NCBI RefSeq assembly: GCF_032854445.1 | Contig: NC_088301.1 | Coordinates: forward strand, 51,075,187-51,139,186 | Direction: 5' to 3' | DNA from: Liolophura sinensis | Taxonomy: Eukaryota; Mollusca; Polyplacophora; Chitonida; Chitonidae | Length of the DNA: 64,000 nucleotides | Part shown: one piece after another, positions 1-64,000 of the stretch | Layout: every line of letters starts with the position of its first letter | Position numbering within the stretch: the first letter of the stretch is position 1 | Notes under the pieces: generated by a model | The model's database searches: none | What the model was told of the DNA's origin: nothing | Seen by the model: the letters and a program-made list of their open reading frames with translations, nothing else | Position numbers and translations under genes: made by a program

Positions 1-109
1 TTTAATATATCTCCAAGTGTTGTTCATCTTCAAAAAATGTACATGTAGTGATTCGAATCACCACATACATGTAGTTATAGTTAAATGTACTGTTACAAAT
101 TTGTTTCAG

Positions 110-3100
110 TATAAAAGACATCAGAAGTCTGTATGTAGACACCACTTTTTGCATTCCTGAAGCATTCTATATTCCGAGCCGTGCTGACTGTGTGGAAGCC
201 TTATATGAATTAGTGAAGAACTGGATTGGAGAAAGCCCCAATAACTGTGTGAACATTTCATCAAAGACAAAATATGGCCATGAGCACTTACTGAAAGGTG
301 TGGCTGATAAGCTGGACAAAAAGGTGGGCCGGTTGAATTTTGAGACTTCATTGCAAAGTAAAAAAATTATACACTGAATGTAAAAGTGTGTGTGGGTGCT
401 TGATGGCTGATTTGGACAGGAAAAAGACATACAAATTGTTTACTCTAAGTTTTTAGATTTTCGAAGATTTTGTCTCCGTGTACCTCACAAACTCTTTACT
501 TCCTTCACCTGGTATATTAGAAAAGTTGAATTTTGGTTGAAGCACATTTTTGACAGACACAGTCTTCAGCAAAGCAAAACAAAAACACTTCCTTTGGAGA
601 ATCAAAGCAGCTTCACATATGTATCTTTTATATGAAGCCTGTTCAAATTGTTTTTAATTTTTTTTGTGAGAAAACCTAACTGTCGGATATCAAAGGTTTA
701 AGTACTTTAAAGGTGGGTTTACCTAGTATCAGCATTTTTTTTCTTCCTTTTTTAATGTTTAGCTTTCAACATTTTCAGTTTTCTGACCCAGTTACTCTTT
801 TCAGTTCCAGTGCTTTTGATCACCTTTCCTCAACTGCAGTTTTAGAACACACTAACTTAAATACACATTCCTCACATGACCTCTAGTGACCTCTACATTA
901 TTTGGAAACGAAACATCTTAGTGGTGTCAACTATCAGTATCATATTCTCAGTGTCTTATGCTGCTCTTTCCTTAGTGCTTAGCTTGTAAGAACCACAATC
1001 AGATGCATGGAATCATGGGGTGCACAGCATATCCTTTTTCTTGCAATGATTCCTACATATTGACTTGAATCTTGAAACACAACTGTCATTTCAGAGCTTC
1101 TTTGTGAATGTCTTTCATTTGCTGTTTTGGTGGAATTTTGAGTATTTTGTGGCATATTGATGCCATTTTTTGTTTGTTTTTTTCAGATTCATGTGTTAGC
1201 TGACAAGCACCAGCTCTATGAGCAGATTCCAGAACTACAGAATGTGTTTACTTCAGATCCCAGTGCCACACCCATCCATGCCTGCTGTTGGGAGGTATGT
1301 TTTGCCCACTGCCACTTGTAATATATCTGTGTTAAGTAGCTAGCACAATTAAGACTAATGTGATAAGCATATGCTTGTTTTTAGTGCTTAAAATAATGGA
1401 GGTTTGAGAAGCTTAAAAAGAGCCTTGGATGAAATGCTCTATTGACAGTTTCTTAAAATACGTTCAACTGTGGGCTGATTGGTTTACACATATTTGTACA
1501 CGTAAATGTCACACTTCCTACTTAAAGTTTTTCATAATCGTTTCCGTAACTATCAAGGTTTAGCTTAATAGAGTTGCACTGCCTACATCAAATTACCTAA
1601 AAGGAGCATTTATACAGGTGAATAAATGTCATAAAATATTAGTTGTAGTGCTGAAACTTAATTTTTCCATTAGTTTTTAAATACCTTTCAAACAAACCAC
1701 AAGAGAACTCCAAGAATCAGGCAGAGAGTGCAGTTGTGCGCAAATTTTCGAGTCAGTTACGTTATCAGGGGTCTACGCAGGCAGTCTTGCAGGACACCTG
1801 TTGTTTTTTTTGGATTGTTAGGTTTCCCAGCTTTGCTTGGAAAACTGTTGTTCTTGCTCAGATTATTTTTTTTTGTTCTCTGACAACTGTTTTTTTTTTC
1901 CGTTTTACGAGAAAACTGCGTGTCACAGCTGTTAACTTTCTACACATGTTCATTACCAAATCGCTTGGGCTGCCTGCTGGAGTATAAAACTTTTCCCACC
2001 TGTGACCCATTCTTCGGCCATATTGGAGCTGTGTGGAAATCTAAAAAAAAAATTCTTCTCCAAAACCACTGACCCAATTGCATTGAAAATTGATATGCGT
2101 GTACAAGACTACAGGGGGTATCAGGATTGAACATTTTATGCAAATCGGTCGAGAAATGTGGAAGCTTGCTTGTCTCGTGATGACGTGTGGATAAATTTTG
2201 AAAAAACAAGATAGCAGTTAGATGTAGTTTGGCCTACTGAATACAGCTGTGGTTTTAGTTTTCTCGCATTTTGTATAGTGTTTTTTTAAATAGCAATTAT
2301 AGCTCATTTCAGGGTCATTTTTCAAATGTTACATGACTGAACACCGTAATAGCTATGAAGCTGAAAATTGGTCAGTAGATAGATCAACCACAGATCTTCA
2401 TTTTTGACTAGGACTGCACAGCTACGACTGATAGTTTTGCCATTGAAACGCGTTTAAAAACTTATTATTTTTATTGATAATCAGCTCGTAAAATTGCAAT
2501 ATCTCCAGAACCGGTAAAGGTAGAAAAAACAAACTTGGCATTTTTAATAGCGAACATATGATGCAGATTTTGAGGTTTTGTGCTGTTTGGTCAGTCATGA
2601 TTTATCAGCCATTTTGAATTTTATTGCTAAGCTTAAACCATCTTTCTCTGTAAATCGGCTAATGATCTTTGGATGAAAATTCACGTGCAAGTTTTAGGTG
2701 GATAGCTGTACATATGTTGTACAAAAACTTCTTGTTTGGTATGCAAGTTGTGCTGCAACTGACCATTGAAATTAGTTTAGTTTTTTAAATTAGTTTTATG
2801 ACCAAAAAAAAACATCAAAAATATAGCTGCTAAACCAGCGATGCAGGGGTTCAAGCCGGTATTGCTGGCCTACCATACCTTCACTTCACTTAATGGTGTA
2901 CATGTATAGATACATAACCAAGATAGATACAAAGTCAACATTCTTCGTAGTCATAAGTACACTCTGTGTATCATGCATGTAGATGTGCCAAAGAGAGTAA
3001 ATCGACCAAATCTGGCAATATTTAAAAGCATGCATGTCCCCTTTTTTAACACAGCTCAACGATTTTCAGCATGCATAAAATACATGTATTGTGCTTTACG

Positions 3101-6100
3101 CTCAGTGCTTTTCAGCTGTAACGGTTTTCAGCTTTACAGTTGTGGCGGTTTTGTGTCACGTGACCTGCAAATATGGGAAAAAATTGAACTTTTTCGGACT
3201 TAAATGGCCATTCTCGACAAAACTGTTCATCAGAGAAAAGTAAAAAGATCAGATTAGTGATCAGAACATCAAACTACACCAAGCAGAGTACTTAAAATAT
3301 TTGAATTCAGAAAATTTTAATCACGTGACAGATTCGGTAAGCTGGGATCAAACTCTGACATGACTGACTGGTGTGAGCGATACAAGCCCGGCGCAATCTG
3401 CCTAATGTCAATTTCCCAAAGTCAGTCATCTTTGCCTTTCAACTGCCCAAGACACATCTGCATCACACCACACAGCCGGGAGATGGTTAGCGTTTAAGTC
3501 CTTCTGTAATTAGGTCAAGTGAGGGAAAATTTTTGCCAGCATCTCCCTTACTGTCTACTCTATTATCTATCTCACTAAGTCCGGGAGGCAGTTGCAATTT
3601 GCACTTCAAATTTCCATACATATTTTCTTTAAACTGATATCTTTCATTTGAGAGCATAAAAATCAATACATAACCAGATACAGCTGTACACGGCATTGAA
3701 TCTTTCAATGCGACCTTGATGATGCTGCACTATGCTCAGTGAGAAACATCGATCCCTTCTCAGACTTATCAGGCCTTTTGGTAAGAAATAAGGCCAAAAA
3801 ACATGGCCCGTGTAATGGCAAGTTCCAAAATTTGGTCAAAATTGTGATGTCTTAACTAGTTTCGAAATTTCAATATTTTTTTGAGATATAGGCAAAAAAC
3901 TAAAATTTAGCTACATAATTTCAATGACCTGTTCTCAAGAACTATGGGAGCTAGAAATGTGCAACTTGCACCAAATTGTAGCCCAAGACATGCTCTCTCT
4001 GTGATATGCCAATGGATTTGAGCTACGATCAATAGTTTTCTCGCTAGAATTGTTTAAATGACACATCATTTTTGGTTTTTCTTTTTTTTTTTTTTTTTTT
4101 AGAAATAGATGTTAATTCTATTTGCTTTAACACGAAGTTAGACAGGAACTGGACTAGGTTTATGGTATTTGACCCAATGCTTTCTGCTGCACTGTCCATG
4201 GTTTCCAGAAACGGTTGTGTTCTATTTGATGGCGTAGAATGACAACTGCAACAACAAACGATGTGTACCCCGGCTGAAACTGCTTTGCAGTTCTAGTTTA
4301 TAATGTGATTGTGAAGATGATTGACCTTGTATCTTTGCAGCCAGATCGAGACACAAGATCTCGGTTGCCATGTGGGTTTGTACCAGCCAATGACACTGAT
4401 GTCAAGGTCATGGTGGTTCGACCGTCCACAATGTGGTTCACGCAAGGAGTGCAAATAAAGGACATTTATGTGAAGACTCACTATATTCACAGAGTTTGTT
4501 ATTCGTTTCACTCCTCCTTCAGTGAAGTCCGGGATTTTGTTACCTTTTTGAAACCCAGGAGAGTTTACCCAAATGTTGTACCACCGAACCAAACAGTGGA
4601 GCAGGTAGGTTACCTGTTGCTTATAAAGACTCAAACAACTGAAATAACATCCAACATCCATAAGGTGTATTCAGGTAGTAGTCTTGTAAATGTACCTCAG
4701 TATGCCTTGATTCACAATTGAGAACAAGAAGTGTGCATGTTGAATGAGGACTTTCCAAAGTAAAATGATGGTTAGAGATGATCACAAGAGGAAATGACGT
4801 ATTTCTCATTTTTCAGTTTGATGTAAGCTCAAACCAAGGAGTGATCAATTATACTACAGTTTACATATATTTTAAATATACATGTATGAGGAATTTTATG
4901 ATGTTATACAGAATAATTGTACTAACATATTGGTTAATGTAAGTTGATAGTTATAGCTTATATTCTGTAGAATGTATATGGAACATATATGTGTTTGTTA
5001 CATGCTAAAGTAGTACTGTGGTATGCTTGTAACTATGTCTTGTGTTTTTATACATGTATATGGTGGATTTTTATGTAGTATGTCTCTTCAGATATATACT
5101 ACTTTTATATTGAAACAAAGGGCTAAATCTGCAAATTTTGTTCCAGATACAGGCTAGACTAAACCAGTTCCTGTCCTTAATACACAAAGACCGTGCGAGT
5201 GGGGATGATCAAGTACAAACAAAACCTCTCGGAATACTTAGGAAAGTCAAATCCACGAAGCAATACAGTGGTATGCTGCATGTACCTGTTTTTATGATGA
5301 TTCAGAGTAGTGTGTACATGTAAGAATGTACAATGTTCCTCAGCGTGTGACTGTAAGCGTACATGTATCTATCAAATTCTGTATGTAAATATATGTGTTT
5401 CTTCCATTCACTCATAATGGTTAAATGCTCTTTACTTGTTAAAAAGTAATTGGACAGAGAAATTGTAGGATCCCTTGCTCTCCAACACTGCTTTTGTGGC
5501 CATGTTGTGTTGTGTCTGTCATATGTGGGTAAGTTTGTCAGAACCTCACCAGATGTCAGGGGTTTACTCAGAGCACTCTGGTTCCTTCCACTGGTAAAGC
5601 TAATTGTCTTCATATAAGTGTAAAATTCTTTATATGGAGTTAAACTATATCAAATAAAAATCCAAAATCCAACCTATAAATTTATACATAAATTTACTTG
5701 TAATTTTAATCATTATATACACACTTTGTCTGGAATACTCTGTTGGTACATACATGTATATGCATTTACCTAGTGTTATCCTTCGTTTTAACTTATCTCA
5801 TATAAATAGTCAGGGACATTTATTGTTTTCAGTACCGGTAACCACTAATTTCAAGGTTGTTGATCTATGCCTCCATTGCCAGGTATGCCTGGTGTGTACA
5901 CTCCCATCTGCCAATGATCATGGCTTTTCTCTAACACCATAACTCTGGCCACTGTCTTTTAAGTGAAATATTCTTGAGTAGGGCATAAAATACCAATCTA
6001 ATAAACAAATGAAATAAACATGTATGTCTTGCAACTGCACTAATGTGACTATGGGGTATTGCATTATAATCTGTGTTTGGTTTCTAATCTCAGGATCATT

Positions 6101-7157
6101 AACGGATTCAGAAGAGCTGTGTTTTGATGACGAGAAGACTCCCAAAAAGCGAAGTAGGAGAGCATCAGCAGAGTCCATTCAGTCAAACAAGGATTCAAGT
6201 GAAAAATTTCAGCTTTATTATTCTCAGTTTCTCCGTGACAGAACACCAGACGGAAGTCAGGAGAAGGCTTTGGCAGTAGTTATCTCCCCTTGCAAGTCTA
6301 GCAATGAGAGTGCATCTTCATACTCTCCAAGTTGCCATAGTGACAGTGAAATGGATTTGACAGGCAGTGGTAATGTGGCCAATGTTACCATGATGAAGCC
6401 AGCTGTTCCGGACACAGGTGGCAGCTATATGTCTTACATGAGCGATGATGATGACGACGACTGTGATAATGCAAATGTGGAATCTCTTTCATCAGCAGAA
6501 TGTGAGAAAAATAATTGTAACGATGTATTGGATCCCAGTGCTTTGACAGTTGGACATAATGCAACACTTGCCATCTCAGTCACTGAACACGATAGACTGC
6601 AAAACAATAAATTTGTCATAGGAAACAGTAGTTCTTGTGAACGTGCCTCACTGAGTATTTTAGATGTGTCTGATGCTGACAGCGATATAACAGTCTCACC
6701 TGAAAACGTTGCTCTGAGGGATCAGCGGGATGACTTAATGCTGGACAGCAGTCCTGATGAAGTTGAAATAACTTACTGTTCTGTACGTTCCAGTGGTAAA
6801 AAATTGAATGAAAATAGTACAAATTCTTGTCTAGTAAAAGACTTTCAAAGTACATCACCCTTGAAAAGTGAGCTGCAAAATAGACACAATTTGGACTTAA
6901 ATTTAAAGAAGGATAGTGGTGCCTTGAAGTCTTGTAAGAGGCCAGGGTGCTCTAACGGAACGGCAGACTCACCAGCAAAAATTCCTAAATTGTCCCCATC
7001 CATTTCTCCTAGTCCCCGTGGTGTGATCCACTCTCCTCTGCGTCGTAGGCCACCTGTGGCACAGAAAGTCATTCTGGTGGACCTGACTGCAGATAGTGAC
7101 AGCGATGACAATGCTTGTGTCATTTGGCCAACCAGTGACTCCAGTGTAAACCAGTGA
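110..7157 (+). CDS. DCLRE1C: Artemis nuclease (DCLRE1C), C-terminal part, five exons
   Basis: Metallo-beta-lactamase/beta-CASP nuclease of non-homologous end joining; it opens DNA hairpins and trims ends in the nucleus with DNA-PKcs. Exons, all with AG/GT borders and matching phases: 110-323, 1187-1294, 4341-4604, 5147-5270, 6094-7157, giving about 590 residues to the TGA. The start lies left of the window. Exon 1 has the LYVDTTF motif holding a metal-ligand Asp. The Artemis-specific zinc site of the beta-CASP domain is complete: His in IHVLADKH, His and Cys in IHACCWE, Cys in RLPCGF. CYSFHSSFSE carries the later conserved His. The last exon codes an acidic, Ser-rich, low-complexity tail (a DDDDDD run near 6450), as expected for this family. 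Within it, FQLYY (6207-6221) resembles the DNA ligase IV-binding motif of human Artemis. Exon 5 stays open upstream into the intron to about 6024, but the acceptor at 6091-6093 restores the family frame. Confidence 0.93.
324..1186 (+). other. Artemis intron, no other feature seen
   Basis: Donor gtgggc follows an AAG codon and the acceptor is a T-rich tract ending TTTCAG. The intron is AT-rich. No open frame or repeat was recognised. Confidence 0.8.
1295..4340 (+). other. Large Artemis intron with diffuse repetitive sequence
   Basis: Intron between the exon ending IHACCWE and the exon starting PDRDTRSR. It is AT-rich with poly-T runs (for example 4081-4100). Short modules built on TGAAAATTG recur near 2087, 2361 and 2668, suggesting an old repeat. 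A perfect Pol III B-box (GGTTCAAGCC) sits near 2850 without a convincing A-box, perhaps a decayed tRNA-derived element. No exon was recognised. Confidence 0.5.
4605..5146 (+). other. Artemis intron, AT-rich
   Basis: Donor GTAGGT and acceptor TTCCAG. The sequence is rich in ACATGTA-type words. Nothing else was recognised. Confidence 0.75.
5271..6093 (+). other. Artemis phase-1 intron containing a SINE 3' fragment
   Basis: Donor GTATGC follows CAATACAGTG and the acceptor is TCTCAG before the last exon. The split Gly codon rejoins in frame. A SINE tail occupies about 5909-6018. Confidence 0.8.
5909..6018 (+). mobile_element. SINE 3' fragment in Artemis intron
   Basis: Matches the 3' half of the tRNA-headed SINE seen elsewhere here: a CACCATAA module, then AAGTGAAATATTCTTGAGTA, a degraded 'aaaacaccaatcaaataaa' end and AAATAAAC. 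The tRNA-like head is missing. It ends about 75 bases before the terminal Artemis exon. Confidence 0.75.
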
Positions 7158-7592
7158 GTGATTGGTTTAGGGGACTGTGTGATTCTATAGTCAGCCAAGA
7201 GTGGGCCAAGGTAGCATAGTTTAGGGGAAGTGAAAGGCCACAACCTTTTTTTGTAAAATATTGACATATTTTAGGAAAGATTTTTATAGTATATGCATAT
7301 TTGAATTTTAAAAATTTGCATTTGTATGTACGTGTATATACTCAATATAAAGTACACAGTTCTCTAAAATATTAAATTATAAATGGTTAGTATATATATA
7401 TGTGTATGCTTTAAACTGTTTGCCATGTGAAGATGAAAGTTTCAGTTAAAATGCACATATCAGCATTTTTCATGCTGTATATTATTTTATATTTGAAATG
7501 ATTTGTTTTCTTTTTTGTTGTTTGTTTGTTCGAAGGGTTTGTAGAGAATTTTATTTCACAAATTTTATAGATTGTCGTATATGTATTGTGGG
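7158..7592 (+). other. Probable Artemis 3' UTR
   Basis: AT-rich sequence after the TGA. The variant poly(A) signal ATTAAA is at 7371-7376. No canonical AATAAA occurs before the SINE tail near 7823. Confidence 0.5.
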
Positions 7593-7838
7593 GGCCTATG
7601 TGGCCGAGAGGGGTAGCACGCCAGTGCAGCACCATGACCCAGGAGCCTCCCTCCAATGCAGATGCTGTGAGTTCAAGTCCTGTTCATGCTGGCTTTCATG
7701 TTTTTTTTTTTTTGTTTTTTTTCTGAAATTCTCTCTGGGCTCCGCCCGGTTTCCTCCCACCATAATGCTGGTTGCCATAGTATAAGTGAAATATTCTTGA
7801 GTACAGTTTAAAACACCAATCAAATAAATAAATAAATA
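7593..7838 (+). mobile_element. tRNA-derived SINE, near full length
   Basis: A tRNA-like head (GGCCTATGTGGCCGAGAG, A-box region) is followed by the B-box GTGAGTTCAAGTCC. The body has the shared CTCCGCCCGGTTTCCTCCCA and CACCATAATGCTGG modules, then AAGTGAAATATTCTTGAGTA and an AATAAATAAATAAAT tail. The central part found in other copies (CCGTACGTGGGAAGG) is replaced here by a T-rich run at 7700-7721. The tail supplies the first AATAAA after the Artemis stop. Confidence 0.85.
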
Positions 7839-8854
7839 TATGTATTGTTTTCATTTTGCAATTAAATAATTTTTTTGTGCTGTGCATAAATACATTTTTA
7901 ATAGTGTCCATCAAATTTGTATTGTCATTTAAACATTTAGATTGCAATATAAAAAATTCTTCACCTATCATGTTCAGCACAGGTACTCAACACTGACATA
8001 GGAATCAATGAATGAAAGTATCTGAAAAGGATTTCAAATTCTTATAAACTGGCTTTTTTATAATAACATCCTGATATGAATGAAACTGACTGGCAAGTTG
8101 AATGTTGTCTCATAATAACAAAACTGTACTAATACAAAGTGGTATTTATAATATGTTATAATAGACTTACTTAGCCGGGGACTGGTTTGTGTTAAGCCTG
8201 AGCAACTACAACAATGAAATTTAGAGGAAATCAGTATGAATAAGGTAAATATTATGTTTGTATTTGTGCTACTACATATTTGTACTTGTTACCATAGAAA
8301 TATATATCATGTTGTCTTAAGATGTTATAATCGATTGCAGATTTTAAGTTGTCATTTCTGTATTTGTTTTTCATGATGATAAAGTTAAAAAGTGTAAAAG
8401 CACTTCAACCATATTGTAAAAACACCAATCAAATTAAATCAAAATCATGAAATGTCATTTTAACATAGCATATTTGCTTTGTGCATTTATGTTTTTGTTG
8501 AGTGTAGTTTAATCTAGTGTGAATTGTTTTAAAGATACATGTAAATAAAATATTTGTACAAAATGTCTAACATAAATAAATTCAATCCAATGAATACATG
8601 AGTCATCATATTTACTTTATTACTTTCCCAGCAGAATGTTTGTAGAAATATTAACCATCCACTTCTTTACATCGATTCCCATTCTTACAACATTTCCCAT
8701 ATAAACGACAACAGCAGTTGAACAGCCACAGCTGAAATCAGCATGCAGAACCATATCTTTGTCTTTATATGTTGTCTCTATTTACCAACTTACTTGTTTC
8801 GGTAAGCCTGTATTCTCACTACTTTCATTTGCAACTCATTGTCCCTGTGTTCAT
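7839..8854. other. Intergenic, no gene seen
   Basis: AT-rich sequence with several AATAAA-like words and no convincing open frame or splice-flanked exon on either strand. Confidence 0.6.
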
Positions 8855-8954
8855 CCCCGGGCTGTGCCTGGTTTTCTCCCACCATAATGGTGGCCGATGC
8901 CTCATGAGTGAAATATTCTTCAGTACAGTGAAAAAGACCAATCAAGTAAATAAG
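8855..8954 (+). mobile_element. SINE 3' half fragment
   Basis: CCCCGGGCTGTGCCTGG, CTCCCACCATAATGGTGGCC, GAGTGAAATATTCTTCAGTA and ACCAATCAAGTAAATAAG are the ordered 3' modules of the local SINE family. A more decayed tail (ACACCAATTAACTAAATAAA) follows at about 9043-9089. Confidence 0.75.
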
Positions 8955-9089
8955 TCTCTGTGTTCACATGGGCATCTGTATAACATCTCAGTGTCTACGG
9001 GCTTCAAAATATACCCGCCTGTCTCATTTGCCGTAATCATCTCACAAGTGTTCCATGTATTTTTGAGAAACACCAATTAACTAAATAAA

Positions 9090-9665
9090 TCCCCAATTCC
9101 GACTCCATCTTGCAGTTTTCACACACCAGTCCCTATTCACACAATCCCCAAAGTCCTCCACACCTTCTGAACATATCACCACCATCCCACCATCCTCAAC
9201 TTCTCAACCTACACCTATGAAAAACCCAGTTCCCTCATTGAACAGCCCATTCTCTAGCATCCCCAGTTTCAAACATTCTCAACCTTCCCATTTCCTACAC
9301 TCCCCAGCTTCAAACCTTCCAAGCTTCCCCTTCCCAGATTAACCTCTGTCCCCATTCTACCACCAACCCTTAAATGATACCTTCTACCTTCTTAACCTCC
9401 CCAGTTGCTACTCCTATCACCACCCTTTAGTTTCTAACTTCTCAATCCAACCCTACCCCTTAGCCCTTATTGTTTATACCTTGTCATCCTTCTCTTCTCC
9501 CACCCTGCAGCTAACCCTAAGTTCCTACCTTCTCACCTCCTCTGTTCCCAATGACCCGCTACAACTAAACCCTTAGTGTCTACCTTCTACACCTCCCCAG
9601 TTCCCACGTTACCACCAGCCCTTAGTTTCTACCTTTTCAACATCTGTTCTCACACTACCACCAGC
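9090..9665. repeat. Pyrimidine-rich degenerate minisatellite
   Basis: About 575 bases that are C/T/A-rich and strikingly poor in G on this strand. Recurring words include CCCTTAGTTTCTACCTT, CTCCCCAGTTCCCA and ACCACCA at roughly 50-60-base spacing, so it reads as a decayed tandem repeat. No coding frame was recognised. Confidence 0.6.
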
Positions 9666-12600
9666 TATTAGTCTGTGTACAAATTTTAAGTAAGAGAGGA
9701 ATACCTGTGCTGTGTGATTGAGGTTTTTTATTTGATGCCATCATGAAATGCAGATGAACATCTAATCGGGGGTGAGAAAAGCACGTTTCTTTTGACCAGG
9801 TCACTGCTTCGATCGTGTTGTGTATAAATATTGTTAACATAATACAGTGTACGTGATATGTTATGTAGGTCACTGTGCACGCTTCGGTTGGCCTACGTAC
9901 TTAGTGTTACACTAGTTCGCCTATGCTAGAATGTAGCGCTGGCCAAACGCATGCACAGACGTTCTCAAACGGCTGTTTCATATGTAATGTACCCGCATGT
10001 GCACCGTATGGGCAGATAAATTCACAGTAGTAGACTGGACTAAAGCAGGAAAACTGTCTAGATCTGTTTCAGCCAGGGTTAATTCAATTCTTTTCAGGTA
10101 CTCGATTTAGTGGCCCGGTACGGAACAACTGATTCCCAACGAAGCGTAAACAGCCCTGTGATCAGTGAAGCATGTGTTTTTTGCAGCCTGACAATTCGCC
10201 ATGTGCTACAGTGACTGAAAGAAGTATGACAAGACCAGATCCTGCTTCATCACACAGTAAAATGCCCTCTTTGTTCAGGTATTTAGTGAGACAGATTTGT
10301 TTGGACAGACAGAATTTTGATCCATCCTTAGTCTTCTGTGACGTTATGCATGATTTAACCAGAATTATCCGTGCACCACATCGCAAACCTGGGAGGAGAC
10401 CTTCTAACGGCACGCCGTAGTGTTATACTAACGGGTATCGGATACGCTCGCAGTTCAGCCTATCTCTCTCTAACCTGGTCCGCACCATGATCGTGTACTT
10501 ATTCTTGTCCGGCCAGATACACAAGTCTTTTTAATGTATGCCATAGCGGACAATTAATCACCCCTTCCAGCCATTTGGTTCATACATGTGGGCAGTAAAT
10601 GGGAACAGTGGACGTGGTCGTGACTGACCTTGTGCGTGAGCCAAAAGATGACAACATTAATGCGGGCTGATAATATAGAGTACCCTCATGAAAAAGATGG
10701 CCTGGTTTTTATTTCCACCCTGAGTTTAAGTCCTAGTGAAAAATGAGCAACGGCAGTACAGATCGAGTTCTCGCTTAGGGCAAAAGGTACATTTGTAGAA
10801 GATACAAAACAGGTAGGCCCCTAAATGCTCTTTGATTGCTACTTGTACTCTAACCTTAATTTGTCAGTTGTTCAGTAAAGCAGATATTTAATTTATCAAT
10901 TAAAATAACCCATAATATTTCGACAAATAGATTTACGGAGCTGTTTACGAATACTTTGGCTTACTAGTTGTATGAAGGGAAGTCAAGTACAGGTTGGATA
11001 ATTAGCTACCGATATTATTAATAAATATAAACTGCACGCAAATTTGCTAAATGGTAAATAAATATCGGAGTCATTTTGAAAGTCTCATATATGTCCCCAT
11101 GTTGATCACATTGGCTGTGGTTTTGGATTATGGTCGAACCATATATTATTACCCTGCACAAATATTTGGTTTATTTTATTATTTCAGCGTCTGTTATAGT
11201 TAATTAAGGCAGATAAATTCCAGGTGGGTAGTATAATCGCGAAATTTTTTTTTCCATTAAAACCACCAATGCTTTTCACAAACTAAGTCATTACTGATGT
11301 AAACACAGCTAGTCATTTAAAAATCTTAATACTCTACCAAATTTCAGAATCGTTGAAGAAGAAGAGAATTATTGTTTTTTTGCACAAAGCAGGATTTTCA
11401 AGGACAACAGTTTTTGATGGGACAACGAATAGTTAATACCGGTATGATAAAATCTCGAATATGTCTATCACATTTGCAATCTTTTGTTACATTGTTTATT
11501 ATTTTATTGTTTTAAGGTATAGTAGCCGCTCTGTTGATGGAACATAAATCACACCCTTAATTTAATATCAATCATGCCTCAGTCAGTATGTCCTGGAAGA
11601 CGTCGAAAACGGGTCTAAAGTTCGAAAATGCTGACAAGTTCGCAATTTAGTAATGTCCATTTATGTTTTGGAAGAATTACCGCATTTTGAACTTTACTTT
11701 ACAGTAGTAGATTTACTACGGTCACTGGTGTTAGTCTGCTGTTCCTGGAAGCGTGTCCGAAAAAGACACTCGTTGAAACCTGCACTGTTGAGGAGTATGG
11801 AAGTGCGGCTAAAAATTGCAGTCGTGCGAATCTGAACAGATATATACGAGGACAAACTGCACTGTTTAATTAACAGTGGACAGCTTGCCACAGGTTTTTA
11901 GTTAACCTTGCTCTCTACAATCTACATCCTGCGCCTCAAAAGCAAACAGATGTAAGACGCTATACTTCTCTCTATATAAATACGTTTGTATGTATTTATA
12001 TGTATATATTCTCTAGTTCTGTGTTCATGGTATTAGATCATACAATTAGAGTGATTTTCTCATCAACTTACATACATAACGGCTTTGATATTTTCATCGA
12101 TGAATATTCCACCTTTAAATTCATGGTCACCCGTATCTGCATAACGGTACCAGAAACTATATACACCCTGCGCAACGTTTTCAAGTTTTCACTGGAGCTC
12201 CTGAACCGAGTCCTGCATTCATTTGTCACGTGATACTCTCGTGAGATTGTCTCTTTACAGACATGTTACTGGTCCGTTTAAGTCACGTCATATCGCTTGT
12301 GTTGGGGGACTTGAATGCACGCTCGTTTTTCTCTATAGTGTTGCACTCCTTTGACATCCCAAAAATACAATCTATTACGTCAAATATACACAACATAGGT
12401 TTCACATAAACTACATGCTGAGACGTGCACTTATATCTCAGCTCACTCAAGAGTAGTGTAGTGTCAAACCAAGAAAGGAGGGTAATCATTTAGGTGAGTT
12501 TTTCATGACTGGTTATATTGGCAAAATAACATTATATGTGTCAACTACATTAACTTTACTTAGGTTACAACTTCATGCAAATCATCGATCATTTGAGCAA

Positions 12601-15004
12601 AAAAAAAAAGTATTGCTTTACGAATTATTCTGCCATTAAGTATGTAAAATGTATTAAGGGTTTGAACGGGTACTGTCGGACCGGTTAGACATTTGTTTTG
12701 GTTTTTTTTTAAATCCTTGTACTTTATCAGATAGTAAGGCAGTAATGTTGTTAAATTAAACCAGTATAATCAAGGAAATCAGCAAAAGTACATGCTTCAA
12801 TAAGTGCATAATCCATTTAAACGTGAACGAGGTCCCTGTCGGAAAATTTAAACTGGACTTAAACGCAAATTTTTTATCTTAACTGTAATCTCACTATATT
12901 TCATTCAAAAGTGTAATTCTGAGAACAGTTTGCATGGAAACGCCTAATCACTTCATTTTGCATCCTATTGCCACTTCTGTCCCAAAGCAGTAGAATTAAA
13001 AATAACGGCTTGAACGACCTACTTCCGATGCATATTAGGACATATTAGGTAGCTTATAACACGACGACACACACATTAGTTATCAAAGGAGGCTGTACGA
13101 TCATCATGTCATTGTCACTGCGACCTTTTGTGTCGTAGGTCGAGTACTCAGCTTTGCTGTATTGTCTGTTAAGGACCCATTCAAGAGCCACCGAACATAT
13201 CTGTGGTACAACTCCCCTACGTATACGGCACTGCATGTGGTGTACCTTAGATTTTGTATTGAAACAAATCCACTGCTTTCTTTAACCACGAATGTTATTT
13301 GCTGCAGAAGAATTAGCTGTTTTGAATGCGGTAGGCCTAGGGCCTTAGCTCCGTTGGTTCCGCGGACGAGTATTTTGTCGTCAGAGGCCTACTGGCGCAA
13401 ACTGTCGATACCAATCTTTACTGTCGAATTGTGGGATTTGTGTGAATAGGAAATCAGATTTTCTCTTAAAACAAAACTGTCTTTTATCTTGGTATCAGCA
13501 TGGCTGTGTAGCGATCGCAGGTTTTACTTTAATATAATTAGTCACTGGTTTCCTTACATCAGTTGCTTTGAATAATGTCCGACAAAAATCCAGTGTGACC
13601 CCTGAGGTCAAGGTCAGAAACGACGTTGCTTCACGCAGAGCTACAGTATATTTACAGTGGGATATAAATTGAGTTATGTTGTTTTCTTATTTCTTTTATG
13701 ATATACTGGCGATTTTCTTAATTTTATTGGGATGCCCTTCATATAAGGGGTGCGTTTCTGTGTAATCTCCTACAGTAAGAAAGAGAAGCTTATAAAATCC
13801 AAATATTTTGTTCTGGCAATTTTAAAATGTGTACAGTATCGTCAGTTTGTACCCTAAGACATTTTTCTTATTTCTACTGATGCTAGACCGGTCAATTTCT
13901 TAACTGTATGATGCATTATTCTTATAGCGTCTGCGTGTACTTCAGTATGTTAGAATCTCAGTTTGTCACGTTAGTAAATCCTTGAATGGGTGTTTTAAAT
14001 ATGCAGGAAAGTCTGTCCTTTTGATGTTGCGATTATTGCCGCTTAATTTGAAACTATAACGTTTTGTTGTCGTTTTGAGTCTGCAGTGATGTACATACAC
14101 AATATGTAACATGTCAGATGCAGACAAAGGAGTTCACTCGTACATGAGTTAAACACTTAGTATGCCAATTATGAGTAGGTTAGATCCGTCAAGTCAAAAC
14201 ACGATGTTATCGTGAACACTTGGCAGTGGCGATAAGATATTAAAGAACAGACTGACCTCGAAAGGGTACAAGTATGTTTTCAACTATTCCACTTATATCG
14301 GGTTATTTAGTCCGGAAATCACAGTGCACGGTTCAGTTGGCCTATGATTGGCTGTGCAAAAAGATATAGCCCTACGCTTTCCTTTCTTTCTTCTGCTCAT
14401 TACATGGTTATGCTCGTCGAGCAAATCGTGATACTAAGTTGTCACTGTGGCGTTGTGAGTTATCCTATTGTGATATTTATTGGTTTGATTGGTGTTTTAC
14501 GCTGTGCCCAAGAATATTTCACTTATGTGACGGTGGCTAGCATTATGGTGGGAAGAAACAGGATAGAGCCGGGGGAAAACCCATGACCATCCTCAGTTTG
14601 CCAGAAGACCTTCCCACTTACAGTCGGTGATATGCTGTAACTCTAAGTACAGACTTGCGGAGTACGCTATCCTAGCCGATGACGGTTAAGAAGAACCGTG
14701 CATAGTGTGTGATTTAATGTATAATTTACCCAGTTGTAGTCAGAAAATAATGTTTTAGCCGACGAGGTGTATGTAGGTTTTGGTAGATACGTTACAGAGT
14801 ATTTGAAGTAAGATGTTTAAGTAACCTATAATTCTGCAATCATTCACATTTCTCTGTAGATGTTATTTTGTTTTTTGTTATTTTTACAGTACACAAGAAT
14901 GTAGGCTGACACTCTCTTTTATCTTTCTTGAAAGGTTATCATATATACTTATTCAGTTTGTTTGGCTGAAATTATAATTAAATGCCCTTGCCCTTTAATT
15001 ACAG
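9666..15004. other. Long region upstream of the MCT-like gene
   Basis: No gene could be supported here. A segment at 10187-10278 has an acceptor-like TTTTTTGCAG and a donor-like TTCAGGTATTT and could be an untranslated or unrelated exon, but its product is unrecognisable. Any promoter and 5' non-coding exon of the transporter gene should lie here, because its first coding exon starts behind a splice acceptor at 15003-15004. A reverse SINE fragment is at 14479-14632. Confidence 0.5.
14479..14632 (-). mobile_element. SINE fragment, reverse orientation
   Basis: On the - strand the modules read in order: a degraded GTGGGAAGGTCTTC, GATGGTCATGGGTTTTCCC, CACCATAATGCTAGCC, ATAAGTGAAATATTCTTG and GCGTAAAACACCAATCAAAC. 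The tRNA-like head is absent. Confidence 0.75.
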
Positions 15005-15016
15005 ATGGCGATATAG
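15005..15016 (+). promoter_or_regulatory. Minimal upstream reading frame in the MCT-like mRNA leader
   Basis: ATGGCGATATAG directly follows the splice acceptor and makes a three-codon frame ending 24 bases before the main ATG at 15041. An upstream ATG of this kind can lower initiation at the main start. Whether it lies in the mature mRNA depends on the acceptor being used, which is inferred. Confidence 0.35.
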
Positions 15017-18000
15017 TCGGGCAACACATAATCTGTAATAATGCCGTTCGGAGTCCTAAGCACGATCCGATTCAAAAGCTCCACGAAGCAGGACGAAGGG
15101 TGGGCCTGGGTGATTCTTATTGCGGCTACTCTAAACTCCTTTGTGGCGTTGGGATCCGCACTCGGATGTGGGGTGTATGTCTCCGAAGTTATCCAACGAT
15201 GGAACTCGAGCAAGGCCACCGGGGCATTTGTAGGATCTCTTCTGTTCGGCATGTTCTCATCCTCTGGTAAGGAGATTCAACTGAAATGAGATATCAGCTG
15301 TGACTGTTTATAATCTAGAAATGTGAAAGAGAATTGGTGGACTCCCAAATCTCCCAATAAGTACAGTAGGTTGGGCTTTGATTCTGTGCCCTCTTCGTAC
15401 CATCAAGTTTTTGATTCATGTCTGTCGCTTGTCTTTTGTATTTTTCTTAAAAAACACTGATGTAAAATTAAAATTGTGCTTAAAGTACATGGCCCACCTT
15501 TATCCTACATGAAGTATCTTCGGATTATCTTGAGAACTAGTGTAATAGGTGGTTTTGAAAATGGGCCTTAGCTGTGTCATAACTGCATCTAATTCCGCTG
15601 ACATCTTATTCCACATGTTATTACATCGACGTGATGTTTTTTTAAGCATTTTCGATCACAGCGCAACGGAGATACATATATTTGAATTTGATCTGGAAAT
15701 CCTTCACCAACAATACGAGTTTGACTTTTGAATTGGATACATCATTGAAAACTACTGACTGATTCTCTCTTACATGTTTCCAGTTTTAGATGTTTAGCTT
15801 TTAAATTATTAATACAACCAGATTTACAAGAAAAAGCGGAAATGTTGCATTGAATTCACCTGGCATATGGATACATACACACTTCTGCCATTTGGTACTT
15901 TATTTTAATGTAACTGTGTTAAATGTGATGACAACAGCATTTTGCGTAATTCTAAACCAGTGACATGTAATAACGATCGTGAAACACATTATTATTATTA
16001 GGTGGCCCTGCCCTCTGCTGGGACATTTATTGAAATCGTTCAGATTTTTATTATTTTTCTTCCGGTTTTTTTTTAAAGCTTTTTTGTTTTAAGAGCTGTA
16101 CAAGGAAAAGGTTTTATTTGATGTTGTTGAAATTTGGTGATTATAGAAATTATGGCGATTACGAGGCAAATTTTGGCTGTTTTTGGTTAACGTTGGTCAC
16201 GTAACATGGCGGCCATCTTGGATTTAAATCAAAACCTTTAAAAATCTTCCTTTCAAGAACCAACTAACGGATTCTTTTGAGATTTGATATACTTGTAGAG
16301 TGATACCAGTTAGAATGAGTTTGAAAAAATTTTTGCAAATGCATTGAAAACTTTGACGTCATAACAAGTGTCTAAGTTTGATAACGTTTTCATGCATTCT
16401 TGTGTATTTGACAACGCTGATCGCCAATCTGCTTTCGGATTTTGCCTGTTTTTGTAACTTTTGGTGGTAACCGTACATGTACAGTTACACAAAAGATCAG
16501 CCTCCTGTCACACAAACCGAGAAATGAACAACTCTGCCTCATGTTTAAGGCCATTAGCGGGCAGTTTTCAATGTTTGCACGAAAGCCAGCTCTGTTCGCA
16601 GTGCATCATGGGTAATTCTCAACAGTCCCCACGATATTCTCCCGTATCCCCTGTGCTATCAGCAATATAAAAGAAATCCAAAGCCATGCCTAAATACACG
16701 AACAATTTCTATCCACACATGTACCTGGAGTCATGACGAGCCCCAAAATGTAACTCTTATTAGGTCAAATTCAGCCGTTAAAGGAGAAGAAAATTTAAAC
16801 ATCAAATTTAAATCAAATCAAATGCCATTGGAAATAGTATTCATTTCGTCGCAGGTGCATGCCATAAAAAATTCTAATATGTACCTCAAGTTGATAAATT
16901 ATAAATAAAGTCAGCGCCAAAATCCGCTGTGGGCGACTCCATTTTGCATAAGAACTAGTCCTGAAGTCTTATGTAGTAAGAAGGTAGTGAATAGTACAGC
17001 TCGTTTTCCTCTTGATCAGGAAACCGGAATGTTGAATGTAGGTTCCGAGTTTACACGAACAAGCTGGCAGTTTTAACGACTCTCATTTCCTGAGGGGCAA
17101 CTCACCCCCAGCATAAATTACAGGGTGTTAAAGATGGAGGATTCGATGCACTCCGCGATTCATGCCAGCTTTGCCGTTTTCAGGCTTTACGTGTATGACG
17201 AGGAAAAATCGCAAAATTATGCAGCAGGCACCACCAGATAGAAAAAAGGTGCTCTTTTCAGCCTATAGTGTCATGTTTTTAAGTAGTCTTCTCCTGTAAA
17301 GAAATATCGCGCTTTCCAGTTTCTTTTCAGGTCTAGACGTTACATACGCGTATTGAAGAGACTGGCTTTAGGATGCCCTATAGAAAAGTAACTACGATGG
17401 CTTTGCCGCTTATTCCATCTAACTATTTAGACCAAAATTTCATATCCTTATAGTCTCCTAACATTTCGTGTCACCTACATGCACACTGTCCTCGGCCGCT
17501 GTCGAAACTGAACAGAGCCCAGGAAAACCAGATGGAACACTATAGTGGGGTGATTGCACACCATGTGTCAAGCTATATGAAATGTATATAGGCTACTTAA
17601 CCAGGTGCGGTGATGGCCAAGGCCTAATATGAGCAAGGCGCTGTGGTGGTCTTCAACATTGTATATGATGTGGGATTCAAACCCAGTTGATTATTTTTCA
17701 TTTTTATCTTGCTTTTTCTCCATGCTGTCTGTTTTTGTAAATACTGTTAGAGTTTGCACATGCAGGTTGAATTTCTTGAATTGTCCATTGCCTGTGTGCC
17801 CCGGCAGTTAAATCGAGCTATTCGTCTTTACGTGTGTTAGCATCTGTTTGTAAACAGATGTTTTCCAAAGCTTAATTCTTCCGATCATATCAAATTTGGT
17901 CAGTGCATTACCTTCATAGTGTTTTCTTATTTGACATTTAATTGGGCCTTGATGCTTGGCCACCGATATCGCTTTAAGGAACCCAGCAGCTTTATTTATT

Positions 18001-21000
18001 TATTAATTATTATTAATAAATTTTTACATTTAGAGACTGTTATAGTAATAAGTATCCAGGAGTTACAGATTTTAGGTAACCGAATTAGTGTTTTGTCGCC
18101 TCTTTAGCGATTTGCTTTCTTGCAGGTCCTCTGACGACAGTCCTTGTGACTAGGACATCTCACAGAACGGCAATTATAATGGGAGGGTTGTTGTCTGCTC
18201 TAGGTCTTGTGGCCTCCGCCAATGTCCCAAATATTGTCGGCTTTTACTTTACCTTTGGCATTATGTCAGGTTAGTTCACGTTGTTTTTTTATCAGTGAAC
18301 TGCAACTGATGTTACCAACTGCAACCGTTGACCCATTCCTGTCGTCGGTCAACGTTTCAATGTCGACACTTGCCGAACTCGATCAACTCTTTGGAAGACA
18401 TGTAACAGATATAACATACTATATGTATTGCTCAAAGTTAATATTAAGTGAGGGTAAAATTGCTTTGAGACAGATGGCACCAGTAATGTCTTTTTGCAAA
18501 TTTATATTTACACAAGCGCTCCTTCTCCACAGAGCTGTCATTTGAAAAGTAGTGTAATTATAATTTGCAATATTTCTAAATATGATTTGTGTTTGTAGAA
18601 GAATAAGAACCATTGGAAAAGCGTCTGCAATTAACAAATTATGGGATACATTGCATCGTACAAGGCCATCTGTTTTCATGTGGTTTATTTTTTTTCTGTA
18701 CAACAGGAATCGGCTGTGGAATGATTTTTCTGCAGTCTGTTATGCTGGTTAATCTTTATTTCAAAAGATACCGCGGCATAGCCTCTGGGATTACGATAGC
18801 AGGAGGAGGCGGTGGGGTTCTAGCGATGCCGCTTCTTGAAAGGATGTTGATCGAGCATTTTTCCTGGCAGCCTTCTCTTTACATCGTTGCGGGAATGTGC
18901 CTTAACACTTGTGTACTCGGTGCCCTTATGAGACCAATACATGTTAAGAACATCGAGTCAAAGTCCAGCAGTTTGGAGGCTGATAGAGATCGCGTGAAGG
19001 AAGCTGATTCTCTGACGGAATCTGAAACAGATGAAAACTGTTACGCTAGAGAAGACGATAGCTTGCTGAAAAATAGGACTTACATATGCTATGCTGTGAA
19101 TAATACTTTGTATGGATTTGGTTGTACCATACCAATTATACTAGGGCCGGATTTGTACGCTGAGACAGGTTTTACAGGGGCTCGAATAGATATTCTTATT
19201 GCCTGCTTTGGCGCTGGCAATATACTCGGGCGTCTGGTTGGAGGTGTTCTATGTAACATACCTGCATTGGACAGACTGGCATTATATGTCGTATTAAACA
19301 TTCTTCTTGGTATGTTTATTGGACTCTACACATTGTCAGATGACTTTGTTTTATATGCATTTGCTTCTGCTGGTTACGGACTTATCTTTGGTGCATTTAT
19401 TGTTACACAAGCCGTAGTGACAATGGACATTGTGGGACGAAGGAAAATGGAACAAGCATTCTCTTTTGCTTATTTCACCTGCAGTCTTGGCATTATAATT
19501 GGCGCACCATTGTCAGGTTTGTACATTTTCTGTGTTACCTCAGCTATTTTGCTGTTATGGTAGTTGAGGACTGATACAGTTTAGTGATTATTATAAAAAT
19601 GGGTATATCACAAGCCACTTACCACATACCCGTTCACCAATATACCACCCGGTCTCATCAGAATGCTCGTAAAGACAAATCAATCCCCCTGCTTGACTTT
19701 TGCTATCTGTTTCAAGCAGTCGAATGTGATCCTAGCCTAACCTTTCTTAAGCGATCGAATGTGATCCTAGCCCACACTTTCACCAGTATACCACCCGCTC
19801 TAATCAGAATGCTCGTAAAGGCAAATCGTTCCCCCTACTTTTGCTATCTGTTTCAAGCGGTTGAATGTGACCCTGGCCTCAGTCATCATTGTAAATTATC
19901 CTTGCTTGGACAGCAATATACCAAAGGGTCCTGCGTACGACATGTGCGCATCTCGCCTTGTAGCATTTGTTAAACCCTGTGTGTGGTGTGACGATTTCAG
20001 TCAATGCCACAAGTTATTATTGCTGTTAAAACTAGTGTGTCAAGGTTATTCCATCTTACGCCTTCACTCCAAGTTTCTTAAGTTTTACAATGAGTATAAT
20101 TCTCTTGTAAGTAAATATGGACAGAGCGTCCAGAATCTCTCGGCTCTGTTTCAAGATTGTATCTAACTCCGCTTAACCCAGAGCTATGGGCAGTATATTC
20201 ATAGTGTTAAATTAGATCACCACGTTGAATATACGAACAGCTGCAACCAAAACGCAACTGAGAAACATATTTTGTTATCGACAACTGATATTTAAGCATG
20301 GTACATGATTTGAATTCTGATTTCACCCAGTCCCCTAGAATATACCTAGAACATTTGAAACTGTTGACTGCTTCTCTTTGCATGATTCCGTCCAATTTCG
20401 CGCTTTGTATACTTTCTCAGACAACCCAGACAACAAAATCAGACCAGCATTTGAATTAAATAATTCTGCAAAGAGAACTCGCTCGGCTAGCCGAGCCACA
20501 CTGTGTACAAGAAAGGGGTCGTCACGCTCCACAGCGACACGTATAAGCATGGTGGTTTCTGAGCGCTTGCCGTCAGTCTTCATATTAGAGGAAACTATCG
20601 CACGTTGTGGCGTGAAACATGCCTTTCTCAAACTTTATTAATGGTTCAAGAGAAAATAGTATTAATGAAATTGCATCCTATTAAAACTGTAAAATCAGAT
20701 CATTTCACCTCACGTCTGGTGTGAATTATACAAACGGGATCTTTTTCCTTTAGATTTACAGTAGTTCAAACATCTCAGTTCTAAATTTTAAAACATACAG
20801 GACTTTTTTTCATACCCACACCCACTATATCAGATAGTTTAGGGGAGGTTCACCCGCTTAATTAACTTTTCTGTTTCATTTTTGTTTTTGACAGGGTCTT
20901 TGTTTGACTTGACGAAGAGCTACAAGGGGCCATATTTGGTCGCCGCCATAGTTGTGATATCTTCTTCAGCAATTCTCATACCGTCTTTATTGTCCGGAAA

Positions 21001-21163
21001 TGGGTGCGTTGGACGGTTGCGACGGCAACGTCTGCTAGCAGTGTCACAAATTATCATCGATCCTCCAACGTGCAGCAATGGGGATGCAGTCAGGGACACC
21101 GCCACCAGTGTAAAGGGCAATATTGAAAATGTGATGGATGTTTCAGTCAAAGAAACAGCATAA
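15005..21163 (+). CDS. Monocarboxylate transporter-like protein (SLC16/MCT family), complete coding region
   Basis: Twelve-helix MFS transporter of the plasma membrane; members carry lactate, pyruvate, thyroid hormone or aromatic amino acids. Coding exons are 15041-15266, 18126-18269, 18707-19516 and 20895-21163, joined at three phase-1 introns, giving 482 residues, normal for MCTs. Exon 1 begins behind an acceptor at 15003-15004, so an upstream non-coding exon is expected. The N-terminal MCT signature appears as DEGWAWV (canonical D-G-G-W-G-W). The TM4-5 signature is clear as LYFKRYRGIASGITIAG. An acidic Ser/Glu-rich loop (about residues 205-240) separates the two six-helix halves. The last exon gives helix 12 (PLSGSLFDLTKSY) and a cytoplasmic tail. 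In TM8 the usual Asp four residues before the conserved Arg is Asn (GNILGR), so proton coupling and substrate are uncertain. A poly(A) signal AATAAA is at 21458-21463. Confidence 0.93.
15267..18125 (+). other. First intron of the MCT-like gene
   Basis: Donor GTAAGG to acceptor TTTCTTGCAG. It holds a fragment of an unclassified interspersed repeat at about 15675-15780 and a tRNA-like remnant at about 17608-17690 (TGGCCAAGGCC and the B-box-like GGATTCAAACCC). No coding exon was seen. Confidence 0.6.
18270..18706 (+). other. Second intron of the MCT-like gene
   Basis: Donor GTTAGT, acceptor CAACAG. Nothing else was recognised. Confidence 0.75.
19633..19878 (+). repeat. Imperfect tandem duplication, period about 146 bases
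   Basis: Two units start TTCACCAATATACCACCC (19633) and TTCACCAGTATACCACCC (19779). Both continue through CAGAATGCTCGTAAAG and TTTTGCTATCTGTTTCAAGC. The phrase CGAATGTGATCCTAGCC occurs twice in the first unit and in altered form in the second, so an older internal duplication is likely. Confidence 0.8.
20165..20400 (+). repeat. Unclassified interspersed repeat family R1, copy 1
   Basis: Shares ordered words with 25303-25560 and 60645-60905: CCGCTTAACCCAG, TTAAATTAGATC, ATCGACAACT, AGCATGGTACATGATTTGAA and CTTTGCATGATT. No terminal repeats or coding frame were found, so its class is unknown. Confidence 0.65.
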
Positions 21164-22998
21164 CATAGGCTTGTGTTCTCTGACCAAGACCCTTGTTCTC
21201 AATCAAGTGCACACTGAAGCACGGTTATTTGTTAATTGTTTATATTGCTGTTTTTTTATACATATATATTTTTAAGAAAGCTCAAGAATCAATGCATTTC
21301 CGTCTAGATTAAATAATGGCCTAAGGTGAACAAATGAGAGATTGATGACATGCATTTGCTTCTGCAATTGGTCAGCTTCGGGATTTCCTGAAGGTCCCAG
21401 TCCCTAGTCTTTTACTCTTGTACTTTGCCATGCCATTTTGTGTGTTCTGAATGCCACAATAAACATCTTTTCTGGGTCGAAACAATTAACAATATGTGCC
21501 ACTGCCCACCTCGGAGCGGGACCCTAATAATGGACAGTGGCGACAGTTCACTTAAAAAACATTTGGCATCAACTATATGTTGGATGTGCTATTAATGGAA
21601 ACAAATAATGCTCAAAGACATCATTATCTCGTATTATGCCATGCCCTGCCATTCTGCATTTTCAAAAAATAAAAGTAAATCATGTTTAATTTTGTGTGCT
21701 TAATGTTGATTCCATACATTGGGTATCGGACACCTTGTGTTGTTTTAATTGCCCCATACATACACGTGCGTACCATGGTAAACCGTAATCGAGAATGGAT
21801 TCAGGGAGCCACCGACCTAAGGCAGGTAAATGAGCGGCATTCTGACTTAATCTCAGGGAATAGTTCAATGTATGTTTATGTAGGGATAATCTGAATGATC
21901 TCCCCTTTCACAAGACAGCAGCTATTACGTAACGTGATAGTTTTTGAGACACGATACTACGATACTATTTTTGTCTAACAGAATGAAGGTTACCTCAGTA
22001 ATTAAAATGTCTTTAAAATTTATATAATATTTACACTGGGATTTTCAATTCGGTTTACAAAATTAACATTTGTCTTGAAGATAGGTCTTCAACGACATTA
22101 GGCCGATGTTTTGCCGACTTAACATTGTTACAGTCTCACCTAACCACATATAGCGCGCCATTTAATTGAGGGATCATGCAAAGTAATTCGTTGGGGCTCT
22201 ATTGAGATACAATCCACGCTGCTTAAACTATGGGCAAATTGTATACTAAACCTATAACATCAGATCTGAACGGATGGGCTCGTTATGCACAGAAGATCTT
22301 TCATCTTTTAAGAGATTAAGAGTGTGCCCTACCGGCATCTTGTAATACAATGAGGTCAATTGGTTTCTTTTGTTTCGCTAATGATAGCCGTTTCTAGCTG
22401 AAATTCACTAATTTAGTTCTACAATAAATACAATTTACGATTCAAATTATGAAAAATTAAACAACGTCCCACAGGAATCTGTGACTAAGATAAAAGCAGC
22501 TGATATGAATATCTTTATTCACTTGTTGACACTCAACAGACACTGCATTTCTTGCTACATTCATGGTCGGATGGACTTCTCACCGACTTATTTCAAATTT
22601 TCAGAAATAAGTCTTTGTTGCCAACATTTAGACAAATTCTTACGTAATATGTTGCTTACGTCTTGTGCCAGTAGAAAGGGGGATTATTGTGTGCTTTGGC
22701 AAGCCAGGGACACGCTAACAAAGAATAAATAGTTATATCTTACATAACTGAATAGTATATATTTTCTGACAAAAGCTTTATTCAAGGTTGAATGAAGGTT
22801 GTTGTTATCAGGATTATACTTTAACAAAAGGGCAGACGGTTACACTGTGCGCAGGGTCATAAATAGACCTAATAGTGAGGCACACCTTATAACATTTGGA
22901 ATGACAGGGTCACGTTGCAGTTGCCAAATCGACCAGTACATAAGTGACAACTATAGCACAGAGCAGTTGTGTTATAGAACCACGGTTCTCAGTCGATC
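21164..22998. other. 3' UTR of the MCT-like gene and intergenic space before the Kv gene
   Basis: AATAAA at 21458-21463 is the likely end signal of the transporter mRNA. The rest is AT-rich. The Kv leader should occupy its right end; an in-frame TAG stands 24 bases before the Kv ATG. No other gene was recognised. Confidence 0.6.
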
Positions 22999-24537
22999 AT
23001 GCATTTCGCGTCATATAATACGGAAAGATCCTTCCCCAACAGCTTTGTGAAAGCTGATATTTTTACGGACCAGTTGGAAAGCTCAGAACATTTAAATTTA
23101 AATGTGAGTAACCGTAAACTTCGCTACCTTGATCGTTTGGATTCGTGCGACGCCGGGGCTTTACAGGCGTTCCCACTGTTAAACAAATCCAATGAAGTTC
23201 AGACGGAGTTTTTCAAAGAGGGCCTGGAGTATCACGACTGCCGTGGATGCAAGCGTGTGGTCATAAATGTAAGCGGCATGCGGTTTGAAACACAGGTAAA
23301 AACTCTAGATCGACTGCCCAATACCCTCCTAGGAAATCCGGAGAAAAGAAAAGCATTCTGGGATCCAACTAGAGGGGAGTATTTTCTTGATCGTCACAGA
23401 CCAACATTTCAAGCTGTCCTGTACTTTTACCAAAGTGGGGGGAAATTGAAGCGACCAATTGAAGTGCCTTCCGACATCTTCTTCAGCGAACTGGAATTTT
23501 ATGAACTAGGAGCAGCGGTTATCGAGTCTTATAAACGAAATGAAGGATACATGATAGAAAAGAAGCTACCGCTACCTGAAACTAAGCTTAAGCGAGCGCT
23601 ATGGCTTGTATTTGAAGAGCCGTCGAGCTCCTGGTTTGCAGTTTTCATCATGGCTTTGTCTACAGCTGCGATCCTGGCCTCCCTCGTCGGTTTCTGCATG
23701 GAAACGTTGCCTGAATACAGCAAAAACACATGCAGTTATGAAAACAAGCACGAAGTCATACACATACTTTTGGGGAATGCGTCTGGAGACGAACCACACA
23801 CAGACAATAGTCGTAGACTTACTCCTTCAAATGGGATTGATGTCTCACCTAGACCTAATACACCTGCCCAGGGTTCTTCAGTGGGATGGCTCACCCAGAA
23901 AAAGCCTCCAAATTATGGCGACCCCTTCTTCATTGTGGAGGCGGTGTGTGTGTCGTGGTTTTCCATCGAGTTTCTCGCCAGGCTTTATGCTTGTCCATCG
24001 AAGTGCAAATTCTTAAAGAGCATGAGCAACATAGTTGACATTGTAGCCATTATGCCTTTCTTCGTGACCTTGCTAATTGGCGTCGCGACTGGAAACTGTG
24101 TGGATACCTCAAGAAGTGGTTTTCTCCTTATTGTAAGGGTTGTCAAAGTACTGCGGATTTTTAAGCTCGGTAAACATTCGCAAGGTCTTCAAATCCTGGC
24201 CAAAACGCTCAAAGCAAGCTTCAGTGAGCTTAGCTTGTTTGCTATGTTTTTATGCATAGCTCTTGTGTTATTCTCCTCCGCTATGTATTTTGCAGAATTC
24301 GAGGGTAATCCGTCTTATTTCCCCAGCATCCCCCACGCATTTTGGTACACTATCGTAACGATGACCACTGTAGGTTATGGAGACGCTGTACCTATTGGAC
24401 CAGCCGGGAAGGTGATTGGAAGCTTGTGTGTTTTAGCGGGAGTGCTGGTGATTGCCTTACCTGTACCTGTTGTGGTAGCAAACTTTAGTACTTACTACCT
24501 TCATGCAACTGGAAGGGGAGTGCTCACTTCGCGATAA
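22999..24537 (+). CDS. Voltage-gated potassium channel, Shaker/Kv1-like, single coding exon
   Basis: Forms tetrameric delayed-rectifier-type K+ channels in the plasma membrane. 512 residues with no intron. The tetramerisation T1/BTB domain spans about 85-180 (RVVINVSGMRFETQ, YFYQSGGKLKRP). S1 is about 211-232, S2 308-330, S3 343-362 (NIVDIVAIMPFF), S4 374-393, S5 409-432 and S6 473-496. The selectivity filter TTVGYGD is at 456-462 and the S6 PVPV hinge at 488-491, both diagnostic of Kv1-4. S4 reads LLIVRVVKVLRIFKLGKHS: the first gating Arg of Shaker is Leu377, with R380, K383, R386, K389 and K392 following. Shaker Thr449 corresponds to Val464 and Trp434 is kept (Trp449). The S1-S2 linker (about 233-307) is long, with an NAS sequon. 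The C-terminus ends only about 16 residues after S6, without a PDZ-binding tail. The ATG is the first after an in-frame stop. Confidence 0.97.
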   Translation: MHFASYNTERSFPNSFVKADIFTDQLESSEHLNLNVSNRKLRYLDRLDSCDAGALQAFPLLNKSNEVQTEFFKEGLEYHDCRGCKRVVINVSGMRFETQVKTLDRLPNTLLGNPEKRKAFWDPTRGEYFLDRHRPTFQAVLYFYQSGGKLKRPIEVPSDIFFSELEFYELGAAVIESYKRNEGYMIEKKLPLPETKLKRALWLVFEEPSSSWFAVFIMALSTAAILASLVGFCMETLPEYSKNTCSYENKHEVIHILLGNASGDEPHTDNSRRLTPSNGIDVSPRPNTPAQGSSVGWLTQKKPPNYGDPFFIVEAVCVSWFSIEFLARLYACPSKCKFLKSMSNIVDIVAIMPFFVTLLIGVATGNCVDTSRSGFLLIVRVVKVLRIFKLGKHSQGLQILAKTLKASFSELSLFAMFLCIALVLFSSAMYFAEFEGNPSYFPSIPHAFWYTIVTMTTVGYGDAVPIGPAGKVIGSLCVLAGVLVIALPVPVVVANFSTYYLHATGRGVLTSR

Positions 24538-24877
24538 ATAAGTGAAGTGAACGTACTTGTTATCTATGTATTATCAACTGTAGAACGTAATAGATTTTGC
24601 TGAAAATTTACACGAAATTTCCCTACTGTGTGCATTTTACCTTAAATAAATCGATCTGAATTCGATTTAATTGTCCTGAATTCTGACCCCAGTTGGCAAT
24701 AAACGGTCAACAGTGCTCGAAGGGTGGTTTAGATTCTGAAGTTCGTTGGAGATCAGATGCCTTCCACCTATATGGTACAGATATTGAAAAAAGGCTTAAG
24801 TATGTTACGTATTGTAGGTCAAGTGACCGTTGTCGCTTTCAAGTTTGTATGCATGCGTAGTATGATGAATTTATTTT
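24538..24877 (+). other. Probable Kv 3' UTR with two poly(A) signals
   Basis: AATAAA occurs at 24645-24650 and 24698-24703, 108 and 161 bases after the stop codon. Confidence 0.55.
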
Positions 24878-25041
24878 CTGTCGTACACGGGAAAGTCTAC
24901 CCGCAACCTTCGGGTGTTTGTGATTTCCCCCGGGCTGGCCCATTTCCTTCCATCATATTGCTGTCCGCCGTCGTATAAATGGAATTTTATTCAATTCGGC
25001 GTAAAACACCAATAAATAAAATGAAATAATAAATAAATAGG
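24878..25041 (+). mobile_element. SINE 3' two-thirds fragment
   Basis: Ordered family modules: TCGTACACGGGAAAGTCTAC, TTTCCCCCGGGCTGG, CCGCCGTCGTATAAATGGAA, GGCGTAAAACACCAATAAAT and an AATAAATAAATAG tail. The tRNA-like head is missing. Confidence 0.8.
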
Positions 25042-25772
25042 AAAATGACACATGCATGGGAAAGTGCACACGTTGGTGTTCATTGTGAAAAGCGGATTTT
25101 TTTTCTGAAATAAATTTGACGTCCATCCTCTGCATCATTGATGTAACACCATGATCAGTGTACAATTCCCAGCAATAATACAATATAAATGGTGTATATA
25201 ACATGTCTTACCACGTGTTAATGTCCTTCAAGTAAAATATTCTTGGGTGGACGCAGGGATACACATTAATCAATTAATCAGTCTGTTAGGGTGTCGAATT
25301 CTGCTTAACCTGGGGCTAGTCATTGTGTTGAATTAGATCGCCCATTTGGATATATCAGCAGTTGCAATTGTGACACTGATATCGACAACTTACCATAAAC
25401 TAGCATGGTACGCGATCTGAATACTGATTTAATTCATTCGCCTAGAAAATTCCTTGCGTCTTTCCACCATCATTGAAAACTAATGACTGTCTTTGCATGA
25501 TTTCATCCTACTTTCCTGCTTCCTATACTTTTGGGTTCTTTGGTGGTTTGTGCTGATATATATGTTTCCTTATATACCTTGCATAATGGTGTTCCAGCAA
25601 AGTTTAATTGGGATATATATTAATTGAAGAATGAACTCGTAAATGAATTATGTACCGGGTTCCCTACTGAAATGGCGTCATGCGCAGGGTTGATTTAGTT
25701 CCCTGAGTTTATTCACATGTGCTCTCTTCACCGAGAAATGTTTTACACTATCATTTAACTTTAAGTGGAATT
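25042..25772. other. Intergenic, with a repeat R1 copy
   Basis: A weak SINE tail is at about 25216-25283 and repeat family R1 at 25303-25560. No gene was seen. Confidence 0.6.
25303..25560 (+). repeat. Unclassified interspersed repeat family R1, copy 2
   Basis: Shares TGCTTAACCTGG, GTTGAATTAGATCG, ATATCGACAACTT, AGCATGGTACGCGATCTGAA, TTCATTCGCCTAGAA, ATCATTGAAAACTAATGACT and CTTTGCATGATTTCATCC with the other copies, in the same order. Confidence 0.7.
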
Positions 25773-25896
25773 ACCCAGAAGCCTCCCATCAATGTTGTCA
25801 GTGTGAGTTCAAGTCCAGATCATGCTGGCTTCCTCTCCGACCGTACGCGGGAAGGTCTGTCAGCTACCTGCGGATGGTCATGGCTTTCCCCGGGGG
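25773..25896 (+). mobile_element. SINE 5' part, cut off at its 3' side
   Basis: ACCCAGAAGCCTCCCATCAA, the B-box GTGAGTTCAAGTCCAG, TCATGCTGGCTTCCTCTCC, CCGTACGCGGGAAGGTCTG and TGCGGATGGTCATGG are consecutive family modules. The element stops at CCCCGGGGGAA and passes directly into repeat family R2. Confidence 0.8.
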
Positions 25897-26010
25897 AAAT
25901 TTGCTACTATTTAAGCATTAAAATAGTTCATTTACATGAACAGTTAGAATAAAACAGTAAGGTAAATTGACAAGAGGCCGTATATTTAACTTGTGACCAT
26001 TTATCATGAA
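25897..26010 (+). repeat. Unclassified repeat family R2, copy 1
   Basis: Shares TTGCTACTATTTAAG, ACAGTTAGAATAAAAC, GGTAAATTGACAAGAGGCCG and GTGACCATTTA with 40963-41150, in order. Confidence 0.65.
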
Positions 26011-26357
26011 TCACACATATCAGAACATATTATGTTTCAACTCGTAAAACCATGACTGCTTGCAATTTTCCATACACTGTCACACCCAGTGGTGTTGAGC
26101 GTATATCTGCCAGTATTGCATACCTGATCACTGTTTGGCCTCTTTCATCAATAGTTTAAATTTTGCATTCATATGAAAGTCTACCGCATAGAGAGTAAAA
26201 CCACAGATAAGCTACACCCGAACACAACTATCTGGTTTATGAGGTTTTTGTACACCTTATTTCATGCATGTACATATAAGTACATTCAGTATGATGCGCC
26301 CAAAACTTGCGAACATCAACGATTAATTGTAAGCTGCATGCAAATTACAAAGAGGGC

Positions 26358-26368
26358 ATGACTTTGAA
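26358..26368. repeat. Target-site duplication of the LINE, left copy
   Basis: ATGACTTTGAA, identical to 30960-30970, abuts the tetranucleotide tail of the element. Confidence 0.92.
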
Positions 26369-26387
26369 TGAATGAATGAATGAATGA
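26369..26387 (-). repeat. (TGAA)n tail of the LINE
   Basis: Four TGAA units and a partial fifth directly after the left target-site duplication. On the element's own strand this is the 3' tail. Confidence 0.9.
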
Positions 26388-26398
26388 TTATGGTTTAA

Positions 26399-26433
26399 CG
26401 CCACATCAGCAATATTTCGGCCATATCGTGGCG
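26399..26433 (-). promoter_or_regulatory. 3'-terminal hairpin of the LINE RNA
   Basis: A six-base stem CGCCAC (26399-26404) / GTGGCG (26428-26433) encloses a 23-base loop. The arrangement and flanking GTTTAACG match the SINE hairpin at 62526-62561. It is probably the structure the reverse transcriptase recognises (inference). Confidence 0.65.
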
Positions 26434-26636
26434 AGAACAGGGTGAAAAAACGGGGCGGTTGAGGTTTTCGATATGGTGGTGAGAACATCAAAAACGAAAC
26501 ATAAATGTTCAAAATCAGATAAGAACAACCAAAAAACAGTTAAAACTCGAAAACCAGCATATTTTAAAAATAGTATATCAAGAAATCTTTATGTATATAT
26601 AACTTTTTATCTATAGATATTTATGTCAATTAAAAT

Positions 26637-27464
26637 CTATATCTTATGATAAAGGTCAATAGCCCTCAAATATTTTATGACAACATCGCCAGCGATGCTG
26701 TCAAACAAATCATATATAGAGCTGACCGTGTAGAATCTCTGCCGAACATGGGCAAAGTCTACACAGTCAACCAAGATATGTTTGATGCCATATTGGGCTA
26801 CACATCCAACACACTCAGGAGCACTGCTCCCATCTAGTATGAAATTCTGTGTCAGATGAGAGTGCCCAATACGACACCTCGTTAAAACTACTTGGTCTCT
26901 ACGAGACATTTGGTAAGTATAGGAATTGTAGCCAATGACAGGATGAATGGGATGCAGTTTATTATAAACCTGCAAGACCCATTCACCCTGCCAAAGGCGA
27001 CGAATATATTTAAGGATATTAGACTTTATTTCAGTATACAGGATTTTAACCCGAGATACAGGTTTATACATGGCAGCTTTCGCTTCCCTATCCACGACTA
27101 TGTTTCCATCCATACCAATGTGACTTGGTATCCAACAGAATATAATATCTTTATCTCTTTTAATTAGTTTTCTATGTTTGGTTATTATCTCAGGTATCAA
27201 TGGATTTTTAAATTTATTATTCTGAATTGCCAAAAGGCAAGACAGCGAGTCGCTGCATATCACTGCCCGCTGGGCAAAATATGATAAGGCCAGGAGTATA
27301 GCCCTGGCCTCTGCAGAAAAGATAAAAGATGAAGGTGGAAGACGAAGAGAGGTGACCCGCTGATCTAAGACAGCCGATGAGTTTCTAAAAGCACCCAGGC
27401 TGAGCCTCAAACCCTGGTGATGAACACGATCCAATATTTTATTATACGACTTCCTCGGGGTCAA
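26637..27464 (-). pseudogene. LINE ORF2 C-terminus: RNase H plus zinc knuckle
   Basis: 275 uninterrupted codons. RNase H acidic residues appear in SAEARAILLAL, ICSDSLSCL and WIPSHIGMDGN...D. Behind it CVGCVAQYGIKHILVDC gives CX2CX7HX4C, typical of the end of I-superclade ORF2 proteins. It is the best preserved part of the element. Upstream RT sequence is out of frame, so no intact polyprotein can be made. Confidence 0.88.
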
Positions 27465-27589
27465 GATGAAGTTTCCGTTAGTTACAAAAATGCATACCTA
27501 CGGTTTTAGACGTTGAAAATCTAAAAACATTTTCAGTTGCCATTTCTCGATTTTACTGAGACAAAGCTGCAACTGACGTTCGATGTTAT

Positions 27590-28100
27590 TCATATTTTTA
27601 GCTCAGTAGCATATAAGGAAATCATCCACGCGTAAAGAACCTTCTGTGCCAGATGTTAATGTTTTTGCTAGGCTATCTACCTTAAACTGACGATCAGATA
27701 AAACTGATATATAAATAAAGGTAAGCGACCTTTTAATGCCATTTCCGCGAGGTCTTTTAAAATACTATATTTCCATGTGGTGTCGTAGGCCTTTTCAAGG
27801 TCGAAAAATATCGACACCACATGTTCATTATTAACAAAACCATTACGAATAAAAGTTTTAAATCGAACAAAGTGATCTAAAGTAGATCGACCTTAACGAA
27901 AACCACATTGAATATTAGATAAAATCTTGTTGGTTTCGAGAAACCAAACAAGTCTATCGTTGATCATCCGTTCTATAATCTTACAAACACAGCTTGTAAG
28001 AGCTATGGGACGGTAATTATTTGGATCAGTATGATCCTTTACCCGGTTTGGGAACCGGAATAATACACGCCTCCTTCCATGATGGTAGAAAATTACCAGT
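27590..28100 (-). pseudogene. LINE reverse transcriptase remnant
   Basis: Translated on the - strand in shifting frames: SWKEACIIPVPKPGK (about 28085), NNYRPIALTSCVCK (about 28020), FFDLEKAYD (about 27810) and RVDDFLI (about 27620). The Tyr of the catalytic box is Arg and at least one frameshift is present. Confidence 0.8.
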
Positions 28101-28333
28101 TATCCAAATACTTGAGTAATCGAAAAGCCTTAGTTCTAAAAATACGAACCTGGTTTAAGTTATTATCATTAGGACATATGTTAAAATTTCGCTCGGCATT
28201 TTTGCGGTACTTAATGGCTTTGCGACTGTCCTTATCATACTAGGGTTTACTTTTGGATTTTGGATTTGTCGAGGTTTTAGGGATAGTTCTGTCGACAGCT
28301 CGTGAAACAAGCTCGTTAAATTTGAATATAGGA

Positions 28334-28720
28334 TCATCTGCTGCATAGAGAGTCTCTATGATCACTACCACAAAGATCGTCATGCACCTTCCAAGAAAAA
28401 TCCGGGAGAAGTGATGGATCTATGATAGTGAGATCGATAGCAGAATAAGCGCCGCTACCCGGATGTAAATAGGTATTAGAACCATCATTAAAATAACACA
28501 TCTCCTCCTTAGATAAGAAGTCTTCCACTATCTTGCCCTTATTATTTATGTTATTACTGCTCGAAAGGGGGTTATGGGAATTAAAATCTCCCAGTATTAT
28601 AAACAGTTTAGGTAATTGTTCTTTTAGATTATGTAACTGAAAAGCTGACAAACAATGGTTCGGAGGTATATACACCGAATATAATGTGACTGTTTCACAT
28701 AATGAAACACGAACGGCCAC
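28334..28720 (-). pseudogene. LINE endonuclease domain remnant
   Basis: About 128 codons with LYSVYIPPN, FIILGDFNSHN and a terminal GSDHRD, the order of exonuclease III-like endonucleases of LINEs. The spacer to the RT motifs is only about 250 bases, suggesting an internal deletion. Confidence 0.85.
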
Positions 28721-28987
28721 AGCCTGAACCTCTGCATGCAGAGCAACAGGGCTGTGGATAATATTGTTATTTATATATATCGAGGAGCCGCCAGCAGCTC
28801 GCTCTTCTTCAATACAATAGGTGCTATAAAGTGAATAATTATTAAGAGTTATTTTGTCTTTGTCAGATGTCTTCAGGTGAATTTCCTGAAAACACAGGGC
28901 AATTTAAAGATTGAACTAGTGTTATTTCAATAAAATTTGCCTTAACACCTCGACAATTCCACTGTATAATTTTGTATAAAGAAGACA

Positions 28988-29828
28988 TTATGGAGGAAGG
29001 CGTATGGGGGATCTTTTATCTTTATGTTTGGACCGATTACGACCCTTTCTTGGAGATTGGCTGGAAGATCTCCCTGGTGCGGGTGATGCATCTATCACAT
29101 CCACATCTGAGGTTGAAGGGGCAACGTCCTCCAACGATCCAAACCTATTAAAAGTTTGGACAGGGTCCCTAGTGGCCTTAGAGGGACGCTTCGTGGGACC
29201 ACTTAGTTTGTTATTTTCATTATGATGTTTGTTTCCGGACTTAGTTCTGGCAGTTTTTTTTTTTTTTTTTATCATGTTCAGGTTTATCAGTTTTTTTTTG
29301 TATAATATTTACTTGTTTCACTTGCTGTACTGTAGTGGTCTGGGTTGAGTAGGAATTGAGGGCAGGTTGAGCAGCAGGTTGTAAAGATATAGAACTAGGT
29401 TTGTCGTTTCCGATGGGCCAAGTCAAGGAGGTTTGTGTAGCTACAGATGTTACTCGCTTGACCACATTGGCAAACGAGGACTGCGGAGAAGTATTAGAGG
29501 GTGAGACTAATTTTCGGGTTTCCTGATATGATATATTGTTTTTGACTTTAATATTGATTATTTGTTTTTCCTTCACGAAAAGCGGACAGACTCAAGACGA
29601 GGCCTTGTGATCTCTATTGCAGTTGCACTTAACTGTGTTGCTGCAGTCAAAACCATCATGGTCCTCACTGCTACATCTGAAACACCAGTTTATTTTTACA
29701 TTGTCCCTCGCCGTTACCAAATTTTGGTAAGTTAAACAATGTGTCGTATTAGGGATGTATAAATCCACATTAACCCTATACGGGCCAATGTAGATATGCG
29801 ACAGTAGAGAGGTACTATTAAATGTCAA
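28988..29828 (-). pseudogene. LINE ORF1 (Gag-like) remnant
   Basis: Three open segments in different frames. The upstream one (29828-29592) has the zinc knuckle CFRCSSEDHDGFDC followed by a second Cys/His cluster. The downstream ones are Ser/Thr/Lys-rich with a poly-Lys stretch and no clear domain. Frame changes show decay. Confidence 0.75.
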
Positions 29829-30959
29829 AAAGTAGGTATTTAATTTGATGATGTTGCCAGCTTTTTGCTGTGAAACGTTTTACTCTGCCAACACTTTGTG
29901 GTTTTAATTCTGTACAGATTTCTTCTTCAGTTAAGTCTATGATATCACCATCCCTATCACGCATTATTCCCTGACAGCTAATCAGGGGATTGTTAGGGGA
30001 TGTATGAATAGGTATATCAGAGATTTTGTTTAATTATAATAAATGTTTAGATTGTTGTTTCCGGAAACATTCGATGAGAGTGTCTCCGGATCGTAGTGTT
30101 TTTAACAGTTTTCAAAGTCCCAGCTGCTCCTTCTAATGTTCTTTTTAACAAAAAAGAATGGATTTTAGAGGCTGGCTGTTGTTCATTCCTAGTGGAGGGG
30201 ACTATAAAAGCCGGCCAGTTGTCCTGTATGAATCAGATTCTAACTTCCTCTTTTTATCAGCGCCTGACGTGGGCTGACAGGAAGATCTGATAGATAGATC
30301 AGAAACGTTTGATGAAAGGTTGAAGGAAGTCATAATAAATATCAAATACGTATTCACGCGATGTGTTCCCCACCCACCACGGAGTGCCACCAAGGGCGAT
30401 GCCTGAACCTGGGGATACCCAACAGGAAACGCACCACGGACTCCACGTGAGGTATACTCGAATAGACGGCCTTAATTGGCAAACCTATTAAGTGAATAAG
30501 GTCACACATGAGACACATACTACTCGATTGACCCAGGAGCCACCACCTCAAAACATAGTCCCACAACAAAAACTTAGAAGGAAACAGTTATTCTCGAAGG
30601 ATTGATGTTATCGAGAAATGTTTAGGACCACGCAGAAGCAAAACGTGACCAAGCCCATTGATCGGACCTGGCCCACCCGACCCCCTGTCTCTCTCCAAGT
30701 AAGGGTTTGGGCGTGAGGATCTCGCAAGACCAGCACACCCTCAGCCACCAGGATCCCGTCCACGGAGATTACGAGTCGCAACCCACGGCAAACAGGCCGC
30801 TTCCTGGATGCCTCTCATACAACTGAGAAGATGTGAGCCTATGGTATTCATCGGGCTCAAACAGGAGAGTTCTAGGTTAGTCGTATTTTACGACAAGCTT
30901 GTCTAGAGGGCTGAGGTCTTATTCTTATCACCCGAAAACCCCACGGGGGGAGGGGGAGA

Positions 30960-30970
30960 ATGACTTTGAA
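30960..30970. repeat. Target-site duplication of the LINE, right copy
   Basis: ATGACTTTGAA, identical to 26358-26368, directly outside the GC-rich 5' end of the element. Confidence 0.92.
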
Positions 30971-31195
30971 GACAATGGATATCACTTGAATATAATATGA
31001 ATATAAGCGTCAAGTCCGACATTCATATACCATTCGCAGTCCATAAAAGGCGTTCCAAGTTGATAATCGCAAGATCCATTTCCAAAACAACGTTTAACAC
31101 TAACTCCCAAAGACAAAGGTATGTAAGAAATTATACAAATAATTTAAAGCATGTGCTTGCAGCGCGATTAGCACAGGATTTTTCCGGAACACTGC

Positions 31196-31260
31196 TCCTA
31201 AAAAGGTCAGTGAAAAAATCCTTGAGTACGACGCCAAACACCACTCAAATAAATAAATAA
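31196..31260 (+). mobile_element. SINE tail fragment
   Basis: CCTTGAGTACGACGCC, AAACACCACTCAAATAAATA and AATAACC match the 3' end of the tRNA-headed SINE. Confidence 0.6.
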
Positions 31261-31675
31261 CCCTCAAGATAAGTTATATCATGGCGGTCACTTTCTTAGG
31301 AGTATACAACCGACCTTTGGCAAGTTACTGACGAACTTTTCCACAAGTGAAGTACATATAAGTGGTCTTCATGGAATGTTAGTCAACGGCGAGGTGTCGT
31401 GTCTGGTTTCTTTGACATGGTGTTCCAGTCAGGCAGCACCATAAATATGTCAGCATTAGGTCAGACCTGTTACCAGGAGATACCGTCGTGCTATTACCAA
31501 AATGATAAATCCAAATAAAACGCACAAAATCTATCCACCCTTCCATCTGCCTCCGTCGCCTTCAAACACAAAAAACTGTTCACAAAGGCATCCTCAAGAT
31601 CTGGCCCTTGTGGATTGTTTTAATGTGATTGTAAATTAAATACGATTATCACACTTCATTCTGAGTAATTTTAGA

Positions 31676-31775
31676 CCATTTGCCAACTATCGCAGTGTCG
31701 TCACTGCTCTGGTTTTACCGTCTGTGCTGCAGTCTTTTATTTTATATAACATTTATGACAAGTAATAAAATACCA
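31676..31775 (+). repeat. Unclassified repeat family R2, fragment
   Basis: CCATTTGCCAACTATCGC, GTCGTCACTGCTCTGG and GTCTGTGCTGCAGT align in order with CCATTTACCAGATATGACGC, GTCGTTGCTGCTCTGG and GTTTATGCTGTACT at 41070-41125. Confidence 0.55.
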
Positions 31776-32396
31776 AACCCATGCTCCTGTTGTCTAATGT
31801 TATGCGTGGCAGATAAAACGTTTATTTTAAAGAAATCAGTACATATAATATAAGTAGGATTAATATGTATTTAATAAATATAGGGATACTTTGGCCTTTG
31901 TGGCTTTCTTGCGGCCGGGAATTAAGCATATTCTCCTGCTAAGCACCTGTTAAAGGAAGTCCCATTTCTGGCTCAGAACGAGTTGTGTGAAAGTTAAACT
32001 GTGCACTTATGTGGCATGTGCATTCAGACTGCAGTATATGACAGTGAAATGAAAAGAATACAAAGTGCTTTAGATAGGAAATGTTCACAGTGTGCAATGT
32101 TGTGACATGCAAATTCGAGCCGAATTGCAGAATATGGCGAGTAGACCACGGATGATTTACCAGATCTAAATTTCTTTAGGCGGGAAATGGTCGATCCCAG
32201 TTAAGAAACTATAGTCATTCTTCCAAAGTAACTGGCTCACTTCTATTCGGATAAGTACAGACTTCCTCAGTAGATGTCCTTTGCTGCCAGCCACCGGTAG
32301 CTTGTATAGGGTAGGCCCCTTTTACCTATCAAGACCATCTACCTGTCGTTCCAATGATTCATATCCTTTTAAAATAGCACCTATTCACGTGGAGTG

Positions 32397-32430
32397 TGTG
32401 AGTGTTTGGGGTTTAACGTCGTACTTAACG
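32397..32430 (-). mobile_element. 3' end fragment of the hairpin-tailed SINE/LINE family
   Basis: TGTTTGGGGTTTAACGTCGT followed by ACTTAAC equals the outer part of the SINE end at 62520-62540. The matching stem arm is missing. Confidence 0.55.
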
Positions 32431-35400
32431 TATTGAGGTGGAATCGTAAACAATACACAGGAGGTAGGCTGGTTTTCCGGAATATCACATGTGATGGTCA
32501 ATAGAAACACGACAAAAATGTTGTTCAACTTTTGCAGTCCTTTGTGTATTTGAGATTGTGTATGAATACACAGTCTTTTGTGTAACACGAGGAGTAACTT
32601 ATTGGTGCACGGTTGCCTCCCCTGTTCGTCCAAATGCTGACACTTATCAATATGACTAAAGTTATCAACATTGATATCGCCGCTATCACCAGACTCTGCC
32701 GCTCCACTGTGAGTATCGCATATTGGTCTCTATCTGAGGAATGGAATAAAATGAATACAATTACTGACTAAATATAACTCAAAGAGATATTCTTTATTTT
32801 AGGCGATTTTATTGCTGATAATAAGTCTCAAGAAGCGTCTATCGTATATATTTCGTTATAAGACTGCTATTATGTAAGTAAATTGCAACGTCTTGTCTTC
32901 TGTTGAAAATTAAATATGCCTCCAAACGCTATTAGATACAAACCAGTGAGCATTATCATAGTTTTATGCTAAACATGTTAAGTTTGAAAAGGAAACATTA
33001 CGAAAGAAAAAAAAAAGAAATTGATTATACAGAACGAAAATACGCCCGAACAACAGTTGCACAATAATACAACTAAATGTAGCATCCACGGTAGAAGATG
33101 AAAATACAGATCTAGAAAACTTGTCTACCAAATTAAAACAGCCAACGTTAAAAGGCTGTCTATTACCGTCTAATCCATAACAACAAATATGCTACAAAAA
33201 ATTTAATATATGCTATAATGCCCGTGTGACCAATCTGCAACAGGTTCTGACTATATAAAAGCAGTACATAATACTACAATATTCTGTGGTGCAGCGCTTG
33301 TATCTTATTTTACCGTATCAGGAAAAGCCTTTCCATCACAAGAGAAGAAAGTAGTTTACCTGTTTATTCTGTGGGACTATCCAATAGCCCTAGAATTGTC
33401 ATGCGATTAAATAAAATATAAAAATATGTCATACAGCATCTATGAATCATTCAATCTATATGTAGATACGGTTCAAAAACAAAACCATACACATTCATCA
33501 CACGCAAAACTAGAGGCATATTTGACATCATTCGATCATATTATTGGGACATCGATACGCCATTTGATTGTAGCCCTATACTGTTGTGACTATGTGAGTG
33601 ACTAAATGACGGCACTGACCTGTTAAATGGGCACCCAACCTTTGAAGTATTTCGTCTGTTCCAGAAGTCGGCACCATTTCTTGTATCTTATCTCCCATGG
33701 AATCGAGTCAACAATGCGATGAATTATTAACTAACATTCGGCCCGGACGTCCTTATGCCTACGGAGTATATATTGCTGAGGTCACTGATGTATAATGTGT
33801 ACAACCTGATCACACCTACCAGAGTTTTCCTAACATAGCTGTTACCAGTGCCTACTTCACATGTGTTGTACGAGTGATACTATCTAGCGGAACGGCCTAT
33901 TGTTTAGGGGAATATGCTGCATACTGTTGTCGACAAGTACGCGCGGGTATTTGGTTACTATGTAAACAACATCTCTCTTCGCGCCGAACAGCTTGTTGTC
34001 TGAACTTTGACCTTTGTATATTCCACTGGCATAAACACAGCTCGACACGGTTCATGTCTTGACTCGTCGGGTGATTATTTTTATACCTGACAGGTATTAA
34101 ATCATTGTCACTCGCTTTTTGACGTCACGGCTATACATGTTATACAGGCTTGAAAACTAGCCTATACATTTAACTATGACAAACGAAAAGCAAACTCAGA
34201 GCAAGTATTCTCATAGTGTTTGTATTAATTAACATACTTTATTGTTAAGCCTCACCTCACAGAAGAAACGATTGTACTCGTACTTAGGTCCCTACTCCTA
34301 AACAGTACATTTTATATCTTATTAACTGACAATGCGGTAATTAGTAATATTCATGTTTCGATCAACTTATTTAATGGGTAACTCTAACGTGCTACATATC
34401 CTGTGTACCACTTGTGATATGAAAACACATACACTGGAAAGTCTGAGGGACTACAGGAAAGAAGAAAAGACTTTGTTAAAGGGGAGAAGGAGTTCCCCGT
34501 ATAGCATACTAAGCATAAAGATATATTTGTACAATTACAGACGCTTACTTTGAAAACATAAATATTACCAAGTCTTAGGGTGGCAGTGTTCTAAGCAGAC
34601 GACATGAGGAAAGAACATGGCACGATACTCACCTATTTCTGACATGACAGAGATGATGAAGTGTGTATTATGGGCGTAATGCGAGTCGTGGTTCTTGATA
34701 CAAACACACAGTATGAAGGAAATTTGATGTGGGTGAAAAAAACACGCCTTTTAGAAGAACATAATTAATTCTGGAGACAAATGCCATCATCAGAATGCAG
34801 GCGACCACGTAAGACGATATGATAAAGTAAAATAGAAATAATTGCGCTTGTTCCAGTTGTTTAACGCACACCTGTACTTTGCTCTTTTGCTTAACAATAT
34901 CATTCAGACGTTAATCTCACTGATTTCACTCTTAGATATCTAGGCTACTTCAGTTCAAGCCTGATTACACACAATGCAATCAATCAGTAAGAATCAAGAG
35001 AATAAGGTGACATCTCTATGTCCAATACATTTGACAGGAGATAACACGAACAAAAATTGAGGTACTCGTCAAAGGCGATTCCCGTCACTCTGACTGCGAA
35101 TTTGTGGTGTTCGATTTGTACATTGAGAAAGCACTTGTAAAAATCCCTGAAACAAGACGTTCAGTATTAAATGAGACTTTAACCATGTGAAAGCTGGACT
35201 ATAATTTTGAAGCTGAGGGTCGAGATATGGGTCACATTTTGATGTAGGTACATGCTACAAATACATGAACTCACAGTTTTTGCCTCGAGAACGTTATGCA
35301 GAAGCCCATTTAAAACTCGACGCCGTCTTTCAGAAAGACACGTCGGCTTTTAAACGGCCCTTCAACATGCAAAACCTAGACACAAAATCTCAGAAAACTA

Positions 35401-35639
35401 AAATGAGCTTTAACGTGGAACATGTCTATTTTAATATTATAAAATGGACGATGGTTTATGCTTTCGTCAATTTTAAATAGATCCATTTTTAATAGAATAG
35501 TGTACGAAGTATAGCCTATTAGTTTCTATATCTCAGTCACACTCTTTTCCTTTTTTGTATGAAAACAAATGTAAACATATAGGTTACACTGCTACAATAG
35601 GTGCGTTTGAAGTTGGAACTCTTTGGTAACAGAAACTGT

Positions 35640-38600
35640 TCATGAATGAAGCTGAGATTTTCCGGTGATGTTAAAAATAGTCCTGTTGTTGTTGTAGTAG
35701 TTGGGCCTTCCTCTGTTGGCGATAGGAATCTCCCTGACAGACGGCCGCTGTGCGGTGAGGTATTGTGCCACTAGGCCAAGAGGAGGAGTCGGACCGTTTT
35801 TAGAGAATGGCCTGAACAGTCTAGTGTCATCAGCTGTAGAAGGGCGGGAAAAGTCACGTTCATCTGTAACCACAAACCAAACCGCTACAATTAAGTTTGT
35901 AAATTATGATATGGTATTATTAAAGATGTACTGCACTTTAGGAGTGAACCCCCAGCAGCTACGAGAGCGTGATAGTGACAAATGTGCACACGTAACCGGC
36001 AAATTACTGCCATACGTTTGTTTTTGTTTTGCTTTCCATCATCCATCCAGGTTTGAGAGACTCTCCTGTCCCGAACGTGGGAAGTAGCTTTGTAACAAAA
36101 TGAACGTGCCATGAACATTAACCATCTAAATGTGTCACACCTCAGGAGGTATATATGGACATTTCTGACAACACTCGAGTAAAAAGTAGCTTTTAAGTAT
36201 ACCACTTAACATTATGTCAGACAAAAGGAAACTTCCGCATATCTGAAAAGTGTAACAGCTAAGCATTGTCAGTGAAAAAAGTATACATTCGTCCATGTAA
36301 AGATTTTACCGTTAGATCGGCTACTCAAGGTGTTCCGCACTATGGCGTTGTCTTGTTTGCAAGTTGGTTGTGTCTCTTCAAAACTCCCCACCGAATTTAT
36401 TTTCTTCAGTTTCTTGGTTTGTCTGTACGCCAACCCGATTATAATGGCTAGTATGTTCACAAATACCAAACTCCCAAATACAATGCCCACGATTGCCCAC
36501 TCGGATAATTCGAATTCACTGGATGATCGTTCTGGAAAATAAAGCAAACATATTGTCGTCATTTTAATGACCAATTTTGGTGTAATGGCGATGCTTAAAC
36601 GTTTCACCAATCGCCCTTTTACCTTATATTACATAAGGAATTCAAGTCTTCCCTACGGAGCCGTAAAAGTGGCATCGTGAAACAAAAAAAAATTGGGAGG
36701 AAGAGAAAAAAAATGGCATAGTGAAAAACATATTTTTTGGAAGAGGAAATAAATTTTAAATCCCGTCTACACAGGTCAATTCCAGTTGCTTAAAAACACG
36801 TGTACATGCAACTATGTCTATACAGAAATAGTGACGTACTAAAAGAACCGCTATAGACCGACTCGTTTTACGTGCACAATGCATTTCCCATTATCTATGA
36901 GATAGCTTATAAAGAAAAAGATTTCAAAGAAATATATATGGACTAAACAAAATAAAAGATACAGTATACCGACCTGACCTTATATAGCTGACTTCTTACA
37001 GTCTCAACTGCAACAGCTAAATGTGAGAATACATGTACTTGATCCAGCCATGGCAGAACTAAGACGAGCTATATATGAATTAGGACTAAAGGCCTTAACT
37101 TTGTGTCACATACATGTATGAGGACGGCTGAGATAAGTTAGGGGATTTGAAAATAAAATTCGCGGCTCCGACTTTGAAATTCGGAGGTTAAAAAAAAAGG
37201 ATTTTCTCTTCCAAAAACTTTTTTACACCATGTTATTTATTTTATTTTTTTTTCTTTGCTCTTCGAAAATTTTTTTCCCATGTCACATTTTGTTTCTCTT
37301 CAATTTTTTTTTCACTATGTCACTTTTACGGCTCCGTACTTTTCGCGATGATAGTATACCATACATTTACTAACGAAAACATTTACCACACTTTTTAAAC
37401 ACATATATAACTTGTTAAACGTTGTAAGCTTACCATCAGCTGTAATTTCAATGTGGAGATAAAACTCGGCCCCATTTAGCCTGTTGACAGTGAATTTAAG
37501 TTGTTCATCTGCTTGGTAAAGCTTTTCCACTTTAGGTGGCATTACGAAATTGAAGAGAGCCTGTTAAACACAGAACGGTACTATGTGATAGGTTACATTT
37601 GATTTCATAGTACAACCAATACATCACGAACATTTCAACCTGCTCAGAGCAACGTTCATCTAAGGAATTTAAGCTTTGACACACGGTACTGTCGATTTTA
37701 CTCTCGTTTTTAAAAAGGTGTTTTAAGGTTTTTGTTTGTCAAGAGGTTGGGAGATGCATTCCAACGCAAGACAAATTGCTTCATACCACAAGTACTTTTT
37801 TGATAAAACAATGGGCTGTTGAAAACTAAAAGCTTCTATTTCACAACATTCTGACAATTAAGATATTCCACAGGTTATATCGCTTCATGGGGCGAAAATG
37901 AAGGTTGTTCTAGGTACATCCGATTTATACGCACACAGTGAACAATGTTTGAGTTTGCTGTATGTCCCTATAGTTAATCTGGATACAACTGAGAGACTAG
38001 CTGCTGATTTTTACCTTTGTCCAAAGGACATCATCTACTCCCGCTGCCACCAAGAGGGCGACATCTTTGCTGATCAGGGATGTTTCCTTAAACACATAGC
38101 GCAGTCTGGTGTCTCTTTGAGCTGCAGTTAGCTTCATGGAGCAGACTGGCGCATTTGCGTTTTGTCCGTCGATGATAACGCTTACTTGGTCGGTAAGACT
38201 TACAAAAGTCTCAGTGTTTTCGCACATTGAGTAGAAGTCAACTGCTAATTCAAACACAGAATTAAGAGTAAGTCTATAAAAACTGTGAGTTCATTATTCA
38301 TGTCATAAACCTTTTTAATTAAACCATATTTAAATCAGTTTTGTGTTGATTTTTTTACGAAATTTGATTGGGTATTATTGAATGAACTCAGTAATATTTC
38401 AGTGGTCTATAAACGTCGGTCGGATCAACAGGAAGAGGAAACACGCGTACACCAGATACACCTTAGCATTTTCAAGAAAAGCGATGGAATAAATTTATTC
38501 AGTACATGAAAAGATTTGACATCTTAAGAAAACAAAGCGTGATGCGCTATGTATACACGTCTGTGAGTGTGTGTTTGTGTGACTTGTTGCTATACCAGCG

Positions 38601-38697
38601 TGACTCGGAGCTACTCACTTGATGAGGCTTCTCCAAGAGAAACTCTGGTAGCAATGATAAGAATACGCCACCAAAGCCAGTTATACTTGTCTGTCAT
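35640..38697 (-). CDS. Single-pass receptor with CUB-like ectodomain and proline-rich tail (gene B)
   Basis: Five spliced exons on the - strand, all in matching phase: 38736-38619, 38244-38015, 37560-37434, 36531-36310, 35863-35640. With the ATG at 38697 the product is 293 residues. The first codons (MTDKYNWLWWRILIIATRV) are a possible but atypical signal peptide. Without an upstream splice this is the first ATG after an in-frame TGA, but an acceptor-like CATTTTCCAG before the exon leaves more upstream coding possible. Exons 2-3 make a beta-rich ectodomain resembling the second half of a CUB fold (AEFYLHIEITADG end) with only two Cys. Exon 4 has a clear transmembrane helix (WAIVGIVFGSLVFVNILAII) followed by RQTKKLKK. 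Exon 5 codes a Pro/Asn-rich cytoplasmic tail (PTPPLG, YNNNR). Failure to splice exon 4 would end the protein at 36269. No family was recognised with certainty. Confidence 0.65.
35864..36309 (-). other. Last intron of gene B
   Basis: Donor GTAAAA at 36309 and acceptor TGGTTACAG before 35863. The frame stays open into this intron to a stop at 36269-36271, offering an alternative C-terminus. Confidence 0.6.
36532..37433 (-). other. Gene B intron carrying a MITE
   Basis: Donor GTAAGC, acceptor TTATTTTCCAG. Most of the intron is the foldback element at 36654-37338. Confidence 0.65.
36654..37338. mobile_element. Foldback MITE with TA-flanked terminal inverted repeats
   Basis: TACGGAGCCGTAAAAGTG at 36654-36671 is the exact reverse complement of 37321-37338. 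Counting the outer TA as target duplication, the element is about 681 bases and begins CGGAGCCG. Behind each terminus, inverted subterminal modules of the type CATAGTGAAAAA...GAAGAG repeat, about two on the left and three on the right. There is no coding capacity. A TA target and short inverted termini suggest a Tc1/mariner-type MITE (inference). Confidence 0.8.
37561..38014 (-). other. Gene B intron
   Basis: Donor GTAAAA at 38014, acceptor GTTTAACAG before 37560, phase 0. Nothing else was recognised. Confidence 0.65.
38245..38618 (-). other. Gene B intron
   Basis: Donor GTGAGT at 38618, acceptor TTGAATTAG before 38244, phase 1. Contains a short GT-rich run. Confidence 0.6.
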
Positions 38698-40293
38698 ATT
38701 GTTTAAAACGTAAGTCGTCTGAAATCGCTCATTTTCCTGGAAAATGAAAAGATTAACATCTCATTTTAAAATCAAAGCTACATAACAGAAACCTAATGTT
38801 ACAAAACGAATTGTTCCGATTTCTCACTAATAGTTGAGAGAACAAAATTGCAAGGTAGCGAAGTGGTGGAGAATGTCCAATCTACTTACTCTCTAATGAC
38901 GTGCATCGCTCTGAATTTTCTTACAGAACAGACATTCTGCTGTACTCTAGTGGGTGTGAGTCACTTGTGACGGAACCTTCATGTGATGTACAAAATATGG
39001 CAGACAATGACTCTCATTTGAGTCTAACCACCTTTTTCAGGGGAATCAGCTTATAGAATATGTAACCAGATATCCTTCAATGAATTATTCAAGCCTTAAA
39101 CTTTGTGTTTCTAAAGATATATTGGTTGTTTTTGACATGCTGGAAAGACTTCATGCAATTTTTATAGTGTGCTGCTTTCTCTCTAAATTTTAGGTCACCC
39201 TATAATTCAGGGATTGTAAAGTCGTCCGTCTCGGAATGAACTGTTACCTTTCTTGTACAGCTGGTTCAGACGATGAACAAAATGCTTCCTTGTTACTTTA
39301 AAACTTAAATGACTATGACACCTTTAAATTTTTTGTGAAAAGCGTTGACTAACATATCTGTGGCGGTTAAATACCATTTCCGGTACAGGCATCTTAGCTG
39401 TCTTTTACTCTTATTTCTATATACCAACTTTATGCCTCATTAAAGAACAGCTAGCTTTTGCCACACTATCCTTTTTGCCCCAGATCAGCCAATACATTAA
39501 CAATACGCGGCGCTATAAGCCAAATAGATTAACCTTCAATGAATCAATCAATCCACCATCATTCCCATAAAACTCGACTCCTGAGTTATTCATGGGAGTA
39601 AATAGATGTTTACAAACATCCTTAATTAATAGTTGGTCGGTATATAAATATTATCTGAGCTGACTCGTATCGCTCACTTGTCAGTGGAGTTTTCTACTCA
39701 TTCGTGTATGACGTGAATCCATCCGTACTCTGCCACATGTATTACATTTAATCGCGACGAATTCGTTGTCATATTCAAATACGCCACAAATTCTGGAAGA
39801 TTTGCACCATTGTTGTTTTTCTACAATTACTCAAAATGCTGAGGGACCAGGGGCCGGTTTCATGAAGCTCACTTAGCTAAATTAGCCGTTAACTACTAAG
39901 ACTTCAGGTGGATATTAGGTGTAAGAACTATTTGTATAATTTTATTGATGAAATAATTTGAGCTTCTTGTCTATGCATATACATTTCCTTAAGATCGCAA
40001 TAATTCTTGAAATAATAACATTGCAACATTTTATTTGATAGAGTATTTAGGCCAACAATATCCCCACAATTTCTAAACTTTTGTATGACGGATAAAGAGA
40101 ATTCGTAAAGAAATTCATAACAATATGACATCAAATTGCGGGCATCCTTTTGTAAAGTATATATAATACTGACTGCATCTGTGCAAAAGTGTTGTGATGT
40201 TGTTCAATGTGCCTAGTGACATGTTGTTGGCGAATATTGCTCACCCTTTCATACGACGGCTATAGGCAGAGCGCATTATGGTGCGGGGATTTT

Positions 40294-40319
40294 GTCTGTC
40301 CGTCCGTCCGTCCGTCCGT
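40294..40319. repeat. (TCCG)n microsatellite
   Basis: Five consecutive TCCG units. Confidence 0.9.
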
Positions 40320-40962
40320 ATCTGTGTATCCAGAGTCTTCAAGTCTATTGCATGTGCTGTTTTAAAGTTTTGGTGGATACAGAGGCACTAATGTGTGGTA
40401 TCTCAAGTTGGCCCATGTCCATGGCTGTTATGGTTACAAGATTACCACTTTCCTGATATGTACTATATAAGACTACAATTCCTGTTGTTTTATCCGACCT
40501 GCCACATAGTGTAGTATTACACTAATACACTTGACAACTTGGTCGTATGAACAGTTGTGGAAAGAAGCGAGGGATTTCCATGCATACCGAGGTTTCGTCC
40601 ATAATTATTAGATGTGTCGTGCCATAATGTCTGTTCGTTTGTACTGCCGACTCCTAGTAACAAGACTGCTCTTCTCTCAATATCAACTATGTAAATAGGC
40701 ATTACTTTATGCCCATCCTATAACCATATGTGCCGTTAAGTACATGTATATGCTGTTTAAGTATGTTGGATGCATAGGTACAGATGTGAAGATGTGTCGC
40801 TTCTTAAATTTGTCCATCAATCGTAGCCATGATAACCAGATTACCACTTAGAAGAAAACACAGCATTTTGAGTATTTCAGTGACGTCTATCAAATTGCAG
40901 TTATCATCGCGGTATTTTTATCTAAATCTGCTTAAGGCACGGTTCTAGAGGGGCGTGTTATT

Positions 40963-41150
40963 GCTACTATTTAAGTTACATTCAGTTATATGAATAGTTA
41001 GAATGAAACCCTAACTGAGGTAAACTGACAAGAGGCTGTATTTCACCGGTTACATGTGACCATTTACCAGATATGACGCTGTCGTTGCTGCTCTGGGTTA
41101 CTGTTTATGCTGTACTGTTTATACGATAAAGATACGTATGACTTCATGTC
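40963..41150 (+). repeat. Unclassified repeat family R2, copy 2 (longest)
   Basis: Its left half matches 25897-26010 and its right half matches 31676-31775, so it links the two other copies into one family. Confidence 0.65.
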
Positions 41151-43233
41151 TGAACTACATTTTCAATCACTTTGCATTTACGGTTTTAAGGAATACATAC
41201 AGATTTCTGTCGGGCCTCACCCTCATTGTTATGGTAATCAGAGTGCGAATCTGCCCTGAATCTACTATACAACATAGGAATTATATTTGTTAGGGCGTCC
41301 ACATCAACTCTTGTTTGTATACTCTCTAGCAGCGTCTTCCATGGCTCTTGTATCTTATTACTTTCTGGCGATAGTTTCTAGAAGTTGTGCCTTTATTTTG
41401 TTTCATTTTTAACGTTTTAAGAAGTAATAATAGTTACTCGTAAGACGGCGGTCGAAGAGGACACCACAAAGTGCCATGTGGACACGGCTATGCCTCGCTG
41501 TAAGCGAGAAACTTGCAGACGTAAAGCTGTAGTTAGACCACTGATGACAAGACTCAAGCAAGACCTATCAAGCAATCGTCAAGAGCCTATCATCTAATGT
41601 ACAGTGAACAGTACGACTAATACGACTGATCAAAAGGCGTTATTTATGAGACCTAGTCATGTACCCTTATCCTTCTGTATCAGATATAAATGAAACATTT
41701 ATTTATTTATTTATTTAGTGCCTTGTTCAGGAATTTTATCACTTTGTTAAACGGCGGTGACGGTTATGAGTGGATGGAGTAAACCAACGACATTTGCTGG
41801 ATACAAGACAAACCTGTTGAAAACTAGATTAGATCATTTAATCTCATTGGTCAATATCCTCATAACAGCGGCAAGTATCATGCTTGCATTGTATGTTACC
41901 ATTAATAAATCCATATTATTGCATAGAAAATGAAGTTAGAGCACTTTTTTCTAATTCATAATTTTAAACTGCGTACGCTCTATTTCTACGGCAAGAACTC
42001 ATTGCCTCGGGTGACGTCATAATTATTTAAAAAAAAAAAAAACAATGGCATTTTGGATGTTGGACGGAGTCTAATATGTGTTGATGCAGGATGACACCAA
42101 TTACCTTAATTTTTATCGACTTTAATCTAAACCCTGTTTCTGACACTACCATATTAGACATTGTTCGCACGTATTAGTATCATATAGCCTTCGTAAACGA
42201 ATTTTATCTCTTGTAGTATATGATCTCACAGCAGTATGCTTTTAGAGCTGGGTGTGAGGAAATTTTGTTATAAAAAACAGTGTAGTCTATTCGCAGATAC
42301 AATATTGTTTGTGCTTTGTTCTAACTGCATCTTGGTTTACCTAGTGTAAAACAAATTACTCTCCACGCCAGGAGGCCACTTATTCCTTCAATAATCATGA
42401 CGTTCTTTATGTTGAAACAAGGCTTGGAGAGTTTAACATTATGAATTAGGAAAAATATCCTACCTGCATTTTCCTTGTAATGATATAGACGTATAACATA
42501 TCAGTGTGTAGAGGTTGTGTGTTACGTACGACTAACGAATGCAGTTTTGGTAGAGAGTATGACTGATTTTACAGACAAATGAATGTGTACGACTGGTTAA
42601 AGGAAACAGACTACAGTAATGAAATCTATGTACCACATCACTTATCTTAACGCCGATGGCACGATGATGCGAATCGATGGCACAATGGCAGGGAATGATG
42701 ACACGATGGCCATTTCATTGTTGGTATGGCCTTGGTGACAGACAACAGTCAGTGGAGGTAACGTTTTCACAGCCTTATCTTTTCGGAACACTACTTGTCA
42801 GCCACCAATATGGCATGGAACACATCCCACAATTTGTCAGTACCCAGAGATTTCCTCTGGGTACACAGCTTTCTGAACGCCATCATGCTAGAACAAATTC
42901 TTCAGTGTATGATGTTACAACACAAAAAACAACAAACGAATATACAGAAACACTGACACCCCCATCTTCCTTTACCTGTTATATACTTAGTGTATGCTGT
43001 CTAGTTTACGTTTTCCGATGAAAATCATGGTCTAAAAGCGTTCCCATTCGTCATGAATAATGCACAGGCTACAAACACATCTCGACCGGCACTTATAATA
43101 CATGAAGTATACTTCAAGAGATTCATGCTGGATACAATACTTAAATCATTATCTTGCATAATAGGAATGAAACATTGTCCCAAGTAAACAAAAAGGACAA
43201 ATATATGTACTTTACCTTTTATTTTTGATTAGA

Positions 43234-43239
43234 TTTATT
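43234..43239 (-). terminator. Poly(A) signal of gene A
   Basis: AATAAA on the - strand about 205 bases after the gene A stop codon. Confidence 0.5.
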
Positions 43240-43442
43240 ACAGTTTATACACTAACAAACTGTAATTCAGTATACATAATTTTAGGAAAATATTTGAAAG
43301 GTTTGTTTAATTAAAATGAATACAGTGAACAAAGCATTAGTACTATTGCGAGAAGAGATGAAACATCCTACCATTATGATGTGAAACTCTAAGTCGTTTC
43401 ATTTTAAATTTCCGATTTTGTGGAACCAGCCCCATAGTTCAA

Positions 43443-46400
43443 CTAGAAATTACATGACTGTCTTTGATTGGGCTCGAAAAGTGTCAAATTCTTTGTTTGT
43501 CCATCACACTGCAATTCTACTGAGGTGTCACTGGAGTGATGTTTGTCAAGTACATAATACTCGTGGTACTTGGTCGAGCCTTGGCCGGCAACAACGGACA
43601 GTTTTATATCTGGAATGCTCTCTAGATCACTGACACTAGAGGAACTCGTCTCACTGTCAGCGCTGATGTACTGGTAAACACGAAAGTCATTTGGTGACGA
43701 CGCCGACACAAGTATTTCGTATCCCATCGGATGGTTTTTTGATACCCCGTCGGATTGGAATTCGGCCCCTCCTTCATTTTCTTGTGTAGAGCAACTTTCT
43801 TCACACTCATTTAATGGTTTGGTATTTTCCACACTGGTGGATTCTATGTTTGTGGCTGTTCCATCATTGTCAGTGACATTCGCTTCTAAATGGACTACCG
43901 GGGCACATGCAGGTGAAATGCACACATTGTTGAATATTTCATGAGTGTTTATGGTATTATCTACAGCATCATTACATGTGCTGTCTTTTTCATCTACATC
44001 CATAGGTTCTTCTGGTAAAAACAGACATTCAGTTTCAGGTGAAGCATCCAAGTCACAATTGGCTGTACCACATACGCCGTTTTTCTGTTTTTTATCACAA
44101 CGAATCCAGGAATCGCTAATATTCCACGCGTAAGTATCATTATCTTGATTATGAGACTGTCCGTTGTTTTCTTTTGGTTCTTCTTCCACCTGATGCATTT
44201 CATCTCTGGTAATCGAGGAATTGATGCTATCTGTATTATTGCTGTTGCTATCCACATCACCAACTGCTTCGTTTTTACTTGTATCAGGAAAGGCAACATT
44301 AGACACCAAACCAATAGTATGGTCATTTGAGTTAACTGGAGGTATTCTCCGGGATAGCTTGTGTGGCAAAGATTGGGTACGTCGTGGCGTAGTTAGTATG
44401 CATGATTTGGTGAAGGAATCATTCCTTTGCACTTCAACATTTGCATGTGAAATGACTGGAATCATGTACTCTTGATTATCTATTTTTTCATCACAATCAG
44501 TATCTATAACCTTAACACTGTCGTCTGGAGGAGGTTCTGGTGTCATTAGCGGAGTGAATGAAATGGCCTCATATTCGTCCGAACTGTTGGATTCATCTGG
44601 CATGGACGCGTTTAGAGCCGTTTGCCAATTGACGTTACAGAAACTCTTTGGATTTTCATTAGGTTTACACAAAATGTCATCTGAGAATGGTTCGTTTGCA
44701 CAACAACCCACGGACTTGTGAGACTTCAAGTCTTTCCGTTCTGGATTGGTGTAGGATGGTGTGGATTTTGGACGAGGTGGCAGGCTAGGAGCACCGGAAG
44801 AACCATACCCATCGGGCACTGCTCGTCCGCTTGCTGTAGCATCCCCATCTATTCTGTTTATAACGTGTAAATCGGCCATGCAGCCCCCTGTGTGCATTGG
44901 TCTTGTCTCTAATGTGTTCCCAAACACATCGTCTATTGCCTGAAGACAAATTACATATGCATTAGCATGTAATTTCCCATGCTTACTAATTTAGATCAGG
45001 TACATGGTAAATATATTAGCATCATACTAGATGTTCATTTTTGTAATGAGAATGTAGGGAAAAATTTAGTCGTCGACCAAGCGATTCCGAAACCTAGTCT
45101 TCAGTACAGACGTCTCGTGCTAATGCCTTCAATATGTGGTATTTGCATTGAATTGTTGAATTATTGAACTTGTACTGAATTTCCAAATTCCAAAATTTTC
45201 ACGCGTATATCATCAGCAGAGGTACATGCTTCATACCGCATATTCATTTAGCTCTGTGAAGGAGATTGGCCTAGAAATGTCCATTCCGTGTGCAGCTGAT
45301 GATTCTGGCAGGTTAAAACTTCCATTCTGTATCCGCCTACGAAAAATGTTAAGACAGTTACTAAATGCAAAAGTAGCAGACACTAAAAAAAAACAGTCAC
45401 AAAAATGATCATGAAAATGAAGTCGGAGCTGATTTTAAATTTAGGATAATGTTGGGAAGTTTAAACATAAGAACAATGAAGGTCGTACCTTTTACGGCGT
45501 CTTTTCTGAAGCATGAACAGGATCACAGTAACAACTGTTACCAGCAGAACAAGTGCTGCTGCAAGTCCAACAATCCAGGCAAGAATGGATAGGCCATTGT
45601 ATGATCCCAACGGTGGTGGCGCAGAAGGGATGGACGCATTGCCAACGGCAACAGTTGTCTGAGGGATTTTCGATGTCCTTCCGTTTATGTCACTTTTGTT
45701 TTGAATTAACGGTCCATCTTCGCCTCTACTAGTGTGTACTGTATTGGGATTTACTGACAAGGTATAAAGTAGAGTATCGAATAGTTTTCAAGCGATAAAA
45801 ATTCGTTACCAATACGTAAATATTTCTTGTCATCGTTATTAAATGAAAATATGACAGGTTAGCATCATTAGGTCTTCCCCACTAAACCATGCTAAGAGTT
45901 TTCAGTTACGCCTTTAAATTCTTTCAGCAAGAACCTTTGAGACAATGTCGTCATTATTTTTGTAACCTTGGCGATTTTCACTCACTTGAAGTTCGGTAAG
46001 CAAAGATGATACATTATCACTTACTGGATACGTACACTTTATCATTCGGCAGTCTTCACTCTGGTAGATCCATTTCCCTCCACAGAGGTTATCTGGGTTT
46101 CCCGTTACTGGAGCACACTTTTCACCCGATGGAGAGTAATATGTGCCCCTTGGACAGCTCAGACGTTCCACAACCAAGTCATTGTAAATTCGCGTTAGGT
46201 CTGGTGGGCTGTACTTGTAATACCCCAGGCATCCTTCAGGATCTGGATAAGTCCATGTGGTTCTTCCTGGCGCAAGTACTTCACAGTACTCTACAGAATA
46301 TACAACAACTTTCGGTAATATAATTATTTCATACTACATGGAGACGTTTACTAAAAACTGACATTAGTCTCCGGTCATATATTCGTCATCACCATTTGGA

Positions 46401-47520
46401 TAATTGCATTGTGAATTGTGCATTATAATCTATTAGACATCCGTTTCCTTAAGGGTATGGTGGGTGATATATAGATATCTTAAGCCTAGCTGTCCGTATT
46501 ACAGATAAATTAGATGAATTTAAATTACCACCTCAGAAACAACACTGCCATAAAGACATAATCAGAAAAATTTAATGTACTTTTCATAAACTTTTCATGC
46601 AGTGTAAAATTATTACTGGTAAATATAAATCGAACACAGATATCTGTGTCTTCCTCTTTCATACCTGAGATTAATTCCACTTAAACATAACTGATCGCTC
46701 TATGTATCTGTATATATAATGTTTACAGATATATGATCAGTTGACACGCAAGACGAATGATATATATCTGATTTGTATTGAACCTGGATAGCAATTTTGT
46801 ACATTACTTTTATAATCTCTTGAATTCCTTGCCTTTAGTACTGACTAGTGCTTCCTGACGTCATCATAGAATGATTTTATATCGTATTCATGTAATTAGC
46901 TTTTTATACACAGACGCACGGTAATTCTTATTGACGGTTGGTTTAAGAATAATACTTGCGGCAGTTGCGGACGAATGCCTGTGGATGATCACATGGAAAC
47001 AAATGTGTGATACCGCACCATGGCATCAGGACAAGTCTAGTTTAAGTAAATTTTCTCAAGAAGAATACAAATTTAAAAAAAAAAACGACTGAATTAAAAT
47101 TTGGCGTATATGGAAGTGCTGTGTACAAGCCTGGCATACGATTTTGGTTTGGGTTCGAACTTCGTACACCACACCCTTGACACTAGCTCAGCGCACAAGT
47201 TAAATTGTATACCGAGAACATCTTTAGTTTTTGTAACCGTAATGACATCAAAGAGCAGATTTGCGGACTTTTTATGTTACCATTAGGCAGATATCCCTTT
47301 ACGTTGTCGCATTGTCTATGTGGTCGAGTGACATCACACGTTGACAACTTCTGTAAATCACAGAGAGCAGCTCCCTTGGCAATGCGAACCCAGTAGTTAG
47401 CTCCACAAGTATATCTCCTTATTTCGCCATTTTTATCACAAAAATAGAAATGTTGGCAGCTATAAGGATCTGGATAGGCTGTCTCCTTCGCACAAGGTAA
47501 TGTCATCTGAGGGCAAAACT
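43443..47520 (-). CDS. Transmembrane chitin-binding (peritrophin-A) protein with long acidic tail (gene A), 5' end unresolved
   Basis: Likely cell-surface protein binding chitin or similar glycans. Exons on the - strand: 47520-47281, 46290-46025, 45658 (or 45753) to 45489, 45336-45237 and 44939-43443. The first has a canonical six-Cys peritrophin-A/CBM14 pattern (FC, YPDPYSC, FYFC, YTC, ALC, STC). The second repeats it (TYPDPEGCLGYY, LSCPRGTYYSPSGEKC) but lacks the third Cys. The next gives one helix (ILAWIVGLAAALVLLVTVV) and KRRRKR as stop-transfer. The 100-base exon is needed to keep frame. The tail (about 530 residues) is Ser/Asp/Glu-rich with a PxxP stretch (SLPPRPKSTP) and Tyr motifs YAAI, YEAI and YMIP. 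The acceptor at 45753 is stronger but out of phase with the preceding donor GTAAGT; 45658 is in phase. No start codon or signal peptide was found; upstream exons should lie beyond 47520. Confidence 0.75.
44940..45488 (-). other. Gene A introns around a small internal exon
   Basis: Two introns flank the 100-base exon 45336-45237, which codes 33 residues after the basic stop-transfer sequence. Its borders are TTTTTCGTAG and GTATGA. Without it the tail exon would be read out of frame. Confidence 0.7.
46291..47280 (-). other. Gene A intron between chitin-binding exons
   Basis: Donor GTAACA at 47280, acceptor ATTCTGTAG before 46290. The phase-1 join creates a Glu codon. AT-rich, with no other feature recognised. 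Confidence 0.7.
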
Positions 47521-49174
47521 CTGTCAACAAAAACATGTATTTATTTGTGTCAGGTGGTGATACAATGTTTCAGTGTCACCGCAGGTGATATCGGTTATCC
47601 TTTCTGTAATTTGTTTTTAACATACTACATGTATAAATAACACGTGTCAATGAACAAATTCAATAAAACTTACATAATTCTTTATCCTTAATCCATGGAA
47701 AATAGTTTGTAAAGTTATGACACACTGTACGCATAGAAATGGGAGCTAGTTTCGAATATACAGTATGATGAATCATAAATCAGTTGTGTCTTTCTAACGT
47801 CACCGACATCGCTTACTGCGCTCGTGTTTTTGGCACTGGTCCTGTGTTTTCTGGCTTCGTACAGAGTATATGTTCTTCCCACAGGTGGCAACTTAAAATG
47901 AATATTTGTTTTGGCGTCTGGAGGCATTAGCATACGGGACCATTTGTGAATTTGCACATAATGTGTTCAGTCACATTGGTCGTTTACGTACAGAAATAAC
48001 ATCACGGCCAAGCTTTGAAGTGCACACAGGATGCACATGAAGGCGAATGCTTATTATAGGCCTATATGGGTACAGTAATTATGTTATTATCTAGTTAACC
48101 ATTTTAACAACTACCATGTCATATGATATCGAGCACAGCAGTGTATTCATTGCTGTGCTACTGTGCTCATAAAAAAACAACATTTCTAGACAAAGGATTT
48201 TGACAAAGTGAACAAAGCACTACAATTTTGCAAAAGCTGGCCTAATCTTATTAAGTTTTTTGTGATACTTTTCTGTGTAAAATTTATTTCCCAAAGGCAA
48301 TCGTGATAGCTGTTTATTTACTTCTGAAATAATCAACCGTAGACAGTAAAAATACATACATTTCAATGAATGAACGCTCTCAAGTCAACCTTGCGAAAAA
48401 TCAGCGCCAAAATTCAATACCACACATCCTGCTAGGTGTAATAAATTACAGTAGCGATTTTCTGACAGTATGTGCTGGTAGAACATTCTCTCCCATCTGG
48501 CCATCTTTTTGTCATCAACAACATAAAAAGCTTTGTTTGACCCGAACAACTATTACGTTTAATAACACAGGGACATCTAAACGGTCATAAAAACAAAGGC
48601 TCTTTGTTTTTGTTGATGACTCCATCGCAATACTGGATATTAATGATCTGACAAATTATCGACTGTGTTTGCCATGCTTGCGTTAAATATACCGTGTGTC
48701 TTAAAATATATCACTAGGTACAGCTGTTTATTATATATTTTGTGATGAGGATGGGTTTTCTGGTTATTTTAGAAACGGGTGGCATTTTTTTGTTGGCATT
48801 TCGCTACAGATTGCATGATGACGTGTTGATTTCTTGACAGTACTGTGTGAAAGGAATAAGGTAAACAAGACACTTCTGATAGTGCTGCTCTTAATAAGAA
48901 TGTTCACATGTAGGGTTTTACTTGAAGTCTTAGAAATTGTCTCTCAGTGGAAACATTTTCTTTTCCTTTTTCTTAATTTTGGTGATTCTACGTATCTTTA
49001 TCAAACGTTGATACCAGGTGAAACCGGAACGATATGTTTCTGTCTATTAGGGTTTTAATGATTGGGTTTGAACACAGTGCTGAAGAATGTTCACTTTTTA
49101 TAGTCACAGCAATGTTTATTGGAGAGTTAATCAACGCCATTTGGCAAGTAAGCCACTGCAGACTTTTGTACCCA

Positions 49175-49449
49175 CAGATGGAGCTCAATATGTTTGTCAC
49201 GTTGGTCAAACGAAAGTCATGAAAAACTACATGCAAGGCCTTACCGACGCTGCTGACAGCTTGAAACAACAAAAATCTCGACTTCAGAGGAGGTTTGGGA
49301 GTCTCGGAAACTTTCTGTCCAAGGCTAAAAGTAACCATCACCTCCTGTATCGGGGCGAATACATTGCAAACACGTACACTACGCTGCCCCCGCAAATCCC
49401 CATACCCTGTTTAGATATATGGACGGTTCTTGCATCTAAACTTACTTAA
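49175..49449 (+). CDS. Possible coding exon of unknown product
   Basis: An acceptor-like TTTTGTACCCACAG precedes a 91-codon open frame to a TAA at 49447-49449. It begins with DGAQYVCHVGQ, which recalls the D-x-A-x-Y-x-C of an immunoglobulin F strand. It continues as a Lys/Gln/Arg-rich segment likely to be helical (LTDAADSLKQQKSRLQRRFG). No family was recognised and no upstream exon was found; the opposite strand is also open over much of it. Treat as a weak candidate. Confidence 0.22.
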
Positions 49450-49961
49450 GGCAGCAATACACTTGCTATGAATGACTTTCGCTGTGGTAGTATTGTTAGC
49501 AGAGGAATAAAGCAACGGTTTCTCGCACAAATATTATGAAGTCTTTTCTCTGATACTTCGACTTCCAAACGCTTGAATACTGGAACGAGAGCCTGAAAGA
49601 CAACAGTCTTTTCTAACTCAGTTCAGCATATTAAATTCTATTCGAACCTCGTGCCTGCATTACGGTTCGTTCTCCGCTGTCAGATTAATTATTCATAGCC
49701 AAGATAAATAATTAATCCATAAAAGTACATACTGTATCAAGCTCACATGTTTCAAGTGAGACATATTCGGGTATGAAGGCGTTTGATAACTTCTAATGTG
49801 ATATCTGTCTGATTCTGTGTGTGTTTGGATTGCTGGGGGTTCTTTATCTGAGAAATACATGCATTAAGTGTCACCGTGGTTATAAAACTTCAGCAATGTT
49901 TGTTAGTTGGATATTATTGACGTATATCCATCAATCCGTTGCGCTGATCACAGGTTATATG

Positions 49962-50920
49962 ACAAGATCACTTGATAACATAGCCTCTTAAAACTCACGG
50001 AATGGTTTGTTTCGCCTTAAATAGGTCTTCTTTAATACGTACCATGTATTTTACTATCTTTAACCACAGCAATACAGAGAATATGGTTTTCGTTAAATTT
50101 TATGTTCTAAACACTAAACGTATAGTCATAGTTACATGTTACCTAACATCAATGAAACCTCAAGGAAAATACCAATATTTTTCCATACAAGAACTAAACA
50201 TTAATTTATCGCACTGGCCATTTAAGTAAAATTTTCATGGCTTACATTTGTGCTAAATGTTTTGGCATGTATTACTATATGGTACAAAAAAGGAAATCAA
50301 TCTGTTGAATGTTTTCTTGATAAAGTTACATGGAATGTTATCTTTAAACTGTTTAATCTCTATGAGACATTATGCAGTGGTAAGGTGTTGCATTTCATAG
50401 TCTAATTGCTTTCCAGTTCAACAAAAGAAAATAGACCATCTACGATATATTTTACGGCAAGATTGCTTGTCCGTCCTGATGACATAGCCTCTTAAACTCA
50501 CGGAATAGCATGTTTCACCTCATATCTTCTTTAATACATTCTATGTATTTTGTCTTTCTTTACCACGTCAATATAGAGACTATCATTTGCGTTTAATTTT
50601 ATGTTCTAAACACTGAACGCGTAGTAATATGTACCTGTGACCTAGTACGAATGAAACCTCAAGAGAAACAGCAATGTTCTTCTATGCAAGAACTAAAACA
50701 CTGATTTATCGCACGGGCCGTTTAAGTATTACTACAATATGGCATACGAAAAAGAAATCAGATTGTTGAAAGTTTTCTTGATAAATGTTATTTTTATACT
50801 GTTCAGTCTCTGTGAGGCATTACGCAGTTGTGCGCTGTTGCTTTTCATACTCCAAGTGCTTTCCTGTCCGACAAAAGAAAACAGACCACGTACAATATTT
50901 TCAACCGATTATACTTTTAC
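49962..50920 (+). repeat. Direct tandem duplication, period about 504 bases
   Basis: Unit 1 starts near 49962 and unit 2 near 50456. Both contain, in order, CATAGCCTCTTAAA, TTTTATGTTCTAAACACT, AATGAAACCTCAAG, TTTATCGCAC, TTTTCTTGATAAA and the end CAAAAGAAAA(T/C)AGACCA. Unit 2 lacks about 54 bases in its second half. Substitutions are scattered, so the duplication is not recent. Confidence 0.85.
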
Positions 50921-51960
50921 GTAAGTGCAAAGATGGAACGAATCTTTTTCTTACCTTTGACAGAAATGTGGATCTGTGGTTCAACCATTGTCGCTTACTG
51001 ATCACATCTCTGCTTTAGCTCATCACAAAGGTGTGCGTTTACCCATGCATCTGTACAGTATGTCCGTTGATAGTCGTCGATTATATGACAGTTGGACAAG
51101 ATAATTACACGCAGTTGAGAGTTAGTGATAATAACTATGGTGACTCTCACTCTCCCTAACTGCCTTGCATGAATCACTGTGGGAGAACAGCAATTATCAT
51201 GGGGGTGTTCCGTATTACCCCACATTAAATCCAGACAATTGCACCATTAGGCGATTTATCATTTACATGATATTATCTACCACTACCTATGTTTCATTTT
51301 ATTCGCTGGCATGGGATCTACCACATACGAGTTGCTGTATTATCTGGCTAAGTTGTAGTGTATAACGTTACAGGTATGTCAACCGATTGGTAACGACCCG
51401 ACACAACCATCAGTCGTGGATGCATTCCCAACCCTATCCCTAGTAGAGATTTGGTATGAGAATTCCAAACGAGAACGACTCCCAGTGGTCACGTGACTGT
51501 TAAATGCTAAATTACATATGCTTTATACACAGAGAAAGAAACCAATATCTTTGAGGTTGACTTTTAATTATTTGAGTAAGGTGACATATTCTTTGACTTT
51601 TATTTACATGGAATCAATCATTATTTCAGGCTGAAATTTAACCTGTAAACGTCAGCATACTGTTTGTAATACCATGTATTCAAGGATAGAACAAACTCGA
51701 TTAATATTAGAGAGGTTGGCATTGCTTGTTTGGACCAAGGCTTTCTCTTGAAAAAGTGCCAAGCTAAGACAAACAACACAGGAGAGAACACGGCAAGTTT
51801 TTACTTGGCATCGGTTATACATAGTGGAAAGAAGCCTCAGAAATCACAAAATTTTTTTCATTACACCGATAACACTTCACACCGTAATATATAATATTCC
51901 ACACAAGCAAGACAGCAGATATCCTGGATATGGTAAAATGGTAAGAGGTAAGAGGAAAAC

Positions 51961-52715
51961 ATGACCCAACAAACCTCCTGAAATCACGCCTAAGCTCTCC
52001 ACGTCAATGACCGAATAAACCTCCTGACACAAAACCTAAGCTTACCACGTCAGTAATCAGACATCACACCTGAACTCACCATGCCAACTGACCCTAGTAG
52101 CCGTCTGACATCACGCCCAAGCTCTTCACGCCAATGATCAGACAAACCTCCTGACATCACACCTAAGCTCACTACACAAATGACCAGACACTACACCTAG
52201 GTTTACCATGCCAATAACCTAACAAACCTCCTGACATCACGCCTAAACTTACTACGCCAATAACCTGACAAACCTCCTGACACACCACGTAAGATCACCA
52301 TACAAATGACCTGAAATCACATACATAAGCTCAAAACGCCAATTACCTGACAAACCACCTGACATCACGCCTAATCTCACCACGTCAATGGCGCGACAAA
52401 CCTCCTGACACAACACCTAAGATCACCATACAAATAACCTGACATCACACAGAAGCTCACAATGCCAATTACCTGACAAACCTTCTGACATTACACCTAG
52501 GCTAACCACGCCAATGCCCTGACAAACCTCCTGATATATCACATCTAAGCTCACCACGCCAATGCTCTGACAAACCTCCTGATATATCACACTTAAGCTC
52601 ACCACGCCAATGGCCTCACAAACCTCCTAATATATCACACTTAAGATCAGCACGCCAATGCACTGACAAACCTCCTAATATCACGCCTAAGTTCACGACT
52701 CCAATGACCTGACAT
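51961..52715. repeat. Minisatellite, unit about 46 bases
   Basis: About sixteen degenerate units of the form ACAAACCTCCTGACATCAC - GCCTAAGCTCACCAC - GCCAATGACCTG. Some units lack the AAACCTCC segment and are about 37 bases; the last units expand to about 49 bases with TATATCACA. Frames on the - strand across it are artefacts of the repeat. Confidence 0.88.
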
Positions 52716-53433
52716 AAATTCAAGGAAGATTATTTAAAACCATTCATCCAAGGAAGAAAGGAAATTGCATCTGTAACTCCGGGGGATTCTTAATTGTTTT
52801 TATTCACATTCGTTGTTGTAACAATACCTTTCTCTTCCGTAAACCAATATAAGACTACAGCAATGTTCAGCTTGTTCAAAAGCGCATTGAAAGTTAAGCC
52901 ACGCTTAAATCATAATGCCACTCTTGGCCTAATACAAAGCTAATAGGACTTTAGTCCATACTAAAGTTAATACCTTGCTTAACTGCTGATACACTTTTGA
53001 GGTACACGTATCACTTTCGCAAAGTTAGTATCCTCTATAGTTACTTTCTTATTTCTTACTTCCACTGAATAGTACTTAAACAGGTCACAGGATTGTTTTC
53101 TATAACAAGAATCTACTCATTCTATGTGTTTCCGGAAGAAGTTCTTCTCCAGATGTCATCAACCTGTATTCATGAATCAAATCTTTGACATTGTATTTGT
53201 TATGAATCCAATAGGATACATTTAAGTATCGTATTCACTGGGTACGCAAAACTGCTTTCTTGATACAAACCTATTGACGAAACTATAATGGATATAATAA
53301 AAGACTTACAGGATTGAGAGTAAAACCAGAGCAGCGCAGTATTTGCTAAGTGAAAACACTTACATAGATGTTTATCCAATACCAGCTCTTATTGTATACC
53401 TTATCCATTAGCTTCAGTCCTCATTTTCCCAGG
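52716..53433. other. Intergenic, no gene seen
   Basis: AT-rich. A small inverted pair (AGTTAAGC near 52891 and GCTTAACT near 52977) could mark a short decayed element. Confidence 0.5.
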
Positions 53434-53632
53434 GGGCCTCCGTGGCTCATGTGGTTAGCGCGCTAGCGCAGGGTAATGACCCAGGAGTCTCTCACCAATG
53501 CGGTCGTTGTGAGTTCAAGTCCAGCTCATGCTGGCTCCCTCTCCGACCGTACGTGGGAAGGTTTTCCATCAACTTGCGGATGGTCGTGGGTTTCCCCCGG
53601 GCTCTGCCGGGTTTCCACCCACCATAATGCTA
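53434..53632 (+). mobile_element. tRNA-derived SINE, 5' complete, 3' tail missing
   Basis: GGGCCTCCGTGGCTCATGTG and TTAGCGCGCTAGCG form the A-box arm. GTTGTGAGTTCAAGTCCAG carries the B-box. CCGTACGTGGGAAGG, GGATGGTCGTGGGTTTCCCC and CACCATAATGCT follow. It stops before the AAGTGAAATATTC module. Confidence 0.88.
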
Positions 53633-54102
53633 TAACCTTGTGATAGTGATGACAACATAGCATTTTGAGTAATTTTTATTAACGACAGAAGTATCCAATC
53701 AGGGGATTCCGATTCCCCATCATCTTGTTGGTTTGGGGAAATGCCAGTCAACCTCAACCTCATGGTACACAACGCCAACCTCATGGTACACTGAGTGCGC
53801 CTTCCGGTTATTAGGGACGTTCGTTCGTGTAAGTATGCTGACTTGTAGTTTTAATACCCTATAATTTACTAAATGAGTTGGCATGAGAATTTAGACGAAA
53901 TGTTATTATTTTTTACATAATGTAAAATAAAGAGTGAGAAAATATTATTATAACCCTTGGATAAAGATCAGTAAAAACATATTACGTTACGCTAACTTCA
54001 AAAATTAAATCACCTTGAAAAATAGATAAAATTTAATGTGGTTCTCCTGCATGACCTAAGCCTATAGTTTTGTGACGTAGGCTTAATAGCAAGTCAGATG
54101 TC
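53633..54102. other. Downstream region of gene C
   Basis: Probable 3' UTR of the - strand lectin gene; a TTTATT (AATAAA on -) near 53676 is the nearest clear poly(A) signal seen. Confidence 0.4.
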
Positions 54103-57100
54103 CTATATTTCTTTTTCACAGATAAAGTAAAATGCCTTGTCATTTTCGGTGTCATCCAGGCCTTGTTTAATATTATTATTTATCCAGACGTAGCGAAGTG
54201 TACCGTTGGTGTCTGGTTTTCCCGAAGCCCACATTTGACTTCCCTCAGGCAAAGCCTGGCCGTTGACCCAGTGCCAGAGTGGTAGGCTGTCCTCATTACT
54301 GGCTCCAACGTGGAACCCTTCAAACTTGGCCGATAAACCTGAACCCAAAGAGAAACAACCGTCCAGTTTTTTGCTGATTTAATCAATATTTTAAGGACAC
54401 TACAACTCCTCAGGGGTAAATTTTTTCCATTATACATATTGTTTCTCCATTTTCTTATCCTCATCACTTAAAGATTTAAATTTAAATTCTAATTTTAAAT
54501 ACCCCAAAAATTGTACAAAGAGTATAAGTTGTAGTGAACCAAAGCAGTCGTGTTTTTCTTGTTCCCACATGTCTGTGAATAGACACATTCTAGCAGGTTT
54601 TCTGAGAACTGTCAAAATAAAACACCAATTTATGCTTTCATGGGGCATTATAATTGTAAAACTTTTACATGAGTAGGTTGGTTTATTCACATTTAGACTG
54701 GAAGCGACACAATGCTTTATTAAAGTCAATTTTCAAACAAATTAATGGCTCATTTCTTTTTCCCTCATTTCCTCCCTTTTTGTTTTTGAGACAGTCGCGA
54801 GGTGGATTATTTTTATTTCTGCCAATATTTTCAAAGTAATGCATTGAAAACTGGTACACATATAGTTAAGTTAAAAAATGTCCCACAAATTTTTGACATC
54901 TTTCTGGCTTTAAAGACGTTAGTAAAATAAAACATTTTTCTCTTTTATTTTCGATAAGGCGAAAGTTTCGAAATCACCAGTCTTTTAGTTTTCAGAATAT
55001 ATAGGTATAATTAATGACTATTCGATCATTATTTTAGGCTACACAAGGCAAATTGCAGAAATTTGCTGAAGGCTCTAGTATCGTTAAGCTGTATCATTTT
55101 AAGAACATGTAATATGTTTCCACCATTCGACAAAGGCTTTGCTTAAGCATGACAGAGTAGAGGAAATCTTACTTGGTGATGCTCGGATTGTGTTCACGAT
55201 GTAATTATATTTGTCCAAAGTGTTGAGAACAATAAGATCTCCTCCTTCCTCAAAGCAGATGTCACGTGACTCTGTCCATGTCTGCTTGATCTTGTTGTGT
55301 ATCTTGTAACATATGCCTGTTGCTTTATTGTGCAGATAACCACTGGAAAAGGGACAGGCAGCTGGAAAACGACATGATTAATAAGTTAACAGATTCCGTT
55401 TTGGCGCAATACAAATATTGGTAAAGTCAATTTTACAAGTAATAAAAATGCCGATGTCAACATCAGTGTGTTCACTTATGAAAAACAACATGTAGCGTTT
55501 CCTAGGAAACCATCTATATTTTAATTACAAATTTTGTTGAGAGATTCACCCGTATACAGCCACATTCTTTCTGTTATATTTAACCTAAGAGGTTTACGCT
55601 CTTGGAGGAGCTGCTACATACAGATAGGGTTGTTCCACCAGTGCCGATATTCCCGTGCTAACATTTTAGACATTTTATTTAAAGGGGTCACACGCCCATA
55701 TCAATAGCTCCCTGGCAGGACCAAGTGACACGGCATCACTTGCTACCGAATGAAGGATAAGTAACACGGCATAACCAGCTCCCCAACATGGGCCATCACA
55801 TCCTCCCGTACCAATTACAAGAGACATGGCATCACTTCCTCCCGAACCAAGGACAAGAGACCCGGCATTACTTCCTCGCGAACCAAGGACAAGAGACATG
55901 GCATCACTAGCTTTCTGTCAGGGCCTAGTGACACGGCATCACTTTCTCCCGAACCAAAGACAAGAGACATGGCATCACTAGCTTTCTGTCAGGGCCTAGT
56001 GACACGGCATCACTTCCTCCCGAACCAAGGACAAGAGACATGGCATCACTAGCTTTCTGTCAGGGCCTAGTGACACGGCATCACTTTCTCCCGAACCAAG
56101 GACAAGAGACATGGCCTCACTTCCTCCCCTAACACGGCGAAGTAACTCAGCATCACTAGATCTCCAACAAAGGCAGGGTAAGACGGCATAACTTGCCCCT
56201 GAACCAAAGACATTGAACACGGTATTAAATGCACCAAGGACAAGTTACTCAGCATCACTAGCTTCCCCAACCAGGGCAAATTTACACGGCATCACTAGCC
56301 CCTGAATCCAGACAGGTAACACGATATCACTTGCTCCCGAATCAAGGACAAGTATTACAGCACCACTACCCCCGGAACCAACGACATCACGGCATCACTG
56401 ACTTCCCAGTCCTGGTAAAGTGTAGTGTAGCCTGTTTTTATACGTTGTGTATAGGTTTTAAAACTTTTGGTTGGCCAGTAGAACTACTGCTTTGCATTTT
56501 AGGCTTGTAACAATTTTGCTACGAGGAATAGTAAAATGCCCCCGCCCCCACGCCCACCCCCGCCACACCCCGGACAAGGGTAATGTTCTCAGTGTAAAAT
56601 TAAAAATATTTGTGGAGTGAACGCCAGTCCTTGACACAACAGTTATTGCAGTAATAACTTTTGACATTTACTGGGAAGACGGAGCCACGGGTATATTGCT
56701 ATCCAAGTAGGGTAAATGGTAGCACGTTTGTATGTAATGTTTATGAATGAAGTTTTGCTGTCTTTGACGATAAATCGTAAAATTCATTGTAGTCGCAGCA
56801 TAAACCACAAGCAGGTAATAAATGTACGCCCGTCCGCAAATGTCATTAACGACTGACACGATATGCGATTTATTTACGACTTAATAGTGTCTTTAAGATA
56901 TAATTATGTGTCAATTTAAAACCATGGAGCCATGCTCTTTTTACTTCGCCTAGTGTTCTACTTAACCGCACTTTTCCTCAAAAATTAATAGTTGCGCCAA
57001 ACTGGAGGTGCACTGGATGTTTCTACAACAGGAGGTGCGGATGTTACAATGGAATACAGCAAGAAACTTGAGAATTGTTCCTGTACCGTTATTTGTTATT

Positions 57101-58004
57101 ACACAACAGCAGGTTGCTGGCAGACCTTAACACGTACAGCCAGAGAGGAAGCTAGCATGAGCTGGACATGAACTCAAAGCCACCACATTGGTGGGGGGCT
57201 CCTGGGTCTCCTGGGTGTGCTAGCCCCCTCCGTCACTAGGGCCTCACTTTATAAATCAAACATACTACAATACCTGGATACTGATAATATTTATGGCCAT
57301 AAAACATTGCTTACATATTTCAGGCATTATTGAAAACAAATGACTGTTTCCCTCTACATGAATTAATCCTAATTTCTTATATTATACATTTCTCACTGCT
57401 TCAGTGCTTTGTGTTAACACTGTTTTGGTCTTGCAATTATCAACCCAAAATATCCATGAAGATTAAGACATACATGTAATAAGGAGGGGAGCGAAAGTCA
57501 CAAATCAGATCTAATTATTATATATGTATATGTAATGAATAGGGGATTTACTGTATAGGTCACACAAAGATTTCAACTCGGATCTCTACGCCCAAGGTCT
57601 GACACTCTGAATTGTTGCGCCACTCTACTCATTTGGCGCAACTATGCTGTCTGCTAATTAATTTTTTTTTTAGAAATGTCCTTATTTAAGTACTTACCAT
57701 CAGTAACAGCGTAACCGGTGCTTTCGTTGACAAACTTTCCCCTAGTGTCAGAAAGAAAGGCAATGCTGTTCGCTTGACAATAGTTTCCAGCCTTGTGGAA
57801 AAAGATCGTTTGGCATTTATCTTCCTTAACACAGGCAGTCAGACATTCCAATGCAGTAGTCACTGTCCACATTCGGGCGATGACAAAATCTTCTACTATT
57901 ATATTGCAAAGGTTTGCAGAAAACACAGCTGTTCTACCACGCCGCAATAAGGCTGCATAGGAACAACATAGAAAAATTGAAAGTGGTAAAATTCCCTTCA
58001 GCAT
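54103..58004 (-). CDS. Secreted PAN domain plus C-type lectin domain protein (gene C), complete
   Basis: Probably a secreted carbohydrate- or protein-binding lectin of the immune or mucosal type. Three - strand exons, 58004-57698, 55361-55173 and 54338-54103, join at two phase-1 introns to give 243 residues. The chosen ATG starts a signal peptide (MLKGILPLSIFLCCSYAAL). An in-frame ATG at 58112 exists but puts 36 polar residues before it. Residues about 25-90 form a PAN/apple-like module (ALECLTACVKEDKCQTIFFH, GNYCQ). Exons 2-3 form a long-form CTLD: ACPFSSGY and ICYK (N-terminal pair), SRDICFEEGGDLIVL, then WHWVNGQALP, W-A-S-G and FICEKEI. The Cys pair normally flanking the WND region is absent and the sugar-specificity triplet reads KPD, so calcium-dependent sugar binding may be altered or lost. 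Confidence 0.88.
54339..55172 (-). other. Gene C second intron
   Basis: Donor GTAAGA at 55172, acceptor TTTGGGTTCAG before 54338. AT-rich; nothing else was recognised. Confidence 0.7.
55690..56415. repeat. Minisatellite with 71-base higher-order unit
   Basis: The basic unit is about 36 bases (GGCATCACTTCCTCCCGAAC, CAAGGACAAGAGACA). In the middle, alternating subunits form a 71-base unit with starts at 55930, 56001 and 56072, almost identical copies containing TAGCTTTCTGTCAGGGCCTA. Flanking units are more diverged. Open frames across it on the - strand are products of the repeat. Confidence 0.9.
56538..56573 (-). other. G-quadruplex-prone tract
   Basis: Five C runs of three to five bases (GCCCCCGCCCCCACGCCC, then ACCCCCGCC and ACACCCC) make the - strand, the sense strand of gene C, a G4-type motif inside its first intron. 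Confidence 0.55.
57119..57245 (-). mobile_element. SINE 5' part, reverse orientation
   Basis: Read on the - strand: GAGGCCCTAGTGACGG, GCTAGCACACCC, AGGAGACCCAGGAGCC, GAGTTCATGTCCAGCTCATG and CTAGCTTCCTCTCTGGC. This is the tRNA-like head and central module without the tail. Confidence 0.75.
57325..57415 (+). repeat. Repeat family R1, fragment
   Basis: CATTATTGAAAACAAATGAC, CTACATGAATTAATCCTA and TTTCTTATATTATACATTT parallel the corresponding words at 25476-25535. Confidence 0.5.
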
Positions 58005-61000
58005 AATGTTGCCTCTTCTTGAATTTCCGCAATGTTCCCAAACAATGAAGTTACACTGATTACGAATGAAAGAAAAGCGCTGAAGAAGAGAGCAGGCCAA
58101 GATGTCTTGCATATAGCAGTATCTCGTAGGAATTTGATTTTATTGGAATCCGCTTAATCGACCTTGGATGTCATAAACACTTGAGCAAATCAAAAAAATA
58201 TAGTTTGGCATTGCCAGTAGTTCTTCGTTTCACATCATTGTGAACGACTGAAAGAAATCGATCTTTCGCACAGTTCAGTATATTGATCCTAGTATCGGAA
58301 CAAACATTACTCTTCAACGCGTGTCGTTTTGCAATGAAATTCTATTCAAGATGAAGTATTAAGAAATCAATCATACACAGTCAACAAACTAAACTATTTT
58401 CAGTTACTCCATCGATCCAGTCTGTGTTTAAACAGAATGTTTTCCTGTTTTCAGTCGGCCACGGAGAACCCATTAAAGTATTTATATACAGGCCTTGACT
58501 TTTTAAATCAAACAAATGTTCGTGGTATTGTGTGCAAATATTTTAACATTGTAGATCCCCCATGCAAATCCTATTTTCTTATTCTAGAAAATTCCACCAG
58601 TCTATATAAGACCTATGAAAGCAGGTCAAAGGGGGAGAAAGGAGAATTATTGAGAGTTTTGGATGCTTTCGCTGTGTGTTACTTTAGTAGGCCTTTTGTG
58701 CTGAATTTTGGTGTCTTTATAGCCTCTGGCTTTGTTGTATCCTATCTCCACCGAGCACTTGTTCAGTCTGAACTTGTACATTTAATTTGTGCTCTTGTGT
58801 ACACAGTGCTTATTTGTACACCGACCCTGCCTGTGGAATTTTGTGTATATTTTGTCATACACTTAGTTATACTGTGGATTTTCCCTCTTGTGAATATTGC
58901 CTCTGTGCAATTTTTAAGCATTGTGAGTATATGCGTCCGTTTGGACTTGACACCGTTGTACATGTAAGTATTTGTATAGATACTACTATCCTTTCTTGTT
59001 AAACTTAAGTACTTTAGTATTTGTAAAAGTTTTGTTTTCTGTTCTTGTTAGACCTAATAAATTGTTGTAAAATAAAATCTGCTGGTTTTGGTTACTTTTT
59101 TGTGCGGCTAAACTGTCGTGTATTTCGAACAAGCCATCTCTTTATAATATAGACAGTTTGGGTTGTAACAAAAGAAACTCAGAAATTTTTAAGTTGGTAT
59201 AGCTAAATACAAAAATGAGTTGCATTTGATTGCCAACTAAACCTCCTGGGGGTATAATTTCCGAATAAGGTCAATCAAGAGAATTACAAGGGGAAAACAG
59301 TCAGTGATCTAAACTGTCCATGCAACGAGATAACATGCACACGAAGCAGCAAGGTTCGCCCTTGGACCGCACGTGTAATCTATCTGATGGATTGAAAGCG
59401 AATTATAAGTCTAATAAACCAAATACAACCATTCTTTCTATCGATAATGTATTATAAAGTATTCTTAATTCCCAACGATCTGTGCGGCAGAACTGAATTT
59501 ACATGTTTACATAATTACAACACAATATCGTGTCCTGACATTTGAAGTTCGCTGAACTCCGTCCGTCGTCTAGACAACGAAGGAAGGATACCTATTCAAA
59601 ATCAGTCTTTGGCCATTTATCTAAGGATAGCGATTCGGGTGAGTTGATGGTCGACAGGTAACCCATGATAAAACAACATTCGATCGTTCATTCACAGTTA
59701 CATACATGTCAGTAGACATCTGGAAGTCTCAGCTGTATGCAGATGATAAATAACAGCACAGTTTTTTTTACGGTAAAGAATGTTATGTGTTCATCACAGT
59801 ACTGTATTTGTTGGGTATCCAGGTTTAGAGTATAACACGCAATACAGATGGAGGATTAATTTATAATTTTTGTGATGACAGTTTAGAAGTATTCCTACAT
59901 ATATGTTAGTATGTAGATGAGGAAACTGTATTTTAAGCCGCTGTACGTTTTTGAACATGAAGTAGGTACTTTATGCCACTGCTAATATCCATTGTCAGCG
60001 AGCTGTAAGTATACCTCCATGTAGTATACATCTGAAGCTTAACGACAACTGCATTCCCTGGTTGGGGCTTTGCACGCCTATCAACTTCACACCGACCATT
60101 ACATGTTTGTCATTAACAACTGATAGTATAAGTTGGTGTAGGTGCAACTGGTGTATGGATTGAACACGACTGTATAATTCTAGTTAGTTAGGTATTAACA
60201 TTTCAGACGGTATTTTCTTGACACATATTCATACGCTAACTAACGTGTTTTTGTTCAGCAGTTTACGCAATGAAAGTGATTCACATTCCTTCAGTGGTTA
60301 CAAGGCGGTATAACATCACACGCGAGGGCGCCTATCACAAGTACAATGAGTGTATTTTTCCTCTTGCCATAACTAGTGTACATGAAGACAGAATTAGTAT
60401 GTGACAGTTACAAGAGATGCACTTCGTCATTTATTTCAGAGTGGCTTATTTTTTATGTGTAGTTTGTCAGAAACTGGAAATGTTGGGTAGGGGTTGGAAA
60501 ACTTACAACAATGAGCCATATGAGAATACGCTCATGACAAAGAAGTATTCCAGCTAGGTTCGGAAACCTGTCTGAAGTGTAAGGGAGGCCACTCGTTGTG
60601 CTCTTTACAGTTATGATTTCCACAACTTTGGATTCCTTATGTTCAATTTCTCAAGCTCAGTTGAAACTCATATTTTGCTTATCACAACTTATATAATAGC
60701 ATGGTACACGATTTGGATACTGATTAAATTGATGAACATTCTTTGCACCTTTCCAGAATCATTGAAAATTGTTTACTGCCCGGAATACTACATACTTTAT
60801 ATACTACTGATTTCATTCATTCGCCTAGAACGCTGTTTGCGTTTTTCCATTATCATTATTTTTTATGTACTTTCTGAATTCTTTGGTTGCCTCTGTTGAA
60901 CGTTGTTTTGGAAACTGTGATTATTGATCATGGATGTTCATTATGACTGACGTCCACTTTCAAACATTTAAACCGGAAACATGCATGGGAAAGACCACTT

Positions 61001-61951
61001 AACAGCATTAAACGTAATGCTATGATAAAAGATTATTTCCACACAAAGGTATACTATTCATTTGCTGTATGATGCGTTCAAAACTGGCTGCTTTGACCCA
61101 TATAGATTTATAACCTGGATATTGCTGGAAATTTTTGACTAACCTTGTGATTTGTGGTGCTGTTTCACAGGGCGAGTCACTAAAAGGTTTCATAGCACTA
61201 AGGCCAGTTTCCATCCGATTGGCTGATTTATACCACACGGCAAAACAAGGAATTCAAACAAAACCATATGTTTAACATATACTTTCCAAAGTTCCCAGTT
61301 TACTATTTCTTTGCGTGTACACAGAAATTGTCTAACGTGTCCACTCTTAAACACCTCAAATGACTTCAGTTCATCTCTGACTGGTAAATAATATTGTGCT
61401 CAATCTTACGTCAGTTTTAGTTGTAAATCATCATATTGCATTTATTTGGTTTCAAGTGTGTCCAACAGTATGTTGAAAAGACGACCCAAAAATTACATCA
61501 AAGGATAAATGGCCACAGAAAGTCAGTCAGGCAAAAACAACTGCTAATAGGCAAACATTTTTCTTCCTCCGATCATGGTTCAGCATTCAAATAATAGACA
61601 TGATTTATCCTTCTTCAAAGGATAGTGCTTCAAAGGATAGATGCTGGAGGCTGGTTCAGCTTTTCGTTATGGCGTAAATAACAATGTTATGGGGATAATT
61701 CAATCACGATTCTAACATACCACAACTGTTCAGATGCCACCAAAGAAGTCAACGCACCCACTTCTACACTTTCTGTACCACCGCATGCCATTTGTATATG
61801 TCAAGACATATCCTATATTCGACTTTATCATTCAGTCAGAACAGTTCAGACCGCTAATAATAGATTGTTTTAAAAATAAAGTACTTAGGTACGGGTCTTG
61901 ATTTAATCAACATTCCGCGAATGCTATGTCGAATTACTTCAATACACGTGA
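58005..61951. other. Gene-poor region upstream of gene C
   Basis: The promoter of gene C should lie at the left edge. A T-rich block at about 58500-59130 has TATATAAG (58603-58610) and AATAAA twice (59056-59061, 59071-59076) and might be a solo LTR. Repeat R1 copy 3 is at 60645-60905. No gene could be supported. Confidence 0.5.
60645..60905 (+). repeat. Unclassified interspersed repeat family R1, copy 3
   Basis: Contains AGCATGGTACACGATTTGGA, TACTGATTAAATTGATGAAC, ATTCATTCGCCTAGAACG and TGAATTCTTTGG, shared in order with the copies at 20165 and 25303. Confidence 0.65.
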
Positions 61952-62242
61952 GGGCCTCCGTGGCTCAGTGGTTCAGTTGGTTAGCGCGCTAGTGCGGCGT
62001 AATGACCTGGGAGCTTCTCACCATTCCGGTTGCTGTAAGTTCAAGTCCAGCTCATGACGGCTTCCTCTCCGGCCGTACGTGGTAACGTCTGCCAGGAACC
62101 CGCGGATGGTCATGGGTTGCCCTCGAGCTCTGTCCAGTTTCGTCCCAACTTAATGCTTGCCGCCGTCGTATAAGTGAAATATTCCTCAGTACGGGGTAGA
62201 ACACCAATCAAGTAAATAAATAAATAAAGTCAACATACGTGA
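61939..62242 (+). mobile_element. Full-length tRNA-derived SINE with imperfect target-site duplication
   Basis: The element runs 61952-62229. Head: GGGCCTCCGTGGCTCAGTGG, GTTAGCGCGCTAGTGC. B-box: GTAAGTTCAAGTCCAG. Middle: CCGTACGTGGTAACGTCTG, GATGGTCATGGG. Tail: CCGCCGTCGTATAAGTGAAA, AGAACACCAATCAAG, TAAATAAATAAATAAAG. Flanks TCAATACACGTGA (61939-61951) and TCAACATACGTGA (62230-62242) match at 11 of 13 bases. This is the best reference copy in the window. Confidence 0.9.
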
Positions 62243-62514
62243 ATTTCCTATCAATATACTAAACCAATCGATTCCAAGATATTGAATTACGCAAAAAGCA
62301 GTTAAAGATTTTGAGATGTCTCATATATACTTCAGGTAGATACAGTTGTGACTGTGAATCGTCAGACTTTACTTACCATCCATGTAAGCATGTCATGACT
62401 GGTAACCTTAATATTGTAAATAATGATGAAGTCTGCTTGTAAGGGGTCCGATGTATAGAGAGCCGAGAAAGATAAATATGAAAACCAATCAGAAAATTGC
62501 CCTTTCGGTTCTTG

Positions 62515-62830
62515 ACAATTTTTAACGTCGTACTTAACAATTTTTCAGTCATATGACGACGAAGGAATCTTTATATAGTGTGCATGTAATGTCCCTCCTT
62601 GTTGCTGGACGGATTTCCACTGCTCTTTTATCTAGTGCTGCTTCACTGAAACGCCCTACCGAAGGCAAGTAAGGCGCCCCACCCGAATCATTATCCTGAT
62701 ACGGGTCAACCAGTCGTTGCACTATCACCTTCATGCTGAACGCCAAGCGAGGAAGTTACAACTTTCTCTTTTAAGGTCTAAGGTGTGACTCGATCCAGGG
62801 TTGACCCTGAATCTATCGCTCCCGGCTTAT
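62515..62830 (-). mobile_element. Second SINE family with covarying 3' hairpin, 5' truncated
   Basis: Read on the - strand: a B-box-like CCTGGATCGAGTCACACC, AACTTCCTCGCTTGGCG, AGGATAATGATTCGGG, GGTAGGGCGTTTCAGTGAAG, then GATTCCTTCGTCGTCATATG and CTGAAAAATTGTTAAGTACG ending ACGTTAAAAA. The A-box part is missing. Its end forms the stem at 62526-62531 / 62556-62561. Confidence 0.75.
62526..62561 (-). promoter_or_regulatory. 3' hairpin of the second SINE family
   Basis: CGTCGT (62526-62531) pairs with ACGACG (62556-62561) around a 24-base loop. Position, loop words (CAAT, TTTC, CATAT) and flanking TTTAACG correspond to the LINE hairpin at 26399-26433. Confidence 0.65.
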
Positions 62831-63249
62831 TTTTTAAGATATTTACTGATAAATCTCCTCAATCAGAAGACCCGAAGATTTTAAAACCCGTAACACATTG
62901 TAACTCTCGCAGCGTTTAGGCGCCACTCACAGAAACGAGAGGTACAATATTGCAGCTACTGAAATGCGACCCCTTGTCAGATTACCTCAGTCAGGGTTTT
63001 ATTCTACTGTTCACGTAAATGTATGAATAATAGCAATTACATGCTCTAGGCATTACAAGAAGTACAGTCATTTTGGAAGAAGTACTACTGTGCAATTGCA
63101 GAATTTACTGCAGAATTTCATTATTAATTGTATCGGTGTTTAATAAAACTGGTCACCCCTACATTAACGTCAAAGACAAAAAGTTCAACTACGTGCAAGG
63201 GTTACCATTTACGGGATGTTTTGTTGTTCATCCAATTGCTTGAGTTCAG
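62831..63249. other. Intergenic, nothing recognised
   Basis: AT-rich sequence between the SINE and the gypsy debris, with no gene or repeat recognised. Confidence 0.6.
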
Positions 63250-63360
63250 CAGTGGTTAGGTTTTCCACAGTCGTTGCATGCGCTTCCATGCGCTGGGCAC
63301 TTATTTATTGGCTTTTCAGGATGATTCATACCACAATATTTGCATGTGATATCATTGTGT
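63250..63360 (-). pseudogene. Ty3/gypsy-like Gag zinc-knuckle fragment
   Basis: The - strand translation gives DITCKYCGMNHPEKPINKC then CPAHGSACNDCGKPNHC and a stop. The C-x2-C-x3-H plus C-P-A-x-G-x2-C-x2-C-G-K-x-N-H pattern is that of gypsy-type Gag proteins. No protease or reverse transcriptase follows downstream. Confidence 0.7.
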
Positions 63361-63519
63361 GGCTTTGAATATTTCATGAAGAGCACGTTAATAACATCTA
63401 TGATGAAATTCGGGAAAACCATATATCAACAATGTACAGGTATTCCGAGTGGTACCAATTGTGCCTCACTTTTCGCTGACCTATACTTGTTTTGAATAGA
63501 AATAATAGAGGAATAGAGA

Positions 63520-63945
63520 CGGAGTTTCCTGGAGTCCGTCGGTATAGCCTCAAAAAACTTTCCTGGTTGGGAAGGTCCGGGCGACATTGGATATTCACAG
63601 GGATAAATTTCTGCCTTTTTCAGGTCGAAACGAACACGTTTCTCTGTAGCTGGCGGAGATTGTCTAATGTGTGTTCTATTCCGGCGAAAATTTCTTTGCG
63701 GTGTGGTTACGGTGTAGGAACGTGGATATTCTGTACGGCGTTTGATGACTCCTGGATTCCATTTACGAGTAACTGGATCGTTAATGGTGACAATCTATCC
63801 ATAGTCAAGAGGAGGTACGTGTTTGATCGTCCTGTCATGATAATGCTTCTGAAGGACTTGTTTTTCCCGGAACCGATCAATGACCGATTCTCCATGGATA
63901 TCACATGGAATCTTTCTAGGTAGGATATCCTGAATTGGTTTTCCA
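63520..63945 (-). pseudogene. Ty3/gypsy-like integrase C-terminus, broken
   Basis: In one - strand frame: QKHYHDRTIKHVPPLDYG, VTINDPVTRKWNPGVIKR, PRSYTVTT and FRRNRTHIR. This is the chromodomain-like C-terminal region of gypsy integrases (Q-x-x-Y-D, PRSY-x-V, RRNR). A TAG at 63795-63797 interrupts it. The body of the element would lie beyond the right edge of the window. Confidence 0.75.
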
Positions 63946-64000
63946 AGTAAGAGTAAGCTGGTGTACGAAGTTTGTTGTCAATCGATGTTGAATTCGGGCA

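Follow-up and report, generated by a model that had tools for sequence, protein, structure and literature searches.

Hairpins shared between the 3' ends of LINEs and SINEs are already established in fish and in plants (PMC4176376, PMC3747384). In the account of the eel and zebrafish elements, UnaL2 with its SINEs, ZfL2-1 and ZfL2-2 have a stem-loop common to LINE and SINE followed by a short tandem repeat, as do the chiton elements described here (PMC4176376). The stems of these pairs can be swapped provided that they remain paired, the loop is specific, and the ZfL2 ORF2 protein recognizes the stem in a general manner and the loop specifically (PMC4176376). The plant hairpin described by Ohshima, found in LINEs of the L1 clade and in SINEs, resembles the chiton one in joining a variable, paired stem with compensatory changes to a constant loop and 3' flank (PMC3747384). 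The signal that we describe is of this known kind. It lies in a 64,000-nt stretch of the genome of the chiton Liolophura sinensis (the window), at the 3' ends of a LINE and of a SINE that we call SINE A (Table 1).

The LINE and SINE A copies in the window are both read from the minus strand, so that in RNA order the hairpin precedes TTAA and a simple repeat. Folding gives the two RNAs the same two-tier shape, with a 6-bp outer stem, a 4-bp inner stem and a 9-nt loop; z-scores from single-sequence folding are weak (-0.99 and -1.80), and the LINE and SINE A hairpins barely beat shuffled sequences. A prior sequence-only reading had given the outer stem coordinates and arms, the loop lengths measured from them (23 and 24), the loop words and the TTTAACG flank, all of which proved exact on recheck, and it had correctly noted double changes at three of the six outer pairs. 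The inner 4-bp stem was absent from that description. The 9-nt loop is TGAAAAATT in SINE A and TGAAATATT in the LINE and in a third family, T, a one-base difference, and loop and linker are almost identical between families. The LINE and SINE A have the hairpin and the start of the linker in common, whereas their tandem repeats differ; the simple repeats are distinct in each family ((CATT)n, (CACT)n and (AAAT)n).

In the window, a pattern built from both hairpins and allowing up to 3 mismatches had an expectation of 0.00 (100 window shuffles), and it caught the SINE site alone, the LINE loop being shorter by one base. Across the genome, a pattern in which the stem letters were free, TTTAACG, CAAT, TTTC and CATAT were fixed and the spacing was flexible gave 5,987 matches in 609 Mb, compared to 0 for the reversed control. 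Among the matches listed, nearly all were of the SINE type and one was of the LINE type. Scanning viral contigs for the SINE hairpin returned 0 matches, and at Rfam gathering scores the sole match was a potassium-channel editing signal.

Table 1. Features of the three hairpin-bearing families in the window (bit scores of hairpins are from the covariance model)
Feature	Position	Strand	Details
LINE insertion, damaged copy	26369..30959	-	TSD TTCAAAGTCAT at 26358-26368 and 30960-30970
LINE 3' simple repeat (CATT)n	26369..26386	-	like the tails in young copies L015-L018
LINE 3' hairpin	26399..26433	-	outer CGCCAC/GTGGCG, inner TGGC/GCTG, loop CGAAATATT; model match 26392-26434, 61.9 bits, site itself used in model
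LINE ORF2 C-terminal remnant with RNase H	26637..27497	-	PF00075 E 1.2e-4, 22.7 bits, below the Pfam cut-off of 25.8
LINE ORF2 endonuclease remnant	28334..28903	-	PF14529 E 8.5e-18
ORF1 remnant, CCHC zinc knuckle	29643..29684	-	CFRCSSEDHDGFDC, by motif scan alone
SINE A copy	62521..62824	-	5' part of tRNA-like head unrecognizable; simple repeat lost
SINE A 3' hairpin	62526..62561	-	outer CGTCGT/ACGACG, inner TGAC/GTTA, loop TGAAAAATT; 65.2 bits, site itself used in model
Family T 3' hairpin with one broken outer pair	62160..62203	+	55.7 bits, part of model; repeat family D8
Family T hairpin, decayed	24965..25008	+	36.4 bits, E 9.7e-7, outside model
Family T hairpin, decayed	14493..14536	-	35.2 bits, E 1.9e-6
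Family T hairpin, decayed	7772..7815	+	31.9 bits, E 1.2e-5
Family T hairpin, decayed	5952..5992	+	28.4 bits, E 8.4e-5
Family T hairpin, decayed	8902..8935	+	21.8 bits, E 0.0034; repeat family D8

The window LINE is flanked at both ends by an exact 11-nt duplication (TSD) and contains coding remnants. LINEs of this family have an APE endonuclease, a reverse transcriptase (RT) and an RNase H in ORF2, and a CCHC knuckle, recognized as a motif alone, in ORF1. In an intact relative (L014), the RNase H scores 38.9 bits (E 1.2e-9) and RVT_1 is found at 2.2e-34. The family is abundant: all 136 scored ORF2 places (from 3,636 candidates) match, about 35 of them in one array on contig C16, and for about 40 of the 136 the reading frame is open over 1,238-1,241 aa. 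Judged by its domains and by its TSD, which at 11 nt in the window copy fits the ~12 bp of the I superfamily, the element is a candidate Nimb-like member of that superfamily. Nimb elements have an RNase H, and LINEs of the Nimb clade include Nimbus of Biomphalaria. For SINE A, all 40 places that were scored (from 4,165 candidates) match, the other 39 being 89-90% identical over ~62521..62824. A full copy (L010) has, by eye, a tRNA-like head with A and B boxes, a (CACT)n tail and a TSD; ARAGORN found no tRNA in the 64-kb window. Family T, a third carrier of the hairpin that the sequence-only reading had left unmentioned, is present in several window copies, and it may be akin to V-SINEs and RUDI, in which case it would be predicted to have a V domain and a RUDI body.

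Comparison of the three families supports selection on pairing between them. Six of the 10 stem pairs have changed on both sides while all 30 cells remain canonical (P 0.0028 when the 3' letters are dealt among families), in a comparison whose power is limited to three families and in which outer pairs 5 and 6 split only the LINE from SINE A and T. The inner stem appears as GGC/GCC, GAC/GTT and AAG/CTT. In a set of eight rows, hand-picked and with the structure taken from folding, 96.3% of cells are paired, a level reached by 0 of 500 shuffles, and sliding the partners lowers pairing to between 25 and 64% of cells. This set also has 6 pairs changed on both sides, a number that 8 of 500 shuffles reach; its further standard pair types, of which there are 9, are no more numerous than in shuffles (455 of 500 equal it). 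Because loop and linker are nearly identical, homology of these ends is likely anyway, and the entire likeness might be put down to plain descent or recombination, with the double changes arising by chance and the pairing unselected. Consistent with such drift, the stems of individual SINE copies decay: among 40 SINE-type copies, 25 picked for an altered 3' arm and 15 being the first unaltered ones in list order, there were 28 changes in the 3' arm and 1 was compensated. Between families, however, the same 6 of 10 pairs vary in both arms without any loss of pairing, the changes include C-G to G-C, and slid structures in the eight-row set have double-sided changes at 0 to 2 pairs compared to 6, making unselected pairing extremely improbable. 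The proposal of selection on RNA structure in the sequence-only reading therefore stands between families and not among copies, where the test over many copies that it had suggested was negative. Compensation is missing at the copy level, as would be expected if copies drift once inserted, and covariation is visible between families only.

That reading had also proposed that the SINE is mobilized by a LINE of this lineage, which the common hairpin, the similar TSDs and the hairpin-only insertions of both elements (below) support. It had suggested looking for a LINE with the exact hairpin of SINE A; neither this, nor a LINE with the T hairpin, nor a second young LINE with the hairpin was present among the matches listed and the sites fetched. 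The patterns used here excluded SINE flanks, so that a LINE sharing the upstream letters of the SINE would escape them, and 100 of the 137 SINE A matches were listed. What they brought up were hairpin-only insertions and copies with deletions, together with a second family of SINEs (L032-L035), whose tail is (CATA)-like. When other inner stems were searched for (301 matches, 100 of them listed, and 6 matches), the result was mainly mutated copies and no new young LINE; a few old LINE-like ends also occur there (L079-L083, L089). For one further candidate, L130, inspection by eye of three reading frames on one strand showed no LINE frame.

These searches bear on the idea that each family has its own LINE with a related hairpin, and that the window LINE moves only itself and short RNAs of the LINE type. 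ZfL2-1 and ZfL2-2 are immobile with each other's hairpins (PMC4176376), and in the chiton the tails differ by family and the SINE A loop stands one base apart from that of the LINE. Set against this are the searches, which brought up no second young LINE among the matches listed and the sites fetched, and the TSD lengths, which are similar in the LINE, SINE A and T. We give separate LINEs close to an even chance.

Hairpin-only units are also found for each of the three families; they consist of a TSD, one base, the hairpin, the linker, the tail and the second TSD. The 5' end is a single templated base outside the stem, T for the LINE, T for SINE A and C for T, and in each family it is the base found at that place in full copies. 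Patterns for such units gave 137 matches for SINE A compared to 23 in the control, 120 compared to 1 for the LINE, and 55 compared to 19, a weak excess, for T; in the controls the junction was shifted a few bases upstream, and the SINE A and T control figures are pattern counts. The base outside the stem was T in 95 of the 100 SINE A matches listed (of 137) and in 77 of 83 LINE matches listed (of 120), after 17 satellite rows from tandem arrays had been dropped from 100, and it was C in 39 of 55 T matches. The one-base-precise end is clear for the LINE and SINE A and weaker for T. Exact TSDs of at least 7 nt were found at 23 of 40 SINE A sites drawn from the 137 matches (mismatched controls, 62 of 1,560), at 14 of 19 LINE sites (10 of 342) and at 12 of 21 T sites (14 of 418). 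The LINE sites are the single ones in 20 regions fetched for 120 matches, which also took in part of the C10 array, and the T sites come from 20 regions for 55 matches. TSD lengths are alike in the three families, 11-13 nt in 29 of 49. No exact TSD of 7 was found at 17 of 40 SINE A, 5 of 19 LINE and 9 of 21 T sites; some of the candidates without TSDs are other SINE copies (L028, L032-L035). At least 4 of the 21 T sites (L136, L137, L142, L144) resemble, by eye, SINE copies with small deletions.

Alternatively, such sites might be ordinary SINE and LINE copies that were 5'-truncated at random, or had lost internal sequence, and were selected by the patterns. Several T rows are indeed deletions, and the hairpin-only position is partly selected because the patterns require an intact hairpin with foreign DNA just outside. 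Random truncation nevertheless appears very unlikely: more than nine-tenths of the SINE A and LINE rows, within the allowed positions and the matches listed, end one base outside the stem, controls only a few bases further yield 23 and 1, and the TSDs abut the hairpin-only unit. Additionally, a sample of 40 SINE-type hairpins drawn without regard to what lies upstream contained 4 that were hairpin-only with a TSD.

We consider it likely that the hairpin serves a stringent-type LINE group as its recognition signal, that SINE A and T use such machinery, and that the hairpin and tail are sufficient for it. The LINE ORF2 protein would bind the hairpin at the 3' end of the RNA, and by target-primed reverse transcription (TPRT) cDNA synthesis would begin within the simple repeat that follows, at a nick in the genomic DNA. 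Conservation would act on the sequence of the loop and linker and on the pairing of the two stems, so that compensation would continue among families. As bearers of such hairpins, SINE A and T would rely on similar machinery; we infer both the binding itself and which LINE mobilizes which SINE. With hairpin and tail enough, RNAs starting one base 5' of the stem would also be copied and inserted, and the hairpin-only inserts would derive from these short RNAs and not from a halt of the enzyme.

The halt is the subject of another explanation, aborted TPRT, in which the ORF2 protein works on a full RNA and drops off one base past its own binding hairpin. If release comes once the binding site has been copied, copying would be expected to stop at a fixed place next to the element presumed to bind the protein, as seen in three families. 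The junctions, however, look directly joined: at the 49 TSD-bearing sites the base outside the stem is missing from the downstream copy in 25 and there in 13, with larger gaps in 11. The -2 position is T, the SINE's own base, in just 25 of the 100 SINE A matches listed, and there is therefore no excess microhomology. In assays of Nimb-2_DR, moreover, direct joining accompanied full-length inserts (82%) rather than truncated ones, 95% of which were joined via microhomology or extra bases (PMC4245944). Aborted TPRT thus falls somewhat short of an even chance.

On the short-RNA reading, we propose tentatively, as a possibility rather below evens, that the bare hairpin and tail, ~60 nt, exist as a separate particle of RNA and protein whose 5' end is fixed, a natural minimal substrate behind some hundreds of insertions (a figure taken from the pattern counts for the LINE, SINE A and T). 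If so, the 5' end would reflect the RNA footprint of the LINE protein, or the point at which decay halts against the protein, and this boundary would be readable from genome sequence alone. From the natural hairpin-only insertions, the minimal template that suffices would be delimited, down to its exact edge. Because one hairpin scaffold is carried by three families in this genome, and a LINE with intact ORF2 copies is there to clone, what the enzyme reads on its own RNA becomes directly testable.

Among known systems, Nimb-2_DR of zebrafish, from the Nimb clade, which is placed in the I group, has TSDs that peak at 12-13 bp, similar to those of the chiton; the available part of that account makes no mention of hairpin-only inserts (PMC4245944). 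The eel and zebrafish elements belong to the L2 clade, whereas the chiton ORF2 has an RNase H, and the chiton hairpin differs from theirs in its two stacked stems, its 9-nt loop and its occurrence in at least three families. The plant hairpin belongs to another clade, has another sequence and is found in plants. Precise hairpin-only insertions were not found in the literature searched. Very short LINE-mobilized units reportedly include tailless retropseudogenes. SIDEs such as Persaeus are likewise very short and mobilized by LINEs (PMC6740152). SIDEs, however, are internally deleted LINEs, whereas the chiton units are a 3' hairpin and tail alone, with one fixed 5' end.

A LINE and a SINE in the window (the latter a copy of the family we call SINE A) share a 3' hairpin whose letters are exactly those given by the sequence-only reading, and their stems differ by the three double changes that it described. 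The RNAs of both elements fold alike, with a 6-bp outer stem (7 bp in the LINE), a bulge, a 4-bp inner stem and a 9-nt loop. A pattern joining the two hairpins, with three mismatches allowed, is expected 0.00 times in the window; it picked up the SINE site alone, as the loop of the LINE falls short by one base. Across the whole assembly (609,464,459 bases in 632 contigs), a pattern with free stems found 5,987 matches, compared to 0 with a reversed control. The Liolophura japonica genome is reported to contain 3.24% SINEs and 6.70% LINEs (PMC11068029).

Scanned with a covariance model built from eight hairpins, the window has nine matches at E values no higher than 1, three of them model members. 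Five of the six non-members are copies of a third family, T (repeat family D8), which is repeated in the window and whose hairpin follows the same plan: CGCCGT-CGTA-TAAG-TGAAATATT-CTTG-AGT-ACGGCG. Separately, fetched regions L032-L035 hold a further SINE family, which shares the 3' hairpin and has a different body and a (CATA)-like tail.

Features of the window, in window coordinates
Feature	Position	Strand	Detail
Sixth non-member covariance model match	5607-5646		25.5 bits
Open frame resembling a Kv1-type potassium channel	22978-24537		519 aa
Rfam K_chan_RES (RNA editing signal)	24370-24483		57.5 bits
LINE	26369-30959	minus	flanked by exact 11-nt duplications TTCAAAGTCAT
LINE hairpin	26399-26433		
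Imperfect tandem repeat array	51961-52709		units ~46/34 bp
Imperfect tandem repeat array	55700-56421		units ~36 bp
SINE A copy	62521-62824	minus	
SINE A hairpin	62526-62561		

A CCHC motif, APE endonuclease and RNase H survive as remnants in the window LINE, the RNase H scoring under the Pfam cut-off in this copy; an intact relative (L014) matches RVT_1 at 2.2e-34 and RNase H at 1.2e-9. We class the element among I-type LINEs carrying RNase H, a placement above clade level; the I-superfamily clades reported from bivalves and other molluscs are Nimb, Ingi and one unknown clade (PMC10294476). All 136 places scored in a genome search with its ORF2 (3,636 candidates) matched, about 40 of them in open frames of 1,238-1,241 aa and about 35 in one array on contig C16. 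A long tandem array at G000:C16:40988-755813 carries many ORF2 copies spaced ~15,975 bp apart, mostly as 551-aa frames. The 3' ends in regions L015-L018 read CGCCAC-GATATGGCTGAAATATTGCCGAT-GTGGCG-TTAAGCCATAAT-(CATT)n. The window copy of SINE A lacks the simple repeat and the start of the head, and by eye a full copy (L010) comprises a tRNA-like head, body, hairpin, TTAAACCCCAAG, (CACT)n and a target-site duplication (TSD). Its genome search likewise matched at 40 of 40 scored places (4,165 candidates).

Pairing covaries between families, as the sequence-only reading had proposed, but not among SINE-type copies. With one young copy each for the LINE, SINE A and T, the outer pairs are C-G, G-C, C-G/T-A/C-G, C-G, A-T/G-C/G-C and C-G/T-A/T-A, and the inner pairs T-G, G-C/G-T/A-T, G-C/A-T/A-T and C-G/C-G/G-C. 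Six pairs vary, every one on both sides, and all 30 cells are canonical, a result recovered in 0.28% of trials when 3' letters were dealt among families. In an eight-row alignment, hand-chosen and with its structure taken from folding so that the test is biased in its favor, 96.3% of cells paired and six pairs changed on both sides, versus 0 to 2 with partners slid. None of 500 shuffles matched its pairing percentage and covariation score, while 8 reached six pairs and further pair types did not exceed the shuffles. The 3' arms of 40 SINE-type copies carry 28 changes, of which 1 is compensated, 12 leave the pair able to form and 15 break it. Selection probably does not act on copies once inserted, and therefore the refutation suggested by the sequence-only reading, a lack of covariation from copy to copy, is aimed at the wrong level.

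In a search for the partner LINE, we looked for SINE-type hairpins whose upstream flank is not that of the SINE and obtained 137 matches. Many of the first 20 sites fetched were the hairpin alone between direct repeats (TCATATTCATGG at L019), in the order TSD, one base, hairpin, linker, tail, TSD. Corresponding searches yielded 120 LINE-type matches without LINE upstream and 55 T-type matches. Seventeen of the 100 LINE-type matches listed form one ~63-bp satellite array on contig C10, and a tandem array there (L058, G000:C10:19135700-19136300) has ~63-bp units in which the LINE hairpin is represented by its 5' half; this satellite was apparently seeded by the hairpin. Exact TSDs, 7 nt or longer and ending no more than 4 nt from the stem, flank 23/40 (SINE A), 14/19 (LINE) and 12/21 (T) fetched sites, compared to 62/1,560, 10/342 and 14/418 mismatched upstream/downstream pairs; 29 of the 49 are 11-13 nt long. 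Sampling 40 SINE-type hairpins regardless of upstream sequence gave four hairpin-only insertions (L095, L097, L099 and L118; TSDs of 8 to 16 nt). One further hairpin-only insertion (L025), flanked by a 14-nt TSD, combines a SINE-type 5' half with a CATT tail and may join a SINE hairpin to a LINE tail.

The 5' edge of the LINE and SINE A insertions is precise to one base. Just outside the stem lies T in 95/100 SINE A and 77/83 LINE matches among those listed, and C in 39/55 T matches. Full copies of each family have the same bases there, so the base is probably templated. Consistent with its belonging to the insert, it is absent from the downstream TSD copy in 25 of the 49 sites and present in 13 (11 have larger gaps). 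With the junction moved a few bases further upstream and matches counted by pattern alone, SINE A gave 23 matches (four positions, fewer exclusions) versus 137, the LINE 1 versus 120 and T 19 versus 55 (both with the same number of exclusions). This makes the excess for T a weak one, and by eye at least four T sites resemble deleted SINE copies.

Such insertions could arise by reverse transcription of a short RNA as far as its end, or by a halt of the enzyme. In reported Nimb-2_DR assays, full-length inserts went with direct joining, and microhomology or extra bases marked the joints of 95% of truncated ones (PMC4245944). In the chiton insertions the SINE's own base is not in excess at -2 (T in 25/100 SINE A matches listed) and TSDs are of similar length, and we therefore lean slightly toward a short RNA. 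SINE A target sites often have TC about 12 nt upstream (among matches listed, T at -13 in 67/100, with C at -13 excluded by the pattern, and C at -12 in 53/100), which also fits the CACTC tail.

Literature listings, with the central mollusc SINE papers outside their coverage, gave no account of insertions of the bare hairpin, cut to a single exact base, from a LINE and a SINE alike, and we claim no priority for them. A 3' hairpin shared by a LINE and a SINE is of a known kind; this instance is new. In ZfL2 LINEs, the ORF2 protein is reported to read the stem generally and the loop specifically, both being needed for movement (PMC4176376), and plant L1/SINE hairpins are described as having compensatory stems (PMC3747384). 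The chiton hairpin has the same signature, a variable paired stem with a nearly fixed loop, and therefore it is most likely a recognition signal for the LINE ORF2 protein that SINE A and T would have borrowed.
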